From Chrysochromulina parva (taxonomy: Eukaryota; Haptophyta; Prymnesiales; Chrysochromulinaceae), in assembly GCA_002887195.1 (NCBI GenBank), contig PJAB01000022.1, positions 1-61,376 of the forward strand: a stretch of DNA of 61,376 bases, read 5' to 3'. The stretch's first letter is position 1, and the number at the start of each line of letters is the position of its first letter. This document shows positions 1-61,376 of this stretch, one piece after another. A program made the position numbers and the translations under genes. Below the pieces are notes generated by a model. The model ran no database searches. It was not told where the DNA came from and saw only the letters and a list, made by a program, of their open reading frames with translations.

Positions 1-827
1 AGTTTTCCACGCGCAAAAATTTAAGCGTCCGCTAAGATTGGCTGCCCGCGCGTTGAGATTTTAGCGCCGCTAAAAAACGCCCCGCGCGCGTTGAGATTTC
101 ATTTCTGCGCGCGCAGAAATGAAATCTCAACGCGAAAAATAAGCTAAGCGCGTTGCAAAAACGCTACGTTAGCTGTGGGTAGAAGCACGGTGTGAAAGAA
201 ATTTTGGGATTTCTGAGACCTGTTGAGGCATCTCGGCCGCCTACTCTCATAACCATATGCGTAGGACACGAAGCCGAAGGATTACAATTGTACGTTAGGT
301 GTACTTGCTGTGAGTGAGCCGGAGGGGCGTGGGGCCTCCCGGCGCGTGCGCGCGAGGGATCGGATATTAGGGTTCGTTGCGAGTAGTCGTCGTATTGTCG
401 TCGTTGCACGTTGGAAAGTGTGGAATTGTGTCGCAGCTCAGTGTGAACGTGGCTGTTCAAGGCTGTTCGCACACCAGCCGGGATTTTCGTATTCTAAAAT
501 CTAATTCTTGCGCGCGCCGGCCGCCGCCCGCGCGACCAACGGAACTACGAAGGCGGGTGTGGCTGCAGATTTGTCGACAGATTTGTGATTTCACACCGCC
601 GTTTAGCGACGGAAGAAAGAACTGCGGAGACCGCCGCCACCCTTTTACCAGCTATTCCACGTCCATCGCGGGATCGAATACCCCGCCGAGCGGCGCGTAC
701 ACGAGTACGCCGGTACCACGCCCTACGGCTACGCGGCCGGGGTTCATCAGGTCTCAGACGCTCAGACGGAACGGGCGGTATCGAGTTGTGCAGAGTGTAC
801 AGTGTACAGTCCCATCACCTGTGCCCA
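1..827. other. Non-coding left edge
   Basis: I see no convincing gene here. The left 140 bases are AT-richer than the rest and hold the palindrome listed separately plus related GCGTTGAGATTT copies. The remainder lies downstream of the minus-strand kinase and is probably its 3' flank. Short open frames on both strands have arbitrary composition. Confidence 0.6.
87..134. repeat. 48-bp perfect palindrome
   Basis: Positions 87-110 are the exact reverse complement of 111-134, with no spacer; the arm begins CGCGTTGAGATTTCATTTCT. The sequence could form a 24-bp cruciform. A direct copy of the outer part (GCGCGTTGAGATTT) lies about 40 bp upstream, near 48-61, so the palindrome is part of a small local repeat cluster. 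A palindrome this long could be a mobile-element end, a replication-related structure or an assembly fold-back; the sequence alone does not decide. Confidence 0.9.
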
Positions 828-2834
828 TCACCTCGGATCGGGCAAGCGCGAATCGCGGGGCGGCACAAAGGGCGGGGGCATGGTCTGTGCGTGCAACGCC
901 GGGAAGTCAAAGCCCTCAAAAAAGCTCGATTTGAAGATGTTTGGGATGTTGATCCGCTCGCTGGGCCGCTTGTCGAGCATGCGCTCGATGAGCTCCTTGG
1001 TAGCTTGGCCCAACGCGCCTGTCTGGGTGAAGCACGGGTCGCTCATCGCCGGCTGCGACTTGATAATCGCCTGGTAGAGCTCCATCTTGCGCGCCGCACC
1101 CGTGGCGGTGCTGTCCTTGGGCGGCATGAAGGGGAAGCGCCCTGTCGTGATTTGAAAGAGCAGGACTCCAAGCGCCCACACCTCCGCCTTGTGGCCGTCT
1201 GCCGGGACGGGAGTCGGACAGTGGCGGCATGTGAGCACAAGAACTCCGGGGCGCCAAGCTCGAGCCATGGCGGGCGATGCCCGAGGAGATGACGGGTTCG
1301 GCCGTGCCGTCTACGTACAGCCAGTCTTATGGATGATCTCGGGCGCGAGGTACAACGGCGTGCCACATGAGGTGTACGTGTGCTCTGACTCACTCACCCG
1401 CTTGGCGAGACCCACGTCAATCACCTTGCAGTAACCTCTTCTGCTGATCATCACATTCTTGGCGGACAGGTCGCGATGCATCCACGCTGCCGAATGCAAG
1501 GCGTCAAATGCGGAGCACATGCAGGCGAAGTAGAATCGGCATGTATGCAGGCTCATGGCGCCACTATTGCGATGATCGGCCATCAGGTCCTCCAGCGAGC
1601 CACCACCCAGATGCTCGAGCAACATGTAACTCTTCTTTTGGGCATCGACGTACTCACCTGCGATGAGGAGGGCCATGAGAGGGTCATCAGAGGTCATCAG
1701 CGGTCTTTAGCGGCCATTCGCGATCATCAGATGCCATCATCGGCAATCAGCGCTCATCAGCGCTCATCAGCGCTCATCAGCGCTCATCAGCGCTCATCAG
1801 CGCTCATCAGCGCTCATCAGCGCTCATCAGCGCTCATCAGCGCTTATCAGCGCTTATCAGCGCTCACGAGCTCTCATAAGCGCTCATAAGCGATAATGAG
1901 CTCTCATCAGCATCATCAGTGGTCCTCAAATCAGAGTAGTCTCACCATAGAAGCGCATCAGAAAGGGCGACGCTCCTTCGCGCATGCACGCAATCTCGCG
2001 GTCGATAAGCGTGCGCAGAGGTGTACGGCCGTTCATGCCCGCGCTGTCCTGGATCTTGAGCGCGTAAGCCTTCCGCGTCGGCTTGTGAACGATCAGATGC
2101 ACCTCGCCAAACTGCCCCTTGCCCAGGATGGCCACCGAGCTCGACTGCGTGACTGCGGCTTGCACGTCGGCGAACTCGCGAGCGAGCGACTCATAGCCGT
2201 CGTACGACGACTCACTGAGCGACTTGATATCCTTGTGGCGCGTCATGGCCTGCGCCACGACACCTTGGAAGGCTGATGGCCCTTTGGCCTTCCGGTTTTG
2301 CTCGATGACCGACCAGATCGTCATCCGCAGGCGCGTTCCGTACTCCATCTGCATAAGCTTGAAGACCTGCCGGTGGAGCCGATAGAGTTCGGCCGAACCC
2401 TGACCAATCGCAGTGAAGTCTGCACGTCCGCCTGTGTCTAGCGCCTCCTGCCCAAATGTGTCGCCAGGCCCAAGCATCCGCTTGGTGTTCAAGCTCTGGA
2501 CCAGCACGCGGCCCGTGTGCACGACGTAGAGGTAGTCGATGGTGCTGCCTTCACGCACGGCCACCTCACGTGGTAGCAGGCGGCAGTGCTCCATCGCCTC
2601 TGTGAATCGCAGAATCTGGTGCAGGTGCACGCCATAGAGGAATGGCACGCGTGCCAGCGCCTCTCGGAGGAACTCAGTCAACTCCTTGGACTTCGGGTGG
2701 AGCTTGATGGTCTTGGTGGAGGTCTCGTTAAGGTCACCGAGTTCCACAGCAGTTTCTCTAATGGGCCGAAGCAGTGGGTCACGAAAATGGTAAGCCATGC
2801 GCGATGACGGCGCCCCGCGAGCACGGCCCTGCAA
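828..2834 (-). CDS. Cyclic-nucleotide-dependent-type protein kinase (PKG/PKA-like, three exons)
   Basis: Predicted serine/threonine kinase activated by cGMP or cAMP. Minus-strand exons are 2834-1946, 1657-1319 and 1198-828, joining in phase to 532 residues. The N-terminal half holds one cyclic-nucleotide-binding domain (about residues 60-165) with GDTFGQEAL and a later Arg in the phosphate-binding cassette region. The kinase domain follows: GKGQFGEV loop near residue 238, ALKIQ lysine near 260, HRDLSAKN catalytic loop, DVG in place of DFG, TSCGTPLYLAPE activation segment and VWALGVLLFQ. The join across intron 1 restores RFYGEYVDAQKK and across intron 2 HKTGYGHKAEVW, both normal kinase sequence. 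Known PKGs usually carry two or more nucleotide domains; only one is visible. A second ATG at about 2798 is an alternative start. It is divergent from the TTLL gene, sharing about 235 bp. Confidence 0.85.
1199..1318 (-). other. Intron 2 of the cyclic-nucleotide kinase
   Basis: A 120-nt GT-AG intron on the minus strand (donor GTACGT, acceptor CGGCAG). The sequence AGACGGC occurs just inside the donor end and again across the acceptor, so the junctions carry a short direct repeat. Position is set by the kinase motif KTGYGHKAEVW, which is only continuous when these bases are removed. Confidence 0.75.
1658..1945 (-). other. Intron 1 of the cyclic-nucleotide kinase, introner-like
   Basis: A 288-nt GT-AG intron. 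GGTGAG spans the donor junction and is repeated at the acceptor junction, as a target-site duplication would be. On the coding strand it holds CCACTGATGATG near its 5' end and CTGATGACCTCTG near its 3' end; the last 44 nt align with the end of the golgin intron at 27070-27142. Between them lies a 10-bp tandem array. Confidence 0.8.
1751..1860. repeat. 10-bp tandem array inside kinase intron 1
   Basis: Eleven consecutive 10-mers on the plus strand: nine CGCTCATCAG followed by two CGCTTATCAG, with decayed copies on both sides (about 1683-1900). On the transcribed strand the unit is CTGATGAGCG, which contains the CTGATGA core shared among introns, so the array looks like an expansion of that core. 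Copy number is probably variable between strains. Confidence 0.95.
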
Positions 2835-3068
2835 CCTTGCACAAGTGTAAGCGTCGAAAATCCCAAAAGAGCTGCGAAGTTTGCACGATCTCGAAGTCTC
2901 AGATCACCACAGAACTTGGGTATGCAGCTTTTACATGTAGTGCGTTTGGAAGATCTGGGGCGTGGGGGACGTGTGGTGGTCGTGGTGGGGGGCGGCTCAG
3001 GGCGGGGCGGCCGTCGGGCGGGGGGAACTTGGCGTCGGCCCAGTCGCGCAACGTCCCGTTGGAAGAGA

Positions 3069-6000
3069 ATGGATGTTGAGACGGAGGCAGCAAAGGAAGC
3101 CAGGAAAGCACCGCACCAGCTGGTCATCCCAACCGAGGCTCAGCTGCCACAGGCGGCGCGTAGCTTCGGCCCGCTGGTGTATTGGTCAGAGGCACGTCCT
3201 GGCACGCCCAGCGGGCTGCCACGGGTAGCACAGTTGGTCTTCCGCCCGACGCGCTTCACGCTGAACGAGCTGTGGACCGACGTACCGCGGCCGGTATCGG
3301 ATTCGCCATGGCAGCTCTCCTACGCTCTTGCCAGCCGTAGCGAGTGCCGGCTGCTGCAGACAATCTTCGAGGATCACGGCTTTGAGCTGACTACGTCCAA
3401 TACGTTCAACATCCTCTGGCTGAGCTGCCCGGTGAAGCCGGCGCTGCTGCTCGGGCTCAACAAGTACCAAAAGGTCAACCACTTTCCACGCACCCAGGAG
3501 CTCACGCGCAAAGACCTGCTCGCGCGTACGCTCGGCAGCCTGCGCGAGGCCCATGGGCCGTCTGCGTGCGACTTCCTGCCGCAGACCTTTGTGTTGCCCG
3601 CGGACTATGACGCGCTGCACGCGGCGATGGCGCGTGAGCGTGTGGCGTGGATTGTCAAGCCGGTTGCCTCGTCGTGCGGGCGGGGCATTTCCATCGTGCA
3701 ACAGCCGCATCAGCTGCCGCATGAGGACGTCGTCGTCTCACGCTACATCGCCAACCCCTTGCTTATTGACGGCTTCAAGTTCGACTTGCGGATCTACGTG
3801 GCAGTGACCTCGTTCTATCCGCTGCGCTGCTACGTGTATGAGGACGGTCTCGCGCGCTTCTCGACCGAGCGCTACCAGAACAGCGGCAGCGGCGGCTATA
3901 AGAACGTATTCATGCACCTCACCAACTACTCGATCAACAAGCATTCGGCGCACTTCGTCGAGAACACCGATGCCTCTTCCGACGACCATGGCAACAAGTG
4001 GTCGCTGAGCGCGCTGAAGCGGTGTCTTGCGCGCAACGGTGTCGATGTGCCCGCGCTCTTCGCGCGCATCGATGCGCTTATCGTGCGCACGCTCATCGCC
4101 GTCGAGCCTTCAGTGGTCAGCGCCTGCCGCCGCTATTGTGGGCACAAGAACTGCTGCTTCCAACTGTTAGGCTTCGACGTGCTCATCGACGACGCTCTCA
4201 AACCCTGGTTGCTCGAAGTTAACCTGTCGCCCTCGCTCGGCACCGACTCGCCACTGGACCTCAAGGTGAGCCACCCGCGCACCCTCCGCTGCCCGTGCGC
4301 GCGCCCGCCGCCGCCCTCCCTTCCGGCGCCGCCCCCGGCCGCCGCACGCGCACCAGCCGCCGCCCGCGCACCCGCAGCCCCACTCATGCTCGCACCGCCA
4401 AGAGCGTCCGCGGCCTCTCTCCGTGGCCGTGCGGCGTCCAAATGCGGTGCCACAACTGCTCCTGCAGTATCGAGCGCCGGCGCGCCATTCTCTTCGGCGC
4501 CGCGCGCTTTTCGAGGCAGGCCAGAACCCTTTTTTGGCAGACCAGCAAACGCGGCAGCGCGCCAAGAGCGGATTGCGTGCGGATTGCGTGCGCTCTTGAA
4601 TCCCATCGCCTCTTGCCCACCATGGTTTCGCTGTGTGGATGCTCGTTTCGGCGCACGCGCAGGTCAAGGCTGAGATGCTCTGCCAGCTGCTCACGCTCGC
4701 CTCGATCACGCCATATGACCGGGAGGCGCATAAGCATGAGGCGCGCCGTCGTGAGCAGCAGCGGTACGAGCGGCTGGCGCGTGGCGAGCCCGCAGCGAAG
4801 CAGGTGCTGCGCTCGCGCTTGGGCGAGGTGGCCGGCATGGCGATGAGCCTCGATGCGCACCGAGCGGTCGCCGAGATGGACGCGGAAGCTTCCAAGAGCG
4901 GCGCGTTCCGGCGCGTCTATCCAACGGCCAACGGGCACGTGCACCGGCATATCTTCGCGCAAGAGCGCCCCCTCAACACGATGCTCTGTGAAGTGTTGCG
5001 CCAACGCGCGGCCGACGTTGCCAACGCGGCAGAACACGACCTCGACGCAATCTCGGGTGCTCAAGGGGCCGCACGCGCCTCCGAGGGCCTCCCGCCGACT
5101 GCCCCCGCCGACGCCCCCGGCAGCGCGCCGACAACGAAGCTGGCCGACGCAGCGAGTGCGATCTCGGGAGGTGCGATCTCGGAGGTGCAATCTCGGGAGC
5201 TGGCCGACGCAGCGAGCGCGATTGCACAGGCGCCGCCAAAGGCCGCAACCCGTCTGGCAGAGGCACTGGGTGAGGGGCAGCAGCAGCAACAGCAAAAGCA
5301 GCCGCCGCCGCCGCCGCAGCAGCAGCAGCAGCCGCCGCACCCGCAGCCGCAGCCGCAGCCGCAGCCGCAGCCGCAGCCGCAGGCCTTGCAGCAGCCGCAG
5401 GCCTTGCAGCAGCCGCAGGCCCAGCCTGATTTCCAGTCGTCAGTGCCGTCCTGCCCCGCTCGCATCTCTGTGCAGGCGCACGGCGGCTCGTGGGCGGAGG
5501 CTGCGACCCACGCGGAGGGTGTGTGCGCGACGCTGCACGCCTCACGCCCTTCCTCGTCAGGCCTCGCGCCCGGCCACCCTGGCGCGCATGGTCCGGAAGG
5601 TGCGATCTCGGGAGGTGCGATCTCGGGAGGTGCGATCTCGGGAGGTGCGATCTCGGCGGCCTACCGTGCCGATAAGCCACCTGCCGGCTCGCGCGCCACG
5701 CCGTATACAACCACAGGTGACGAGATCGCACCTCGAAACGGAGTGCCACTGATGATCTCCGAGTGTCAATAATCGTCACTGATTGCGGCCCCGTGTGCGA
5801 GCACAGTCGCGTATGGAGCGAGCGTGCCAGCTCCAGAGTCTTGGAGCCCCTCCAAAGAGGCCGGGCGGCCTAAGTCGCCCTTGAATGCCGGGTTCGTCAC
5901 TGGGTACGGCTCGCCGACTGCTTCCTTTGAGGCCACTGCTGGGATAGCGGCAGCAGGCGCCGATGCCGCTGCGGCACGGCGCAGCGGCGTGTTCACTGAT

Positions 6001-7305
6001 CCGCAGGTGCAGTGAGTGCCACCGAGTGCCACCGAGTGCCACCGAGTGCCACCGAGTGCTACCGAGTGCCACTGAGTGCTACCGAGTGCCTCGCAGGTGC
6101 AGCTCGTTGTGATCGAGTATCTGCGGCGCATCCGACGCACACGTCGCCCAGGCGACACGAGTGCCCTCGTCGAGCCGAGTGACGTTGCCATACGCCAGCG
6201 GCTGCATGCGATCGACAAGGCGCTGCGCTCGGCACAGAAGGCGCGGATCACAACAGCTGAGGCGGAGCTGCGCCCGTGCCACGCGCCCAAAGGGGCGTCT
6301 GCAGCGGGCAAGGGCGGCGCCGGCGAGGCGGCCTCAGCGGCAGACGCTCAGGACGACGTCAACGAGGAGGCGGGCGGGGTGGGCGAGGGTGCTGAGGACG
6401 AGCTCGTCCGAGCTCAGCCTTCCTCGCCGTTGACGAAACTGGGGCGCCTCTTGGCCGGGACTGGCCCGGCGCCGGGCACCAGCGCGCCCGCCACGGCGCC
6501 CCACACGGCGAGCGCGCCACCGGGCTTTGCCGCCGCGACGCTTTCGTCTGCTTCCACAGGCGAGCAGTCGCGTGCAGCGATCGCTGAGCGGCTGCTTCGT
6601 CACCTGGGGGCCGCGCGCTCGCAGCAGGAGAGCCGCCCGGGACCTCACTCCCGCGTCTCGCCTCGCGTGGGCAGTCGACGCGCCGTTAGCCTGAGCCCCT
6701 CGACGCCCTCGACCTTCTCGTCAGCCGTGTACTCCGCGAGTGACGCACAGCTGCTCTACGCGATGCAGCACTTTGCTGCCATGCGCGCGCCGCTTGTCGG
6801 CGAGGGCGAGGGCGAGGGCGAGGGCAGCAGTGAGGGAGCTGAGAGTGTCGCCGACTCCAGCGGCAGCAGCGGCGGAGCTGGTGGTGACGTGGCCGTTGCA
6901 CGGGGCGCCATAGCGGGCGCCAACACGTCCCTTCTCATGCTCACCATCAAGAGCGCCATAGCGGGCGATTTCGCCGAGGACGGCCGCACGCCGCCCATGC
7001 CGCCGAACGTGCAGCCCACCCGCTGGCTCAAGGATCATCTCGGAGCCTCTGCTTCCCAATCGGAACCACCTGCCGGCGTCATGTCGAGCAACGCGAGCTT
7101 CACCTTGCAGCTGCTCAGTGGCGCTCAGCGCACGCAGTCGGCCCCAAAGACACGGGACGGGCTAGCTGACGGGCTAGCGCCGGCGCACAGCGCGACGACG
7201 GCCGCTGCTGAGCGGCTGATGGGCGGTAAGCTGGCTAAGCCCGAGAGTGCGCGTCGCCTCGCTCGTGTCCGCAAAGAAGGAGTGCAACTACTGTACGCAA
7301 GGTAG
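3069..7305 (+). CDS. TTLL-family tubulin polyglutamylase (four exons)
   Basis: Tubulin-tyrosine-ligase-like enzyme that would add glutamates to tubulin tails, typically in axonemes. Exons 3069-4265, 4663-5716, 5807-6006 and 6097-7305 join in phase to about 1219 residues. Exon 1 carries the ATP-grasp core: NHFPRTQELTRKDLL, WIVKPVASSCGRGISI, NPLLIDGFKFDLRIYV, FMHLTNYSINK, and LLGFDVLIDDALKPWLLEVN with SPSLGTDSPLDLK. Exon 2 begins with VKAEMLCQLL, the helix that normally follows SPLD in TTLL4/5-type enzymes, then turns into Gln/Pro repeats. Exon 4 has VVIEYLRRIRR and a long disordered tail ending QLLYAR. I chose the ATG at 3069 because the upstream in-frame part is low-complexity Gly/Arg. The end of exon 2 is uncertain: 5599 is an equally phased donor. 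Confidence 0.88.
4266..4662 (+). other. Intron 1 of TTLL gene
   Basis: A 397-nt GC-rich intron, donor AAG|GTGAGC and acceptor CGCAG|GTCAAG. It reads open in the upstream frame as low-complexity Pro/Ala, but splicing joins SPLDLK to VKAEML, the expected TTLL order. GTCAAG at the acceptor echoes CTCAAGGT at the donor, a weak junction repeat. Confidence 0.85.
5138..5216 (+). repeat. 19-bp direct repeats flanking a 15-bp-unit insertion in TTLL exon 2
   Basis: AGCTGGCCGACGCAGCGAG occurs at 5138-5156 and again at 5198-5216. The 41 bases between hold two to three degenerate copies of the 15-mer AGGTGCGATCTCGGG. Total added length is 60 bp, so the frame is kept and the protein reads LADAASAI twice. 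This is what an insertion with target duplication, or a tandem duplication, would leave. Confidence 0.85.
5598..5657 (+). repeat. Four 15-bp repeats (GGAIS-coding or intronic)
   Basis: Four tandem AGGTGCGATCTCGGG units (the last ends GGC), starting at 5598, 5613, 5628 and 5643. If translated they give GGAIS repeats. Each unit also has an AG|GT with phase 1, matching the acceptor at 5806, so any could act as a splice donor. A 14-nt inverted copy, CGAGATCGCACCTC, lies at 5721-5734, so the transcript could fold back on itself. Confidence 0.9.
5717..5806 (+). other. Intron 2 of TTLL gene, introner-like
   Basis: A 90-nt intron containing CCACTGATGAT at 5746-5756, the core shared with introns of three other genes. 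CACAG is present at both exon-intron junctions. Stops in all useful frames (TAA at 5771) require its removal; splicing joins ACA G to TC GCG in phase. The true donor may lie upstream at 5600, making it 207 nt. Confidence 0.7.
6007..6096 (+). other. Intron 3 of TTLL gene: 90 nt, 11-nt direct repeats, 10-bp array
   Basis: CGCAGGTGCAG is present at 6002-6012 and at 6092-6102, exactly spanning the donor and acceptor, so each copy supplies an AG|GT junction. The interior (6011-6090) is eight 10-mers of the ACCGAGTGCC type, one reading ACTGAGTGCT. An in-frame stop (TGA at 6013) means it must be spliced; removal joins DPQ to VQLVVIEYL. Confidence 0.85.
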
Positions 7306-8147
7306 CTCGTGGTAGAGGCGCGGGTGTTGAGTGAGCGACCGGGACCTCTCGCACTCTGCTCCGCTCTCTGGCTCTAGAGTCGAGTTTTGTGCGGAACGGA
7401 ACGTGCTCGCGTGGCGCGTGGTGGAGCCCGACGCACCAACGCGGGGGGCGCCTTCGACCTTCGCCGAGCCGACGAGCCGCGAGCGGCGCGGGAGGCGGGA
7501 CGACTCGACATTTTAGTTCATTTTAGGGATTAGCGCGGCGTGCATGCCGTGCACGGGATCTGGGCGTGTGACAGACCGCCGACGGGCCCGCCGACCCGGG
7601 GCGGGTCGAGCCGGCCCGCGGCCGCGCCGGCCGCCGCGCCGATCCGGCCGGACGAGGCCCGCCGCACCGGCCGCCGCGGCGGTATTAACCGCAAACCGGT
7701 ATGCCGCCCCGCGGCCCGGGTTGCCCCGCGCCGCCGGGGCGATCTCGGCCGCTCGGGCCCCGGACGCCGGCGCCCCGAACCGCGCTGAAGCTACACGTAC
7801 ACCGGTACACCCCTCCGGCGCCTTACGCCTATACTCCACGCCAGTCGTGCGGGTTACTTATATAAGTTTCGTAAGTTGTATGTTATGATCGGAGATCGCG
7901 GGTGCTCCCCCGCCCCGTCACGCGTCACGGCGGTCGCCGCCGTCAAGCGCGTCGTGTTCCCGCGCACCGCGGCGGCAAGAATCGCACTTAAATCTTAATC
8001 TCAGCACCGGGTAAGAAATTTCTCACACTTCACCGTTTGGCGCTTTCGGACAAGCACTACGTATCCTTGACTCGCATTGACCGTCGTTGCATCTGGCGCG
8101 TCGGAGCTCGCGACAACGTACCGGCGAGCGCGGCGCCCCGCGCGCCG
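7306..8147. other. Intergenic between convergent TTLL and TPGS1-like genes
   Basis: No gene seen. Positions about 7560-7790 are extremely GC-rich (runs of CCGGCC and GCCGCG). An AT-rich 12-bp palindrome ACTTATATAAGT lies at 7856-7867. Since both flanking genes end here, this should be 3' flank rather than promoter. Confidence 0.55.
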
Positions 8148-9251
8148 TCACGACTCGTAACTTCGCGCAAGTGCCGCACGATGAAGCAGATTCGCGGAGC
8201 CGGAGCGCCCAGGGCAGCGCCCGGGGCTTTCTGGTGCCAAGGCAGACGATGCCGATGCCGACGGGCCAGATCCCAGTCCGTCCGGTGCCGACGTGTTCTG
8301 CGGCTTTGCGACCTGAAGCGCCGCACTCGCCGCCTCGTGACCGGTGAGCGTAGCGACGAACACAGCCTCGAGGAACTCATCGAGCTCGACCGAGCTCGCG
8401 CTGTTGCTGCTGGCGCCGCCGCCGGACGCGCCACTGCTCAACACGGCGTCCACTCCAATGCTGGCCCCTGTCCCGGCTACCGCCGCACTGAGGCGGTAGC
8501 CGACCTCGATAGGCGAGGGTGTCGCAGAGGCCCCAATCGCAAGGCCGAGCCGAAACGCGACCTCACACTGCACCTCGCGCTGCAGCCGGTGCAGCTCCGC
8601 ATGCCCACCGACTCTCGTGGCGGCCGAGGCGCCCGCGGCACTGCTGCTGCCGCCACTGCTGCTGGCAGAGGCGGCAGCGGCGGCGGCGATCGCTCCCGCG
8701 TCTGCGTCCGTGCTACGCACCTGGCGAATCACCAACTGCAATGTCGTGCGCGGTATGGTGCCCGTGTGCAGAGGATCGCACGTGTCAAACAGTGTGCGGG
8801 CGCGCTTGAAAAGGTCGTCGTAATGAAGGCCAGCACGCACGGCTCCGCTGAACTCGTCGAATGTAATTGGGTCGCTCTCGGCGCGGTCGATGAGCACGAG
8901 CACCGACCGCGAAACATCAATCGGGCAGTCGCCGCACAGCAGCCGCAGCAGCCGCAGCAGCTCAGCGCCCGTGACGCCGCTTACGCCGCGTCGCGCGTCC
9001 AGCGCGGCGTACGCGGCCACCAGATTGTCGATGAAGGCATCCTGCGTCGGGTGGGCCAGGCGGATGTAGCGGTATGCGCGAAGCAGCGGCGAGGAGCCCT
9101 GTGTCACCGTCCGAAAGTACTTGGAGATGAAAGCAATTGGCGAGGCTGGCCGGTTCTCGAGCAGCAGCGTGACGACGTCCTTCATGTACGCCGTGACCCC
9201 GTACCGGTCCAGGTACTCTTCGGCGTCGAGTGACGTAGGGTCGATCGGCAT
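8148..9251 (-). CDS. TPGS1-like tubulin polyglutamylase complex subunit
   Basis: Single-exon 367-residue protein. The N-terminus (about 10-50), EEYLDRYGVTAYMKDVV followed by LLLENRPASPIAFISKYF, is an RIIa/DPY30-type dimerisation helix pair in the arrangement typical of TPGS1. Then comes IRLAHPTQDAFIDNLVAAY, which also matches that family, and a helical middle region. Near residue 300 a second helix (SVELDEFLEAVFVATLTG) recalls the C-terminal conserved part of TPGS1; the last 60 residues are low complexity. In animals TPGS1 scaffolds the complex with TTLL1 and targets it to cilia. A generic RIIa protein of the axoneme is the alternative. It is convergent with the TTLL gene. Confidence 0.65.
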   Translation of the reverse strand: MPIDPTSLDAEEYLDRYGVTAYMKDVVTLLLENRPASPIAFISKYFRTVTQGSSPLLRAYRYIRLAHPTQDAFIDNLVAAYAALDARRGVSGVTGAELLRLLRLLCGDCPIDVSRSVLVLIDRAESDPITFDEFSGAVRAGLHYDDLFKRARTLFDTCDPLHTGTIPRTTLQLVIRQVRSTDADAGAIAAAAAASASSSGGSSSAAGASAATRVGGHAELHRLQREVQCEVAFRLGLAIGASATPSPIEVGYRLSAAVAGTGASIGVDAVLSSGASGGGASSNSASSVELDEFLEAVFVATLTGHEAASAALQVAKPQNTSAPDGLGSGPSASASSALAPESPGRCPGRSGSANLLHRAALARSYES

Positions 9252-9356
9252 GAGTTTGCAGTTTGAGTTTCGTTACAAAATCATGCAAAATTTCGCGAGC
9301 TTTCGCAAATTCTCATGTCAAGCTTCCATCCCCGCCGCGTGCCCGCCGCGCCCATT

Positions 9357-10409
9357 CTAATGGTATGGATTGCGAGGCAAAATGCAGTGGTAGTTCAAGG
9401 GCAGCTTTATTCCCAGGGCGGGCGCCGAGTGCGAGATGACCAGGCTCCTCCCCGCGCGCTGCTTCTCCGGCTCCAACACGGCGCGCCGGGTGCGCTCGCC
9501 CATCGGCGAGTCGATCCCTTCTCTCTTGCCGCCCGTCCACTCGCCGTCGAATACATTGCCGTTGGCATACGTCATCTTACCGCGCCCGTGCTGCATGCCG
9601 CACGCCCACTCGCCCTCGTAGACATTGCCGACGTAGACATTGCCGTCGTACACAGCTGCGCCACTCGAATACGTCATCTTGCCACGCCCTTCCTGCTTGC
9701 CGCCTTTCCACTCGCCGTTGAAGACATTGCCGCTAGCAAACGTCATCTTGCCGCGCCCCTCCTGCTCGCCGTTTTTCCACTCACCGTCATAGACATCGCC
9801 GTTAGCATACGTCATCTTGCCGCGCCCGTTGCGCGCGCCACCTTTCCACTCGCCGCTGTACACGTCACCGTTCGCATACGTCGTCTTTCCGCGCCCCTCC
9901 ATGCTGCCGCTTTTCCACTCGCCCTCGTGCACAGCGCCGTTCGCATACGTGTACTTTCCGCGCCCTTCTTGCTTGCCACCTTTCCAGTTACCCTCGAAGA
10001 CATCGCCGTCAGGAAACGTGTACTTGCCGCGCCCTTCTTGCTCGCCGTCCTTCCACTCGCCGTCAAAGGAGGCGCCGCGAGATAACGTCATCTTGCCGCG
10101 CCCGTGGCGCTTATTTTCCCTCCACTCGCCCTCGTAGACATGCCCGTTCGCCAGCGTGTACATGCCGCGCCCTTCCTGCTTGCCGCCCTTCCACTCGCCG
10201 TTGTAAAGATCGCCATTAGCAAACGTCATCTTGCCGCGCCCCTCCTGCTCGCCGTCTTTCCAATCACCGTCATACACATTGCCGCTCGCATACGTCATAC
10301 GGCCACGCCCTTGCTGCTTCTTGCCCTGCCAGTCCCCATCGAAGACAGCACCAAAGAAGGCGAGATTGCACGACCGTGGTGTGAGAGAAGGACGCTCAGC
10401 GTTCGTCAT
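9357..10409 (-). CDS. MORN-repeat protein (12 repeats)
   Basis: 350 residues, almost entirely MORN repeats of about 23 residues of the form YDGEWKNGEQEGRGKMTFAN. I count 12 complete repeats from residue 23 to about 300, plus one shortened copy (YDGNVYVGNV) between repeats 10 and 11. MORN arrays bind membranes or act as rigid scaffolds in flagella, basal bodies and junctions, or serve as regulatory segments of lipid kinases; no catalytic domain is attached here. The C-terminal 50 residues are unrelated and not recognised. The start lies only 42 bp from the plus-strand gene at 10452. Confidence 0.88.
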   Translation of the reverse strand: MTNAERPSLTPRSCNLAFFGAVFDGDWQGKKQQGRGRMTYASGNVYDGDWKDGEQEGRGKMTFANGDLYNGEWKGGKQEGRGMYTLANGHVYEGEWRENKRHGRGKMTLSRGASFDGEWKDGEQEGRGKYTFPDGDVFEGNWKGGKQEGRGKYTYANGAVHEGEWKSGSMEGRGKTTYANGDVYSGEWKGGARNGRGKMTYANGDVYDGEWKNGEQEGRGKMTFASGNVFNGEWKGGKQEGRGKMTYSSGAAVYDGNVYVGNVYEGEWACGMQHGRGKMTYANGNVFDGEWTGGKREGIDSPMGERTRRAVLEPEKQRAGRSLVISHSAPALGIKLPLNYHCILPRNPYH

Positions 10410-10451
10410 CTCTCGACTGCCTTCCTCGCGTCGCCTTCAGCGATCTTGGGA

Positions 10452-11216
10452 ATGGATGAAACGGAATTCCTAAATCCGCAAGAAGCACAGCCTAGAAATT
10501 CGAATTCCTTTCTTGACTACCACGTGTTCGCTCGCAGGCTCGCCCACGCGTTTGCGCGGATCGCCCCTCTCCGAATGGGCCGCGACGCAACACGCAGAGC
10601 AGCAAAGTGCCAGAGTGCCCATCCGCCCTCCAAAGCTCCTCTCGCGATCGAAGAATGCAACCCGATACTCACACTTCACCTGCCGCCAGCACTAGCGAGG
10701 GAGCAGGAGAGTGATGCCACACGCAGGAGCGCGTGCAAGCACTTTCAGAACGAAAATCCTGAGTACGCGCCGAGGAAGGGCTGCGTACAGACTTTCAGCG
10801 TCCGCTACAACCATCTGCGTGAGTACGTGTTTGACAGCCAACGGGACTCAAAGTCCATGCCTGCGGAGCTGCGATACATGCGCCTTTTCTTGCTGCTGCT
10901 CATCGGCCCGCCCGACATGCTCGCCAACTACAATGAGCACGGCACGTTCCGTTCGAAGACCGACCTTTGGCCAAAGGCTGTCAAGGCTTTCGGCGAGGTG
11001 GTTCAATACAACCACTACAAAGAGAGGCCTTCGGAGGAGGAAGCGCGAACAGCAATCGCAGCGTTGTACTCGCTTTGCTTCACCAAGCTCGGGCGACCGC
11101 GTACAAACTTCGCATGGCTGCGCTGGAGAGACCGCATCGCCCCAAATGCGAGCCTGCTCGCGATGATTATTTCGCTCATTGTGATGACGCTTGCAAAATG
11201 GTTCTTAAACTTGTGA
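10452..11216 (+). CDS. Unknown protein with C-terminal membrane anchor
   Basis: A 254-residue frame of unknown family. The part from about residue 112 (VQTFSVRYNHLREYVF) to 215 has clear coding character: balanced composition, many G/C third bases and segments such as YMRLFLLLLIGPPDML and RPSEEEARTAIAALYSLCF. It ends in a 19-residue hydrophobic segment (SLLAMIISLIVMTLAKWF), so it may be tail-anchored. The first 110 residues look less protein-like; an upstream exon joined at the CGTACAG just before ACTTTCAGC (about 10790) is possible, which would change the N-terminus. No known domain seen. Confidence 0.5.
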   Translation: MDETEFLNPQEAQPRNSNSFLDYHVFARRLAHAFARIAPLRMGRDATRRAAKCQSAHPPSKAPLAIEECNPILTLHLPPALAREQESDATRRSACKHFQNENPEYAPRKGCVQTFSVRYNHLREYVFDSQRDSKSMPAELRYMRLFLLLLIGPPDMLANYNEHGTFRSKTDLWPKAVKAFGEVVQYNHYKERPSEEEARTAIAALYSLCFTKLGRPRTNFAWLRWRDRIAPNASLLAMIISLIVMTLAKWFLNL

Positions 11217-11842
11217 TGGCATAGGAAGCACGACGGAGGGCCACACACAGAGCCTGTGACCTTCGTACACCCCTGTGGACGACAACCTTTCAAAGTACGT
11301 TGGCGAGAATGGCATGGTCCTCTCGAAGGAAGAGCGAGCTCGCAACCGAGCTGCTGCGCACACCTGCCGCCTACTGCCGCCGTCCAAGAACGCTCTGTGC
11401 TGCCGCCGCGGTGTGTTAAACGGTGTGTTAAATGGTTCCGAGCGGGGTTGACGCGCGTGGCTCTTGCCGCGCCGCGCACACGCCCGAGGTGCCCGGCACC
11501 TTGCGTGTACCTCTACCAGCTCTTGACTCATGTAAACAACTTTTCCCCCTCACGAACGGGGAACACAATATTCAGGTTATATTCAGGTCGTCGCACGGAC
11601 GCATACGGTAGCTGCTAGGGTAGCTGCGCTAGAGCGGCGCTCCTGTGGGAAAATCAATAAACAAAAGGACGAGCCAGACATGTACCAGTTGGTTAGGTGG
11701 GTTCGATCCACTCTTTGAGCAGAATCAGGAACTTCACAAACAGGCAAGAACAGGGTGTGAACCCGGTGTTCGACCTTCACGCTTGTTTGAGTTTGGTCTG
11801 TGCGTGTTGGTGTGTTGTGAATGAACCCGGTGTGACCGCAAA
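11217..11842. other. Intergenic, nothing recognised
   Basis: About 625 bp upstream of the small membrane protein. I see a duplicated GGTGTGTTAAA (about 11411-11432) but no gene. A short GTTGGTTAG...GGTTCGATCC stretch near 11690 resembles pieces of a tRNA but cannot fold as one. Confidence 0.5.
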
Positions 11843-12262
11843 ATGAGTGAAAGCGATGGAGACGCCGCAGCGATGAGCTTCCCCCTCGAAATAATCGGCA
11901 TCGTGTCAGCCGTACTGCTGTGCGCGGTGGTCCTCATTGTTTGCCGAATCTGGAAGCGCAATCGGTACTACAAGAAGGTGCAGCACTCGCTCGATGAAGA
12001 GGAGCGCGCCTTCCAGGAGACGCTTGCGCGCGGCTACAACGATGAGCAGCATCTTGATGGTGGAGACCACGAGAGGCTTCAGATGCTCGAGACATATCTG
12101 CAGATGCAGGCGGAGGCTGGCGGCGCAGATGGGGCGACGTTTCGCAGAGGGAGCACAGAACTGCCCATGCCGACGCATCCTGAAGACGTCGATAAATTCA
12201 TGCAGGAACTAGCGGCAGCAGCCTCGGGAGACGGAGATGAGGACGGCCCACAGAGGATCTGA
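11843..12262 (+). CDS. Small single-pass membrane protein
   Basis: 139 residues. A short acidic N-terminus (MSESDGDAAAM) is followed by one strong transmembrane helix (about 15-36, IIGIVSAVLLCAVVLIVC) and a basic stop-transfer stretch RIWKRNRYYKK, giving N-out/C-in topology by the positive-inside rule. The cytosolic part is acidic and helical (HSLDEEERAFQETLARGY; LQMLETYLQMQAEAGG) and ends in an Asp/Glu-rich tail. I recognise no family; composition and codon use are those of a real gene. Confidence 0.65.
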   Translation: MSESDGDAAAMSFPLEIIGIVSAVLLCAVVLIVCRIWKRNRYYKKVQHSLDEEERAFQETLARGYNDEQHLDGGDHERLQMLETYLQMQAEAGGADGATFRRGSTELPMPTHPEDVDKFMQELAAAASGDGDEDGPQRI

Positions 12263-12676
12263 CGTGAGGGTATGTGTGCACCTGCATGAGCGTGGCGGTA
12301 CGGTTCTGCCCTTCTCCTCTATCCAAAGTGACCCGGATCCACCGATGCGCATGAATTTTGTGGCGCGTCCGGCCCCGCGGCGGATGGCCGGTAAAGCGGT
12401 AAACACTAATCTATCCCCCGGGTCTATTACGCTTTACTAGCGAACATGTCCGAGGAGTTTACGAGCATCTCATGCCACGTGTGTGTGTGTCTCAGACACC
12501 ACTTAACACAGCATCTCGGTTGTCGATGGTTGTATACATAGTCCGGCATACGCCATATCACGTCGACCGCCCGCTGCGTGAAAGATGGCGATTTCGCAAG
12601 CGCTCCACGGGACGGAGAACCTCGAGCCCGAATCAGCGCTCTTCGATCGTGCGTGCGCAGTCCGAGCTCCGGAGCC
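12263..12676. other. Intergenic, nothing recognised
   Basis: About 410 bp between two convergent genes, so probably 3' flanks. A pyrimidine/GT-rich patch CGTGTGTGTGTCTC lies near 12479. No other structure seen. Confidence 0.5.
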
Positions 12677-13732
12677 TCAGTCGTGCTGCAGGCTCCTGAC
12701 CGTCATTACGTCGTTGAGGTAGCCTGGCAACGCGCGGTCCCGCCGCAGGCTGGCCTCGCGCGCGGCCACTTTCTCCGGCAAGAAGACGATATCCTGCGCC
12801 CACGCGCGCTCGCGCTGCCGGCTGAAGGCGCTCTCGCGATACACCTGAACCTCTCTGCGCATAGGGAAGGGTTCGAGGCGCTCGAGGGCGTTCTGCTTCG
12901 ACGTGGCCGCCTTGCTGCGATATGCGCTCAGCTGCTTCTCACGACGTGTGTCGCGTCGGTGCAGCCGGGTGCGCTTCTCGTCCTCATACTCCCTCTCCAC
13001 CACGCGCGCGTGCTCCTCGATCTCGCCCCGGTGCTTTGTGAGCCAGAAGTCATAAATGGCTGCTTTGCGCTGTGCGCTAGCTGCAGCCTGGCTCATGCGC
13101 GCTGGCGCTGTCTGCGGCCGCACGAGCGCCGATTTGACCAAGATCGATTCGGGTTTCGACATGAGCTCACCACGTTGCACCACAAACGACGGGTTCGCCC
13201 GCGCTTCACGCGCCGCCGCCGCAAGTCGCTCGATCCGATCGTTAGCGGCGAGCACTGCTGCTGATGGTGGCGGCTTCGCCCCGGGCTCGTTGAGTCCGCG
13301 CTGCCGCTCAAAGTCGAAGATCAGTTCATTGACCTCGGCGCACGCGACGCGGTTCTCTATTCGGAGCCGCTCGAGCTGCGCTTTCGTCGGTGGCTTCTTA
13401 GCCTTCGGAGAGCCCCCCTTCAGGCGGCCATCCCGTGCGGCAAGGAGGGCTTGCTGCAGCTCTCCAAACTCTAGAACGCCGTTGCCGTCCGGGTCGAGCA
13501 TGTCAAAGAGCTGATCGACCTCTCTAGGTGACGCGTTTATGCCTAGCTTGTGCAGTGCGAATTTCATCTCACCCTTGGAGATGCATCCATCAAAGTTGGT
13601 GTCCGCGTCTCGGAAAAAGTCAAGGACCCGAGCGTGGTTAGCGGCGAGGATCGCCGTCAGATTGCCGGGCAGCCCCGCGACTCCTTGCTCCTCGACCGCT
13701 GCCCGCTGCTCCTCGGTGATGAGAAACCCCAT
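12677..13732 (-). CDS. EF-hand protein with basic C-terminal half
   Basis: 351 residues. Two canonical EF-hands sit at the N-terminus (about 33-95): loop 1 DADTNFDGCISKGE and loop 2 DPDGNGVLEFGE, both with ligands in the usual positions, separated as in calmodulin-type pairs. The rest is helical and basic with RRDTRREKQLSAYRSKAA and FSRQRERAWAQDIVFLPEKV, a layout common in flagellar or basal-body calcium-binding proteins. Role inferred only: calcium-responsive cytoskeletal protein. It is divergent from the receptor-kinase gene at 13951, sharing about 218 bp. Confidence 0.8.
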   Translation of the reverse strand: MGFLITEEQRAAVEEQGVAGLPGNLTAILAANHARVLDFFRDADTNFDGCISKGEMKFALHKLGINASPREVDQLFDMLDPDGNGVLEFGELQQALLAARDGRLKGGSPKAKKPPTKAQLERLRIENRVACAEVNELIFDFERQRGLNEPGAKPPPSAAVLAANDRIERLAAAAREARANPSFVVQRGELMSKPESILVKSALVRPQTAPARMSQAAASAQRKAAIYDFWLTKHRGEIEEHARVVEREYEDEKRTRLHRRDTRREKQLSAYRSKAATSKQNALERLEPFPMRREVQVYRESAFSRQRERAWAQDIVFLPEKVAAREASLRRDRALPGYLNDVMTVRSLQHD

Positions 13733-13950
13733 CGCTGCAGCCTAAAACGACGACGCGCCAAGCCCCGACCCAGCCTCAGGGATGGACGGCCTGCTTCACT
13801 CGCTTCAACGTCCGGGTACTCGTAACGTCGGCCTATCCGGATACGACAAGTCCTTCGACTAGGCTGACGGTCATTCCACTTTCGAACAGTACATGAATCT
13901 CCTTTTGCGCAGAATGTGGAGCGTGATCGTTCTGCCCATGAAACTGTCCC

Positions 13951-16218
13951 ATGGATGCAATTTGTGGTCGGCCCGGTGACTACTCTCTCGAGGACTCGAC
14001 CTGCCTATGCCGTCCGAGCTACCGCTTCGAAGGCATCAGCCTGGAGCACGGCACACTTGGCATCGTGCAGCTGGCCAAGGCCGCGTATCTGATCGTGTGG
14101 CTGCGCATGCATCGACGTGGTGCGGTACATGACAGCTCCGAGCACAGCAGCCTGATGGTGCTGCCCGTGTACGCACGCTTCCTCAAGTTCGAGGTATGGA
14201 ACTGCGTGGTTTGGGGCATCTTTATGGTGTGCCAGGCTTGGTACGACCAGAAGATGCCGAGGGAGATCACACGGCTTGAAACGGCCGTGCTGCAACTCTG
14301 TCGGTACGTGAGCACATTCACTTGGGCCTTCTACACGGAAGGCGTCTTCCTCTTCATGTGCTCCGATTCGGCGGGCGCCGAGTCACTCCGCACGTCAGTA
14401 CGCGTTGGCGCGTTGTGGGCGTCGCTCCTTGCGGCAGGCTGCGCGCTGCTCTGGCTGCGGTGGGCAGGCTGCTCGACGCCACCCGAGCACTGGCTGCTGC
14501 AACTCTTTTGGGTGGGCGCGTGGGTGCCCTACTGGATGCGGCTCGTGCTAATGCTACCGCTGTATTCCACGGCCGCGCTCGTGCTCGCGGTGCGCCAGCG
14601 ACAGCTCGCCTGGGAACGTGGCGCGCTGCCGCTCGCGCTCTTTCACGCATCGTCGGCCTTGCTCTTTGTGCTGCCCAAGATGGCGCTGGGAGTCTTCACC
14701 TCGTCGTGGCTTGTATCGGATGCGATCGCCTTGCCGCTCGCCTGGATCGCGTACACGCCCTTCCTCACATGGGTGCTCGCGCGCGACTCCCGCTACTGGT
14801 CGCGCTGCGGCTTCACCGCATGCCTAATGGGCGACGCCACGGCCGGCAGGGTGGCCACTGCTCCGCACCGTGTGCCGCTGCTTGCTGCGCGTTCGTCGGG
14901 CAGCGGCTTTGCACCTCGCTTCATCATCGTCGACCCGTCCAAGTTGCGCTTCGGCGTGCGTATAGGGCAAGGGTCCTCGTCGATCGTCTCGGCGGCTACT
15001 CTCTACGGCGAATTGGTGGCAGTCAAACAAATGGAGGTGAGTCGGCTTACGCGCGAGTTCGCCTCGATGTTCCTCACCGAGGCAGAATGCCTCTCGCACT
15101 GCCGGCACCCACACATCGTGCGATTCGTGGGCGGGTGTGTGGCACCACCACTCGTGTGCCTCGTGATGGAGCAGTGCGAGTCCTCGGTACATCGGCTGGT
15201 GCACCCGCGCCGCTCGGCGGCCGCGCGCCACATGCGCCTCGCGCCGCTACCCGACAAGGTGGTGTGCGAGCTGCTGCGTGGCGTCGTGTCGGGCATGGCC
15301 TTCCTGCATGACGTGATGGGCATCACGCACGGCGACCTCAAACCGCTCAATATGCTGCTGCGTGGCAACTGCGTGAAGCTGTGCGACTTCGGATCGTCGC
15401 GCCTTCTGCAACACGACTTGTCCGAGCTCGCCTTCTCGGCCACACTGCCCTACATGGCGCCCGAGCTCCTCGTGCCCGCATCCAGTACAGCGTCCAGTAC
15501 AGTGCCCATACCCAGCGCCGCAACGGCCTCTGCGGCCCATGGCAGCGCAGATGGTGAGGGCCGTAGCTTGGCGGGAGCGGCGGCGACGGCGGCCCCGAAT
15601 GCAGAGCGGCTCAAAGCGGGACTTAAGGCAGGCTCTGGCGTTGGGTACGCGATCGACGTGTACAGCTTCGGCGTGTGCGTCTGGGAAATATGTGTGCGCG
15701 AGTACCCTTGGCACGCGCTGCTCGAGGCTGGCAAGGTGGACGAGCTCAAGCGCCGTGTGGGCACGCTCGCTGATCGGCCGGAGGAGGCACACGACGACCC
15801 GATCCCGATCACGCCGCCCCTACGCGCACTCATTGAGGCGTGCTGGCGACAGGAGCCCTCGGAACGCCCCGCCTTCAGGCAGCTCGATACTCTGGACTTC
15901 GAGGTCATTAGCCGCGGGGGTCCCGCCGCCCTTCGGCTCATCGCTCAGGCGGTCGGCCAACCGTCATCGTCGCTCCCTCCGCCCAGCTTCACAGATGCGG
16001 AGAGCTTCTACCAGGGGCCTTTGCCGCCTTTGCCGCCTTTGCCGCCTTTGCCGTCTTTACCGCCGCCGCCGCCGCTGCCGCCGCTGAACGCGCTCACTGC
16101 CGTTGCAGAGAACGCGGGCAGATCGCCAGTGTGCCAGTCCGCCTACCTTCGCGCTGACAGCCCGGGGCGAATTCCCCGCTTATCTTCGCCAGATGAGAGC
16201 TTCATGGTTGGTCGATGA
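13951..16218 (+). CDS. Multi-pass (about 7-TM) receptor fused to TKL protein kinase
   Basis: 755 residues in one exon. Residues about 25-300 contain around seven hydrophobic helices (for example TLGIVQLAKAAYLIVWL, FEVWNCVVWGIFMVCQAW, LWASLLAAGCALLWLRW, LVSDAIALPLAWIAYTPF). A protein kinase domain follows at about 330-645: RIGQGSSSIV glycine loop, VAVKQM lysine, HGDLKPLNML catalytic loop near 461, LCDFGSSRLL near 479, MAPE near 503, then VYSFGVCVWEI and CWRQEPSERPAF. HGDLK and the C-lobe are typical of tyrosine-kinase-like (RAF/MLK-type) kinases. A low-complexity insert (about 512-560) sits between APE and the F helix. The tail is proline-rich. All catalytic residues are present, so it should be active. 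Ligand unknown. Confidence 0.85.
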   Translation: MDAICGRPGDYSLEDSTCLCRPSYRFEGISLEHGTLGIVQLAKAAYLIVWLRMHRRGAVHDSSEHSSLMVLPVYARFLKFEVWNCVVWGIFMVCQAWYDQKMPREITRLETAVLQLCRYVSTFTWAFYTEGVFLFMCSDSAGAESLRTSVRVGALWASLLAAGCALLWLRWAGCSTPPEHWLLQLFWVGAWVPYWMRLVLMLPLYSTAALVLAVRQRQLAWERGALPLALFHASSALLFVLPKMALGVFTSSWLVSDAIALPLAWIAYTPFLTWVLARDSRYWSRCGFTACLMGDATAGRVATAPHRVPLLAARSSGSGFAPRFIIVDPSKLRFGVRIGQGSSSIVSAATLYGELVAVKQMEVSRLTREFASMFLTEAECLSHCRHPHIVRFVGGCVAPPLVCLVMEQCESSVHRLVHPRRSAAARHMRLAPLPDKVVCELLRGVVSGMAFLHDVMGITHGDLKPLNMLLRGNCVKLCDFGSSRLLQHDLSELAFSATLPYMAPELLVPASSTASSTVPIPSAATASAAHGSADGEGRSLAGAAATAAPNAERLKAGLKAGSGVGYAIDVYSFGVCVWEICVREYPWHALLEAGKVDELKRRVGTLADRPEEAHDDPIPITPPLRALIEACWRQEPSERPAFRQLDTLDFEVISRGGPAALRLIAQAVGQPSSSLPPPSFTDAESFYQGPLPPLPPLPPLPSLPPPPPLPPLNALTAVAENAGRSPVCQSAYLRADSPGRIPRLSSPDESFMVGR

Positions 16219-17158
16219 CGTTGACGAGCCGACTCAGCCGAGCAGCCGACTGCCGAGCGCTGATGAATCCCTGGTACCGACCGACATTAGACCGACATAT
16301 TAAATCGGTGACGAGGCGGTAACGAAGCGGCAGGGCGCCGGGGAGAGTAGGGGCTACCCAGGAGGCGCGCGCCCGCGCGGGCGGCGCGCCCGATGCCTCG
16401 ACCTGCATCGCCCGCGGACAACCGCACCGTGAACGGACGACGTGAGATTTGGTTACGGTGTCGTTCGGCCCGCGCTTCCCGGCTCCGTAGGTCCGTAGGT
16501 TGTTTCCGCCTTTCCCCCCGGCCGCCCCGCCGAACAGGTGGGGCCGGTGGCGGTGCGTCAGAGCGGTGCGGTCCGGCGGGACCGCGCGGGCGGGGACGCC
16601 CGCGGCCGCGCGGGTGGCGGGTGGCCGGGTGCGGGACCGCCTCCCCAGCGCGCCCCACAAGACGTGTGTGTATAACATTAGTCATTACATAATTATACCC
16701 CGTAATATCAAATATGCGTTTTGACCTGCCGACATACGAGAGACTACAATGCGAAGATGTCCATGCACGGCTTCGTTTGAGGCGCGCGTAGCAGAGTGAA
16801 GTCAGAGTGTGTCTCAGCGGAGCTCCTGGGAGGCGTTCTGACAGCCGTTATTCGTCATGGAGAGCAGGTGTTTCAGCGCGCGCCGAAACAGCATGATTGG
16901 AAAAGAACGACGGCCGTGCGAGAATCGTGCTGGGACCGCGCGCGCATGGTTTGTTTCCATATGGCTCGACGCCTCGTCGTCGAATGAGCGCCCCGATCCT
17001 GTCCTCCCCTGTGCCAGTGCCGTCCGTGGCGCGAGAGCACTCCACCTTGCTGAATCTTGCTGAATCTTGCTGAATCCGTAACCTGCTGTATCTGAAGTCT
17101 GCTCTGTAGTTGGCGCTGCTGAACCCCACACCAAACCCGCGGGCCGATCGCTAAGTGA
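16219..17158. other. Intergenic between convergent genes
   Basis: About 940 bp, no gene seen. A GC-rich self-complementary patch lies at about 16365-16395 (GGCGCGCGCCCGCGCGGGCG). Three tandem copies of CTTGCTGAAT lie at 17046-17075. Confidence 0.55.
17046..17075. repeat. Three tandem CTTGCTGAAT units
   Basis: Three perfect 10-bp copies downstream of the pseudo-matrixin gene. The unit length equals that of the two intron arrays at 1751 and 6011 although the sequence differs. Confidence 0.9.
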
Positions 17159-20100
17159 TCACTGGGTTTTCCCCTTGCCGTCGGCATTCAGGCCGGCGGT
17201 CAGCGCACGCAGCTGGCTCGCCATGGACGTGGACGCGGGCGTGGCGGGCACAGGCTCGGGTACCACCCGGCTGCTCTTGCTGCCAAGGGCACGGACAAAT
17301 GGCGACACACCCGAGCCCGCGTCGCCCTCGACCGGCGGCGAGTCTGAAGGATCAGCCTTAAACGGCGACACGGGAGAAGAGGAGGGCTGAGCGCGTTCTG
17401 CTGGGGCGTAGAGCTCATTTGGCGCCTTTTTGCCAGTGAGGCTGCTCATGAGCTTAGCGGTCGCAGCGGCGCGCTTCTGCTCGACGGCGTTGAGCACTTT
17501 GGACGCTCTGAGTTCCTTGGTCACGATCGCCTGGGCCATATCCTGGCCCGTGGCTTTTGCGGTGCGCTTGACAACAAACTCCTTCCCCTCCTCAGTCATG
17601 CGGCGCACGTTGGCCTTTCGCTTGAGCGCCGTGCGCACTAGCTTCATGCTGCGGTCGCGCGTCGAACGCATGAAGGGTGCGCGAACCAGAAAATAACCGA
17701 GGACCTTGAGGCCGATAAGGAAGAGCATGGGTGGCAGCACGGCGCGCCAGTAGATCAGGATCGTGCGCAAGAGCCCTGTCTTGCCCATCTCCGTCTTGAA
17801 CTCGTTCACGCATTCGAAGGAGGTCGGCAGCGCGCGCCCGAGCGGCAGCGGCCTCCATGCATCTGTGTAGTCGTTCCAGTTGTTCGTGGGCGTGGGCTCG
17901 TAGTAGTCGACGATCGAGTACTGGTTGTTGGCCGGGATAAAGCGTTGGCAGCCGGGGCCCCACGACTGGTTGACCTCGGTGCGGTGCTCGCGGCCGCCCC
18001 GCATCTCGCACGGGAGGAGCTCGTCGCACTCGGGGTACAGGAAGCGCAGCCCGTCGGCGTCGTCCATGGTTGGGCACGTTTGACGTGGCCACCCATTGTA
18101 GAGCCCCTCTGGAAGGGGCTGATTCATCACTGAGGCCTCCGCGGGCTTCGAGCCGTATGTCAGGGGGAGGATCCTGACGCCCTGCGTCGGGTGCGAGCAG
18201 TTGTAGCCCCGTTCGCGTTGCGCAAGGCTCTGGAAGATGAATTGCGGCGGCGGCGCCGGCGGCGGCGTATTGAACGGCGGTGGCGGGGCGGGGGGTGCTC
18301 TCGGCTTCAGCGGCGGCGGGCGAGGCGGCGGCGAGGGCGGCGGCGGCCGGCGCGGAACTGGCGGCGGCGGTGGCATTCTAGGGCTCGGTGGAGGCGGCGA
18401 CCTGATCCAGGGACGTAGTGGCGAGGGTGGTGGAGGCGAGGGTGGAGGTGGCGACGGCGGTGGAGACGGCGGTGGTGGAGGACACGGACTCGGTGGCGGC
18501 CTCCTCGGCCCAGGGACGAGGGGCGGGTCGGGCGGCGGCGGCATCGGCGGCGGCGGCGACGGCGGTGGCGGCGGTCTGGGCGGCGGCGCGGGCGGCTTCG
18601 GCGGCCTGGCGGGCGGCATGGGCGGGGAGGGTGGCCTTAGGGGTGGCGGCGGGCCGGGGGGCACGGGCGGCGGCGGAATGCTGACCTGCAACCCGAGAAG
18701 ATAGCCGATCTGGCGAAGTACGACCGAGTGGAAGTCGGTGCACACGCGGCATGGTTCGAGCATCATGGAGAGCAGCTGCGGCGGAACGAAGATGCACGAA
18801 ACCACGAAGAAGAGCACCTGCAGCTCAAGATCGGCGAACGATTGGAAGACGCCGAAGAACGCCGGGCGCCACTCGAGAGGGTGGGTGGCGTACCACGCAG
18901 GCTCCTCCAGCACGGGCTTGCGGCGCAACCTCTGGACGATCGCGCGCAACTTGTAGATGAAGCCCAGGAAGATGAACTTCAAGGCCAGCGCAACCTCCCA
19001 GACCTCGACGACGCCGTCGCCGTCCACGTCCCAAGCTAGGGCCAGCAGCTGAAAGATCTTGTACAAACGGTACAAGCATAACACAGAGAGGACGGCGATG
19101 CCGATCGTGAAGATCGTATACGTCCAGGACGTGAAGGTCGTGTACACGTCGCCCTCTTGCTCAGACTGCTGGCGAAAGAGCATCGAACAGAAGTCGTCCT
19201 CGTACCACCAGCAGCGCTCCTCGTTCACATCGAGCTGCAGGGTTGCGCTGTGGATTTGGCGTCCCTCGGCCGGGCCAGTGGGTGCGAAGCCGCCGACCCA
19301 CTCGCCGGTTCGCACGTCACCGTAGAGCCATGCACCCGGAGAGTAGTCCATCTTCGCCACCAGCGGAGGGTTGTTCTCGGGGAAGAGCACGAGCGGCGTG
19401 CGCGCTGCGCCCGTCTTGTCCATCCGATCAACGGGCCGCAGCCCATCTGGTCCGGGAGTCTCGGAGAAGAAGCCGGTGATGATGATCTCCGCGTACTCGC
19501 ACGAGATGCAGCTGATCGTCGCATTGTCATAGCACGTGCTCGCGCCGGTCTTGGTGCGCGGTACGCCGAATTGCCCCCCTCCGGGCGCCGCGTAAGGCGG
19601 CGGCCTCGATGGAGGAGGGCGCAAGGGGCTTGGAGGGCTCGACGGGCGACGAATCGGAAATTTCGGCGGTGGACAAGGCGGGGTTGACGGCGGCGGCGAT
19701 CGCGGCGGCGGGGCTGGCGGCGTATTAGGTTGATTGGGCGGCCTTGGCGGCATCGACGGCGCAGGCGCGGCTGGCGAGCGCCATGCGTTCGCGCACATGT
19801 CGGTGACGTCGAAGAAGCGCACGTTCGCGTTCGCCGCCTCCCATGCGTGGAACGCCTTGCGGATGGAGTGCTTGATCCGGTCACAATCAACGAAGGAGGG
19901 CAGGCTCTGCTCCCACAGGCCGAACCAGCCCATTCGGAACTCGTACTCCTCGGGAAACAGCGGCAGCAGCGCGTCGCACAGCCCCGGGTCAAAGGCATAC
20001 GTGATGGCGCCCTGCAGGCCCGAAGTGCGGTCGCCGAGCGTGGTGCCCGTGCGTTGGTCGCCGAACGTCCAACGCACGAGGTTGTGGCTCTGGCCGATCA

Positions 20101-20176
20101 CGTGCACGGGATCTGCGTAGCCCGCTGACCAGGCCGAGGCCCTCGCCAGAAAGAAGACGAGGAAATGACAACGCAT
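17159..20176 (-). CDS. Secreted/membrane matrixin-like protein with degenerate zinc site and polyproline
   Basis: 1005 residues. A signal peptide (MRCHFLVFFLARASAWSAG) leads into a matrixin-like first half: IKHSIRKAFHAWEAANANVR then FFDVTDMC (about 100-130). Pro-rich linkers, a Cys-containing region and at least two membrane helices follow, with an EF-hand-like loop DVDGDGVVEVWE between them. At 481-496 DFHSVVLRQIGYLLGL lines up with the zinc helix of matrixins (HExxHxxG), but the two His and the Glu are replaced (R488, Q489, Y492). After about 150 residues of PPPSPPPP comes CPTMDDADGLRFLYPEC, the usual Met-turn region. A last TM helix and a basic tail close the protein. I infer a catalytically dead surface protein, perhaps structural (cell covering). 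No intron needed. Confidence 0.7.
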   Translation of the reverse strand: MRCHFLVFFLARASAWSAGYADPVHVIGQSHNLVRWTFGDQRTGTTLGDRTSGLQGAITYAFDPGLCDALLPLFPEEYEFRMGWFGLWEQSLPSFVDCDRIKHSIRKAFHAWEAANANVRFFDVTDMCANAWRSPAAPAPSMPPRPPNQPNTPPAPPPRSPPPSTPPCPPPKFPIRRPSSPPSPLRPPPSRPPPYAAPGGGQFGVPRTKTGASTCYDNATISCISCEYAEIIITGFFSETPGPDGLRPVDRMDKTGAARTPLVLFPENNPPLVAKMDYSPGAWLYGDVRTGEWVGGFAPTGPAEGRQIHSATLQLDVNEERCWWYEDDFCSMLFRQQSEQEGDVYTTFTSWTYTIFTIGIAVLSVLCLYRLYKIFQLLALAWDVDGDGVVEVWEVALALKFIFLGFIYKLRAIVQRLRRKPVLEEPAWYATHPLEWRPAFFGVFQSFADLELQVLFFVVSCIFVPPQLLSMMLEPCRVCTDFHSVVLRQIGYLLGLQVSIPPPPVPPGPPPPLRPPSPPMPPARPPKPPAPPPRPPPPPSPPPPMPPPPDPPLVPGPRRPPPSPCPPPPPSPPPSPPPPSPPPPSPLRPWIRSPPPPSPRMPPPPPVPRRPPPPSPPPRPPPLKPRAPPAPPPPFNTPPPAPPPQFIFQSLAQRERGYNCSHPTQGVRILPLTYGSKPAEASVMNQPLPEGLYNGWPRQTCPTMDDADGLRFLYPECDELLPCEMRGGREHRTEVNQSWGPGCQRFIPANNQYSIVDYYEPTPTNNWNDYTDAWRPLPLGRALPTSFECVNEFKTEMGKTGLLRTILIYWRAVLPPMLFLIGLKVLGYFLVRAPFMRSTRDRSMKLVRTALKRKANVRRMTEEGKEFVVKRTAKATGQDMAQAIVTKELRASKVLNAVEQKRAAATAKLMSSLTGKKAPNELYAPAERAQPSSSPVSPFKADPSDSPPVEGDAGSGVSPFVRALGSKSSRVVPEPVPATPASTSMASQLRALTAGLNADGKGKTQ
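18240..18690 (-). repeat. Polyproline-coding low-complexity tract
   Basis: On the coding strand this is CCN/TCN repeats specifying PPPSPPPP-type sequence of about 150 residues inside the pseudo-matrixin. Such hydroxyproline-type tracts are common in algal extracellular matrix proteins. Length variation between alleles is likely. Confidence 0.85.
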
Positions 20177-20379
20177 AACTTGAAACGAGACAGCCGTTAA
20201 TAGGTTTGCATCGTATCCGGAAGAGAGACGCCCTACAATTTGTACGCGCCGAAAGGTACAACGTTAGCCGGACCTCTGCGATGCGCACATGTGTTGTGAT
20301 CGTGTGGTGTGAATTCATATAGAATGAACTTCGTCATCACGTCGACGATGTCTGGGCTCGTTCCGAAGGGCGGGGTGGA

Positions 20380-20411
20380 CGACAATGTCCGCAACCGACA
20401 ATGTCCGCAAC
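20380..20411 (+). repeat. 16-bp tandem duplication across the ABCF start codon
   Basis: CGACAATGTCCGCAAC is present twice in a row (20380-20395 and 20396-20411). Each copy contains an ATG. The ATG in copy 1 (20385) is in frame with the ABC protein. An upstream ATG at 20348 is out of frame as the sequence stands, but would be in frame if one copy were absent. Confidence 0.95.
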
Positions 20412-22642
20412 ATCTGCATATCGCACCTGCCTTCGGGCCTTGACGTCGACATCATCGATTACATCGTCAACATGATGGAAGGCGAAGAGGAAGAGACGGA
20501 GAAGCGAGAGGCGCTCGAGGGCTTCCTGCTCTCGTGTGGAGTCGTCGAGAGCGAGGATGAAGCGACGGTGCAGTGCCGCAAGCTGCTCGACGCGCTCGCG
20601 CCACTCGCGGCCCAGGCCGTCGACCTTTCTGATTCGGGCCTAAAAGTGCTCAGCAAGGCAACGACGATGGCGGCGCTCGACGGCGGCGAGGACGCCTTCA
20701 GGGAGGCGGGCACGGAGCTGGGCGGTCGGCTCGTGTCGATGGACGAGGCGCTCGATTCGCGCAAGAAACGCAAGGCAGCCGAGGAGGCCGAGCGGCGTGC
20801 GTGCAAGGCGACGTACCTGCGCATCGCCGTGCAGCGGCAAGAAGAGGAGGCGGCGCTGCAGGCGGCGATGGCGCGCGCGGTGACGCTGCGCCGGAAGATC
20901 GGCGCGTTCACGGGCCAAATCGAGGCAAAGCCGTTCCCGCTGCCTAACCCGGGCGGCGGGACACCCCTGCTCGAGAATGCGTCCTTCACGCTCGTGCGCG
21001 GCCGCGTCTACGGCCTGATCGGACGCAACGGCAAGGGGAAATCGACGCTGCTGCGCGCCCTTGCGAGCCGTACGGTGGGCAACATTCCTCCCGAGGTGAC
21101 CGTGCACTACGTGTCGCAGGAGGTGCAGCTCGACGAGGCGATGCTGCTGTGGACGCCCGTGCAGTTCGTGGTTCACGCCGACATCGAACGTCGCATGCTG
21201 CTTGAGGAGCAGGCACGTTGATTGCCACTGATGACCTGCCTTGCATGCAAGTGCTCACCACAGCGCGTTCGGCTCTCGAGGAGCAGGCCGCACTTGGCGG
21301 GAGGGACGCGGCGGACGATGCCGAGGCGCGCCGTCTCGTCGAGTTGCAGCAGATGCTTGAGAACATTGAGGCGGAGACAGCCCAGGAGCGCGCGACGACG
21401 CTGCTCATCAACCTCGGGTTCTCGGCCGAGCTGCGCGCCCGGCCGATGAACGCACTTTCGGGCGGATGGCGTGTGCGCACCGCGCTCGCCGCCGCCATCT
21501 TCGCCAAGCCGGACCTGCTGTTGCTCGACGAGCCGACGAACCACCTGTCGATCGGAGCGGTGCTCTGGCTCGCGCGTGAGCTCGCGACGAACGAGACGTG
21601 GAAGCAGCGCATCGTCGCCGTCGTCTCGCACGACCGTTGCTTCCTCGACGAGATCACCACCGACACGCTGCACATCTCGGGCGCTGCGCGCCAGCTCACG
21701 CAGAGCAAGGGCAACTACACGACGTGGACGCAGCGGCGCGAGCAGCAGCAGCTCACGCACGGGCGCGCGAAGGCGTCCAAGGAGCGCGAGATCAAGGATC
21801 TGCGCGACTTCAACCCCGGCATGATCGGCAGCACGCCCAAGGCAATGAAGCTGTACAAGATGAAGCAGAAGCAGGCGGAGAAGCTCGAAGAAGAGCTCAA
21901 GAACCTCGAGATCGAGGCTGCCGCGCTCCAGGAGGACGCCGAGATCCCTCTCTCGCTCAAGGCGGGAGGCGAGCTCAGCGGCTTCGTAGTGCAGATCAAG
22001 AATGTAGGGTTCCGGTACACGACCGACCTGCCCTTCCTCTTCCGAGGTGCCGAGATGGGCATCGACTCCAAATCGCGCATCGTGTTGCTCGGCGAGAACG
22101 GCAACGGCAAGACGACGCTGGTCAGGCTGATGCTCGGAGACCTCGAGGCCACCGAGGGGACCATCACACACGCGAGTGGCGTCCGCATCGCCCTCGTCAA
22201 CCAGCATCACGCCGACCAGATCGACCTGACGCTTTCGCCGCTGCGCTTCATGCTCGACAAGTTTCCGGGCGACGGCAGTTACGAACACGAGCAGGCGATC
22301 CGTTCACACTTGAGTGGGTGCGGCGTCACCTCGCAGCTGATGACATTGCCCGCCTCTGCGCTCTCGGGTGGGCAGCGCTCGCGCGTCTCGCTCGCTGCCG
22401 TCTCGTACACGAAGCCGCACGTGCTCGTGCTCGACGAGCCCACCAACAACCTCGACCTCGAGTCGGTCGTCGCACTCGCCGACTGCATCGAGCGCTTCGA
22501 GGGTGGCGTCGTGCTCGTCAGCCACGACCAGTACTTCGTCGGCCGCGTGGCCAAGGAGGTGTGGGTGGTCGATGGAGGGGCGGTCAGCAAGGCTGAGTCC
22601 TTTGACAAATATCGCGCACAAGCGCTCGCCAAATTGAAGTGA
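20385..22642 (+). CDS. ABCF-type ATPase (ABCF3/GCN20-like)
   Basis: Soluble ABC-F protein with no membrane segments; relatives act on ribosomes (GCN20 with GCN1 in the GCN2 stress pathway). Exons 20385-21216 and 21252-22642 give about 740 residues. The N-terminal 180 residues include an acidic segment (MEGEEEETEKREAL) as in ABCF3. ATPase 1: Walker A GRNGKGKST, signature LSGGWRVRTALA, Walker B LLLLDEPTNHL. ATPase 2: Walker A GENGNGKTT, signature LSGGQRSRVSLA, Walker B VLVLDEPTNNLDLE and SHDQYF. The linker between them is charged and helical. The intron is very short (35 nt, or 47 nt if the CCACAG at 21258-21263 is used). The start codon lies in a 16-bp duplication. Confidence 0.9.
21217..21251 (+). 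other. Ultra-short intron of the ABCF gene with shared core
   Basis: The reading frame shifts here and TGA at 21219 closes the first frame. A GT...AG span of 35 nt (acceptor GCATGCAAG) or 47 nt (acceptor CACCACAG at 21263) restores the frame in phase 1. The interior has CCACTGATGACCT at 21225-21237, identical over 13 nt to the golgin intron. Confidence 0.75.
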
Positions 22643-22912
22643 GAACAGTGTGCTGGCGACGGCGAACGCGGAGGGGAGGACACCGTGCAGGACGATAGTG
22701 GACGCAGGAGCGTGGAAAGCTGTAGTGAACACGGTGTGACGCAGCGCTCTTTCTGATATGCAATCTGCCGTTTTCCCACACATAGATTCCTACAAGTATG
22801 CGAACTTGCAAAGCAAATGCGGAATTTCTCATTTTAGCATGCGGAATACCCGGTCGGAATTCATCCAATCTGCCGACGCCCCCGCGCCGCGTCGCTTCCC
22901 GACGAGCCTGGA

Positions 22913-24124
22913 ATGGCTGAGGAGGCCACCGCCGCCACCGCCACCACTAGCATGGCTGACGAGCCGCCGCCGCCACCGCCTTCGCCGCCGCCGCCGATGT
23001 CAGCGCCAGCGCCGCCGCCGCGCGGGCTGTTACCTTCGGTCATGGCTGACGAGCATCCGGGACTGACAGTGGCATCATTCAACATTTGGGGCATCCCGTT
23101 CGCATCGCATGCCTTTCTTTCGCGCCCGGGAAAGTTAGGAGACGTGGCGGCAGCAGCAGTGCTGGCTAGCGCGGCGGACCGAGAGCGCATTGTCCTATGC
23201 TTCCAAGAGGCCTGGAGCTTCAAGACCGGGCTCGCCGCGCCATGCGTCTCCGTGGCACGTTGTCTTGAACGGATGATGCCTTGGTGCTGCACCGCACGGT
23301 ACAAGCAGACGTTCAATCCGCGGAGCGTCGGTTCCGAGGTCATACGGATCAATGGGTGCTGCACGCTCGTCGCGACCATCTTTGGGCTGCTCACTGGCTT
23401 GTGCTTCCCGTGCGCGGCCCTGCGCGACGACCTCACCAAGGAGCAGATCGTCGACACGCTGACAAAGTGGGGGCTGCCCCACGCTGTCGGTACCAACGGC
23501 ACCTCTGGCACCACGAACAAGTACGGCACGGTCCTGGATAGCGGGCTGCTGATCGTGACTAACGTGAAGCCGACCGACAGTGGCTTCGTGCCGTACGAGT
23601 CGGTGGGCGTCGAGGGCGCTGCGCATAAGGGGTTCCTTTGGGTGCTGCTGCCGCCGGCGAGCAGCACGGGCCATGGCATGGAGGGCGGCGGGGACCTCGT
23701 CGTCACAACCCATCAGCACGCTGACCAACCCAATCATCCGGATCCAGCCTCGATTCGGGTTGCGCAGCGCGCGCAGCTGATTCGCGAGGTCGCACGACTG
23801 CGCAAGCTCTATCGGCCGCGCCTCCTAGTCATCTGCGGCGACTTCAACGAGAATGCGGATGCGCGCGCGGCGGGCGGAGGGCTGCATGCCGACATGTCGG
23901 AGAAGCCACTTCAGCTGACGCGCCTGACCGAATGCAGCCGCGAGGGCACTTGCCTTAAGGATGACGGCTCCGGAGACGTCGAGGAGCTCGATCACATCTA
24001 TGCAGGCCTCGATGACGGTGCCGCGCGCCTCAAATTCGTATCCAACCCAGCACTGCGCACGCCGTGGTCGGACCACTCGCTGCTCTGGGTCAATCGCATT
24101 CGCGTCGACGAGAGGAGAGATTGA
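22913..24124 (+). CDS. Neutral sphingomyelinase-like phosphodiesterase (EEP superfamily)
   Basis: 403 residues. After a disordered Pro-rich leader (1-45) comes an endonuclease/exonuclease/phosphatase fold: SFNIWGIP (Asn57), CFQEAW (metal-binding Glu near 98), a YGTVLDSGLLIVTN strand, KGFLWVLL, THQHAD, CGDFNEN, LDHIYAG and WSDHSLL at the end. NIWGIP plus LDSGL is typical of neutral sphingomyelinases, which split sphingomyelin to ceramide and phosphocholine in a magnesium-dependent way; substrate here is inferred. A hydrophobic Cys-rich insert (INGCCTLVATIFGLLTGLCF, about 144-163) could bind membrane. A broader inositol-phosphatase-like role is the alternative. Confidence 0.75.
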   Translation: MAEEATAATATTSMADEPPPPPPSPPPPMSAPAPPPRGLLPSVMADEHPGLTVASFNIWGIPFASHAFLSRPGKLGDVAAAAVLASAADRERIVLCFQEAWSFKTGLAAPCVSVARCLERMMPWCCTARYKQTFNPRSVGSEVIRINGCCTLVATIFGLLTGLCFPCAALRDDLTKEQIVDTLTKWGLPHAVGTNGTSGTTNKYGTVLDSGLLIVTNVKPTDSGFVPYESVGVEGAAHKGFLWVLLPPASSTGHGMEGGGDLVVTTHQHADQPNHPDPASIRVAQRAQLIREVARLRKLYRPRLLVICGDFNENADARAAGGGLHADMSEKPLQLTRLTECSREGTCLKDDGSGDVEELDHIYAGLDDGAARLKFVSNPALRTPWSDHSLLWVNRIRVDERRD

Positions 24125-24735
24125 GATCCGGCCGAGGCATGGGCCGACGGACATGTCGGCGCACGCGCGCTTCCGAATGGGACGATGGGCTTGTCATTTT
24201 GACGCAGTGCTGCAGTGCGACACTACAGTGGCACTACAATAGCACACCGTGAGCCGTTGCCGAGCCGGGACCAGTGAAGATGGAGAGCACATTAAAAGAG
24301 GGGCGGCTTCAGTGTGTACAACGCGTTCCAACTCTTAGTGGTACCGGTACAATGTACAAAATCAAATCCTCGCCCCGCGCGAAAGCGAGATACGGTGGTT
24401 CTACCTGTACCTCCCGACTTCCCCTAGCTACGGAAAGGGGGTTCTCGAACCAACGAACGTGTTCGTGCTTCGTCTCTATCGACAGGTCGTCGCACGTCGG
24501 CCGCGGGAGGTTCCGGGAGGGGACGGGGGTCGAATGTCTAGGGTCGCTACGGGCGCTAAGGCGTGTCACCGGGCGGGGTGTCATCCCCGGGTATATCTTC
24601 GACTGCTGATGAACCGTCCGTCGGGTGTGTATTCGGCGTTGGCCGTTATTCACTTGTTTGTGTGGGGGACGGTGGCTCGTAGGTTGGTTGCAAACGAACC
24701 GCCCCCTGTGCCAAGGGGGGGGTCAACGCCGTCCG
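24125..24735. other. Intergenic, nothing recognised
   Basis: About 610 bp between two plus-strand genes. Short local repeats (ACACTACAGTGGCACTACAA, about 24220-24239) and a GGTTCTCGAACC palindrome (24440-24451) are visible. No RNA gene could be folded. Confidence 0.5.
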
Positions 24736-25848
24736 ATGGTCAGGATGGTCGCCCGCCTCGTTAGTGCGCCCTTCACACGATTTTTACATAAATGGAAGGG
24801 TTTTTCACCGCGCGAAGTGTCCTCGCGTGAACTCGTCCGACGAGCGCGCGGGGCTGCGACAGTGATGACCGCGCTTACTCCTCCCTCTGCAGTGAAGCGT
24901 GTGCTGCTGGTAGTCGCCATGGAGCAGGAGGTGCGGCCGCTCGTGCAGCGCTTTGGGCTCGAACAAATCCAACCGTCACCCTTCCTGAGGGGCGCGCCCT
25001 TTGTGGCATGGATGGGCGAAGTCGAGGGCCTGGTTTTGCACGTAGTCTGGTGTGGTCGCGACCCTCGATTTGGCAACGTGAACAACGTGGCCACGACCGC
25101 CGCAAGCGTGTGTCTGTATGCGGCCGTAGCCGCATTCGGAGCGCCAGACTTGTGCATCTCCGCTGGCACGGCTGGTGGCTTTGCAAGCTCCGGAGCGCGG
25201 GTGGGCGACGTTTACCTGTCTTCAAAATGTGTCTTTCACTCGCGGCGTATTCCAGATGCGGCAGGCCATCTGGAAGAATACGGCTTCGGTCACTATCGAT
25301 CGCCGCCGCTCGGCAAGCTGGCGTCTCACATCGGCGTCAAGACTGGGGTTGTGAGCACATCGGATAGTCTCGACGCCGTGCCGATGGACCTGGAGCTGAT
25401 GCGCTCGGAGGGCACGAGCATCAAGGAGATGGAGGCAGCCGCAGTCGCATGGGTGTGCCAAACGCTCTCCGTGCCATTTGTTGCCCTCAAGTCGGTGACG
25501 GATATCGTCGACGGCCCCCGCGCCACAAGGGAGGAGTTTGAGGCTAATCTCGAGGCCGCTTCGCTCGTCCTGCAGGTCAAGACTGACGCGCTATTGCGCG
25601 CAGTGGCTGGCACGCTGCTGGCACAGTGGGCAAATGATGGCAGCAGGACCGCGCCAGCTGCGCCAGCTGCGCCAGCGGCCCGACGGGCAACTGATGATGG
25701 CACCACCACCACCGCCACCAACAACAGTGCGCCGCCGCCGGCGGCTGAGGCCCCGAGAGCGATTCCGACTGTTGTCGACAGTTGCTCAAGCAGTGTTGCG
25801 ATGAGCATCGGGCCAGACGGGCAGAGCTTTGAGGTGTTGCGCGTCTGA
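24736..25848 (+). CDS. 5'-methylthioadenosine/S-adenosylhomocysteine nucleosidase
   Basis: Cleaves adenine from MTA and SAH in methionine and methyl-cycle salvage. In the 370-residue form (ATG 24736) the first 45 residues (MVRMVARLVSAPFTRF) are basic and amphipathic like an organelle-targeting peptide; a second in-frame ATG at 24865 gives a 327-residue cytosolic form. Family motifs: VVAMEQEVRPLV, DLCISAGTAGGFA, GDVYLSSKCVFHSR, KEMEAAAVAWV (substrate-binding Met-Glu), and KSVTDIVDGP with the catalytic Asp. Order and spacing match the plant-type enzyme. The last 90 residues are a disordered Ala/Thr/Pro tail not usual for the family. Dual targeting from two starts is inference. Confidence 0.85.
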   Translation: MVRMVARLVSAPFTRFLHKWKGFSPREVSSRELVRRARGAATVMTALTPPSAVKRVLLVVAMEQEVRPLVQRFGLEQIQPSPFLRGAPFVAWMGEVEGLVLHVVWCGRDPRFGNVNNVATTAASVCLYAAVAAFGAPDLCISAGTAGGFASSGARVGDVYLSSKCVFHSRRIPDAAGHLEEYGFGHYRSPPLGKLASHIGVKTGVVSTSDSLDAVPMDLELMRSEGTSIKEMEAAAVAWVCQTLSVPFVALKSVTDIVDGPRATREEFEANLEAASLVLQVKTDALLRAVAGTLLAQWANDGSRTAPAAPAAPAARRATDDGTTTTATNNSAPPPAAEAPRAIPTVVDSCSSSVAMSIGPDGQSFEVLRV

Positions 25849-26286
25849 AGGTCTGATCTTTAGAGGAACTTTGTTGTTGTGGCTTGTGCGCTCGAGCGAG
25901 CCGCACGAGCCCGACACGCGGCACGCGCGCCTCGCGCGCGCGTCGGTACCCCGACGTCTACGCGTACGTGATTCCCCTCCAAAGTTACCCCCGAGCCGGC
26001 GACAGCGACCCACCCGCCACCGCCCGACCCTAGAGCCCCTTAGTACGTGTGGCCGCTTCTAGCGTGATTTTCAAGGCTTCAAGGGTGTTTCGCTTTTTGA
26101 GTGAACGGTGTGCTCGATTTGAAGGCTTTCTCGGGTGAAAAATGCCGGTGTTGCCCCTAAGAAATCGCGCGCGCGCTGTGTCGGCCGCAAGTCAAACTTC
26201 GCGGTGTGGGAAGACAGCTACAGCTTTCGTCAGACCCAGAAAAGGCACACTCCACCTCGACGACATTGCCGCGCCCGAGCTTGAAC
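25849..26286. other. Upstream region of golgin gene
   Basis: About 440 bp. Alternating CG stretch CGCGCGCCTCGCGCGCGCG near 25924-25942; otherwise nothing recognised. It probably holds the golgin promoter and 5' leader. Confidence 0.45.
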
Positions 26287-29200
26287 ATGTCGTCGTGGCT
26301 ATCGGCATTAGGCGACGTGACGACGCTAGGCGACTTTTCGCTTGAAAAATCGCTCCAAGAAGCCAAGGATGCCATGGCCCGGGCGGCTCGCGAAGGAGAG
26401 GCCACCATGGCCGCAGCGCGTGAGGCTGCTGAGGAGTCTGCGAAGGCCCTCTCCATTGCGGCGCAACATCAAGCCGACCTGCTCAAGGCCCAAGCGAGCA
26501 CGCTTGAATCAAGCCTGCTCTTCCCTGGAGACGAGATGGAGCTACCGGATCCGCGCAAGAAGACGAGTCAGACACCGCGCGCAATGGCGACTCCGCGGAT
26601 AGAGACTGAGCTGAGCTCAGAGGCTAACAACTGGAGCGATTTGTCAACGCCCTCGAACCGTGGAATGCCGCGAGATGCCGGCATGACGTCGCGAGATGCC
26701 GGCATGACGACGGTAGCTCGCAGCGGAAAACCACAGCGCTCGATGGCTGACCTGCGTGCTGCGGAGAAACGGTGCGAGGTACTCGAGGACGAGTGCTTGA
26801 AGCTCCGCACTGCAGTGCTCAGCTGCCTTCCGGCGCAACCTGGGCTCGAGAGCCTGACGTCGGACGCGTTGGCGGTCCAGCTGCGTGCGCTGCACGCGGC
26901 GGCACCACCGCACGCCGTCGTCGCCGCTGCTCTCGTTCCCGATCTGGAGATCGACTTTCTGCATGCGCAGGTGGCGCAGCTCCGGTCGCAGGTGGCGCAG
27001 CTCGAGGCGCAGCTCCGGCACGCCGAAGAGCGCGTGCAGCAGCCAGCCGCATCCGCGGGCGTGGAGAGGGTGCGCGTGCGCTCGATACGGCGCGTGTACC
27101 ACTGATGACCTCTGTTGACCTCTCGATTGCCTCCATCATCAGGTGCGCGCGCTCGAAACGGCGCTCGAAGCGGCCGAGGCTCGTGCCGTGACGGCTGAGG
27201 CAGATAAGGCGGCGGCAGCGGCTAAGGCGGCGGAGCAGGAGGCGGAGGTCAAGAAGAAGGCGATCGCCAAGATCAAGACGCTGCAAGCGCAGGTGGATGA
27301 GCTCGGCTCCAAAGGAGCTGCCACCCTCACAGAGGCCCAGCAGAAGGTTGAGGAACGAAGGGAGCGTGCCGTCGCGACGGCGCAGGCGGAGGCGCGTGCG
27401 GCCGCGGAGCATGCAGCTGACCTCGAGGCGCAGCTCGCGGCGGCACACGCTGCCGCGGCGGACAAGGCCATGGAATACACAGGGATAGTACAGCGGCTCG
27501 AGGCGGCCGCTTCGGCCGCTGCCGACGAGCATGAGGCAGCGATCCTGCAGGCGCGAGAGCAAGCTGCACGGGAGGCTAAGGCAGCCGCCGACGCGGCGAC
27601 AGCGGCAGCGGCCGCGGAGGCGGCAGCAGCGGCGGAGGCCACGGCGTCAGCGGCGTCCGAGGCGGCGGCGGAGGCGGCTGCAGAGCTGCAAGCGGCGCAG
27701 GCGGCGATGGCCGAGGCCGAGCAAGCCGCCGTTGCGAGCGCCGCTCTCGCAGCGGCGAGCGCGTCCGAAGCCGCGGCGGCCAAGGCCGAGAAGGAGGCGG
27801 CCAAGGCCGAGATGGAGGCGGCCAAGGCCGAGAAGGAGGCGGCCAAGGTTGAGATGGAGGCGGCCAAGGCCGAGATGGAGGCGGCCAAGGTTGAGATGGA
27901 GGCGGCCAAGGCCGAGATGGAGGCGGCCAACCATCGGGCTGCAGCCGCGGCAGAACAGGCGGCGGCGGCCGATCAGACGTCGCAGCAGCAGCAGCAGCAG
28001 CAGCAGCATATCGAAGACGCGCGTGCCGCCGTTGCCGAGCTCACCGCTCGTGCCGAGACGGCCGAGGCGCGCGCCGACGCAGCGGAGCAGCAAGCGGTTG
28101 CTGCCAAGCAAGAGGCCGAATCAGCGCAGCAGGAAGCGCGCGTGGCTAAAGATGCGGAGGCGGCAGCACGGCAGGAGGTGGCGGCGGCGCAGGAAGCGGC
28201 GGCGGCGGCCGTTGCGGCGCGGGCAGTTGCGAGGAGCGAGGCCGAGGCTGCGAAGCAGGCGGAGGCTCTGGCGACGGCGGCGGCAGCGGAAGCGTTGTCT
28301 GCCTGTCAGACAGCTCAGGAAGAGGCTCTCGTGGCAGCAGAACTTGCGAGCTCTAGCGCGGGCGCGGCAGCTGCGGCCGCGGCCGAACGGGAGGGGCAGC
28401 TTAGAGACGAGCTCAGCGCAGCCCTGGCCGAGGTCGAGGCAGCGCGTGCTAAGGGCACAGCGGCGGTCGCGGCGGAGCAAGCGGCTGCCGAGAGGGCGGC
28501 GGCCGCGGTCGAGGAGACTGAGAGGCTTCGATTCGCACTCAGCTCGACAAGCGAGCGGCAGGTGAGTGTGCTCGAGGAGGCGCGCACGGGGCTCCAGGCA
28601 CGAGTCGTCGAGCTCGAGGCCTTGTTGTCCGAGCAAGCCAGCCTCCGCCAGAGCGCGAGCCGCGCGGCCGAGGCGGCGGAGGCGAAGGCCGAGGCGGCCG
28701 AGGCGGCGCAGGCGCAGCTCGAGCGCGAGGCAGTCAAGGCGGCCGAGGCGGCCACCAAAGCGCAGGCGGCCCTCGAAGAGGAGGTCGAGGCGGCACAGCG
28801 CAAGGCAGAGGCGGCGCAGGCGAAAGCAGAGGAGGCGGAGACGAGGGCCGAGGCGGCGGAAGCGAAGGCGGAGGCGGCGGAGGCGAAGGCCGAGGCGGCG
28901 GAGGCGAAGGCCGAGGCGGCGGAGGCGAAGGCCGAGGCGGCGGAGGCGAAGGCGGAGGCGGCGGAGGCGAAGGCGGAGGCGGCGGAGGAGAAGGCCGAGG
29001 CGGCGGAAGCGAAGGCCGAGGCGGCGGAGGCGAAGGCGGAGGCGGCGGAGGCGAAGGCGGAGGCGGCGGAGGCGAAGGCCGAGGCGGCGGAGGCGAAGGC
29101 GGAGGCGGCGGAGGCGAAGGCCGAGGCGGCGGAGGCGAAGGCGAACGCAGTGGTGGGTGGCCAGGAACAGGAGGCCGAGCAGATAAAGAAAGTCAAGGCG

Positions 29201-32200
29201 AATGCGGTCGCCAAGATTAAAGGGCTGCAGTCGCAGGTGGACGAACTGACTGCGACAGTGCAGCATCTCGAGGCAACCAAGGAAGCAGCCGAGACGGCGC
29301 TATCGGCAGCGCAGGACGAGCTTCAAGCGGCGCGGGCTCAGGCAGCCGAGGCGGAGGGCCAGGCGGAGGCAGCACGATGGCAAATCGAGGAGGCCAAAGC
29401 GGAGGCCGAGGAGGCGCAGCGAGAGGCCGAGGAGGCACGCGAGCATACTGAGACGGTGCGGAAGCAACTGACCGAGGTGCAGGCGCAGCTGTTGGAGGCC
29501 AACACACGGCTGGAAGACATGACAAGCCGGCTGGAAGACATGACAAGCCAGGCGGAGAGTCTCGGGATGAAGTTGGCCGTGCTCAAGCAGGATGCGGATG
29601 CGCAGATGACTGCACAGAAGGAGGCGGCGGAGGCCGAGCTCGCGGCGGTGACGTTGCAATGGGAGCAACAGCGGGTGGAGGCAGAGCAGCGACTGGCGGC
29701 CGCGACCGAAGACGCCAGCACTCGCATGGCAGTGGAGTTGCAGCGCGAGGCGGCGGAGACGAAGGCGGAGGCGGCGGAGGCGAAGGCGGAGGCGGCGGAG
29801 GCGAAGGCGGAGGCGGCGGAGGCGAAGGCGGCCGCAGCAGAGGCGAAGGCGGCCGCAGCACAGGATGGCAGGGAGCAGGCGACGGAGCAGATGACGAAAG
29901 CGGTCGCCAAGGTCACGGAGCTGCAGTCGCAGGTGGGAGTGCTCGAGGCGCAAGTGGAACAGCTGCAACTCGAGCTGAGCGAGGCCGAGGCTGAGTCTGG
30001 CATCGAAATTCCCGCCGAGGATGCCCCAGATGGCGGCCCTGCCGTATCTGCCGTGCCCGCTCCCGTTTCGCGCACGGCGCCTCCGGGTGCGCCGACAGCC
30101 ATGTCGCTACACGACGAGTCGGACCAGCGTCCCCCGTCCAGCCGGCCTGCTGCTCCCGCTGCCTCCGCCCCCTCAGCCGAGGATGGATTCCTGGGAATGT
30201 GGGGCACACCTAGCCTGGCCTTGGGCGGCTCGGTGCTCGGGGGCTCGGTCTTCGGCGACGCGAGCTCGATGCTCGGCAGCCTGCAGGGCAGCCTTGCGGC
30301 GGCGGCGGCGGCGGCCGAGAAGACGGCCGTCGCGGGGCTCAAAGACGTGACGGCGTTCACCGAGACGGCTGTCACAGAGCTCAGCAACATCGCCAAAGAA
30401 GCGGAGATGTCCATCGCGCCGATGCCGCCATCCACCCCCAAGGGCCGCGGTGCCGGGAGAGGCCGTGGTGGCACCGGCACTGGTACCGGTAACGGCAAGA
30501 AGGCTCCCAAGACGGCGGCGACTCCCAAACCCACTGCCAACGAGGCGGTGGCCGCCGCCGAGCCGATAGCAAACGAAGTGGAGTTGGCGGCGTTGCGGGC
30601 ACGCGTGGCGACCCTCGATGGTGAGCTGAGCGCGCTGAGGGCGCGAGAGCGCGAGCGGCTCGAGGCGGCGGCGGCGGCGGCGGCCGTCGCCGCCACTTCG
30701 GCCGAAGCGTCCGCTGCCTCGGCCTCCGAGGCGGCGGCCGCTGCCTCGAGCGCGGACCCCAGCGCGTCCGACCACCGAGGCAGCGAGGACGCACAACTGA
30801 CGGCCGCCAAGGCAAAGGTCGATGCGCTGAGCCTGAGGCTCGAGGAGCAGCGATTGAGTGCCGACCGAAAGGTGGAAGAGATCGGCGCCCTCGCCAAGGC
30901 AAAGGTCGGCGCGCTGAGCCAACGGCTCGAGGAGCAGCGGCTGAGCGCCGAGAAAGCAGTGGAGGAGGTTCGCGCGCTGCTCGCGGCCGAGAAGCAGAGA
31001 TCGGAGGCGTCGCGCCGTGAGGTCGAGCAGGCGCGCTCGGCGGAGCGGTCGGCTCTCGAGGAGCGTGCTGCGGCGGCCGAGGAAGCTGCGAGCGCCGCCT
31101 TACAGCGCGCGGCTCAGGCAGTCGAGCTCGCCGACACCCGCAAGGCCAAACTCGCCGAGCTCACCGCCGAGCTCGATGCCGAGCGCGAGAAGGGGCAGGC
31201 GATGGCGCGTGAGGCGCGACAGAAGACAGACCTGTCGCTCAGCGTGGCGCAGGAGCTCGCGGAGGCGACTAGTCGCGCCGAGCAGGCCGAGGACGCGCGC
31301 CTGCAGGCCGAGAAGGCTGAGAAGAAGCTCCATCAGAAAGAGAAGAAGCTCCAGCAGCAGACGAGCGCCGAGCTCGAAGCGAGATTGAGCGAGCTCGAAG
31401 CGAGCCACGTGGCCCTATCCCAGGCGGAGCAGCGCGAGGCGGCGGCGGTAGCGGCGCAGCAGCAGCACGCGCTTGCACTTGGCGAGGCGACGAGGCGCGC
31501 GGATAAGCTCGCGAGCGAGCTCGAGGGGAGATTGAGCGAGCTCGAGGGGGTCCGTGAGGCCGCGGCCATCGCCGCCGAGGCTGCCGCCGCCGCCGAAAAG
31601 GCCCGCGTGCAGCAGGAGAAACAGGCGGCCGAGGCGACGCGAGCAAAGGAGGAGGCGCAGGCCGGCGCGGCGGCCGCCCTCGAGGAGACGTATGCGCTGC
31701 GTCGACAATGTGAGGCCCTCGAGGCGGCCGCCTCACGCGCGGAGAGCTTGATGAACCAGGCGGCGCTCTCACACGAGAATGCGCTGAGTGACACAATGGC
31801 GGAGCTCGCAGCTTCGCGGCGCGAGCTTGACTCGGCGCGCGCCGCGGCCGAAGAGGCGCGCGTGGCGGGCGCGGCGGCGGTGGCGGGCCTCGAGTCGAGC
31901 GCCCTCTCGCTCGAGATGGAGCTCGCGGAGCTTCGCGGCGCGCTCGAGGCAGCGACCCAGCAGCTCGAGGAGAGGGACGCGCGCGCCGCGCTGAGCACGA
32001 AGCGCGCTCTTGCGGAGCAGAAAGTGGCGATGGAGACAGGTCAGAAAGCGACGCGCGAGCTGCTGCAGGCGTGCGAGCTCGAGCGCGACCAGGCAGTCGC
32101 GCGCGCCCAGGCGGCCGAGGGACGGCTGGCGGCCGTGGCGACGACGGGCGGCAACGGAGGCGGCGGGGCACCCAGCGCCGCGGCCACCGCCCTTGCTGAG

Positions 32201-32725
32201 GCGGCGCGCTCGAAGATGGTGGCTATGAGGGCGAAGTGCATTTCACTACTCGAGGCCAAGGACGCCGAGATCGCACGGCTCGAGGCGAAGCTCGCAGCGG
32301 GGCTCTCGGCCGCCGCAAATGGCGAGGCGGCGGCGCAGGCCGAGGCCCTGGCCGTGCAGACGCCCGGAAATACGAATGGTGCGCCGCCACCGACACCGCC
32401 GACCGCGGTCGAAAAGGCGGTGGCCGCCGCCTCAGCGGCAGATGCGGAGTCGTTACGGCGTGAGCTCAAGGACGCGCAGCGCGCGCTGCGCGAGGCACGC
32501 CAGTCACTGAACTTCGCCCACTCGGAGGAAGGAAAGACGCACCTGAAGTCAGTGCTCGCCAAGTACATTGAGGTGGACGACGGAATCCTCAACAGCGACG
32601 GACCGTTCGAGGTGCTCTGCACGGTGCTCGGCTACTCGGCGGAAGAGAAACAGCGGATGGTCGCTGCACGACGCAGGAAAAAGGAAGCCTCTGCAGGGCT
32701 GTGGGGTAGGGTGGTCGGCTCTTGA
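26287..32725 (+). CDS. Giant coiled-coil golgin with GRIP-like C-terminus
   Basis: Exons 26287-27069 and 27143-32725 give 2121 residues. The start MSSWLSALGDVTTLGDFSLE resembles the N-termini of golgins. Nearly everything else is Ala/Glu-rich coiled coil, with short breaks such as the Pro/Gly linker around 30010-30540. The end, EGKTHLKSVLAKYIEV then VLCTVLGYSAEEKQRM, has the helix pattern of a GRIP domain, the module that binds Arl1 on trans-Golgi membranes. The motif AKIKxLQxQVDEL recurs near 27265, 29215 and in weaker form near 29910, suggesting internal duplication. About 14 perfect heptads lie at 28850-29140. Role inferred: Golgi tether. A generic flagellar coiled-coil protein is the alternative. 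Lower-confidence point: GRIP assignment. Confidence 0.75.
27070..27142 (+). other. Golgin intron, introner-like
   Basis: A 73-nt intron; donor AGG|GTGCGC, acceptor ATCAG|GTGCGC, so GGTGCGCG is present at both junctions. The first 27 nt resemble the start of exon 2 (GTGCGCTCGATACGGCG versus GTGCGCGCTCGAAACGGCG), a direct repeat of about 20 nt. It contains CCACTGATGACCT (27099-27111), and its 3' half aligns with kinase intron 1. Confidence 0.85.
28850..29143 (+). repeat. 21-bp minisatellite coding AEAAEAK heptads
   Basis: About 14 head-to-tail 21-bp units (GCGGAGGCGAAGGCCGAGGC type) in frame, each coding one AEAAEAK heptad; one unit codes EEK. A shorter run of the same unit occurs at 29752-29860, and a related AAKAEMEA/AAKVEMEA run at 27778-27930. 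The unit is exactly one coiled-coil heptad, so copy changes extend the helix without changing register. Confidence 0.95.
29511..29552 (+). repeat. 21-bp tandem duplication (RLEDMTS twice)
   Basis: CGGCTGGAAGACATGACAAG is immediately repeated, adding one heptad to the golgin coiled coil. This is a separate in-frame heptad gain from the main minisatellite. Confidence 0.85.
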
Positions 32726-33300
32726 CTGGCACCAGAGCCCGGTACCGCCTTAGGGACCGCCCCGAGATGTATACGGAGGCGAGAAGCGTTGCAGGGACGA
32801 TCCGCGTCGGCGTCTTCGCCGCGCCTCACGTCTCCACCCGTAACCGGCTACCGCGTCGGGTGTGTCGGCGACGCGACCCACAGTACTGTTGCGGTTCGGT
32901 CTCCACGGGCGTTACGGTGTATAGTCGCCGGGTAAGCGACTCTCCGGCGCGAGCCGGGCGCGCGGGCCGCGCGGCGCGTAGCATACGCGGTTACGGTGCG
33001 CGGTACCCCAACCCGGGTACCGTAGCATACGCGCGTAGCATACGCGGTTACCCCAACCGCGGCGGCGCGACCCGGATATGCGAGCTTGGCTTGGAGCTCA
33101 TACAGACGCCGCCGGGTCGCGCGGCTATATGTCGTGTTGTCTGGAACAATTATTTTGTACACCGTGGGAGTCTCAGTAACACGACTGATGAGGGTGGATC
33201 CGTTAAATGGGTTTGGCGGCCGACGTGCGCCCGCCGCGCCCACGTGCGGAAGCCGCGACGTCCGACGTGCGTGTGCTCCCGCGCTCTCTGTGCGCCCTCC
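32726..33300. other. Intergenic with GCGTAGCATACGCGGTTAC repeats
   Basis: Two perfect copies of GCGTAGCATACGCGGTTAC (32976-32994 and 33033-33051) plus a partial copy at 33021-33033, in a stretch rich in GTACC/CGGTA. The unit contains the palindrome GCGTAGCATACGC with two mismatches. Both flanking genes end here, so a promoter role is unlikely. Confidence 0.7.
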
Positions 33301-34095
33301 TCACTTCGGGTTATACTTGCCCTCCGCCTGGAATCGGAAGTAAAGTTCCATGCTGTCGGTCTCACGGATGCGCTCCCAGCCCGTCTCGGTGATGTGGTAG
33401 ATGCGCACGGTGCCGCCGGAGTAGGCGTCGCGGTGAGTCGCGGCAAAGATGGCCATCTCGGCGAGGTCGAAGGCCTGGTCGCTGGTGAGGTCGTACTTGT
33501 AGCCCGTATCGAGCACGCCGTACGCAAAGGTGGAACCCGAACCGACGCTGAAGATCTTGCCAGGGCAGCGCTGGCCATCCGAGTCGACGTAAAAGATCTG
33601 CGGCCCCGTCTTGTCCCACCCACAGATCATCGTGCCCATCGATAGGCCATAGTTCTTGTACTGGTAGGTGATGTTGGAAAGGATCTTGGAGGCGCCGGCG
33701 ACCGAGATGCGCTCCTTGTGGTCGAGCTCGAAGAGGCGGCAGCGCATGCCCAGGTAACGCTCCCAGTACGAGCAGTCCGCAGCGCCGCCCGCCATCGTGC
33801 CAAGCAAGAAGGGATTGATCTCAATCACCTTCTTGACCGTCTGCGAGGCAATGTATGCGCCCGACGAGGCGCGAGAGTCGACGGCGACGACGACACCGCC
33901 CTTGTACTTGAAGGCGAGCGTAGTGGTGCCATGCAGCATCTTGATGAACTGGTCAGCGCCAGCGCATCGCTCCATCGGGTTGGGCAGCAGCGGCTCGGGC
34001 GCGAGCGCCTCAGCGGCCATCGCAAATTCGTCAGGCTGCTCGCCTGGCAGCGCTGCGCGGTAGGAGAGCGGCGTGCCGTAGGCGGCTGAGAACAT
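33301..34095 (-). CDS. PSMB5: 20S proteasome subunit beta type-5
   Basis: Chymotrypsin-like catalytic subunit of the 20S proteasome. The 264-residue form starts at 34095 ([16 protein letters not shown]). Residues 1-56 are the propeptide; cleavage after LHG frees Thr57 ([17 protein letters not shown]), giving mature Thr1, Asp17 and Lys33 at the expected positions. [37 protein letters not shown] and [14 protein letters not shown] are beta5-specific. An in-frame ATG at 34242 would add 49 basic residues overlapping the promoter of the next gene; I consider it less likely. ATGs of this gene and ATIC are 162 bp apart. Confidence 0.95.
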
Positions 34096-34257
34096 GGCTT
34101 CAGGCAGCCAGCGCGATCGGCGCGGGCGGACAGCGAAGGCGGCGGCCCTTGGTGAAGAAGAAGTGCGACGTGTGAATTGGGGAAACAGGGGCTCGAAAGT
34201 CGCGCAACGCGGACTTGCACGTGCCGAGATCGATCTCTTCATCGGCCTGGAGTAAAG
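34096..34257. promoter_or_regulatory. Shared divergent promoter of proteasome beta5 and ATIC
   Basis: Only about 160 bp separate the two ATGs, so both housekeeping genes must start transcription from this span. I see no TATA box. Assignment rests on gene spacing alone. Confidence 0.5.
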
Positions 34258-36066
34258 ATGGCGGACGCGACGCCACCACCGACGACTCCCTTCTCAGTGC
34301 GCCGCGCGCTGCTCTCCGTATCCGACAAGGCGGGGCTCATCGAGCTCGCAACTGCGCTCGCGAAGCACGGCGTCGAGATGCTGTCCACTGGCGGCACCGC
34401 CAAGGCCATCCGCGAGGCAGGGCTGCCAGTCAAGGACGTGTCCGAGTTCACAAACTCGCCCGAGATCATGGACGGCCGCGTCAAGACCCTGCATCCGCGC
34501 GTGCACGGCGGCATCCTCATGCGCGAGCTTCCCGGCTTTGAAGACGATAAGCAGCTCGAGCAGATCGGCGGCGCGCCCATCGACCTTGTCGTGGTCAACC
34601 TGTACCCGTTCAGCGCGACCGTGGCCAAGGGCGCACCGTACGACGAATGCGTGGAGAACATCGACATCGGCGGGCCCACGATGGTGCGCGCCGCGGCCAA
34701 GAACCACGCGCGTGTGAGCGTTGTGGTGCAGCCAGCCGACTATGCTGCCATCATCGCGTCGCTGCCGGCGGGGCCGACGCTTGAGGAGCGCAAGCGGCTG
34801 GCGGCCCGCGCCTTCTCGCACACGGCCACATACGATGAGGGTGTTGCCACCTGGTTCCAGGGCCAAACGGGCACCGGCCGCAACGGCGTCACCACCCTCA
34901 AGTACGGCTGCAACCCGCAACAGAAGCCTGCAAGTGTGCGCGGCCTTCTCTCGCCCTCGGGCCCGCAGCCGATGCCCTTTGATGTGCTCTCGGGCGTGCC
35001 CGGCTGGATCAATCTGCTTGATGCGCTCAACGCGTGGCAGCTCGTGCGCGAGCTTGCGGTGGCTACCGGACTGCCCGCCGCGGCCTCGTTTAAGCACGTC
35101 TCGCCGGCGGGCGCCGCCGTGTACGCGCCCGTTAGTGAGGAGATGCTCGCCGTGTACGAGGCGACCGGCAAGGACCTCTCGCCCACTGCCATTGCGTACC
35201 TGCGCTCGCGCCAGGCGGATCCTCTCTGCTCCTTTGGCGACTTTGTCGCCATCTCGGGTGTTGTCGACCTGTCGACTGCGCAGCTGCTCAAGATCGAGGT
35301 CTCGGATGGCATCATCGCCGGCGGCTTCGAGCCAGCCGCTCTCGAGATCCTGCGCGCCAAGAAGAATGGCGCATACATTGTGCTGCAGGCCGACCCGGCC
35401 TTCGAGCCGCCGCTCTTCGAGGAGCGCACCGTCTTTGGTGTCAAGATGGTGCAGCGGCGCGCGGCCGAGGCGGTGAGCGACGCGACGCTGACCAATGTGG
35501 TGACGAGCCTCAAGGAGCTGCCCGCCGAGGCGAAGCGCGACCTCCTCGTCGCCCAGATCGCCATCAAATACACGCAGTCTAATTCGGTCGGGTACGCGAA
35601 GGACGGTCAGATGGTGGGCGTTGGTGCGGGCCAGCAGAGCCGCGTCGACTGCGTCAAGCTTGCAGGTCGTAAGGTGGAGACGTGGTATCTGCGCCAACAC
35701 CCCAAGGTGCGTGCCCTCAAGTTCAAGGAAGGCGTCAAGCGGCAGGAGCGCATCAACGCGCGCGTGCGCTACATCGAGGGCGACATGCCCCCAACCGAGT
35801 ATGCGATGTGGAAGGCGCAGTTCGACGAGGAGCCCGAGCCTCTCACGCTCTCCGAAAAGGCCGAGTTCATGCAGACGCTCACCGGAGTCTCGCTCGCCTC
35901 GGACGCCTTCTTCCCCTTCCGTGACTCGATCGACGTGGCCTCCACTCGTGGCGTCTCCTACGTCGTCGCTGCAGGCGGCTCCGTGGCCGACGAAGAGGTG
36001 ATCGCCGCCGCCAACGAGTACAAGATGGCGATGGCCTTCTCTGGCCTTCGCCTCTTCCACCACTAA
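34258..36066 (+). CDS. ATIC: Bifunctional AICAR transformylase/IMP cyclohydrolase
   Basis: Carries out the last two steps of de novo purine synthesis, AICAR to FAICAR to IMP. 602 residues, one exon. The IMP cyclohydrolase domain (about 10-200) begins [17 protein letters not shown] and has [31 protein letters not shown] and [18 protein letters not shown]. The transformylase domain follows, with [12 protein letters not shown], the catalytic Lys-His in [15 protein letters not shown], and [20 protein letters not shown]. The end GLRLFHH is typical. The domain order and length match the animal/fungal type of bifunctional enzyme. The ATG at 34258 is the first that fits the family; longer in-frame extension is not protein-like. 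Confidence 0.96.
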
Positions 36067-36724
36067 CCATCGTGTGCACCAGTCGGCCGTGTGGGTGGCT
36101 CGCCATGCCTACGCCATGCAATGCTGTGGCCCGGGGCTCGAGCATCTCCTCTCGATATGCACATCCCCGACTCGAGCTCGAAAAGTGAGCTGAGGCTAAC
36201 ATCCATCGGCAGGTCGTACATTAGGTCGGGGGGGGGGGAGGCGGGAGGGGAAATCCGAATAAGTGTCTGAAGGCACCAGTGGCGTGCATAGACGTGGAAG
36301 GCAAATTTGGGCGGTGAGGGGCCCACCGTGATTTTTTCTTGACACGGTTTTGTTGCTCGATGAATTTCGACGGAGACTCGCCGGACCCGCCGGCCGCGGC
36401 GCCGGGGCCGGAGCCTGCGCGAGCCGCGGACCGGGGCCGGAGCCGCGGGATCGGCATCCGGGATACACGATAGGATTATGTTAGGATTCTTAGGCTCAGC
36501 CTTACGTGTTACGAGGCTCGCCGGGGACGCACGCCGGCCGGGACCGCGCGGGGTCCGGGTCGAGGTCCGGGCGGGACGGAGGACGGTCGTACAGCCGAGC
36601 GCTCGTAGCGTGTCGTCGGAGTATCGTCGGAGCCGCGACCGCCGAGCGGGGCGAGCGCGCCGGCGAGCTCCGTAACAGTTCAAAACACACAACAGCGATT
36701 AAACAGCGATGCGCGGCATACGTA
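36067..36724. other. Intergenic with G-run
   Basis: About 660 bp between convergent genes. An 11-base G run at 36228-36238 is followed by AGGCGGGAGGGG, a candidate G-quadruplex. Otherwise GC-rich, no gene seen. Confidence 0.55.
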
Positions 36725-39085
36725 CTAACTTGAATTGCTACGCATACTTCGCCCTCTCCGCTGCCCGTGGAGAAGCTTTTGCTGACGCACCGCGTCCTGA
36801 TGACGCTTTTTGTACGCCGACCGAGCGTCGCGCCGCCCCGCGACCCAGTTCTCACGCAAATCCTCCTCCGATGCCTTGCGCATGAACGCCTGCATGGGCG
36901 GGGCTGCCCAAACCTCCGCTGTCGTCCACGGAGCCGTGCTGTCGAAAGAGGGAGCGGCAAAGGCCTCGGAGATAGCAGGAGTGGCCAGTGTCGTTGCTGC
37001 CTCGCCGCCGTCGAACGCACCCCCAAATGAGAAGCCACTGCCCATGAGCGAGAAACCGGCGGTACTCGCTGCGCCGAGGAAGAGTGATCGGAGTGAGCCA
37101 CCTCCTTTCACATCGACAATCTTCGACGCGCCGGATCCTGCGGAGTCGCTGCAACCTTTGCCGTGGCCGTCGCCAGCATCGTCGTCATAACTAACCCCAT
37201 CGCCATCGCCATCGCCACTAGGCTTGTCCTCACATTCTGGTTGAGGTTCGGCCTTGCCACCCTTGGCCTTCTTCTTGGGCGGCTCCGGTTTCGGCTCTGG
37301 CTCCGGCTCTGGTTCGGGCTTCGGCTCCTTGGCGCGGGTTGAGCGCCGGGCTCCGACAGCAGCAACTTCCTTGCGCTTAGGCGGCACGTTAGCGTCGGGG
37401 CCCTGATGCGTTGGTCCGGAAGCCGAGCTGCTTCGCAGGCTGGCCGGGGCCTCCTCAACCGGCGATGCTGCCTTTTGCTTCCCCTTTGGCGGCTCCTTGG
37501 CCTTCTTCGCCTTGGGCGGCTCCTCGGCCTCGGACCTACCCGACGACAGCACCGCCTTTTGCTTGCCGACACCTGATAAGTGTGGAAACTCAAAGGGCTC
37601 GGGTTCGTCAATGACCGCAGACGGGTCGAAACGAGCCCCGACTTGCCAGACTTTCGAGCTTGCCCACTGGCCGTATCGTGCCTTTCGCTCCTCGGCCGCC
37701 TGCTCTGCCACAGTGAGCGTACGGCTGCGCTCAACGGGCGCCGCGGCGGTGCCAACGATCCCGCCACCAGCGCTCCCGCTGCCGCTGCTCGGCGTGCCCT
37801 TTCTGACGCCTCTAGGCGCCTCTGGACTTGGCTGATCGCTTAGAGGCCGCTTGGTCGGCGCTCCCTTGTCGCCGGTCGCCGGCTTGATGGCCTTGGCGGC
37901 TGGCTTGGGACGTAGAAGGGAGGCGAGCACACTGAGTGCCATGTCTGTTTCTTCAGTGGTGATGCCTTCGTCGTCTCCATAATGCTCATCCGCCTTGCCC
38001 TCCGCCTCTGCGTTTTCGTCCGCCTCTGCCTCCTCCTCCTCCCGCTGCTCCTCCTCCTCCCGCTCGTCCACCTGCTCGTCCTCCTCGTCCTCCTCTCCCT
38101 GATCAACCCATGGCTGTGCTGTGTCGTCCTCGCTCTCCTCGGCCTCCCGCGCGTCGTCCTCGTCTTCCTCGTCGTCCTCAGCATTTTCCTCAAACTCCCG
38201 GCCTCTGCCGACTGCGCCCAGAACTGCACCGCGCACAACCCCAAACGCGCGCCGGGCTGGAAGCGCTGCTGCGAGCAGTTGCACGTCCAGACCCGCCGCT
38301 TCCGCCAACTCCTCATCGAGCTCAGCTGCCAGATCGGCGCGAAGGAGGCTACGGTTGATGGCTGCCTTCGGCGCGGCCAACCGGCTCGAAGTGGGCTTCA
38401 GAGCACTCTTCAGTGGTGGCGCAGTCTCGAGTCTCACGCTCTTCATGTCTCGCCGCTGCACCGTTGCTGTTACTGCCGCCTCCAGCTCCTCCTCATCCTC
38501 TGACGTTGCTGCGTGTGGCTGCTGGGACTGTGAATGTGAAGTTGCCGATGGTTTATGCAAAGGTCCGCCTTTCGGTGACCAGCAATGCTGGTTAGTGACG
38601 CCGGGTTTCACGACAATCAGCGGCGCCGCGTAGCCACGTCGCACGGAGAGCTCCGTCCATTCGGATGCAGGCGCAGTCGCCCCTTGCCATTCAGGGACAG
38701 CGGCCAACTTCTCAGCTGTATCGACCTCGGCCTGCAGTCGCTCATCCCATTCGGCCTGCAGTCGCTCGAGATAGCTTGGGCGAGCTTGTGCAACCGTCAG
38801 CTGGCGGCCGCGCCACTTTGCCCGTGCGTAATCCTTCAAGCACTTGTTGACCTGCTCATCAGTAGCTTCGAGACTGACGTATGCGAAGCCCCTGCAACCT
38901 GCCGTCTCAGCGTCGCGAACGAGCTCGACAGTGCGCACCTTGCCAAACGGCGCAAACAGCTGAGCCACGTCTGTCTCTAGCACGTCAGGCGAAAGGCCGC
39001 CAACGTGCAGCCGACGCGTCGATGAGCGCTCGGCACCAGCATCGCCGAGCGCGACCATCCTCAGCGTCGTGGATACGATCGACAC
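36725..39085 (-). CDS. NOL8-like nucleolar RNA-binding protein
   Basis: 786 residues. One RRM at about 24-105: RRLHVGGLSPDVLETDVAQL (RNP2), RGFAYVSLE (RNP1), followed by KWRGRQLTVAQARPSYLERL, the extended helix that marks the NOL8 group. The middle is highly acidic (DDEEDEDDAREAEESEDD) and then basic/Pro-rich with nuclear-localisation-like KPEPPKKKAKGGK. The C-terminus (AFMRKASEEDLRENWVAGRR, then DARSAYKKRHQDAVRQQKLL) matches the short conserved tail of NOL8. In animals NOL8 acts in pre-rRNA processing; nucleolar role inferred. ATGs at 39085 and 39058 are both possible. Confidence 0.75.
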   Translation of the reverse strand: MSIVSTTLRMVALGDAGAERSSTRRLHVGGLSPDVLETDVAQLFAPFGKVRTVELVRDAETAGCRGFAYVSLEATDEQVNKCLKDYARAKWRGRQLTVAQARPSYLERLQAEWDERLQAEVDTAEKLAAVPEWQGATAPASEWTELSVRRGYAAPLIVVKPGVTNQHCWSPKGGPLHKPSATSHSQSQQPHAATSEDEEELEAAVTATVQRRDMKSVRLETAPPLKSALKPTSSRLAAPKAAINRSLLRADLAAELDEELAEAAGLDVQLLAAALPARRAFGVVRGAVLGAVGRGREFEENAEDDEEDEDDAREAEESEDDTAQPWVDQGEEDEEDEQVDEREEEEQREEEEAEADENAEAEGKADEHYGDDEGITTEETDMALSVLASLLRPKPAAKAIKPATGDKGAPTKRPLSDQPSPEAPRGVRKGTPSSGSGSAGGGIVGTAAAPVERSRTLTVAEQAAEERKARYGQWASSKVWQVGARFDPSAVIDEPEPFEFPHLSGVGKQKAVLSSGRSEAEEPPKAKKAKEPPKGKQKAASPVEEAPASLRSSSASGPTHQGPDANVPPKRKEVAAVGARRSTRAKEPKPEPEPEPEPKPEPPKKKAKGGKAEPQPECEDKPSGDGDGDGVSYDDDAGDGHGKGCSDSAGSGASKIVDVKGGGSLRSLFLGAASTAGFSLMGSGFSFGGAFDGGEAATTLATPAISEAFAAPSFDSTAPWTTAEVWAAPPMQAFMRKASEEDLRENWVAGRRDARSAYKKRHQDAVRQQKLLHGQRRGRSMRSNSS

Positions 39086-39458
39086 GTCGCCCGCAACTTT
39101 TGGGATTCTTGTGAACAGCGAAACGAGACTCCGAGAAGACCTGCAACCAAATCTTCATTTTCTGTGAAGACACGACTCGCCCGCTGCTGAAGACGCACGA
39201 TAAATGGTTGTCTGTTGTTTCTGTATGGACTTGACTTGACTTGAAGCGCCGTGTAGACCGTGCGTTCGATGCAATCCTCGATGCGCGCCTGTCTGTGTGA
39301 TTTCTAACACACGACTCGGAGTAAAAAGTAATCGCGCGATCTTGCCGTTCCAAAAGCAAGCGCTTATATATTTTCATCCTCAACGCGCGCGCGCGAATTA
39401 TTGGCCTTCGACGCGAAGAGGCGTTCGTGCGACATCAGTCATCCAGTCCACTTGCATT
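39086..39458. other. Divergent intergenic between NOL8-like and F-box genes
   Basis: About 370 bp, relatively AT-rich, with GACTTGACTTGAA near 39231 as a small direct repeat and CGCGCGCGCG near 39388. It should contain promoters for both genes; no box recognised. Confidence 0.45.
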
Positions 39459-40445
39459 ATGACTCGCCCGGCGCCCGATTCGCCGTATTCGCCGCGCCTC
39501 CTGGCCGACTACTCGCTCGCCTCCTCAATCCTCGCGTCGCCAGCGCGCCGGCGCTATCGACGAGAGGCTGCCTCGCCCTCCACGCTCACTGCGGGGCTGA
39601 AGCAGGTGCTGCTTACCACCGTAGAGAAGGCACTCTCAGCCATGGGACGATGCACAACCCCGCCGGTGCCAGAGCTGCTCGTCACACGCTTGCCTCTTGC
39701 CGAGCTGCCTATGCCGCTCGCTGAGCGCATTCTCGGCCACCTAAGTGCCGATGACCTCTGCTCAGTCGCTCTCACATGCCGCTTCCTGCAATCCTGCATT
39801 CCCCACGCCGCCACCCTCGCTGCTGAGCGCATTGGCTTCGAACTCCAGCCCGAAGAGCCGCAGCTGAGCGCGAGCTGCAACAGCGAAAGCTTCAGCGTGA
39901 CGCGCCGGCTGCACACGCTCGAGTGCCAGGCATGGCTCGCGGCGCGCGTGATCGAGAAGCTCTCCTCGGAGAACCGCGCCACGCGCGAGATCGCCGTGCT
40001 CCGGTGCTCATCGCTGCCGCTGGCAGCGATTGCTCATCACGATCTCGCGCTTGTTCGCCTCGCGTCAAGCGTGCATGTCGAGGTGCGCCTGCGTGCGCTG
40101 CGCACGTTGCGCCAATTCTCGGCCACTCACACCGAGCGGTTGCTCTACCGTGCTACTTTCGCCGTCGACGCGGTGCTCGCGAGCCTCAATGACCCCGACG
40201 ACCTTGTGCGCCGGGCAGGCATCGCCGTGCTACAGGCGTGGATCGCACCGGACGCCATCCTGGCGCCGCGGGTTGCCGGCGCTCTCCGCTGCCGTTGCAC
40301 AGACCCGAACGAGTTAGTGGCGAGCGCTGCGTACCGACTGCTGGAGGCTCACGAGGAGCTGCAGGAGGAAGACGACATGGATGACGAGACCGACCGGTGC
40401 AGTGACATCTTACCAGAGTTCACCGCAGCGCTCCCCATCTGCTAA
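39459..40445 (+). CDS. F-box protein with HEAT-like repeats
   Basis: 328 residues from the ATG at 39459. F-box at about 80-125: LPMPLAERILGHLSADDLCS then VALTCRFLQSCIP, with the Leu-Pro start and conserved hydrophobics that bind SKP1. Downstream helices (VEVRLRALRTLRQFSA; DPDDLVRRAGIAVLQAWIAP; DPNELVASAAYRLLEAHEEL) form HEAT/ARM-type repeats, likely the substrate-binding part. The tail is acidic. Predicted role: substrate adaptor of an SCF ubiquitin ligase; target unknown. A longer in-frame start exists at 39297 but its extra 54 residues look like leader sequence. Confidence 0.72.
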   Translation: MTRPAPDSPYSPRLLADYSLASSILASPARRRYRREAASPSTLTAGLKQVLLTTVEKALSAMGRCTTPPVPELLVTRLPLAELPMPLAERILGHLSADDLCSVALTCRFLQSCIPHAATLAAERIGFELQPEEPQLSASCNSESFSVTRRLHTLECQAWLAARVIEKLSSENRATREIAVLRCSSLPLAAIAHHDLALVRLASSVHVEVRLRALRTLRQFSATHTERLLYRATFAVDAVLASLNDPDDLVRRAGIAVLQAWIAPDAILAPRVAGALRCRCTDPNELVASAAYRLLEAHEELQEEDDMDDETDRCSDILPEFTAALPIC

Positions 40446-41071
40446 TCGGTCAAGGCGTAGTGCGACGGTCGTCGGCTGTCGCTGGCTAAGAGGTTGGTCG
40501 CGAGCGCGACGAGTGTTAGCCCTGCCGAGTGCCATGGCCCGTGAAGGGTGTGGTGAAGCTCATATGCGGCAGCGCACTCTGCCATTGCTGTGGCGGGGTG
40601 CGCATCACCACCTGCTGCGACAGCAGCTGTGGTCGCCGTCCTGCGCGCGTGTGCGGGTGCGGGTTCCACATATAGTAGATAGTAGATAACTCGTTCGCGC
40701 AGCGGTTTGCGCGCGAGAGAGGGAGGCGATGAGTGCGGTGTGTGGCCTTGCGCGGCAGTCGATGCTGTGCAAGATGCATGAGGTGTGCCCTCGTGTGTGC
40801 TCGAAGGGGGGTGTTTGCAACGTCTTTGTGTGCGTGTGTGAGGTGTGTGGCCTGAACGGTGCTCGGGTCCCGACGACCGGCGCGCGCCCCGCGGCGGGTC
40901 GCGGAGCGGTGCGCGGTCGGGGACGCTGGACTTCCGCCGGCGCCTACCGGCGCCGTGCTGGCGTGGGAGCGTGCGGTGTGTATCAGCGACCCGCGGCGGC
41001 GCCCCGGGCGAGGCGCGGGGCGGGGGGGGCTAGTCGTCGTTCTAAGCGTTATTTTGAAGCATTTGAAGAAG
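40446..41071. other. Intergenic, nothing recognised
   Basis: About 625 bp between convergent genes. TATAGTAGATAGTAGATAA (about 40671-40689) is a small tandem repeat and GGGCGGGGGGGG (41019-41030) a G-run. No gene seen. Confidence 0.5.
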
Positions 41072-42202
41072 TTATTCTGCGTATTTCTCTACTTGATCAG
41101 AGCCGACCGAGCCGCAGTCCAAAGTCGAGTTGCAATTCAGTGATACGGGTGGCGCAGCCGCGGCCGACACGCAAAAGAGCTCAGCCTCGTCGAGCGGCCC
41201 GAGGCCAAGCTCCTGGCGAAGAGACGCGGCCTCGTCGAGCTTGCCCTGGGCTAGCAACATCATGCCCAGACTGTTGATGTAGGCTTGAGTGGCAGGATCG
41301 CGCTCGCCGAGCGTTGCACGCGCCCCTTGGAGCGCCTCCCAGAACAACGGCGCTGCTGCGTCGAACTGGCCTTGGTCCTGCAACAGCATGCCCAAAGTGT
41401 TCATAGTGTGGAGAGTATCAGAGTGCCGATTTCCGAGTGTCGCGCGGCGCGCCTCAAGCACCTCCCGAAACAGTAGCGTCGCCTCCTCAACCTGACCCTG
41501 GGCCTGAACAAGCGAGCCAAGGTTGTTAATGCACGTGAGCGTGTCAAGGTGGCGATCGCCGAGAGCCGCACGGCTCGCCTCGAGCGCTTCGCGAAGCAGC
41601 GGCGCCGCCTCGTCCAGCTTATTCTGTTCCTTCAACACGAGCCCCAGATCATTGAGGGCAGTGAGTGTCTGGACGTGCCGATCGCCAATCGTAACACGGC
41701 GTGCTTCGAGCACATGCCGGAGCACTAACGCCCCCTCGTCAAACCTTCCCTGGGCGTGCAACAGCATGCCTAAATTGTTCATGGTTGTAAGTGTGTTCGC
41801 ATGCAGATCACCGAGGGTCGCACGACTCGCCTCGAGCGCCTCCTGGAACAGCGGAGCCGCCTGGTCGAGCTTGCCCTGAGCCTTCAACAGCAGAGCCAAA
41901 TTGTTGATGGACATCAAAGTGTCAGGATGTCGATCGCCAAGCGTCGCGCGGCGCACATCGAGCGCCTCCCTGACTAACAGCTCCGCCTCGTCGAGCTTGC
42001 CTTGCGACTTCAACAGCATGCCCAGATTATTCATTGAGGCGATAGTTCGACTGTGCTGAACGCCGAGTTGTGTGCGCCTTACCTCGAGCAAGTCCCGGAA
42101 CAGCGGCGCCGCCTCTTCAAATTTGCCATGGGCGTACATCTGCTTCGCCTTGTCCTCGATCTCTTTCGACTCCTCGTCAATCTTCGAGCCGGCGCAACCC
42201 AT
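41072..42202 (-). CDS. Kinesin-light-chain-type TPR protein, predicted N-myristoylated
   Basis: 376 residues. It begins MGCAGSKID: Gly2 and Ser6 fit N-myristoylation and Cys3 palmitoylation, so membrane attachment is likely. Then come about eight 42-residue TPR units (DRHPDTLMSINNLALLLKAQ, GKLDQAAPLFQEALEASRAT) of the kinesin-light-chain/NB-ARC-associated type, giving a 126-bp DNA periodicity. The last 40 residues are not repeat. No kinesin or NB-ARC partner domain is attached; function unknown, probably a scaffold. These repeats turn over rapidly in protist genomes. Confidence 0.8.
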   Translation of the reverse strand: MGCAGSKIDEESKEIEDKAKQMYAHGKFEEAAPLFRDLLEVRRTQLGVQHSRTIASMNNLGMLLKSQGKLDEAELLVREALDVRRATLGDRHPDTLMSINNLALLLKAQGKLDQAAPLFQEALEASRATLGDLHANTLTTMNNLGMLLHAQGRFDEGALVLRHVLEARRVTIGDRHVQTLTALNDLGLVLKEQNKLDEAAPLLREALEASRAALGDRHLDTLTCINNLGSLVQAQGQVEEATLLFREVLEARRATLGNRHSDTLHTMNTLGMLLQDQGQFDAAAPLFWEALQGARATLGERDPATQAYINSLGMMLLAQGKLDEAASLRQELGLGPLDEAELFCVSAAAAPPVSLNCNSTLDCGSVGSDQVEKYAE

Positions 42203-42604
42203 GTTGCAAACCCATGTCTCCTTTTCGTGTGTGGATGAAACTTATTACCGGAGTATTTTTACCGTACCGGTAAAAAGACACCGGGGGAGCCGGAACACAC
42301 CCGGGACACACGGGGACACACAGATCACACGGATCACACACACAAAAACACAAACCTCAGAACCATCCCAACGTCCCCCCAACGCTCGCACACCGCGCGA
42401 ACGAATCCGCGGAGGCCGACTCAGCCACAACCCCGGACAGCCGATACCGGACAAGTTAAACACCGGGAGAAGCGGGACACTTTCGGGGTTGCACGAAAAA
42501 ACAACCACTTCCTTTCTTCCTATTCACGAGAAACTCCTCGCCTTTCAAAGTGTCGCGAGCGCGTGTGCGTGCTCACTCTCCAGCATCGCGTCGATTGTTC
42601 ACTC
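42203..42604. other. Divergent intergenic with hairpin and ACAC-rich tract
   Basis: A 9-bp-stem hairpin TTTTTACCG-TAC-CGGTAAAAA lies at 42256-42276, followed by an ACACAC/GGGACACACGG-rich strand at about 42290-42350. Both lie in the expected promoter region of the TPR gene (-) and the TLC gene (+). Confidence 0.6.
42256..42276. repeat. 9-bp inverted repeat, 3-nt loop
   Basis: TTTTTACCG and CGGTAAAAA are exact complements around TAC. It sits about 55 bp upstream of the TPR start codon on the minus strand, so it may be in that gene's 5' leader or promoter. Confidence 0.8.
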
Positions 42605-43492
42605 ATGGTGACCTTTCAATTTAGATGGCCTTTGCAATTCGTGGCCTTTGACACGATGATCGAGAACGTTCCACACAACAACCATTATCTCTCGCCGCTG
42701 CATTCCCTACAGCGGCTATACGCGTGTGGAATGGCAGCAGTTCTATTTTTTGTCGCGTGCACCATCACTTACCATGTGGCATCGCGATTCGTTTCGGACT
42801 GGACCGCCGAGAAACGTGTATCCTTCTGCTCAAATGCTGTGGGGACACTGAACTCGATCGTGTCCACACCGCTCTCTCTTTTTGCCCTCTACGACATCCT
42901 ATCTCCAATGGTTCCGACAATAGATTGCAGGACTGCGAGTGCAGGCGAGGTCAACTTGGCGATGGTGACTTCAAGTCTCACCATTGTCATGACAACAGGC
43001 GCGGTGTGCGGCTTCTTTGTCTTCGACATGTCACTGCTGGCTGTATCGAAGACGTACCGCGACGTGCTCGGTGGTTCATTGACCGTGCTCCTATTAGTGC
43101 ACCACATCATCTCCTTGGTCGTGTGGCCGTACTGCGTCCTTGTCGATCGGAGTGTCTTTTTTGTGGTCCAGCTACTCACAACGGAACTCTCGAACATCGG
43201 CCAGAACATCTACAACATCTACAACGCCTTGCCCATCCAGCATACCCTTAGCTTGCCCATTGGAATTACGTGGATCGTCCTATTCGCCGCGTGCCGCATA
43301 GTCGTCATGCCGTGGGTGGCATACGTATACTATGAGCTCCTCGTACTGCCGGGCTGCGGATACACGCCCCTCGAGCGCATCGTCGGCCTCATCACTGTGC
43401 CCATCCCGTCGATGATGAATGTTTGGTGGTTCTATCTGCTCATAGCTGGCGCCATTAAGCAGGTCGGTGGTGGCGACGTGAACCAAAAGTAA
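42605..43492 (+). CDS. TLC-domain membrane protein (TRAM/LAG1/CLN8 family)
   Basis: 295 residues from the ATG at 42605, with six or more membrane helices. The TLC pattern is visible: VSFCSNAVGTLNSIVSTPLS after the first helix, FDMSLLAVSKTYRD, then VLLLVHHIISLVVWPY with the His-His pair, TTELSNIGQNIYNIYNAL, and FAACRIVVMPWVAYVYYE. That order is typical of TMEM56/TLCD-type proteins, which handle lipids or sense ceramide; true ceramide synthases have extra His/Asp motifs not seen here. Substrate unknown. ATG 42656 is an alternative start. Confidence 0.72.
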   Translation: MVTFQFRWPLQFVAFDTMIENVPHNNHYLSPLHSLQRLYACGMAAVLFFVACTITYHVASRFVSDWTAEKRVSFCSNAVGTLNSIVSTPLSLFALYDILSPMVPTIDCRTASAGEVNLAMVTSSLTIVMTTGAVCGFFVFDMSLLAVSKTYRDVLGGSLTVLLLVHHIISLVVWPYCVLVDRSVFFVVQLLTTELSNIGQNIYNIYNALPIQHTLSLPIGITWIVLFAACRIVVMPWVAYVYYELLVLPGCGYTPLERIVGLITVPIPSMMNVWWFYLLIAGAIKQVGGGDVNQK

Positions 43493-43856
43493 CTTTTCGA
43501 AGTAACTTTTGGCAAAAGGAGAATGGCGAAGAGCAAAGCAGCCGAGGGTGATGGCGACGACACCGAACGAAAAGGATCTAATGTGGCGTCAGCTATCCTA
43601 TTGTGGGTGCAATGCCACCGAAGATTCAACCTCAGCGCACGCATGACCGTGCTCCTGCACATCCGCGGCGCCCGCCCCCATGTAGACGTAGCCCAGTGCG
43701 CTGACGGGATGTTTGTAATTATGTGTTCAATTTCACATGTCAAGGTCAAGGCTGGACGTGTGCGAACCTGCAACCACAGAAAGAAACAGGCGTCGTGTTG
43801 TGACTGAATTCGCGCCCAAAGAGTCTTATGAACTTATCTCCGGAGCGGTGATCAAC
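43493..43856. other. Intergenic between TLC and 6PGL genes
   Basis: About 360 bp. AAGTAACTTTT is duplicated across the TLC stop (about 43488-43510). A 94-codon open frame at 43523-43807 has no family resemblance and I treat it as chance or leader sequence. Confidence 0.45.
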
Positions 43857-44761
43857 ATGCTGGCTATCCTTTCCCTCGTGTCGGCACTCGTGCTGCCGTC
43901 GCGCATGGGCGTTCCGCGCATGGCATTGGTGGACGATTTCTCGATCTCCAAGGACATTAAGACCGTGCAGGTTTGTCATCTTCCAGACCCGCACCCTCTG
44001 ATGCATCCGCATAACTTGTAGTCTGCCGTTCTCGCGTGTAGGTCTTCGATGGCGACTACGCAAAGGAGATTTGTGACGAAGTCGCGGCCGTCGGCGCGGC
44101 GTGCATTGCCGAGAAGGACAGCTTCTCGCTCGCGATTCCGGGGGGCTCGGTTGTGACAGCTATCGCGGGTCTGTCTCCAGATGCGCTCGACTACTCTAAA
44201 GTGCACCTCTTCTTGTGCAACGAGAAGATCCCATCTTTCCCGTGCTACAGCGGCGCGCTCGAGGTGGCCAAGAAGCTCGGCATCCCCGAGAAGCAGGTGT
44301 ACGGTGTCGATACGAAGGGCACGCCCGCTGAGCTCGCGGCATCGTACAGCAAAGTGCTCGCAAGCAACCCCAGCATCGACAACTCTGGCCCGATCCCGTC
44401 TGTCGACATGATGCTTCTTGGCACTGGCCCCGATGGCCACGTCGGATGCCTCTTCCCCGACTCGCCCGAAATCAAGGCGAGCGGCACGGGCAAGGTTGTC
44501 GTCGCTGGCAATGACGCGCGGGCGAACGGCGATTTCCTCGCTGTCACGATGGACGTCATGTGCGCGGCCAAGGTGGTCCTCGTCTCGGCCGCGGGCGCCG
44601 GCCGCGCGGACATGGTGGCCAAGGCACTTTCGGGCGACTTCGGCCGCTTCGATTGCCCTGCGGGCATGGTCGAGGGCATCGAGCAAACACTCTGGTTCAC
44701 AACGCAAGACGCCCTCGAGAAGTTCGACGCCATGGCCGAGGACGAGGAGATGGAGGAATGA
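43857..44761 (+). CDS. 6-phosphogluconolactonase-like protein, probably organelle-targeted
   Basis: Exons 43857-43970 and 44042-44761 give 277 residues. The family hydrolyses 6-phosphogluconolactone in the oxidative pentose phosphate pathway. Exon 1 is a hydrophobic leader (MLAILSLVSALVLPSRMGVP) like a signal or plastid-leader peptide. The mature part has SFSLAIPGGSVVTAIAGL, KVHLFLCNEK and VDMMLLGTGPDGHVGCLFP, the last being the hallmark loop. The usual DER after strand 4 is NEK here, and the first Ser-Gly-Gly-Ser is Pro-Gly-Gly-Ser, so activity may be altered. Glucosamine-6-phosphate isomerase is a related alternative but lacks support. Organelle targeting is inference. Confidence 0.8.
43971..44041 (+). 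other. Intron of the 6PGL gene
   Basis: A 71-nt intron, donor CAG|GTTTGT, acceptor TGTAG|GTCTTC, phase 0, joining TVQ to VFDGDY. The junctions resemble each other (GTGCAGGTTT versus GTGTAGGTCT). CCCTCTGATGCATCC inside is a distant echo of the shared intron core. Confidence 0.85.
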
Positions 44762-45054
44762 GTGGGAGCGGCAGGACTACACGGCAAGCAGGATAGAAGT
44801 TCGGCAGGCGGCAGCACCAGTTGGCGCCACGACCAGGCTGCCCTGCCTGTCGAACAAATCCGATGACCACAGCAGGGTGTAAAACCAGGACTTGTGTTAC
44901 ACCGCCACTGTATTTGTGCTCTTGGCCCCGAGCGCCCGGTGAGTATATGCGTAAATAAATCTAGCGGACGGCCCCCGGCGATCGTTCACATGTCGTTCCA
45001 CAACTTCAGAGTGTGTGTCCTCGCAGGAAGCAAACACCGCGGGAGCGCGCGCTC

Positions 45055-46134
45055 ATGCCGTCTTCTGTTCCTGTTTGGCACCCGCCCCCATCACACTGCT
45101 GGAGCCTGCCTAACTTCACGACGGTCGACAAGTACCCTATTCGTTCACCACTCGCTGTTGCCGACTTCCTCGCCAACCGCGTGGCCGGCAGAAACTTTTG
45201 CGAGATCGGTACAAGAAATGGTGATATTATGTCGTGCGTGTCGCACCACGCTGCGAGCGTGACGGCGATTGAGCTTGACGTGGTCTACTGCAAGAAGCTG
45301 CGCGCTCGCGGTTTCCGTGTGCTGTGCAAACCGTTCGAGGATGTTGCTGAGAAGACGCCAGAGGCACTCTCAAAGTGCGACGTGTACTTCTGGTGGCCGA
45401 TGGACTCAGAGGCGCAAAACGAGAAATGGCTCAAGCTGCTGCTCGCAGTCCACGCGCGCACGCAAACCAATGCGAGCATCTACGTTGCGCATGACACGCA
45501 CTGGAAGACGGACATGAAGACGCTTCCGCGGCTGACTCGCCAATACAAGGGTGTGATCTCACGTGTCTTCTATGACGAGGGCGGCTTCCTCGACGGCGAG
45601 GCGAGTTACCAGTCGCCCTTTTACGATCGCCCGGGCCGCTGGGGTGTCTTCCACCTCGCGCGCTTCCTCGCCGGCCCGAACGGCATAGCTGCGCGCGCGC
45701 AGCCGGAAACCCCACACCCGAAGCGCATCCGACCGGCGACATTGCGCGCTGCGCCCGACGAGGGCCTCCCTGGCTTTTGCGAAGCGACCGACGTCGAAGA
45801 TGGCCTTGGCGACTGCAATCTCGGAGACAAGGGGATGATCACGCTCGACGACAATCGCTTTGGATTTGGCGACGTGCACTCGCTCGAGACGTGCGCCGAC
45901 TGGTGCCTGCACTTCTGCGCCCGATGCAATTACGTCTCCTTCTCCCGGAAGGCCAACGACTGCAGTTGGTACTACCGCTGCGATCTCGACAAGCTTGACC
46001 AGAGCGCCAAGGCGATCTCACACCATGTCTCCCGGGCGGTCGTGCCTGAGGGCGTGGTCGGGAGCAAGGGCCGGGGCCGCAGGGGCCGCAGCCGGGGCCG
46101 CGGCCGTGGACGAGCTGCACGCATGGCGGCATGA
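45055..46134 (+). CDS. SAM-methyltransferase-fold protein with Cys-rich module
   Basis: 359 residues from the ATG at 45055. The first half (about 25-190) has a class I methyltransferase-like motif I (RNFCEIGTRNGDIMSCV), an acidic end of strand 2 (VTAIELD) and later KCDVYFWWPMD. The second half holds a compact Cys-rich module: FCEATDVEDGLGDCNL, SLETCADWCLHFCARCNYVS, KANDCSWYYRCDLDKL, about ten Cys, like PAN/apple-type adhesive modules seen in algal and protist surface proteins. The tail is RGRRGRSRGRGRGR, a nucleic-acid- or acid-binding stretch. Function not known; upstream of the ATG a possible acceptor (CTCGCAG at 45021-45027) allows an unseen first exon with a signal peptide. Confidence 0.6.
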   Translation: MPSSVPVWHPPPSHCWSLPNFTTVDKYPIRSPLAVADFLANRVAGRNFCEIGTRNGDIMSCVSHHAASVTAIELDVVYCKKLRARGFRVLCKPFEDVAEKTPEALSKCDVYFWWPMDSEAQNEKWLKLLLAVHARTQTNASIYVAHDTHWKTDMKTLPRLTRQYKGVISRVFYDEGGFLDGEASYQSPFYDRPGRWGVFHLARFLAGPNGIAARAQPETPHPKRIRPATLRAAPDEGLPGFCEATDVEDGLGDCNLGDKGMITLDDNRFGFGDVHSLETCADWCLHFCARCNYVSFSRKANDCSWYYRCDLDKLDQSAKAISHHVSRAVVPEGVVGSKGRGRRGRSRGRGRGRAARMAA

Positions 46135-46627
46135 GCGTCGAGTTGCGCATGTGCGTGTGCATGCACCGCTTCGTGTGAGCGCTCGAGTCTACCGCGATAC
46201 GCAACCGGTAGTTTCACAAGGTGGGTGGAGACCTGAGAGAGCGACTCTCGCCGCGCCGGCGCGTCCGGGCTCCGCGCGCGCGCGCGTGCGGATTGGCTTA
46301 CCGTGGCGGGGTTTTTCACCGCCCGTGCCGAGACCGGACGAGAGCTGCAGTGACGCCACGCCGCAGTGTAGTAATGTAAAAATTGAGCTGATGACTTTAT
46401 TCAGCCACATATTCGTAATCGTCAAGATCGAAAGCACACCGGTCAGCAAGGAACGTTTCGTGTTCCGGGCACGCCGCGCGGGTAGAACTAGAACGGAAGA
46501 GCGCGCAGCCGCAGGCGCCAGAGCGGCGGGCCCGCAGCCTAGTAGCTCGGCGGTCCTCAAGACTTGCAACTACTTCGACAACTACTTCTCGAAGAACTAA
46601 GAGCCAAAAACTGGAGTTGGGCTGGCC
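46135..46627. other. Intergenic, nothing recognised
   Basis: About 490 bp between convergent genes. CAACTACTTCGACAACTACTTC (two tandem copies of CAACTACTTCGA-type) near 46567. No gene seen. Confidence 0.45.
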
Positions 46628-49600
46628 TTAGTGAGCTCGCCGCAGGCCGCGCCTTGCTGTAGCCTCGCCGGCTGATAAGTGATATCCGCAGGCTCGCCAG
46701 ATGATGTCACTAGCGCGCTCCTCGCTGCCACTGACGATGTGAGGCAAGGGCGAAGAGAGGAATGCGTGCGGCGCATCGATGGGCTCAACGGCGCCACTAT
46801 CAAAGCTGGCTTGCTCTGCAGCCTCAACCCACAGACAGAACTGGCGAAAGTCGACCACCCCGCCACCATTGTGATCCATGATATCAAAATCGAAGGTATT
46901 AGCATTACGTAGCCGAACGTATGGAGCCCACGAGCTACCTGCGTTGCGAACCTTGTTGATGGCTGAATTCCACTCCTTTCTTGTAATACGATGATCCTGG
47001 TCGCCCACCTCACCTGCCCACCTCACCTGCCCAACGTCGATGACATAAGCGAAAACCTCATAGAGCGTCGCATAGACGCCCAAGTAGACGAGCAGGAACC
47101 CAAACTCAGACTTCGTGACAAAGTCGCCATCGGCCGGCCGATTGGCTCGTGGGGGGACAGCCTCCTTGGCGCAAGTGTATGCTCGGATGTAGGATCGAAA
47201 ATACCGTTGATAGACCACGGCGCCCTCCTTGCCGTGGTGGCTTACGAGCAACGACTGGACACCCGCGCAAACTTCGGCCAGTGTCAGGTATCCTCGAGCG
47301 CCAGAAGCAAATCGAGAGAAGAGCTCTTCTCGCCTTTGACTTGATGCGGCATCTTTGCTGGTGCACTGAAAGCAGACGAGGAACTGAGCAAGCGGCTTCG
47401 GAGTTGAAGGATCGACGCCCACGTAAGTTTCCCCGGGCTGCTGCACGGAAAGGGATGCGCACTCACTCGTGTGCGGCCGCGGCGGTGGTGGTAGTGAACA
47501 AGAGTCAACACGAGAGGCGTGTTCACGCAGCTGCCGGTGAGGGGGTGCTGCTTGCGCTCCCACGCTCGCATGCCCAGGCTGCATCGAGCCCAGGGCATCT
47601 AAGCATGGCGATGGGCTCCTATTGACGGCCGGCTGCTGCCTTGGAAACGCCACCTCATCTCTCATGTTCACAAAGTCCGGTCGCTGTTCTGTTGCATGTG
47701 ATGGTCCACTGGTGTGCGAAGGCGAGTGCCGTGCCGATGACGTCAGCTGCGAGGAAAGGGCGTAAGAAGGCGATGGTTGAGCTATGGTGAAAGGTCGAGG
47801 CAGAGAGGACGTCCGATGTTGCGTTTGAGCAGCAGGCACGGACGCAGCAACCACTTGCGGCTGTGATTCACTCATCATGGGGCTTGCAAAGGAAGAGTCG
47901 TACGTGGTCGAATCCAGCGTGAGGGAACGCGGGGACTGGTCGAGTGACGGGCCTCCATGCTCTGCGTGCCACTCAGCAACGTGAATTAGCTTGCGAGCCA
48001 TGGTCACGGCATCGCGCTGCGCCTTTTCCAAAGATCGAGTGCGTACGTACAAGGCGTCCTGTGCGACAGTGAGCTCGTTGCGCTTCTCGTGGAGCGCCAC
48101 TCGCATGTCACCAAGCTCTCGTGTCAAGGCATCCTTTTCTCGTTTCCAATCCAACATGCTGCGCTGGTGGTGTGCCCACTCTGCCTTCAACGTTTCTGTG
48201 TGTGCCGACGCCTCCGCTAGAGCCTCGGCATTCATCTCTGCCTGTGTCGCAGCGGAACGTGCAGCGTCTGCGGCTCGCAGCTGCGCCTCACGCTCTCTCC
48301 GTTCGGCGTCTGCCTTAGCGTCCCTGGCAGCGCCCTCGGCGCGCTTTGCAGAGGCTTCGGCGCGCTGTGCAGCCTCGACTTGCTGCAAAGCAGTTTGCAT
48401 CGCTTCGTGACTTCTCAGAACCTCTCGGGTGGCCTTCTCGACGGCCTCCCGCTCGCGCCGCTTGGCCTCCTCCACGTCTTGTTCAGCCTGTCGCACCGCC
48501 TCGGCTTCGAGTCGGCGAGCTCGCGCCGCCTCGGCGATGGCATCTTCAGCCTGAGCCCGTTCGCGCTCTTTGGCTTCCTCGGCCTCGGCCACCTTGAGCT
48601 TGAGCCGTCGCACCTCATCCATCTGAAGCCTCAGCTGTCGCTTCGCTTCCTCTTCTTCGTGCCTAGCCTCCGCCTCGAGGCGCCGCGCGTCTGCCTCAAC
48701 ACTCAGCGCCCGCGCCTTTGCGCGAGCTGCCTCGTCACGAGCTTCGACTATTTCGGCGTCGGCTGCTTTTCTCTGCGCAACTGACATGCCCTTCTGCCAC
48801 ACATGCCGCGCCTCCGCGGAAGCAAGCTTTGCCCTTAACTCTGCCTCAACATCTGCTACTTTGGCTTCAGCTACGGCTGCCTTCGTCCTAAACTCCGCCT
48901 CCGCGGCAGCTACTTTGGTCTCAGCTGCGGCTACCTTTGTAATCGCTTCCTGCCGGGCGTCCTCTGCCGCCGCCATGGCGCGCTCTGCCGCCTTCAGTGC
49001 GTTCCCAATCTCATCGCCCGAGAGCAGTGTCTGAGTAGAGGCATCCGAACTCGAGATTGATGCGGCAGGCTCGGCGGCGGGCTTAGTGGCGGAGGCGATG
49101 GAGCTGACAGCAGTGAAGGCGCGGAGGGGTGGGTTGGTGGTAAGGGAGTGAGTAAGGGATGTAGACGCCATAGGGGTGGTGAGGGCAGTGGGAGTGAGGG
49201 TGGCGGTGAGAGAGGTGGAGGGAACGGTGGAGCAAGAAATGGCGGCAGAGACGGTGGAGACGTCGACGGAGGTGGGAACGTCGACGGAGGTGGAGATGTC
49301 GGCGGAGGTAGAGACAGGGGCGGTGGAGTGGGTTGTGGCGAGGGCGGCTCCATCGAAGAGGATTTTATCCTGCACGGTGGGTGGCGAGTTGTAAATGACC
49401 TGTTGAAGCTCACGAAAGCTGACGACATCGTCACCATTGGAATCGCTGAGGCTAAAGAGCGCATTAATGGTCGCACCTGATGCGTCGAAGTTCAGATGAG
49501 TCAGCGCTCGGTGGAACTCAGCTCTCGTTATGTTGCCGTTGCAGTTGGGATCCCAGTCGTATAAGAGATTGATGATCCTTGGCATGGTCTTACTCAGGAC

Positions 49601-49711
49601 CCCACGCAGCTCTTTGAGCGCGCTGGGCTCACGTGGGAGCAAATTTGGCGGCAATTCTTCACTCGGCTCAAAAGCGTTCGGGGCGTCTGAGCTGCTGACT
49701 TGCATCCGCAC
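46628..49711 (-). CDS. EF-hand and coiled-coil protein with calflagin-like C-terminus
   Basis: 1027 residues. N-terminal EF-hand pair (about 45-110): DWDPNCNGNITRAE and DSNGDDVVSFRE. A Ser/Thr-rich linker (TSVDVPTSVDVST type) follows, then a long Ala/Glu/Arg coiled coil (about 240-560). After a disordered stretch, the last 250 residues resemble flagellar calcium-binding protein repeats: FSRFASGARGYLTLAEVCAG, GDFVTKSEFGFLLVYLGVY, DQDHRITRKEW and FDIMDHNGGGVVDFRQFCLW. So there are about four more EF-type loops, several missing ligands. A 13-bp tandem repeat (about 47003-47028) inserts QVRWAGEV into the third of these. Flagellar calcium sensor inferred. Confidence 0.7.
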   Translation of the reverse strand: MRMQVSSSDAPNAFEPSEELPPNLLPREPSALKELRGVLSKTMPRIINLLYDWDPNCNGNITRAEFHRALTHLNFDASGATINALFSLSDSNGDDVVSFRELQQVIYNSPPTVQDKILFDGAALATTHSTAPVSTSADISTSVDVPTSVDVSTVSAAISCSTVPSTSLTATLTPTALTTPMASTSLTHSLTTNPPLRAFTAVSSIASATKPAAEPAASISSSDASTQTLLSGDEIGNALKAAERAMAAAEDARQEAITKVAAAETKVAAAEAEFRTKAAVAEAKVADVEAELRAKLASAEARHVWQKGMSVAQRKAADAEIVEARDEAARAKARALSVEADARRLEAEARHEEEEAKRQLRLQMDEVRRLKLKVAEAEEAKERERAQAEDAIAEAARARRLEAEAVRQAEQDVEEAKRREREAVEKATREVLRSHEAMQTALQQVEAAQRAEASAKRAEGAARDAKADAERREREAQLRAADAARSAATQAEMNAEALAEASAHTETLKAEWAHHQRSMLDWKREKDALTRELGDMRVALHEKRNELTVAQDALYVRTRSLEKAQRDAVTMARKLIHVAEWHAEHGGPSLDQSPRSLTLDSTTYDSSFASPMMSESQPQVVAASVPAAQTQHRTSSLPRPFTIAQPSPSYALSSQLTSSARHSPSHTSGPSHATEQRPDFVNMRDEVAFPRQQPAVNRSPSPCLDALGSMQPGHASVGAQAAPPHRQLREHASRVDSCSLPPPPRPHTSECASLSVQQPGETYVGVDPSTPKPLAQFLVCFQCTSKDAASSQRREELFSRFASGARGYLTLAEVCAGVQSLLVSHHGKEGAVVYQRYFRSYIRAYTCAKEAVPPRANRPADGDFVTKSEFGFLLVYLGVYATLYEVFAYVIDVGQVRWAGEVGDQDHRITRKEWNSAINKVRNAGSSWAPYVRLRNANTFDFDIMDHNGGGVVDFRQFCLWVEAAEQASFDSGAVEPIDAPHAFLSSPLPHIVSGSEERASDIIWRACGYHLSAGEATARRGLRRAH
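47003..47028 (-). repeat. 13-bp tandem duplication inside an EF-hand
   Basis: On the coding strand GGTGAGGTGGGCA occurs twice in a row, within DVGQVRWAGEVGDQDHR. It spreads the calcium loop apart. Each copy has CAG|GTGAG, a consensus-like splice junction, but the span is far too short to be an intron. Confidence 0.8.
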
Positions 49712-50053
49712 ACGCGAATTTTTCGACTCTTCATTATGAATTCACAGTCAATGGGGTGCGCAGCCAGTGGTTATGAAACGACTACCAAGAAACCGGACAG
49801 GCGTACACCTTCACAGCAATTTTGTAGCTGTTATGATCCGATACCCAAGAGCCAACTGCCAAGTCAATTTGTGGCTCTTCCGGGGGGGGGCTACACACAC
49901 ACGGTAAATCACAACCTCAGGATGGCGTTCTGAACTTCAGCCGCGGGAAGGCATTGGCGCTGGGCCTGGGCGGCCCCCGTGCAATTCTCTGAATCTTTGA
50001 TATCGTCCAGTCAAGACTCAAAGCGCAGAGTGTGATCTGTTTGGTGCCTGGTA
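49712..50053. other. Short intergenic, possible small ORF
   Basis: About 340 bp between two minus-strand genes, with a nine-G run (49881-49889). It contains the doubtful small ORF listed next. Confidence 0.4.
49751..49933 (+). CDS. Doubtful 60-aa ORF starting MGCAAS
   Basis: A 60-residue frame beginning MGCAASGYE, which fits the N-myristoylation/palmitoylation pattern also found in the TPR protein (MGCAGS). Nothing else about it is recognisable, and it partly overlaps the 5' region of the minus-strand EF-hand gene. I list it only because of the acylation motif. Confidence 0.2.
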   Translation: MGCAASGYETTTKKPDRRTPSQQFCSCYDPIPKSQLPSQFVALPGGGYTHTVNHNLRMAF

Positions 50054-51916
50054 TCAGCCGCGATGCGAGCTGCTGGCATACGCTGCACGCAACGATGCGT
50101 CTGCTGATCGGGGTAAGCGGGCAGAAGATGACCCCACTGCCGACGTTTGCGCTGTACGCAGGCGTCCTACTGGCACGCCTTTCAGCGCGCGTGCCGGCGG
50201 CTGCATCCTGCCGCGATCCGAGGCAAGCACGCCCTTGAGTCGGTTCTCGAAGAGCTTATCGTGCCACCGGCGGGGTGCCTCTTCGGGGAATCCTGCCTGC
50301 GTGAGGATGCCCCCCTCTTCAGTTGGAAACGACTCTCGCCAGTTCGATCCTGACACCTCGGTGACCTTGGCTTTGCCACGAAAGCGCGCGCGCTCGGCGG
50401 GGGCCGCGTTGGAGGCCGCATAGTCCGCCGCCGGCGCGGGCTTGCCTGGCGCAGCAGCCGCTGGCGGGGCGAGTTCCCACGGGAAGATCGCACCGAGGCG
50501 GTCGGGCAAGGCTCGGGTATCGCCGCGTAGCACCTCGCCCAGCATACCTACGGTCTGTCCCGGCCGACGGTGCGGAATGCCGTTACAGCCGGGCAGCTGC
50601 GGATGGCTCTGTGCGAGAACAGTATCGCTCGCGATGCCCGCCGCGCCTGCAAAGCAAGGGTGCGTGCATAGCTGGTCGGCAGTGCGCACCGCGCCCTCGA
50701 TGGGTTGGGGGGCGGGCGCGTTGAAGACATTCACGGCGACCGAGTCGATGGCATGCGCGTTGCGGTAGATTTCATACGCGCTGCCGTTGACGAGGCGCGC
50801 CCCGCGGTGCGTCACCGAATCGTCGAAGATCTCTGCATGCACTGTACCTTGCGGCTGCGACAACGTGCCCGTACCCTGCGCCGGCAGCCCAGCATAGCCC
50901 GCCGTCGGGTCGGTTGCCCCTAACGCAACACCGGCCAGGCTATCAGTATACCTGACGCCGAGCAGATGAACCTGCGCCTGAGGAGCACCCGGCGCATGAC
51001 GGCCGACCCGCTCGAGCACATCATCGAGAAAGCAAGGGGCACGGGTACCTGGCTGCTCGGAGGCGCCCGAGGGCTTGGCGAGGTAGAGCGGATCATAGAC
51101 GGCCGGGGCGGAGGGTAGAACAGCCGGCATACCTGCCGAGCCCGGCGGCGGCGGCGGCGGAAGACCGACGGCGCTCGCGGGCCAGCAGGCTCCAACATTG
51201 CCGTCCGCCGCAGATCCGCGGCATAGCGCAGATCCGGCCGCTCCTAGCAGCGTCCTGCTTTCCTCGGATGATGCAGCAGGCGGGGCCGAGACGGGCGCAG
51301 GCGGGCCGCAGATGTGCATGTCGGCACTTGACATCGTGTGCCGATACGCGCGGGAGAGGTGCGCGCGATCTCCCACGGTCGGCCGGTTGGGCGGCGGCTT
51401 ACCAAAAATGGGAGACTCCGGCGGCACCCGCGGCGTTGGCATGCCCGCGGCCCGTGGCGTAAGCGGCTTGCACGATTCCTTGGCCATGCTTTCGTATAGG
51501 GGCTTGCCGGCCGCTTCCGATTCGTCACCAAGCTTGTGCCCAAAGATAACATGTTCTGCTGTTGACGCTGTGTGCCGGTGCGCGCGGCTCAGATGCGCGC
51601 GGTTGCCGACGGTCGGCCGCAGCGGTGGCTCGTTGCCGAAGATAGGCGTCGGTTTATCTTGAACCGAAGCGCGCGCAGACGACGCGCCAACGATGGGAGA
51701 GTGCCCCTGCCCCGAGGCCCAGGTGCTTCCACCGAAGATGATGTTGCCCGCCTCTGAACGCAGATGCGGAGCCTGCGCTTGGTGCGCCCGCTCACCACGC
51801 GTGCATGGGTGCTCACTACCACGGGACTGTGGAGGTAGCAGGCCCGCAGCACCTCGCGGGGTCGCTGGAGCGCCCGCCGCGCGTGGGGTAGCAGGGTCGG
51901 AAGGGGCGGCCGTCAT
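50054..51916 (-). CDS. Unknown protein with RPTVGxRAHLSRAxRHT repeats
   Basis: 620 residues, unknown family. The N-terminal 210 residues contain a short motif in three versions: RPTVGNRAHLSRAHRHT plus AEHVIFG; RPTVGDRAHLSRAYRHT plus ADMHICG; and a weaker RGERAHQAQAPHLRSEAGNI then IFGG. Each is followed by a Pro-rich spacer. The middle (about 270-420) has less repetitive sequence (FLDDVLERVGRHAPGAPQ; SAYEIYRNAHAIDSVAVNVF), and the C-terminal part has WRESFPTEEGGILTQAGF and FRGKAKVTEVSGSNW. Short repeated motifs separated by Pro are common in proteins bound along microtubules, but I cannot assign it. Its start lies close to the OSCA-like gene's stop (about 55 bp). Confidence 0.6.
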   Translation of the reverse strand: MTAAPSDPATPRAAGAPATPRGAAGLLPPQSRGSEHPCTRGERAHQAQAPHLRSEAGNIIFGGSTWASGQGHSPIVGASSARASVQDKPTPIFGNEPPLRPTVGNRAHLSRAHRHTASTAEHVIFGHKLGDESEAAGKPLYESMAKESCKPLTPRAAGMPTPRVPPESPIFGKPPPNRPTVGDRAHLSRAYRHTMSSADMHICGPPAPVSAPPAASSEESRTLLGAAGSALCRGSAADGNVGACWPASAVGLPPPPPPGSAGMPAVLPSAPAVYDPLYLAKPSGASEQPGTRAPCFLDDVLERVGRHAPGAPQAQVHLLGVRYTDSLAGVALGATDPTAGYAGLPAQGTGTLSQPQGTVHAEIFDDSVTHRGARLVNGSAYEIYRNAHAIDSVAVNVFNAPAPQPIEGAVRTADQLCTHPCFAGAAGIASDTVLAQSHPQLPGCNGIPHRRPGQTVGMLGEVLRGDTRALPDRLGAIFPWELAPPAAAAPGKPAPAADYAASNAAPAERARFRGKAKVTEVSGSNWRESFPTEEGGILTQAGFPEEAPRRWHDKLFENRLKGVLASDRGRMQPPARALKGVPVGRLRTAQTSAVGSSSARLPRSADASLRAAYASSSHRG

Positions 51917-51971
51917 GACGCTTCAAATTCCCGATCAGGTCCAAAAATTCGAAGACCGTTCACACCAAACT

Positions 51972-54380
51972 TTACACACGAAGCTCCTGGTCGTACGACA
52001 GAGAAGCGGTGCGATCGCGCCAATTTGCGAGAAGCAGCATCGTAAGCGGCGGCACGTAAAGCTGCGGGTTTGCGCCAGCGTGATCAATGTTTCGAAAGGC
52101 CATATCCTCAACGTCAAACGAGGCGTGCACGCCCTTGATCGAGCTCTCCGATGAGTTCTTATGCTGACTGTGGAGGCGCTGCCGACTCAACTTGAACACT
52201 GTGATGAAGACAAGGGAAAAGGTGACCGAGATCACAACGGTGGCGAACGCGAGTGCGACGGCGGGGTTGCGCAGCGTGATACCAAGCGCCTCGGGGCCGT
52301 TGAGCATGGTATGCTGCTTGTTCGTGCTGTTGGTGGTGTCGACGAGCCAACGGTTCTCCATCTCCATGTGAGCCGCCGTGAAGAAGGCGAGCAGGCAGTG
52401 GAGCACGAGCGCGGCGGGAAGCACCTGCGTGACCGCGGCGTCATACATCTTGTCCGATGAGGTGACGAGCCCCTTGAAGGTGCGGAGCAGACCGGACTCG
52501 TCGACGACAACGCTCACGGCGAGGAAGCAAAGAATAAGCAGATAGAAGACGGGGAAGGCATAGCTCCACGCGATGCCGTAGACCAGCTGCTTGAGGAGCA
52601 GCTGCATCCGAAAGGGAAGGTAGAGCGGGTTCTCGGCGGCGAAGTAGCTATTCATCTGCTGCTGCGCAAGCGCGCGCGGCGCGAGCAACGCCTTGGCGAT
52701 GAAAACGTCGAAGATGCGCATGCCCTCGACGAACGGGTTGATGAAGAAGATATCAGCGAGCACCATCGAGAGCACTGTGGTGGCCCCGCCTTGCTCGTAC
52801 CACGCGCGGTCGAAGACACCGCTTGCGCCGCCCTTCTTGGTCCACAGGAAGGACAGGGCCGCAGCGAAGGCGTTGCCCAGCTGGAAGAAGGTCAGCTTCA
52901 TCGCGAGCATCGTCTCACGGTGGTCGGTGCGGATGTCGCGCTCGAAGAACTCTGCGTACACCGGTGCTGTCATGAAGATGAGCAGGTTGGAGAGGATGAT
53001 GACGAGCGTCGTCCACGCCGTCGTGCCCATCTGCTGCGTGCTGGAAGAGTACTCCCCGAGCGTGTCGGCCACGTTCAAGTGGGTCACTTGGACGATCACG
53101 TACGTTGAGAGGCCGCACTGTAGCAGCAAGATGGCGTTGACGACCAGGCGCCGGAAGAAGCGTGTGCCCGATGTGAACTGCAGGTTCTCCCACACAACCT
53201 GGCTCGGGTGTGGCGGCACCGATACCTTGAGCAAGACGTGCACGTCCACCGTCTTGCCGTGGTTTGTCTGCAACTGGAGAGCGCGACGCGGGTTCTTGAG
53301 AAGGTCAACCGAGCACGTGCGGGCATCTGCCCGATAGTTGAACGTGACAAAGCCGGTGCCGGCGCATGGCGCTCGCTCATGCGTGGGCCGCTTGCAATAA
53401 GCTTCAATTTTGGCATCGATGCCCTGGAGCTTGGACTCAATCTTTGCCCGCGCAGAAAGGTCTTTGCTCCTCAAGGGCGCGCGATGCGCGGCGATTTGAA
53501 GATACAGGAGGGTCGTCTTCAGATCCTTCCTCGAGCGCAAGAGCTGCAGGTACTCGCGGTTGGCGCGCGCCAACGAGCAGCAGACCACTTCGCCATACGA
53601 GCCCAAGAGCTCCCGCAGTCCCTTGACGAGGCTTTCGACGCTCAGCATGGGATCGCGCGGCAGCCCCTCGATCATCACCGTGTAGTCGCGCGCAGAAAGG
53701 TGCTTGACATTGGTGGGTCGGAGTGGACAAATCTCAGCGGCAACAGCACGATTCGTGTGGGCACCGTAGCAAAGGGCGGCCATGGCGAGAAGGACGATGA
53801 TAGTGTCAGGAACCCCATGCGCGAGCACCGAGACCTCGTCGGCGTTGCCGAGCGAGTGCAGAACGTAGTTGATGGTTGCGTCGGCCGTCGCCTTCGAGCC
53901 CATCAGATTGTAAATGAGAGGCACAAGTGAGATTCCAAAGAGCGGCAGAAACAGATTCCGGCCGCCACGCACCATGCGCATGTAAAGGGCAACGCTCACG
54001 CCGAGCTGGTAATATACCTTGAAGCCCGTGACAGGAGCACCGTCGCGCCAGCTGCGGTACGGCTCCGTGAGTGGCTTGCAACGGTACAGTCTGCCGTCCT
54101 CATGTGGCATGCGGGCATCAGCCATTTGCATGGCACGCTCCAAGCTGAGCGGCTTGCGATACGCACGATGAAGCTTGTACTCGAATAGAATGTGCCGTGC
54201 CGCACGCTGCTCGAGTCTTTGCAGGCGGATCTCAGGAGCTCGCGTTCGACCCTCGGTCGGTGGCTCACCGGTTTCTGGTGAGCGCGGTAGTGCCGGCGAT
54301 GGAGGAAGCGGAGGCGGAAAGAAGGTACTGGCAATGGTGGCAGCGATGCTACTTATGCCGGTGGCAGTGCGGGGCTCCAT
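51972..54380 (-). CDS. OSCA/TMEM63-like channel protein
   Basis: 802 residues, one exon. A disordered N-terminus is followed by about ten membrane helices (for example FLPLFGISLVPLIYNLMG, VVNAILLLQCGLSTYVIVQV, WTTLVIILSNLLIFMTAPVY, AVALAFATVVISVTFSLVFI). Between helices 2 and 3 is a large cytosolic region with DYTVMIEGLPRDP, a helix-rich stretch, TGFVTFNYRADARTC and PPHPSQVVWENLQF; this RRM-like fold ending in VxWENL is characteristic of OSCA/CSC1/TMEM63 channels, which open on membrane tension and pass cations. Later parts (FFQLGNAFAAALSFLW) also recall the related anoctamin/TMC group, so the exact branch is uncertain. Confidence 0.65.
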   Translation of the reverse strand: MEPRTATGISSIAATIASTFFPPPLPPSPALPRSPETGEPPTEGRTRAPEIRLQRLEQRAARHILFEYKLHRAYRKPLSLERAMQMADARMPHEDGRLYRCKPLTEPYRSWRDGAPVTGFKVYYQLGVSVALYMRMVRGGRNLFLPLFGISLVPLIYNLMGSKATADATINYVLHSLGNADEVSVLAHGVPDTIIVLLAMAALCYGAHTNRAVAAEICPLRPTNVKHLSARDYTVMIEGLPRDPMLSVESLVKGLRELLGSYGEVVCCSLARANREYLQLLRSRKDLKTTLLYLQIAAHRAPLRSKDLSARAKIESKLQGIDAKIEAYCKRPTHERAPCAGTGFVTFNYRADARTCSVDLLKNPRRALQLQTNHGKTVDVHVLLKVSVPPHPSQVVWENLQFTSGTRFFRRLVVNAILLLQCGLSTYVIVQVTHLNVADTLGEYSSSTQQMGTTAWTTLVIILSNLLIFMTAPVYAEFFERDIRTDHRETMLAMKLTFFQLGNAFAAALSFLWTKKGGASGVFDRAWYEQGGATTVLSMVLADIFFINPFVEGMRIFDVFIAKALLAPRALAQQQMNSYFAAENPLYLPFRMQLLLKQLVYGIAWSYAFPVFYLLILCFLAVSVVVDESGLLRTFKGLVTSSDKMYDAAVTQVLPAALVLHCLLAFFTAAHMEMENRWLVDTTNSTNKQHTMLNGPEALGITLRNPAVALAFATVVISVTFSLVFITVFKLSRQRLHSQHKNSSESSIKGVHASFDVEDMAFRNIDHAGANPQLYVPPLTMLLLANWRDRTASLSYDQELRV

Positions 54381-54879
54381 CTCACCCCGCGTCTCGCGGT
54401 CGGAAGGGGCAACACCTCGTTCAGGGCGCGGCGGGCAAGACAGTGTGAGGGTTGTTTTGTCAGATTCCTAAAAAGTCATCTTTGACTACTTTTTTGACCA
54501 CTCAGCGTGCAGCTCGAACGATCGGCATGCGCATGTACTAAAAATGGTGGTGCTAGTCTTGTAAGACTGCATCGTCAAGGTCCCGTCCTCTGCTCACTTC
54601 AGTAGTCCGTAGTGCGTAGTCGTGCGCGTTATCCGTTCGGAAACGGGTAATAAAACACGTACGACGTACCACGTAGGTCCCCACCGTAACGCGTAAGGTG
54701 AGTCTCGTCCTCTCGACTCTCGTCTTAGGTCTTTGATTCGTGGGACAAAGAATTGCCTGAGTGCGCTCACGCACGTGACGTGTGTACACGTTCCGCTTCC
54801 GTCCGGTCGCCTTACAAGCTTCCTTTCCGGGATCTCATCATCATATAAAATGGCTCATAACCCCTCATTACCCCTGCCT
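54381..54879. other. Intergenic, nothing recognised
   Basis: About 500 bp. Dense short GTACG/CGTAG words at 54600-54700 (GTAGTCCGTAGTGCGTAGTC). It is upstream of the OSCA-like gene and downstream of the filamin-like gene; no gene seen. Confidence 0.5.
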
Positions 54880-57800
54880 CTATGCTGCGCGGATGGTGAC
54901 GGCAAATGGCGAGCCTTGGATGGGCACGTCGCCGATGGTCACATGAAGACGCGCGCTCTTGCCGGCGGCCGCTGCATCCGGTGTGAAGAGCGATAGGTAG
55001 GTGCCGTCCTCGCAGTCGATGAGCTCACAGCGGCTGACTGGTTTGCCGTCCGCGTCGCCGATGAGGCGAGCCTGAAAGCGGTCGCCGCCCGAGTGCTTGC
55101 GGTTGCCGAAGGCATCGAAGGCCGTGACGACGAAGGCGGCCTCGACGCCTACGAGCGCATGGACGAGGCCTGCCCCCTGCGCACTCGAGGTGGACGCGGC
55201 CGTCGGGCCAGGCTGCACACTCACCGTGAACGGTGAGCCATGCACCGGCGTCGTGTCCAGGCACACGTGCAGCAGCGCATTGCCCGCGCGGCGCACCATG
55301 TAGCTTACGAGCAACGCGGCTCCGTCCGCGCTCGTCTGTGAGCTCAGCATGTGTACCTCGGGCGCCGGCGTGCCCGGCGCCTCGCGCGGGACGCTACTCG
55401 GCGGCAGAGCGAGTGGTACGGCCGCGGCGGGTGGAAGCTCGAGCGCGAGATGCACGACCGATGGATCGGGCGGCCGCAGCGTACGCCCGCTCGAGTCGCG
55501 GCACACGATGGAGAAGCTCGCCGCGGCGCCAGCCGCCGCGCGGTGCAAGCCCTCGCCCAAGGCCACCGAGCGCACGCGAGTGTTGGTTGGCAATGCCGCA
55601 TAAGAGAGCCGTGTGACCGCAGCGGCCGACGGCGGCGCGGGCGGCGCTCTGTGCTGCTGCGGCGGCGACGGCACGGCCGCGGGCGGCGGCGGCGGCGGCA
55701 TGGCAGACGCAACGCCCGCGCGCCACGGCTGGCGCGGCGAGGTCGACTGCGAGCTGGCGCGGAGGGAGCCACCACGTGGCGAGAGGGGCCCGCTGCTGCC
55801 GGCGACGGCACCGCTGCGCACACCGCGCACCCCCAGCTCCTCAACGCGCCCAGGGAGCCCCGAGCCCCCTGGGCGCGGCCGCGGCGAGCCGCCCACCGCC
55901 GCGGCGGGTGCTGCGCTGGACGCAGTGACGCCCACCTTGGGGTCGGCGGGTGCCCCCGGGGACGGGTACGGGCGCGGCACGCTCCGCGGCTCGCGTGGCG
56001 AGGGGAGCTCGAGAACGCCTGCACTGAGCATCCCCATCAGACCGCTTGGCGCGGGCCCGGGGTGCATCAGGGCGGCACTTGTGCCGGTCGGTGGCCTCGG
56101 CGGTGCCACCGCCCGCGGGCTGCCGCCCAGCTGGCGGGGGCTGGCCGGGTTGGTGCTGCGGCGCGGGCTGCTCCCCTGCGGGGGTCCGCCGTTGTGCGTC
56201 GCTCGCCCACTGAGTGGATGCGGCAGGCGCGGACTGGACATGCCAGTCTCGTGGTGCCAGTCCGTATCGGCGGCGCCTTCGCCGCCTCCAGCGCCGCCGC
56301 CGCCGCCGCCGGGCGATGCGACGTTGATGCGCATGGGCGATCCGTTGAGGTGGAGCTTCTGGTGCGTCACGTGCAGCCAAAAGTCGCCAGAAAGGGGGAG
56401 CACGAGCCGCAGCTCGTATTCTCCCGAGCCGAGGTCGCGCAGCTCCTGCACGGTCGGGCGCGCGCCGCCACGCACGTGAACGTGAAAGTCGTCGCCGCCC
56501 TCGCCGCGTAGGTTACCCCACCTGTCGCGCGCGAGGACCTGGCAGAGCACCAGCTCGCCCGGCTGCAGCGCGTCCGCGGCGCCCGCCTGCCGGTAGAGCG
56601 TGCTCGAGCCCGCGTGCGTGTGCCCACCGAGCACCGTGATCGGGAAAGGGCTTCCGGGGAGCGGCTCGCCACGCAACTGAATGTGAAGGTAGTGACGTCC
56701 CGCGGTCAGGGTGCGCCACACACCGCTCAGAAGACCGGGGCTAGAGCTGCCGTCGCCCAAGCCACTTTGCGCGACGAGAGCCGCGCCGTTGGCGCCGTCG
56801 GCCTCGCCGCCTCCGCCTCCGCCTCCGCCTCCGCCTCCGCCGCCGGCGCCGGCGCCGGCGCCGCCTTTCTTGAGTGGTGCGTGGTCGTAGGCATGGTAGA
56901 GGGAGCACTCAGGTACGCCTCGGCTGCCCACCGCGGCGTCGCCGCCTGAGCCATCGCCCGCTAGTGCGCCGGTCGCCTCGTCGTCGGCCGAGGGCGCCGC
57001 GGGCAAAGCGATGCGCGCGCCCACCGAGGGCGTGGTGACGCGCGCAGTCAGCTCCTCGACGCCATCGGCGGTGGCGTTGCCGAGAGCGTCCTTGAGCTGC
57101 ACTGCAAAGTATGCGGGCACGCCCGCCATTGCCGTGTGCAGCCCATCTCCCCATATGCTCGAGGCGGCCGCGCTCGCGGCGGACGGGCGCACAGTGATCA
57201 GGTACGGCGACCCTCCGATCGGGTGGCCGTGCAGGGACAGATGCGCCCAGTACCGTCCGGCGATGGTCACGGCGGCGACGGCGGTCACCTCCTCCTCGGC
57301 GCCACGGCGCACATGCTCAAGCTCGCCGTGCACCTCGGCGGGCCCGCGTAGGACGAGCGCCACCCCGTGCGGCGACTGCTCGCACGGGTTGCCGAAGCGG
57401 TCGCGGAGCAGCACGCCGATGCGCAGCGGCGTGTCCGTGGCGCTCGTCTTCAGGTGGAGGCCGTATGGCACGCAGTGCGCCGCATGCGGCTCGTCGGGCA
57501 GCACCGCCAGCCCCAACGGCGAGCCGCCAATGTGCAGACCGTGCAGCTTGATCGTGAGCTTCAGTGCACCCGCGCGGCTCCAGCCATACCCCAGGGTGTA
57601 CATGCCGCTCAGCTCGTCGAGCAGTGTGGGCGTGGGCGGCACTTGCTGCTGCCGTCGGCGCGCGGTCACTGCCGGGTTCACGTCCGGAAGCACGCCAGCG
57701 GCCACCGCCTCGGCGTCGGTGCCCGCGGCACCGCCGTCGGCGTCCGCAGCGAGCGCGTCGGCGGCCGCGGCCGCTTCTTCAGCGGCCTCGGCGATGGCCG

Positions 57801-60414
57801 GCAGCTCAATGCCAGCGGTGGGGTCAACCGTCAGGTGTACCTCGAAGGGCTCGCCGCCCTCGGTGCACCGATTGCCGCGCTTGTCACACGCCTCGAAGCG
57901 CACGAGCGCCGTCTGCCCGGCCGTGACCGCGGCGGGCCCCGCGCGGAGCAGCCGGCAGCTCGGCGGGTGCGCGGCGCCCGCCACGACGCTCAGGCGGAAG
58001 GGCGCACCTACGATCAATTCGCGTCCTATGCGCACCTCGAGCAGGTACTCTCCCGCCGTCTCGACCGTGTATGAGGCCGAGTACTTGCCCTCGCCCACCG
58101 GCACCACCGCCGCGCTCACGGGCGGCAGCCGCTCGTGCACACCCACCGGCGAGCCTGCTAGCGGCGAGCGCGCCGGCGACCACGCACCATTGTCGCTCAT
58201 CGTCAGCGCGCCGTCGGGCGCCGTGACGTGCGCCGGTCTGCGTACGTCCGCGTCTGCGCCTGGCCACACGCGCACCGTCGGCGGCTCGCCCTGGGCGGTG
58301 TGATTGCCAAACGAGTCACGGGCGTGCACCACGAATGCCGTCAGCTCGCCGGCGACGGCCGTGCGTGCGCCCGTACCGCTCACGGACGAGGCAGATGCGG
58401 TGGGCGGCCCTCCCGAGACGCGCGTACTAAACGGACTGCCGCGAATGTGCTCGCCGCCGAGCGTGACGTCGACGCAGCCGAGGCCCGATGTGCGCGGCAC
58501 GAGCACCGCGGCCGCCGTGCCGTCCGCCTGCCGGTAGACCTCGCCCACGATGGCGCCCGCATCCTCGCCGTAGGCTCTCTCCCAACCCGCATGCCCAAAG
58601 TCGTCCTCGGCGTCGGCGCTGTCGGCGCCCTCGCCGGCGGGGCGACCAGCGAGCCGGATGGCGACCTCGAAGATGTCCTCCTCGCAGTCGCGCGCGTTTC
58701 CGAAGCGGTCGCGCGCCACAATCGTGAAGGTCGCACGGCTGCCCGCGACAGCGCTCAGCAGCCCCTCGCCCTCGGCCGTGGAAGCGGCGGCTGATGTCTT
58801 GGTCGGGAGGATCGTGAGCGTCGGGCGGCTGCTCAGGTAGTCGCCGCGCAGGCCTACGCGCACCTCGTACTCGCCGGCCGCACATGCCGTGTATTGGACT
58901 TCGTACGCATCGCCGTCGGGAGTCGGTACCACTCGGCACTTGATGGGCGCGCTCGGATGCTCGAGGCGCAGCGGTACCAGCGTCGCGTCAAACGCATCCT
59001 CGGACGCCATTCCGTTGGTCTTGACGAGCGGCTGGGCGCGCCGCGCATTGCCGAAACGGTCGCGCGCCAGGAGCTGGAAGCTCGAGGGCACGCCGGCCTC
59101 AGCCACGCGCACACCCTCGCCGCTCAGTGTGCATGAGGCCGGGTCGCTCGGCCCAGACACGACGCGCAGCGCAAAGGGTGAGCCGCCGATGGGTACGCCA
59201 TCGCGCTCGACACGCAGCTCATACTGGCCGGTGTAACGCACCGTGTACCGTCCCTCGTAGCTGCCGTTGCCCAGGTCCGACATGAGGATGGGCAGCTCGT
59301 ACTCGTTCCGCGTGACGACGCCCGGTGACTTGGCCGTTGGCGGCACGCTCGGAGCGGCCGAGCGTGAGAGCGTGCCGTTGGCTTCTCCGAGGGGCGAAGA
59401 GGAGACCAGGTACGCTCGGCGCTCGGCGTCGCGCGGCGAGAGCTGGGGGCTGGAGGATAGCGCCGCCTTGGCTGGTGAGCTGGGCGTGGGCAGCAGCCCT
59501 CCCACGTAGCGCGCCATCGCATCGAACCTCTCGCCTCCCATAATCTTGGGTCTGCCAAACTCGTCGTGCGCACGCACGAAGAATGAGGTGGGCTCGCCCG
59601 CGACGGCGAGGCGCAGCCCGCTGCCGTCTGCCAGGCACGAGGGCGCGTGCGCCACCGACGGCTCCACGGCGATCTCGAGTGGAGAGCCGACGAGCGGCGC
59701 TGCGTTGACTGAGAGCGAGAGCGCGTATGTGCCGGACACAGTCGCGAGGTATGTGACCGTATAGCTGCCATCCCCCTCGTCGGCAACTGAAGGGCGCAGC
59801 GGGCCAGGCCCGCGCGAAGAGGCGCGCACCTTGTCGCCGCCTTTGCGCAGCCGCGTGCCGTACGAGTCGCGGAGCACCACGGTGAAGCGAGAGCGTTGCT
59901 GCAGCAACCCCTGCCGAGCGTGATCACCAATAATATCGCTAGTGGCTGCACACGCCACGCCCGGCGGGCCGATCGGCGCGGAGGCGGCTTCAGCAGACAC
60001 GGCCACGGGAGGCGTTGCGTGCGGCGATGGGGGCGGCGGCGTGGGACGTGTCGGCGGCGCGGTCTGCGGAGGTACTCGGGCCGGAGGCGCTGTCGGCGGT
60101 GCACGCTGCTGTGGCACCTCTGGAGGCGCAGCCGTTGATGGCCGCGGTCTAGAGCCGTTGCTAACTGCGGGAATGGCAGTGGATGAAAGGCGCCGCGGTG
60201 TGGCCGCGCCCGGCTTGGGCTGCGCCTCCACCACGCGCGACGGCGGTTGCACTGCTGATCCGGGTCGGGTGGTGCTGGCGGGCACTGACTGCGGCGGCGG
60301 CACAATCAATGACTGCTGCTGCTGACAAATGCAGGACGGCGGATGATCTAGACCGTACTTGGTGCGCACCTCGCATGCTGCTTGCAGCTTCTGCAGACGA
60401 CTCGTCGAAGCCAT
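54880..60414 (-). CDS. Filamin-like protein with 11 Ig-type (filamin/ABP280) repeats, no CH domain
   Basis: 1844 residues, one exon. The N-terminal 200 residues are Pro/Ala-rich and disordered. Then come filamin-type repeats, recognised by ends such as VPIGGSPFALRVVSG, HIRGSPFSTRV, HPIGGSPYLITVRPS, TPVHGSPFTVSVQPG and VPIQGSPFAVTI, and starts like GxGLRLAVAGEPTSFFVRAHDEFG. I count 11 repeats in two blocks: nine before, and two after, a disordered stretch of about 230 residues (roughly 1340-1570). Human filamins begin with actin-binding CH domains; none is present, so any actin link must be indirect. A glycine run (GGGAGAGGG type, near 56840) sits in one repeat. Possible flagellar or membrane-skeleton scaffold; inference only. 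Confidence 0.82.
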   Translation of the reverse strand: MASTSRLQKLQAACEVRTKYGLDHPPSCICQQQQSLIVPPPQSVPASTTRPGSAVQPPSRVVEAQPKPGAATPRRLSSTAIPAVSNGSRPRPSTAAPPEVPQQRAPPTAPPARVPPQTAPPTRPTPPPPSPHATPPVAVSAEAASAPIGPPGVACAATSDIIGDHARQGLLQQRSRFTVVLRDSYGTRLRKGGDKVRASSRGPGPLRPSVADEGDGSYTVTYLATVSGTYALSLSVNAAPLVGSPLEIAVEPSVAHAPSCLADGSGLRLAVAGEPTSFFVRAHDEFGRPKIMGGERFDAMARYVGGLLPTPSSPAKAALSSSPQLSPRDAERRAYLVSSSPLGEANGTLSRSAAPSVPPTAKSPGVVTRNEYELPILMSDLGNGSYEGRYTVRYTGQYELRVERDGVPIGGSPFALRVVSGPSDPASCTLSGEGVRVAEAGVPSSFQLLARDRFGNARRAQPLVKTNGMASEDAFDATLVPLRLEHPSAPIKCRVVPTPDGDAYEVQYTACAAGEYEVRVGLRGDYLSSRPTLTILPTKTSAAASTAEGEGLLSAVAGSRATFTIVARDRFGNARDCEEDIFEVAIRLAGRPAGEGADSADAEDDFGHAGWERAYGEDAGAIVGEVYRQADGTAAAVLVPRTSGLGCVDVTLGGEHIRGSPFSTRVSGGPPTASASSVSGTGARTAVAGELTAFVVHARDSFGNHTAQGEPPTVRVWPGADADVRRPAHVTAPDGALTMSDNGAWSPARSPLAGSPVGVHERLPPVSAAVVPVGEGKYSASYTVETAGEYLLEVRIGRELIVGAPFRLSVVAGAAHPPSCRLLRAGPAAVTAGQTALVRFEACDKRGNRCTEGGEPFEVHLTVDPTAGIELPAIAEAAEEAAAAADALAADADGGAAGTDAEAVAAGVLPDVNPAVTARRRQQQVPPTPTLLDELSGMYTLGYGWSRAGALKLTIKLHGLHIGGSPLGLAVLPDEPHAAHCVPYGLHLKTSATDTPLRIGVLLRDRFGNPCEQSPHGVALVLRGPAEVHGELEHVRRGAEEEVTAVAAVTIAGRYWAHLSLHGHPIGGSPYLITVRPSAASAAASSIWGDGLHTAMAGVPAYFAVQLKDALGNATADGVEELTARVTTPSVGARIALPAAPSADDEATGALAGDGSGGDAAVGSRGVPECSLYHAYDHAPLKKGGAGAGAGGGGGGGGGGGGGEADGANGAALVAQSGLGDGSSSPGLLSGVWRTLTAGRHYLHIQLRGEPLPGSPFPITVLGGHTHAGSSTLYRQAGAADALQPGELVLCQVLARDRWGNLRGEGGDDFHVHVRGGARPTVQELRDLGSGEYELRLVLPLSGDFWLHVTHQKLHLNGSPMRINVASPGGGGGGAGGGEGAADTDWHHETGMSSPRLPHPLSGRATHNGGPPQGSSPRRSTNPASPRQLGGSPRAVAPPRPPTGTSAALMHPGPAPSGLMGMLSAGVLELPSPREPRSVPRPYPSPGAPADPKVGVTASSAAPAAAVGGSPRPRPGGSGLPGRVEELGVRGVRSGAVAGSSGPLSPRGGSLRASSQSTSPRQPWRAGVASAMPPPPPPAAVPSPPQQHRAPPAPPSAAAVTRLSYAALPTNTRVRSVALGEGLHRAAAGAAASFSIVCRDSSGRTLRPPDPSVVHLALELPPAAAVPLALPPSSVPREAPGTPAPEVHMLSSQTSADGAALLVSYMVRRAGNALLHVCLDTTPVHGSPFTVSVQPGPTAASTSSAQGAGLVHALVGVEAAFVVTAFDAFGNRKHSGGDRFQARLIGDADGKPVSRCELIDCEDGTYLSLFTPDAAAAGKSARLHVTIGDVPIQGSPFAVTIRAA

Positions 60415-61075
60415 GCTGAGAGAACCTGCCCCTCCTAAAAACTGCGATTTTCAAAGGTTCAGCGGCGCGAACGCCATTCGAAGTCTTGACCGAACCTACA
60501 TGGATGAGGACATTCCAGGTTTAGCTGTTTAGTTGGGTGGAAACAGCCGCTTCACAGTCTTCCTGCTTAGCGCTCACCTGCCAATTCCCTCCACCGCCGT
60601 CGAGGCTGGTCTGATGGGTCTGATGGGACTGCCAATTCCCACTGACCGTGCGCACTCAATCTCCGCGTATCCAAAAAGACCGAGATCGTTCACACGCGTT
60701 TCCATACCGTTCTTTAAATGGGTTCGGGGCGTTTTTATAGTTACATGATTTAGCATAATCGAGAACAACAAAGGACAGTGTGGTTTTGACTCTTTTGAAA
60801 TCTCAAATATTTCCAAAGGCACAGCAAGCAAGCAAGCAAGCAACAGCGCAGCGCACCACTGTCTCGCTCCATGGGGACAAGCGGAACTGTCTCAGATGAT
60901 CGCGTGGACGCCGTTCACACTGGGCGGGGCGGGCGCTAAAACCGCTATATGCCTCATTCCCTCAACAGGTTGCATGACCTGGAACTCTTCAGAGGGGGAA
61001 AAAAAGCCCCGCATACCTCGAGGGGTTAGGGGGGGTTTCCTATACAAATTGGGGGGAGTTTCCTATATACAATAC
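60415..61075. other. Upstream region of the filamin-like gene
   Basis: No gene seen. (AGCA)n, five units, at 60823-60843; GTCTGATGGGTCTGATGGG duplication near 60609-60627; G-runs GGGGTTAGGGGGGG and TTGGGGGGAG at 61022-61060. Confidence 0.55.
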
Positions 61076-61376
61076 GTATCCTGATGTATCTTGCATGTAT
61101 CCTGCATGTATCCTGCATGTATCCTGTATGTATCCTGAAGGATACATGTATCCCGAATGCATCCTGATGTATCTCAAATGTATCTTACATGTTCTGTTAC
61201 AATCCAAGAGAATACATGTATCTTGACATTTTGCATGTATTTCACACGTATCCCACACGAGTCCAAGATACATTTTGGGATACACATGAGATACATTACG
61301 ATACATGTATCTTGGGCGCTTCCTTGGTGTCACACTGGATACATGTCAGGATACATCAGGATACGTGTATCTTGGA
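61076..61376. repeat. TGTATCCTGCA / GATACATGTATC repeat field at the window edge
   Basis: Starting near 61076, the unit CATGTATCCTG repeats every 11 bp (three to four near-perfect copies to about 61130). It then degrades into scattered TGTATC and inverted GATACA words, including palindromic GGATACATGTATCC (61139-61152) and ATACATGTAT at 61213-61222 and 61302-61311. Much more AT-rich than the rest of the window. It runs off the end, so total size is unknown. Confidence 0.8.

Follow-up and report, generated by a model that had tools for sequence, protein, structure and literature searches.

The way in which genomes acquire introns has been a question for a long time, and among bulk routes the best support so far is for the spread of transposon-like introners, which leave short duplications. 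Introners are already known, including one haptophyte family, which comes from the genome TARA_PON_109_MAG_00232, a genome that we take to be that of a haptophyte. For Micromonas and Aureococcus introners, Huff and colleagues are said to have put forward a DNA-transposon model in 2016, and the Micromonas introners reportedly draw one splice site from the target, as do the elements described here. Intergenic copies are rare in Micromonas, the available text of one study giving 25 of 3,171 complete D-IE1 copies (PMC4815162). According to the accessible part of its description, the survey by Gozashti et al. (2022; PMC9860276) dropped families with short repetitive motifs.

The window analyzed here is the whole 61,376-nt stretch of contig PJAB01000022.1 from the haptophyte Chrysochromulina parva, for which a preliminary description had claimed that introns of four unrelated genes carry the same short core. 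The core strings were located in all four genes as claimed (Table 1), and the proposed likeness over about 43 nt between the 3' halves of kinase intron 1 and the golgin intron is real (CTGATGACCTCTG...TCATCGCAG and ...TCATCAG), but no single long element is common to all four introns, because the kinase core lies at the margin of a tandem array of 10-bp units, a structure that the following TTLL intron also has. Sharing of the core is not a matter of chance: the window has 27 occurrences of CTGATGA where 6.0 would be expected, and none of 100 shuffles attained 27 (14 of the 27 sit in the kinase array region, 1684-1919), and CCACTGATGACCT has 314 exact copies in the 45,074,565-bp genome, against none for the pattern read backwards in the same exact-pattern count.

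Table 1. Introns and elements of the window (positions in the 61,376-nt stretch)
Feature	Position	Strand	Core string	Description
Kinase intron 1	1658..1945	-	CCACTGATGATG, 1922-1911	288 nt, GTGAGA...ATCGCAG; type B decamer-array intron; read directly
Putative TTLL intron 2	5717..5806	+	CCACTGATGAT, 5746-5756	90 nt if spliced at CAG/GTGACG
TTLL intron 3	6007..6096	+		decamer array GAGTGCCACC x7.7 between two CGCAGGTGCAG copies; CAG/GTGCAG at both ends
ABCF intron	21213..21286	+	21225-21237	74 nt, GC-AG; type A element plus one exon-end copy (GAGGAGCAG)
Type A 34-nt core, in ABCF intron	21218..21251	+		TTGATTGCCACTGATGACCTGCCTTGCATGCAAG, exact; genome-wide core match
Golgin-like gene intron	27076..27142	+	27099-27111	type B element after degenerate copy of the downstream exon (GTGCGCGTGCGCTCGATACGGCG / GTGCGCGCGCTCGAAACGGCG); HMM intron
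Ordinary intron, gene presumably 6-phosphogluconolactonase-like	43971..44041	+		contrast case

Two related intron-making elements contain the core string. One of them, type A, is a fixed unit about 50-60 nt long with a non-repetitive 34-nt core that has 126 genome copies at up to three mismatches (control, 0). The other, type B, consists of arrayed decamers of the form CTGATGRCCN and terminates in CTCATCAG, a 22-nt 3' end with 2,054 genome copies (control, 0); the core is found genome-wide rather than only in the introns of the window. Both elements carry branch-site-like CTGAY units, which type B arranges as its 10-bp array, and each of 19 unit-free predicted introns (12 unbiased, 7 targeted) holds at most two CTGAY. 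One splice site commonly lies inside the element, the 5' site in type A (GTACGT) and the 3' site in type B (TCATCAG), and the other predicted site is shown to come from the duplicated exon. Similarity commonly extends to the 5' boundary in type A and to the 3' boundary in type B, the opposite end being the target copy, and it is the 3' end of type A and the 5' end of type B that vary. On inspection no terminal inverted repeats were seen in type A; some type B copies have the form CTGATGA...TCATCAG, an inverted repeat of 7 bp (for example L022 8240). Host genes include those for ABCF, MSH6, EPSP synthase, FAH, U-box, GT8 and PX proteins. Tandem neighbours occur in 33 of 100 among the type A matches listed and in 26 of 100 among the type B matches listed, and RNA folding of two introns was not unusual (z = 0.49 for ABCF and -1.24 for golgin). 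The preliminary description missed these two architectures, the nature of the core as a unit of the decamer array, and duplications longer than those reported for introners.

Individual introns of the window differ in how clearly they display these features. The kinase array has a period of 10 and 23.7 copies, and its intron, which the HMM left unassigned between exons 1319-1697 and 1926-2798, has no copy of exon sequence at the exact intron ends (score 6). TTLL intron 2 as delimited in Table 1 is plausible, but a length divisible by 3 leaves it unproven; the HMM alternative is an intron at 5765-5806, which would make the core string exonic, and an exon copy is absent near the boundaries (score 5; the tested boundary was one base off). 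TTLL intron 3, likewise a multiple of 3 in length and placed by the HMM at 6012-6086, contains a period-10 array of 7.7 copies (6014-6090) and a perfect 11-nt copy at its exact boundaries. The ABCF intron, with a GC donor (CAG/GCACGT), also has a perfect 11-nt copy at its boundaries, and a 98%-identical protein (P0121) continues EEQ/AAL across the junction, which the ABC_tran domain spans. In the golgin intron the flank copy measures 20 nt with 2 mismatches (score 14), the exact-boundary score being only 6 because the copy has a 2-nt gap, and removal of the intron leaves the frame intact over 2,123 codons. The ordinary intron has no decamer units and no flank duplications at a score of at least 9.

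Gene context and exon copies were assessed at 71 sites of the genome with gene models from a self-trained HMM (both TTLL introns lie outside this sample and were boundary-scored separately). The flanks are sense-coding on both sides at 55 sites, on one side at 15 and antisense at one, and none is non-coding, so that 70 of the 71 are sense-coding on at least one side, though 25.5% of an unbiased sample is intergenic. Near-perfect exon copies of 13-40 bp (score of at least 13) flank 30 of the 71 sites, compared to 9 of 710 mismatched pairs, and at a score of at least 20 the figures are 12 of 71 and 0 of 710. The copies in these 30 sites have a median length of 21.5 bp and 14 are perfect; the other 41 sites show no duplication at this threshold, which hides duplications below 13 bp. 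Exact-boundary copies are confined to element-bearing introns: they accompany 15 of the 39 such introns predicted in targeted loci and 1 of the 5 in unbiased loci, and of the element-free predicted introns 0 of 7 (targeted) and 0 of 12 (unbiased). A GT/GC...AG pair occupies matching positions of both copies at 30 of 37 sites and is lacking at 7. The sole antisense insertion among the 71 sites, L011, has a perfect 25-bp copy. A smaller set of 59 sites, in which many one-mismatch units were skipped, gave 58 sense sites, copies at 27 of 59 sites versus 9 of 590 mismatched pairs, and a kept frame at 21 of 26.

When the element was removed together with one copy, the reading frame was kept at 26 of 33 testable sites (one third expected; binomial p = 1.1e-7) and restored at 18 of the 22 from which a length not divisible by 3 was removed; failures numbered 6 of 19 in type B and 1 of 14 in type A. 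The test started from 39 sites with a copy score of at least 11, of which 37 had 90-nt flanks on both sides and 33, including antisense L011, were open on both sides; without the open-frame filter the frame was kept in 29 of 37. Eight proteins, picked for their conserved look from 10 translations (36 sites), were scanned against Pfam, and in seven of them a domain crosses the junction. With the element and one copy removed, MSH6 and fumarylacetoacetase match PDB entries continuously across the junction, indicating that the predicted splicing would restore conserved proteins such as these. Intron-less paralogs, three of the C116 gene and one of the C112 gene, were confirmed for 2 of 21 queried sites. 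At MSH6, a C1834 match (84%) extends 11 nt past the junction; another match, C1774, crosses two joined pieces and is meaningless. The genome-wide core, the sense gene context, the exon copies and the intron-less paralogs support the introner reading of the preliminary description, and we conclude that the four window introns are very probably members of a genome-wide introner-like family in a haptophyte. If spliced as predicted, this family would amount to the bulk making of new introns in many unrelated genes of the alga, a recent wave of intron gain in which many insertions have left readable footprints (long copies of exon sequence, rounds of tandem insertion, tails derived from donors, and paralogs without the intron).

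The best explanation overall, to which we assign a probability of about 0.75, is an introner-like family combined with copying during repair. A specific copy-and-paste route by repair or template switching is a serious but still tentative proposal: when a staggered break or stalled fork in an exon is repaired, an existing introner intron would serve as the template, and the new strand would copy part of the donor intron and then rejoin the target upstream of the break. Because the strand returns upstream of the break, the target would be written twice, and sometimes several times. The sense orientation and the restriction to genes would result either from selection in favour of insertions that can be spliced out or from a bias to transcribed DNA. 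In support of such a mechanism, duplication length varies widely, units of element plus target are reiterated in tandem at L024 and L049, the exon-derived tail of one insertion recurs in another (at L056, in two sites 430 bp apart) or is common to loci on different contigs (L012 and L065), and at L048 the switch from element to target falls inside an 8-nt match, GCTCACCA. Antisense L011, with its perfect copy, speaks for insertion as DNA. Junction microhomology can be seen clearly in one or two cases only and absent in L053, and the tandem reiteration could be later slippage between direct copies. Homology-guided targeting of type A, measured as similarity of flank and tail in a permutation test on 22 independent sites, was not significant (p = 0.14, Pearson; p = 0.11, Spearman), after 3 of 31 copies without the standard tail (L048, L053 and one L054 copy) had been dropped and tandem copies merged from 28 to 22.

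In the accessible part of PMC9860276, 78.5% of assessable introner families outside ascomycetes have target-site duplications, terminal inverted repeats or both, and the 7-bp inverted repeat of some type B copies would likewise suit a non-autonomous cut-and-paste DNA transposon (a MITE-type introner) mobilised by a transposase from another genomic site, the origin put forward for Micromonas and Aureococcus introners. Such an origin is nonetheless unlikely, since the duplications at the 30 sites scoring at least 13 are variable and longer than the 3-9 bp given in that text (PMC9860276). Type A is without a terminal inverted repeat by inspection, the 3' ends of type A and the 5' ends of type B vary, and exon-derived tails moved along with the copies. 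Long variable target copies, tandem reiteration and travelling tails would fit break repair or template switching better than cut-and-paste.

Insertions of LINEs and SINEs show variable duplications, a ragged end and a junction match. Target-primed reverse transcription, in which a LINE-like reverse transcriptase would copy intron RNA into a nicked exon and yield variable duplications and truncation at one end, would thus account for the range of 13-40 bp, for one fixed and one ragged end and for the L048 junction match, and five RVT_1 matches do exist in the genome, four of them in uninterrupted frames of 1,345-2,709 aa. We consider this route improbable as well, because type A keeps its 5' end and type B its 3' end, which is hard to obtain from one primed RNA end, because the reverse-transcriptase matches are few compared to thousands of element copies, and because an A-tail was not seen in the inspected copies.

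Quite improbable is a local origin, in which each type B intron would be an in-place tandem duplication with AGGT followed by minisatellite expansion, with no movement. AG/GT does lie inside the duplicated segment at L013 1297, L022 3545, L024 and L026, slippage could expand decamer arrays, and AGGT tandem duplication is a widely cited route as far as the available text of PMC4974935 goes, but identical decamers with the same 22-nt 3' end recur 2,054 times, and the non-repetitive core in 126 copies contradicts local origin for type A. Slightly less probable still is intron transposition at the RNA level, by reverse splicing into another mRNA followed by reverse transcription and recombination: it would explain the nearly uniform sense orientation, the absence of non-coding sites and copied tails that stop at or near the 3' splice site, but it leaves the target exon unduplicated, against duplications in 30 of 71 sites, and is at odds with the antisense insertion and its perfect copy. 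That these are ordinary old introns converging on the branch-site consensus, with the core as a splicing signal only, is hardly credible and is refuted for recent copies, for although CTGAY fits that consensus and kinase intron 1 and TTLL intron 2 have no exon copy, the 34-nt identity, the flank copies, the empty sites in paralogs and the scarcity of CTGAY in unit-free introns speak against it. CTGA and TGATGA resemble boxes D and C of C/D-box snoRNAs, an origin rejected because the window, scanned at gathering thresholds, yielded no match to Rfam; a viral vector and a prokaryote source were likewise set aside, exact element patterns occurring in 0 IMG/VR contigs and an exact-pattern scan of prokaryote genomes returning 0.

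Returning to repair-associated copying, a bolder and rather doubtful extension is that introns multiply with no transposase dedicated to them, and that any intron with decamers can template exon-break repair by strand switching. The matching splice site would come from the 13-40 bp of exon rewritten by the repair, and ready-made branch sites from the 10-bp units, so that many repair products would be spliceable at once; if this is true, introners would spread by a third route, beside DNA transposition and reverse splicing. In this genome, break-repair or template-switch copying becomes directly testable against transposition.

Among described systems, introner family 5 of Chrysochromulina sp. 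TARA_PON_109_MAG_00232 (Gozashti et al., 2022; PMC9860276) resembles type A in the available text, in that the element brings the 5' splice site, the target gives the 3' site and there are no terminal inverted repeats, none having been seen in type A by inspection, the example intron being about 70 nt; its duplications are 4 bp, compared to 13-40 bp here. Judged by description, type A may be the same as or related to this family. Type B would probably have been dropped by the repeat-motif filter of that survey, which, in removing low-complexity families, may have overlooked an abundant intron-making class (PMC9860276, as far as accessible). Literature on Emiliania minisatellites and haptophyte tandem repeats offered nothing on haptophyte introns among the matches listed, as far as their text was available. 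As the accessible parts of the respective reports describe them, Micromonas D-IE elements share the thousands of near-identical introns and the frequent GC donors (PMC4815162), whereas Micromonas and Aureococcus introners have constant-length direct repeats and terminal inverted repeats (PMC7789003) in place of long variable duplications and tandem reiteration. New introns of Daphnia pulex (PMC4202315, available text) likewise have exon direct repeats at the opposite intron end, read as staggered double-strand break repair, and further rounds within an intron, but their repeats are 4-12 bp, compared to 13-40 bp and one repeated insert family here. In intron gain by AGGT tandem duplication, too, a duplicated exon segment gives donor and acceptor, whereas here a family-wide element between the copies brings branch-site-like units (accessible parts of PMC4974935 and PMC3443670). 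Amoebophrya introners show transposable-element-like spread and direct repeats at their boundaries, but in the available text these repeats measure 3-5 nt, inverted repeats are 8-20 nt long and the splice sites are non-canonical (PMC7789003); here splice sites are mostly GT/GC-AG and no inverted repeats were seen in type A by inspection. With fungal-type RNA-propagated elements our sites share the gene bias but not the lack of duplications, and one insertion is antisense; from MITE-type elements with target-site duplications of 3-9 bp they depart in copy length. What is new relative to these systems is the long variable target copies, the branch-site-like decamer arrays, the frequent tandem reiteration and the donor-derived tails moved along with the element.

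The preliminary description held that introns of four unrelated genes in the window (kinase, TTLL, ABCF and golgin) share a short core more often than chance allows and belong to an introner family, that is, similar introns made by insertion at unrelated sites of one genome. All four core strings were found at their positions in the window sequence, where CTGATGA occurs 27 times against 6.0 expected (4.5-fold enrichment). In the genome assembly (45,074,565 bp, 2,199 contigs, the window being contig 22) the core extends well beyond the four introns, with 170 + 144 matches to CCACTGATGACCT and none to the reversed pattern. Judged by the named relatives of two proteins encoded in the window, the bifunctional purine-synthesis protein and ABCF, the genome belongs to a haptophyte, and the assembly is probably environmental. 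Because the spacing between CCACTGATGACCT matches was 20, 40 or 70 bp in several places, we suspected a 10-bp repeat. The printed match contexts of 20 loci and the window, and then of 30 more loci, revealed two architectures common to core-bearing sites, a fixed element of ~50-60 nt (type A) and a decamer array (type B). Type A is laid out as GTACG-TTGATTGCCACTGATGACCTGCCTTGCATGCAAG-YGCTCACCACAGCGC followed by a short variable tail, and its 34-nt core is present in 65 + 61 copies genome-wide (at most 3 mismatches; control 0). Among the 166 type B units in the elements first called, CTGATGACCT (44) and CTGATGGCCT (27) are the commonest, and successive units are spaced by exactly 10 nt in 104 cases, 20 nt being next commonest (8). 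Each type B decamer contains CTGAY or CTGAG, the former of which matches a branch-site consensus, and the 3' end is often CTGATTGCCTCCCTCATCAG, directly before GT. This 22-mer has 1,063 + 991 copies genome-wide (at most 2 mismatches; control 0), and three consecutive decamers have 825 + 562, overlapping placements counted (control 0).

Location of introns, insertions and other features in the window and in fetched loci (L numbers)
Feature	Location	Strand	Observation
Kinase intron 1	window 1658..1945	-	exon copy not found (boundary score test)
Putative TTLL-2 intron	window 5717..5806	+	exon copy not found (boundary score test)
TTLL-3 intron	window 6007..6096	+	perfect 11-nt exon copy
ABCF intron	window 21213..21286	+	perfect 11-nt exon copy; Prymnesium and Emiliania among nearest named relatives of the protein
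Golgin intron	window 27076..27142	+	exon copy score 14
Type B, antisense to predicted gene	L011:2526-2607		57-bp in-frame insertion, perfect 25-bp exon copy
Insertion	L022 8240		32-bp exon copy, 1 mismatch
Insertion	L048		exon copy 40/40
Insertion	L056		exon copy 28/28
Reiterated insertion	L024 ~2330-2700	-	4-5 tandem 70-bp units, each ~27 bp target exon plus decamers
Type A apparently nested within another type A	L054 ~1289-1370	-	GCATGCAAGTG-AGGAG-GTACGTTG
Tandem-repeat gene, presumably resembling a MORN-repeat protein	window 9357-10409	-	69-bp (23-codon) repeat, 9.4 copies
Golgin-like gene	window 28782-29142 and 27775-27930		long tandem repeats of a 21-bp unit, coding for an alanine/glutamate-rich coiled coil
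Bifunctional purine-synthesis protein	window 34261-36063		best database match, an unnamed protein, 99%; best named, Chrysotila carterae (haptophyte), 79%
Tandem repeat at contig end	window 61076-61192		11-bp unit GTATCCTGCAT, unlike the decamers

Using a simple gene model trained on the fetched DNA for coding, intron and intergenic calls, we classified the flanks of a non-redundant set of 71 sites (type B at 47, type A at 24), most of them from loci picked by the core or the type A pattern irrespective of context. Sense-coding sequence lay on both sides of 55 sites and on one side of 15, antisense-coding sequence on both sides of one, and no site was non-coding; 70 of 71 are thus sense-coding on at least one side, although the model assigns 33,475 of 131,376 bases of unbiased DNA to intergenic sequence. 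In that DNA, 5 of 17 predicted introns of 40-400 nt carry decamer units, or 7 of 19 once the kinase and ABCF introns, which the model missed, are added. By these calls, type A and type B elements are predicted to be introns inside genes. One type B insertion, at L011, runs antisense to its predicted gene. The CTGATGACCT array has stops in 3/3 sense frames, and its antisense frames are free of them; further antisense insertions may therefore pass unnoticed as protein repeats; RSSEVIRGHQ is the protein repeat associated with such arrays.

Ungapped comparison of each site's 60-nt upstream and 120-nt downstream flanks, with 710 mismatched pairs as control, revealed duplications of the target exon: scores of at least 13, 16 and 20 were reached by 30, 22 and 12 of the 71 sites vs 9, 3 and 0 of the mismatched pairs, respectively. 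At the sites scoring at least 13, copy length spans 13-40 bp, with a median of 21.5, and 14 of the 30 copies are perfect. By the same ungapped comparison 41 of 71 sites have no copy scoring at least 13, which may reflect greater age or some other cause. Copies placed exactly at the boundaries (score at least 9) occur in unit-bearing predicted introns of targeted (15/39) and unbiased loci (1/5), and in none of the predicted introns without units (0/7 and 0/12, respectively), with about 0.5% of shifted-boundary controls reaching that score. Among the window introns, exon copies are present at the golgin, ABCF and TTLL-3 introns, but not at kinase intron 1 or the TTLL-2 intron.

Predicted splicing of the element together with one exon copy would restore the gene. 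Of 33 sites with an open reading frame on both flanks, 26 stay in frame after such a deletion, as against one third expected by chance (p = 1.1e-7; 13/14 for type A, 13/19 for type B). Of all 37 sites with copies (score at least 11), 29 stay in frame and 30 have a GT/GC...AG pair at corresponding positions of both copies. Type A elements commonly supply the donor GTACGT, with CAG coming from the copied exon end; in type B the donor commonly comes from the first exon copy and TCATCAG from the element; at other sites AG|GT is located within the duplicated copy. When eight predicted spliced products, selected for conserved appearance, were scanned with Pfam, a domain extended over the junction in seven (ABC_tran, MutS_I, EPSP_synthase, FAA_hydrolase, U-box, Glyco_transf_8 and PX), and no Pfam domain crossed that of the eighth, a leucine-rich-repeat protein. 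The MSH6 product aligns without gaps to the MSH6 chain of 2o8b across GYK|VGVVEQ, the fumarylacetoacetase product aligns with solved structures across GAQ|DPTPLPYL, with a 2-residue insertion immediately upstream, and a 98%-identical protein reads straight through the ABCF junction EEQ|AAL.

Searching the joined exon flanks of 21 sites against the genome returned clear contiguous junction-spanning matches for two, a leucine-rich-repeat gene on contig C116, with intron-less paralogs on C102 (88% identity), C59 (83%) and C1138 (80%), and a gene on C112, with one on C601 (91%). The DNA of all four paralogs has a reading frame uninterrupted exactly at the splice point. Since three of three paralogs found lack the intron, its gain by insertion into the C116 gene is the simplest reading; its splice sites are doubtful, a GC donor restoring the paralog sequence and the gene model favouring an internal GT-AG pair. 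Genome-wide copies, genic sense sites, exon duplications and empty sites thus support the introner reading of the shared core, and the case that the element family consists of introners is strong.

As to mechanism, exon-copy length varies widely between sites, and element plus target are reiterated at L024 and, in three units, at L049. Tandem placement was counted on best matches rather than a random sample: 33 type A elements fall in 16 clusters (spacing 42-123 bp; best 100 of 126 matches) and 26 type B elements in 11 (41-97 bp; best 100 of 2,054). Tails derived from a target can travel: at L056 the tail GCGTCATCACACAG of the second exon copy of insertion 1 recurs, diagnostic base included, in insertion 2, and L065 bears the target-derived tail of L012, on a separate contig. 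The switch from element to target falls within an 8-nt match at L048; such a match was not seen at L053. Variable copy length, reiterated units, travelling tails and the L048 match fit a process in which a staggered break or switching fork would be repaired by copying an existing intron into an exon. Exon-flank similarity did not predict tail similarity among 22 type A sites (p 0.14), leaving homology-guided targeting unsupported. An unusual DNA transposon may instead be responsible. Target-primed reverse transcription may also be considered, but the genome has only five reverse-transcriptase (RVT_1) matches. Four RVT_1 domains (contigs C1434, C324, C103 and C34) lie in uninterrupted frames of 1,345-2,709 aa.

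Set beside known systems, the element family differs in the length of its duplications. Introners are well established: the available part of PMC9860276 counts 548 families from 175 genomes, cites duplications of 3-9 bp as a signature of DNA transposons, and describes a Chrysochromulina assembly family with its own 5' site, a borrowed 3' site and 4-bp duplications. Type A, likened to that family by description rather than sequence, may be the same or related; type B would probably have dropped out of that survey, which, as its available part states, excluded families with abundant short repetitive motifs. The available passages of PMC7789003, PMC4815162 and PMC9481584 do not treat haptophyte introners, subscription journals lying outside our scope. 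Direct repeats of 4-30 bp are reported near 213/213 introns examined (PMC11782384, available part); for this genome the copy-free predicted introns without units (0/7 and 0/12) answer that report. New Daphnia introns carry 4-12 bp repeats from staggered breaks, according to the available part of PMC4202315, as compared with exon copies of 13-40 bp here.
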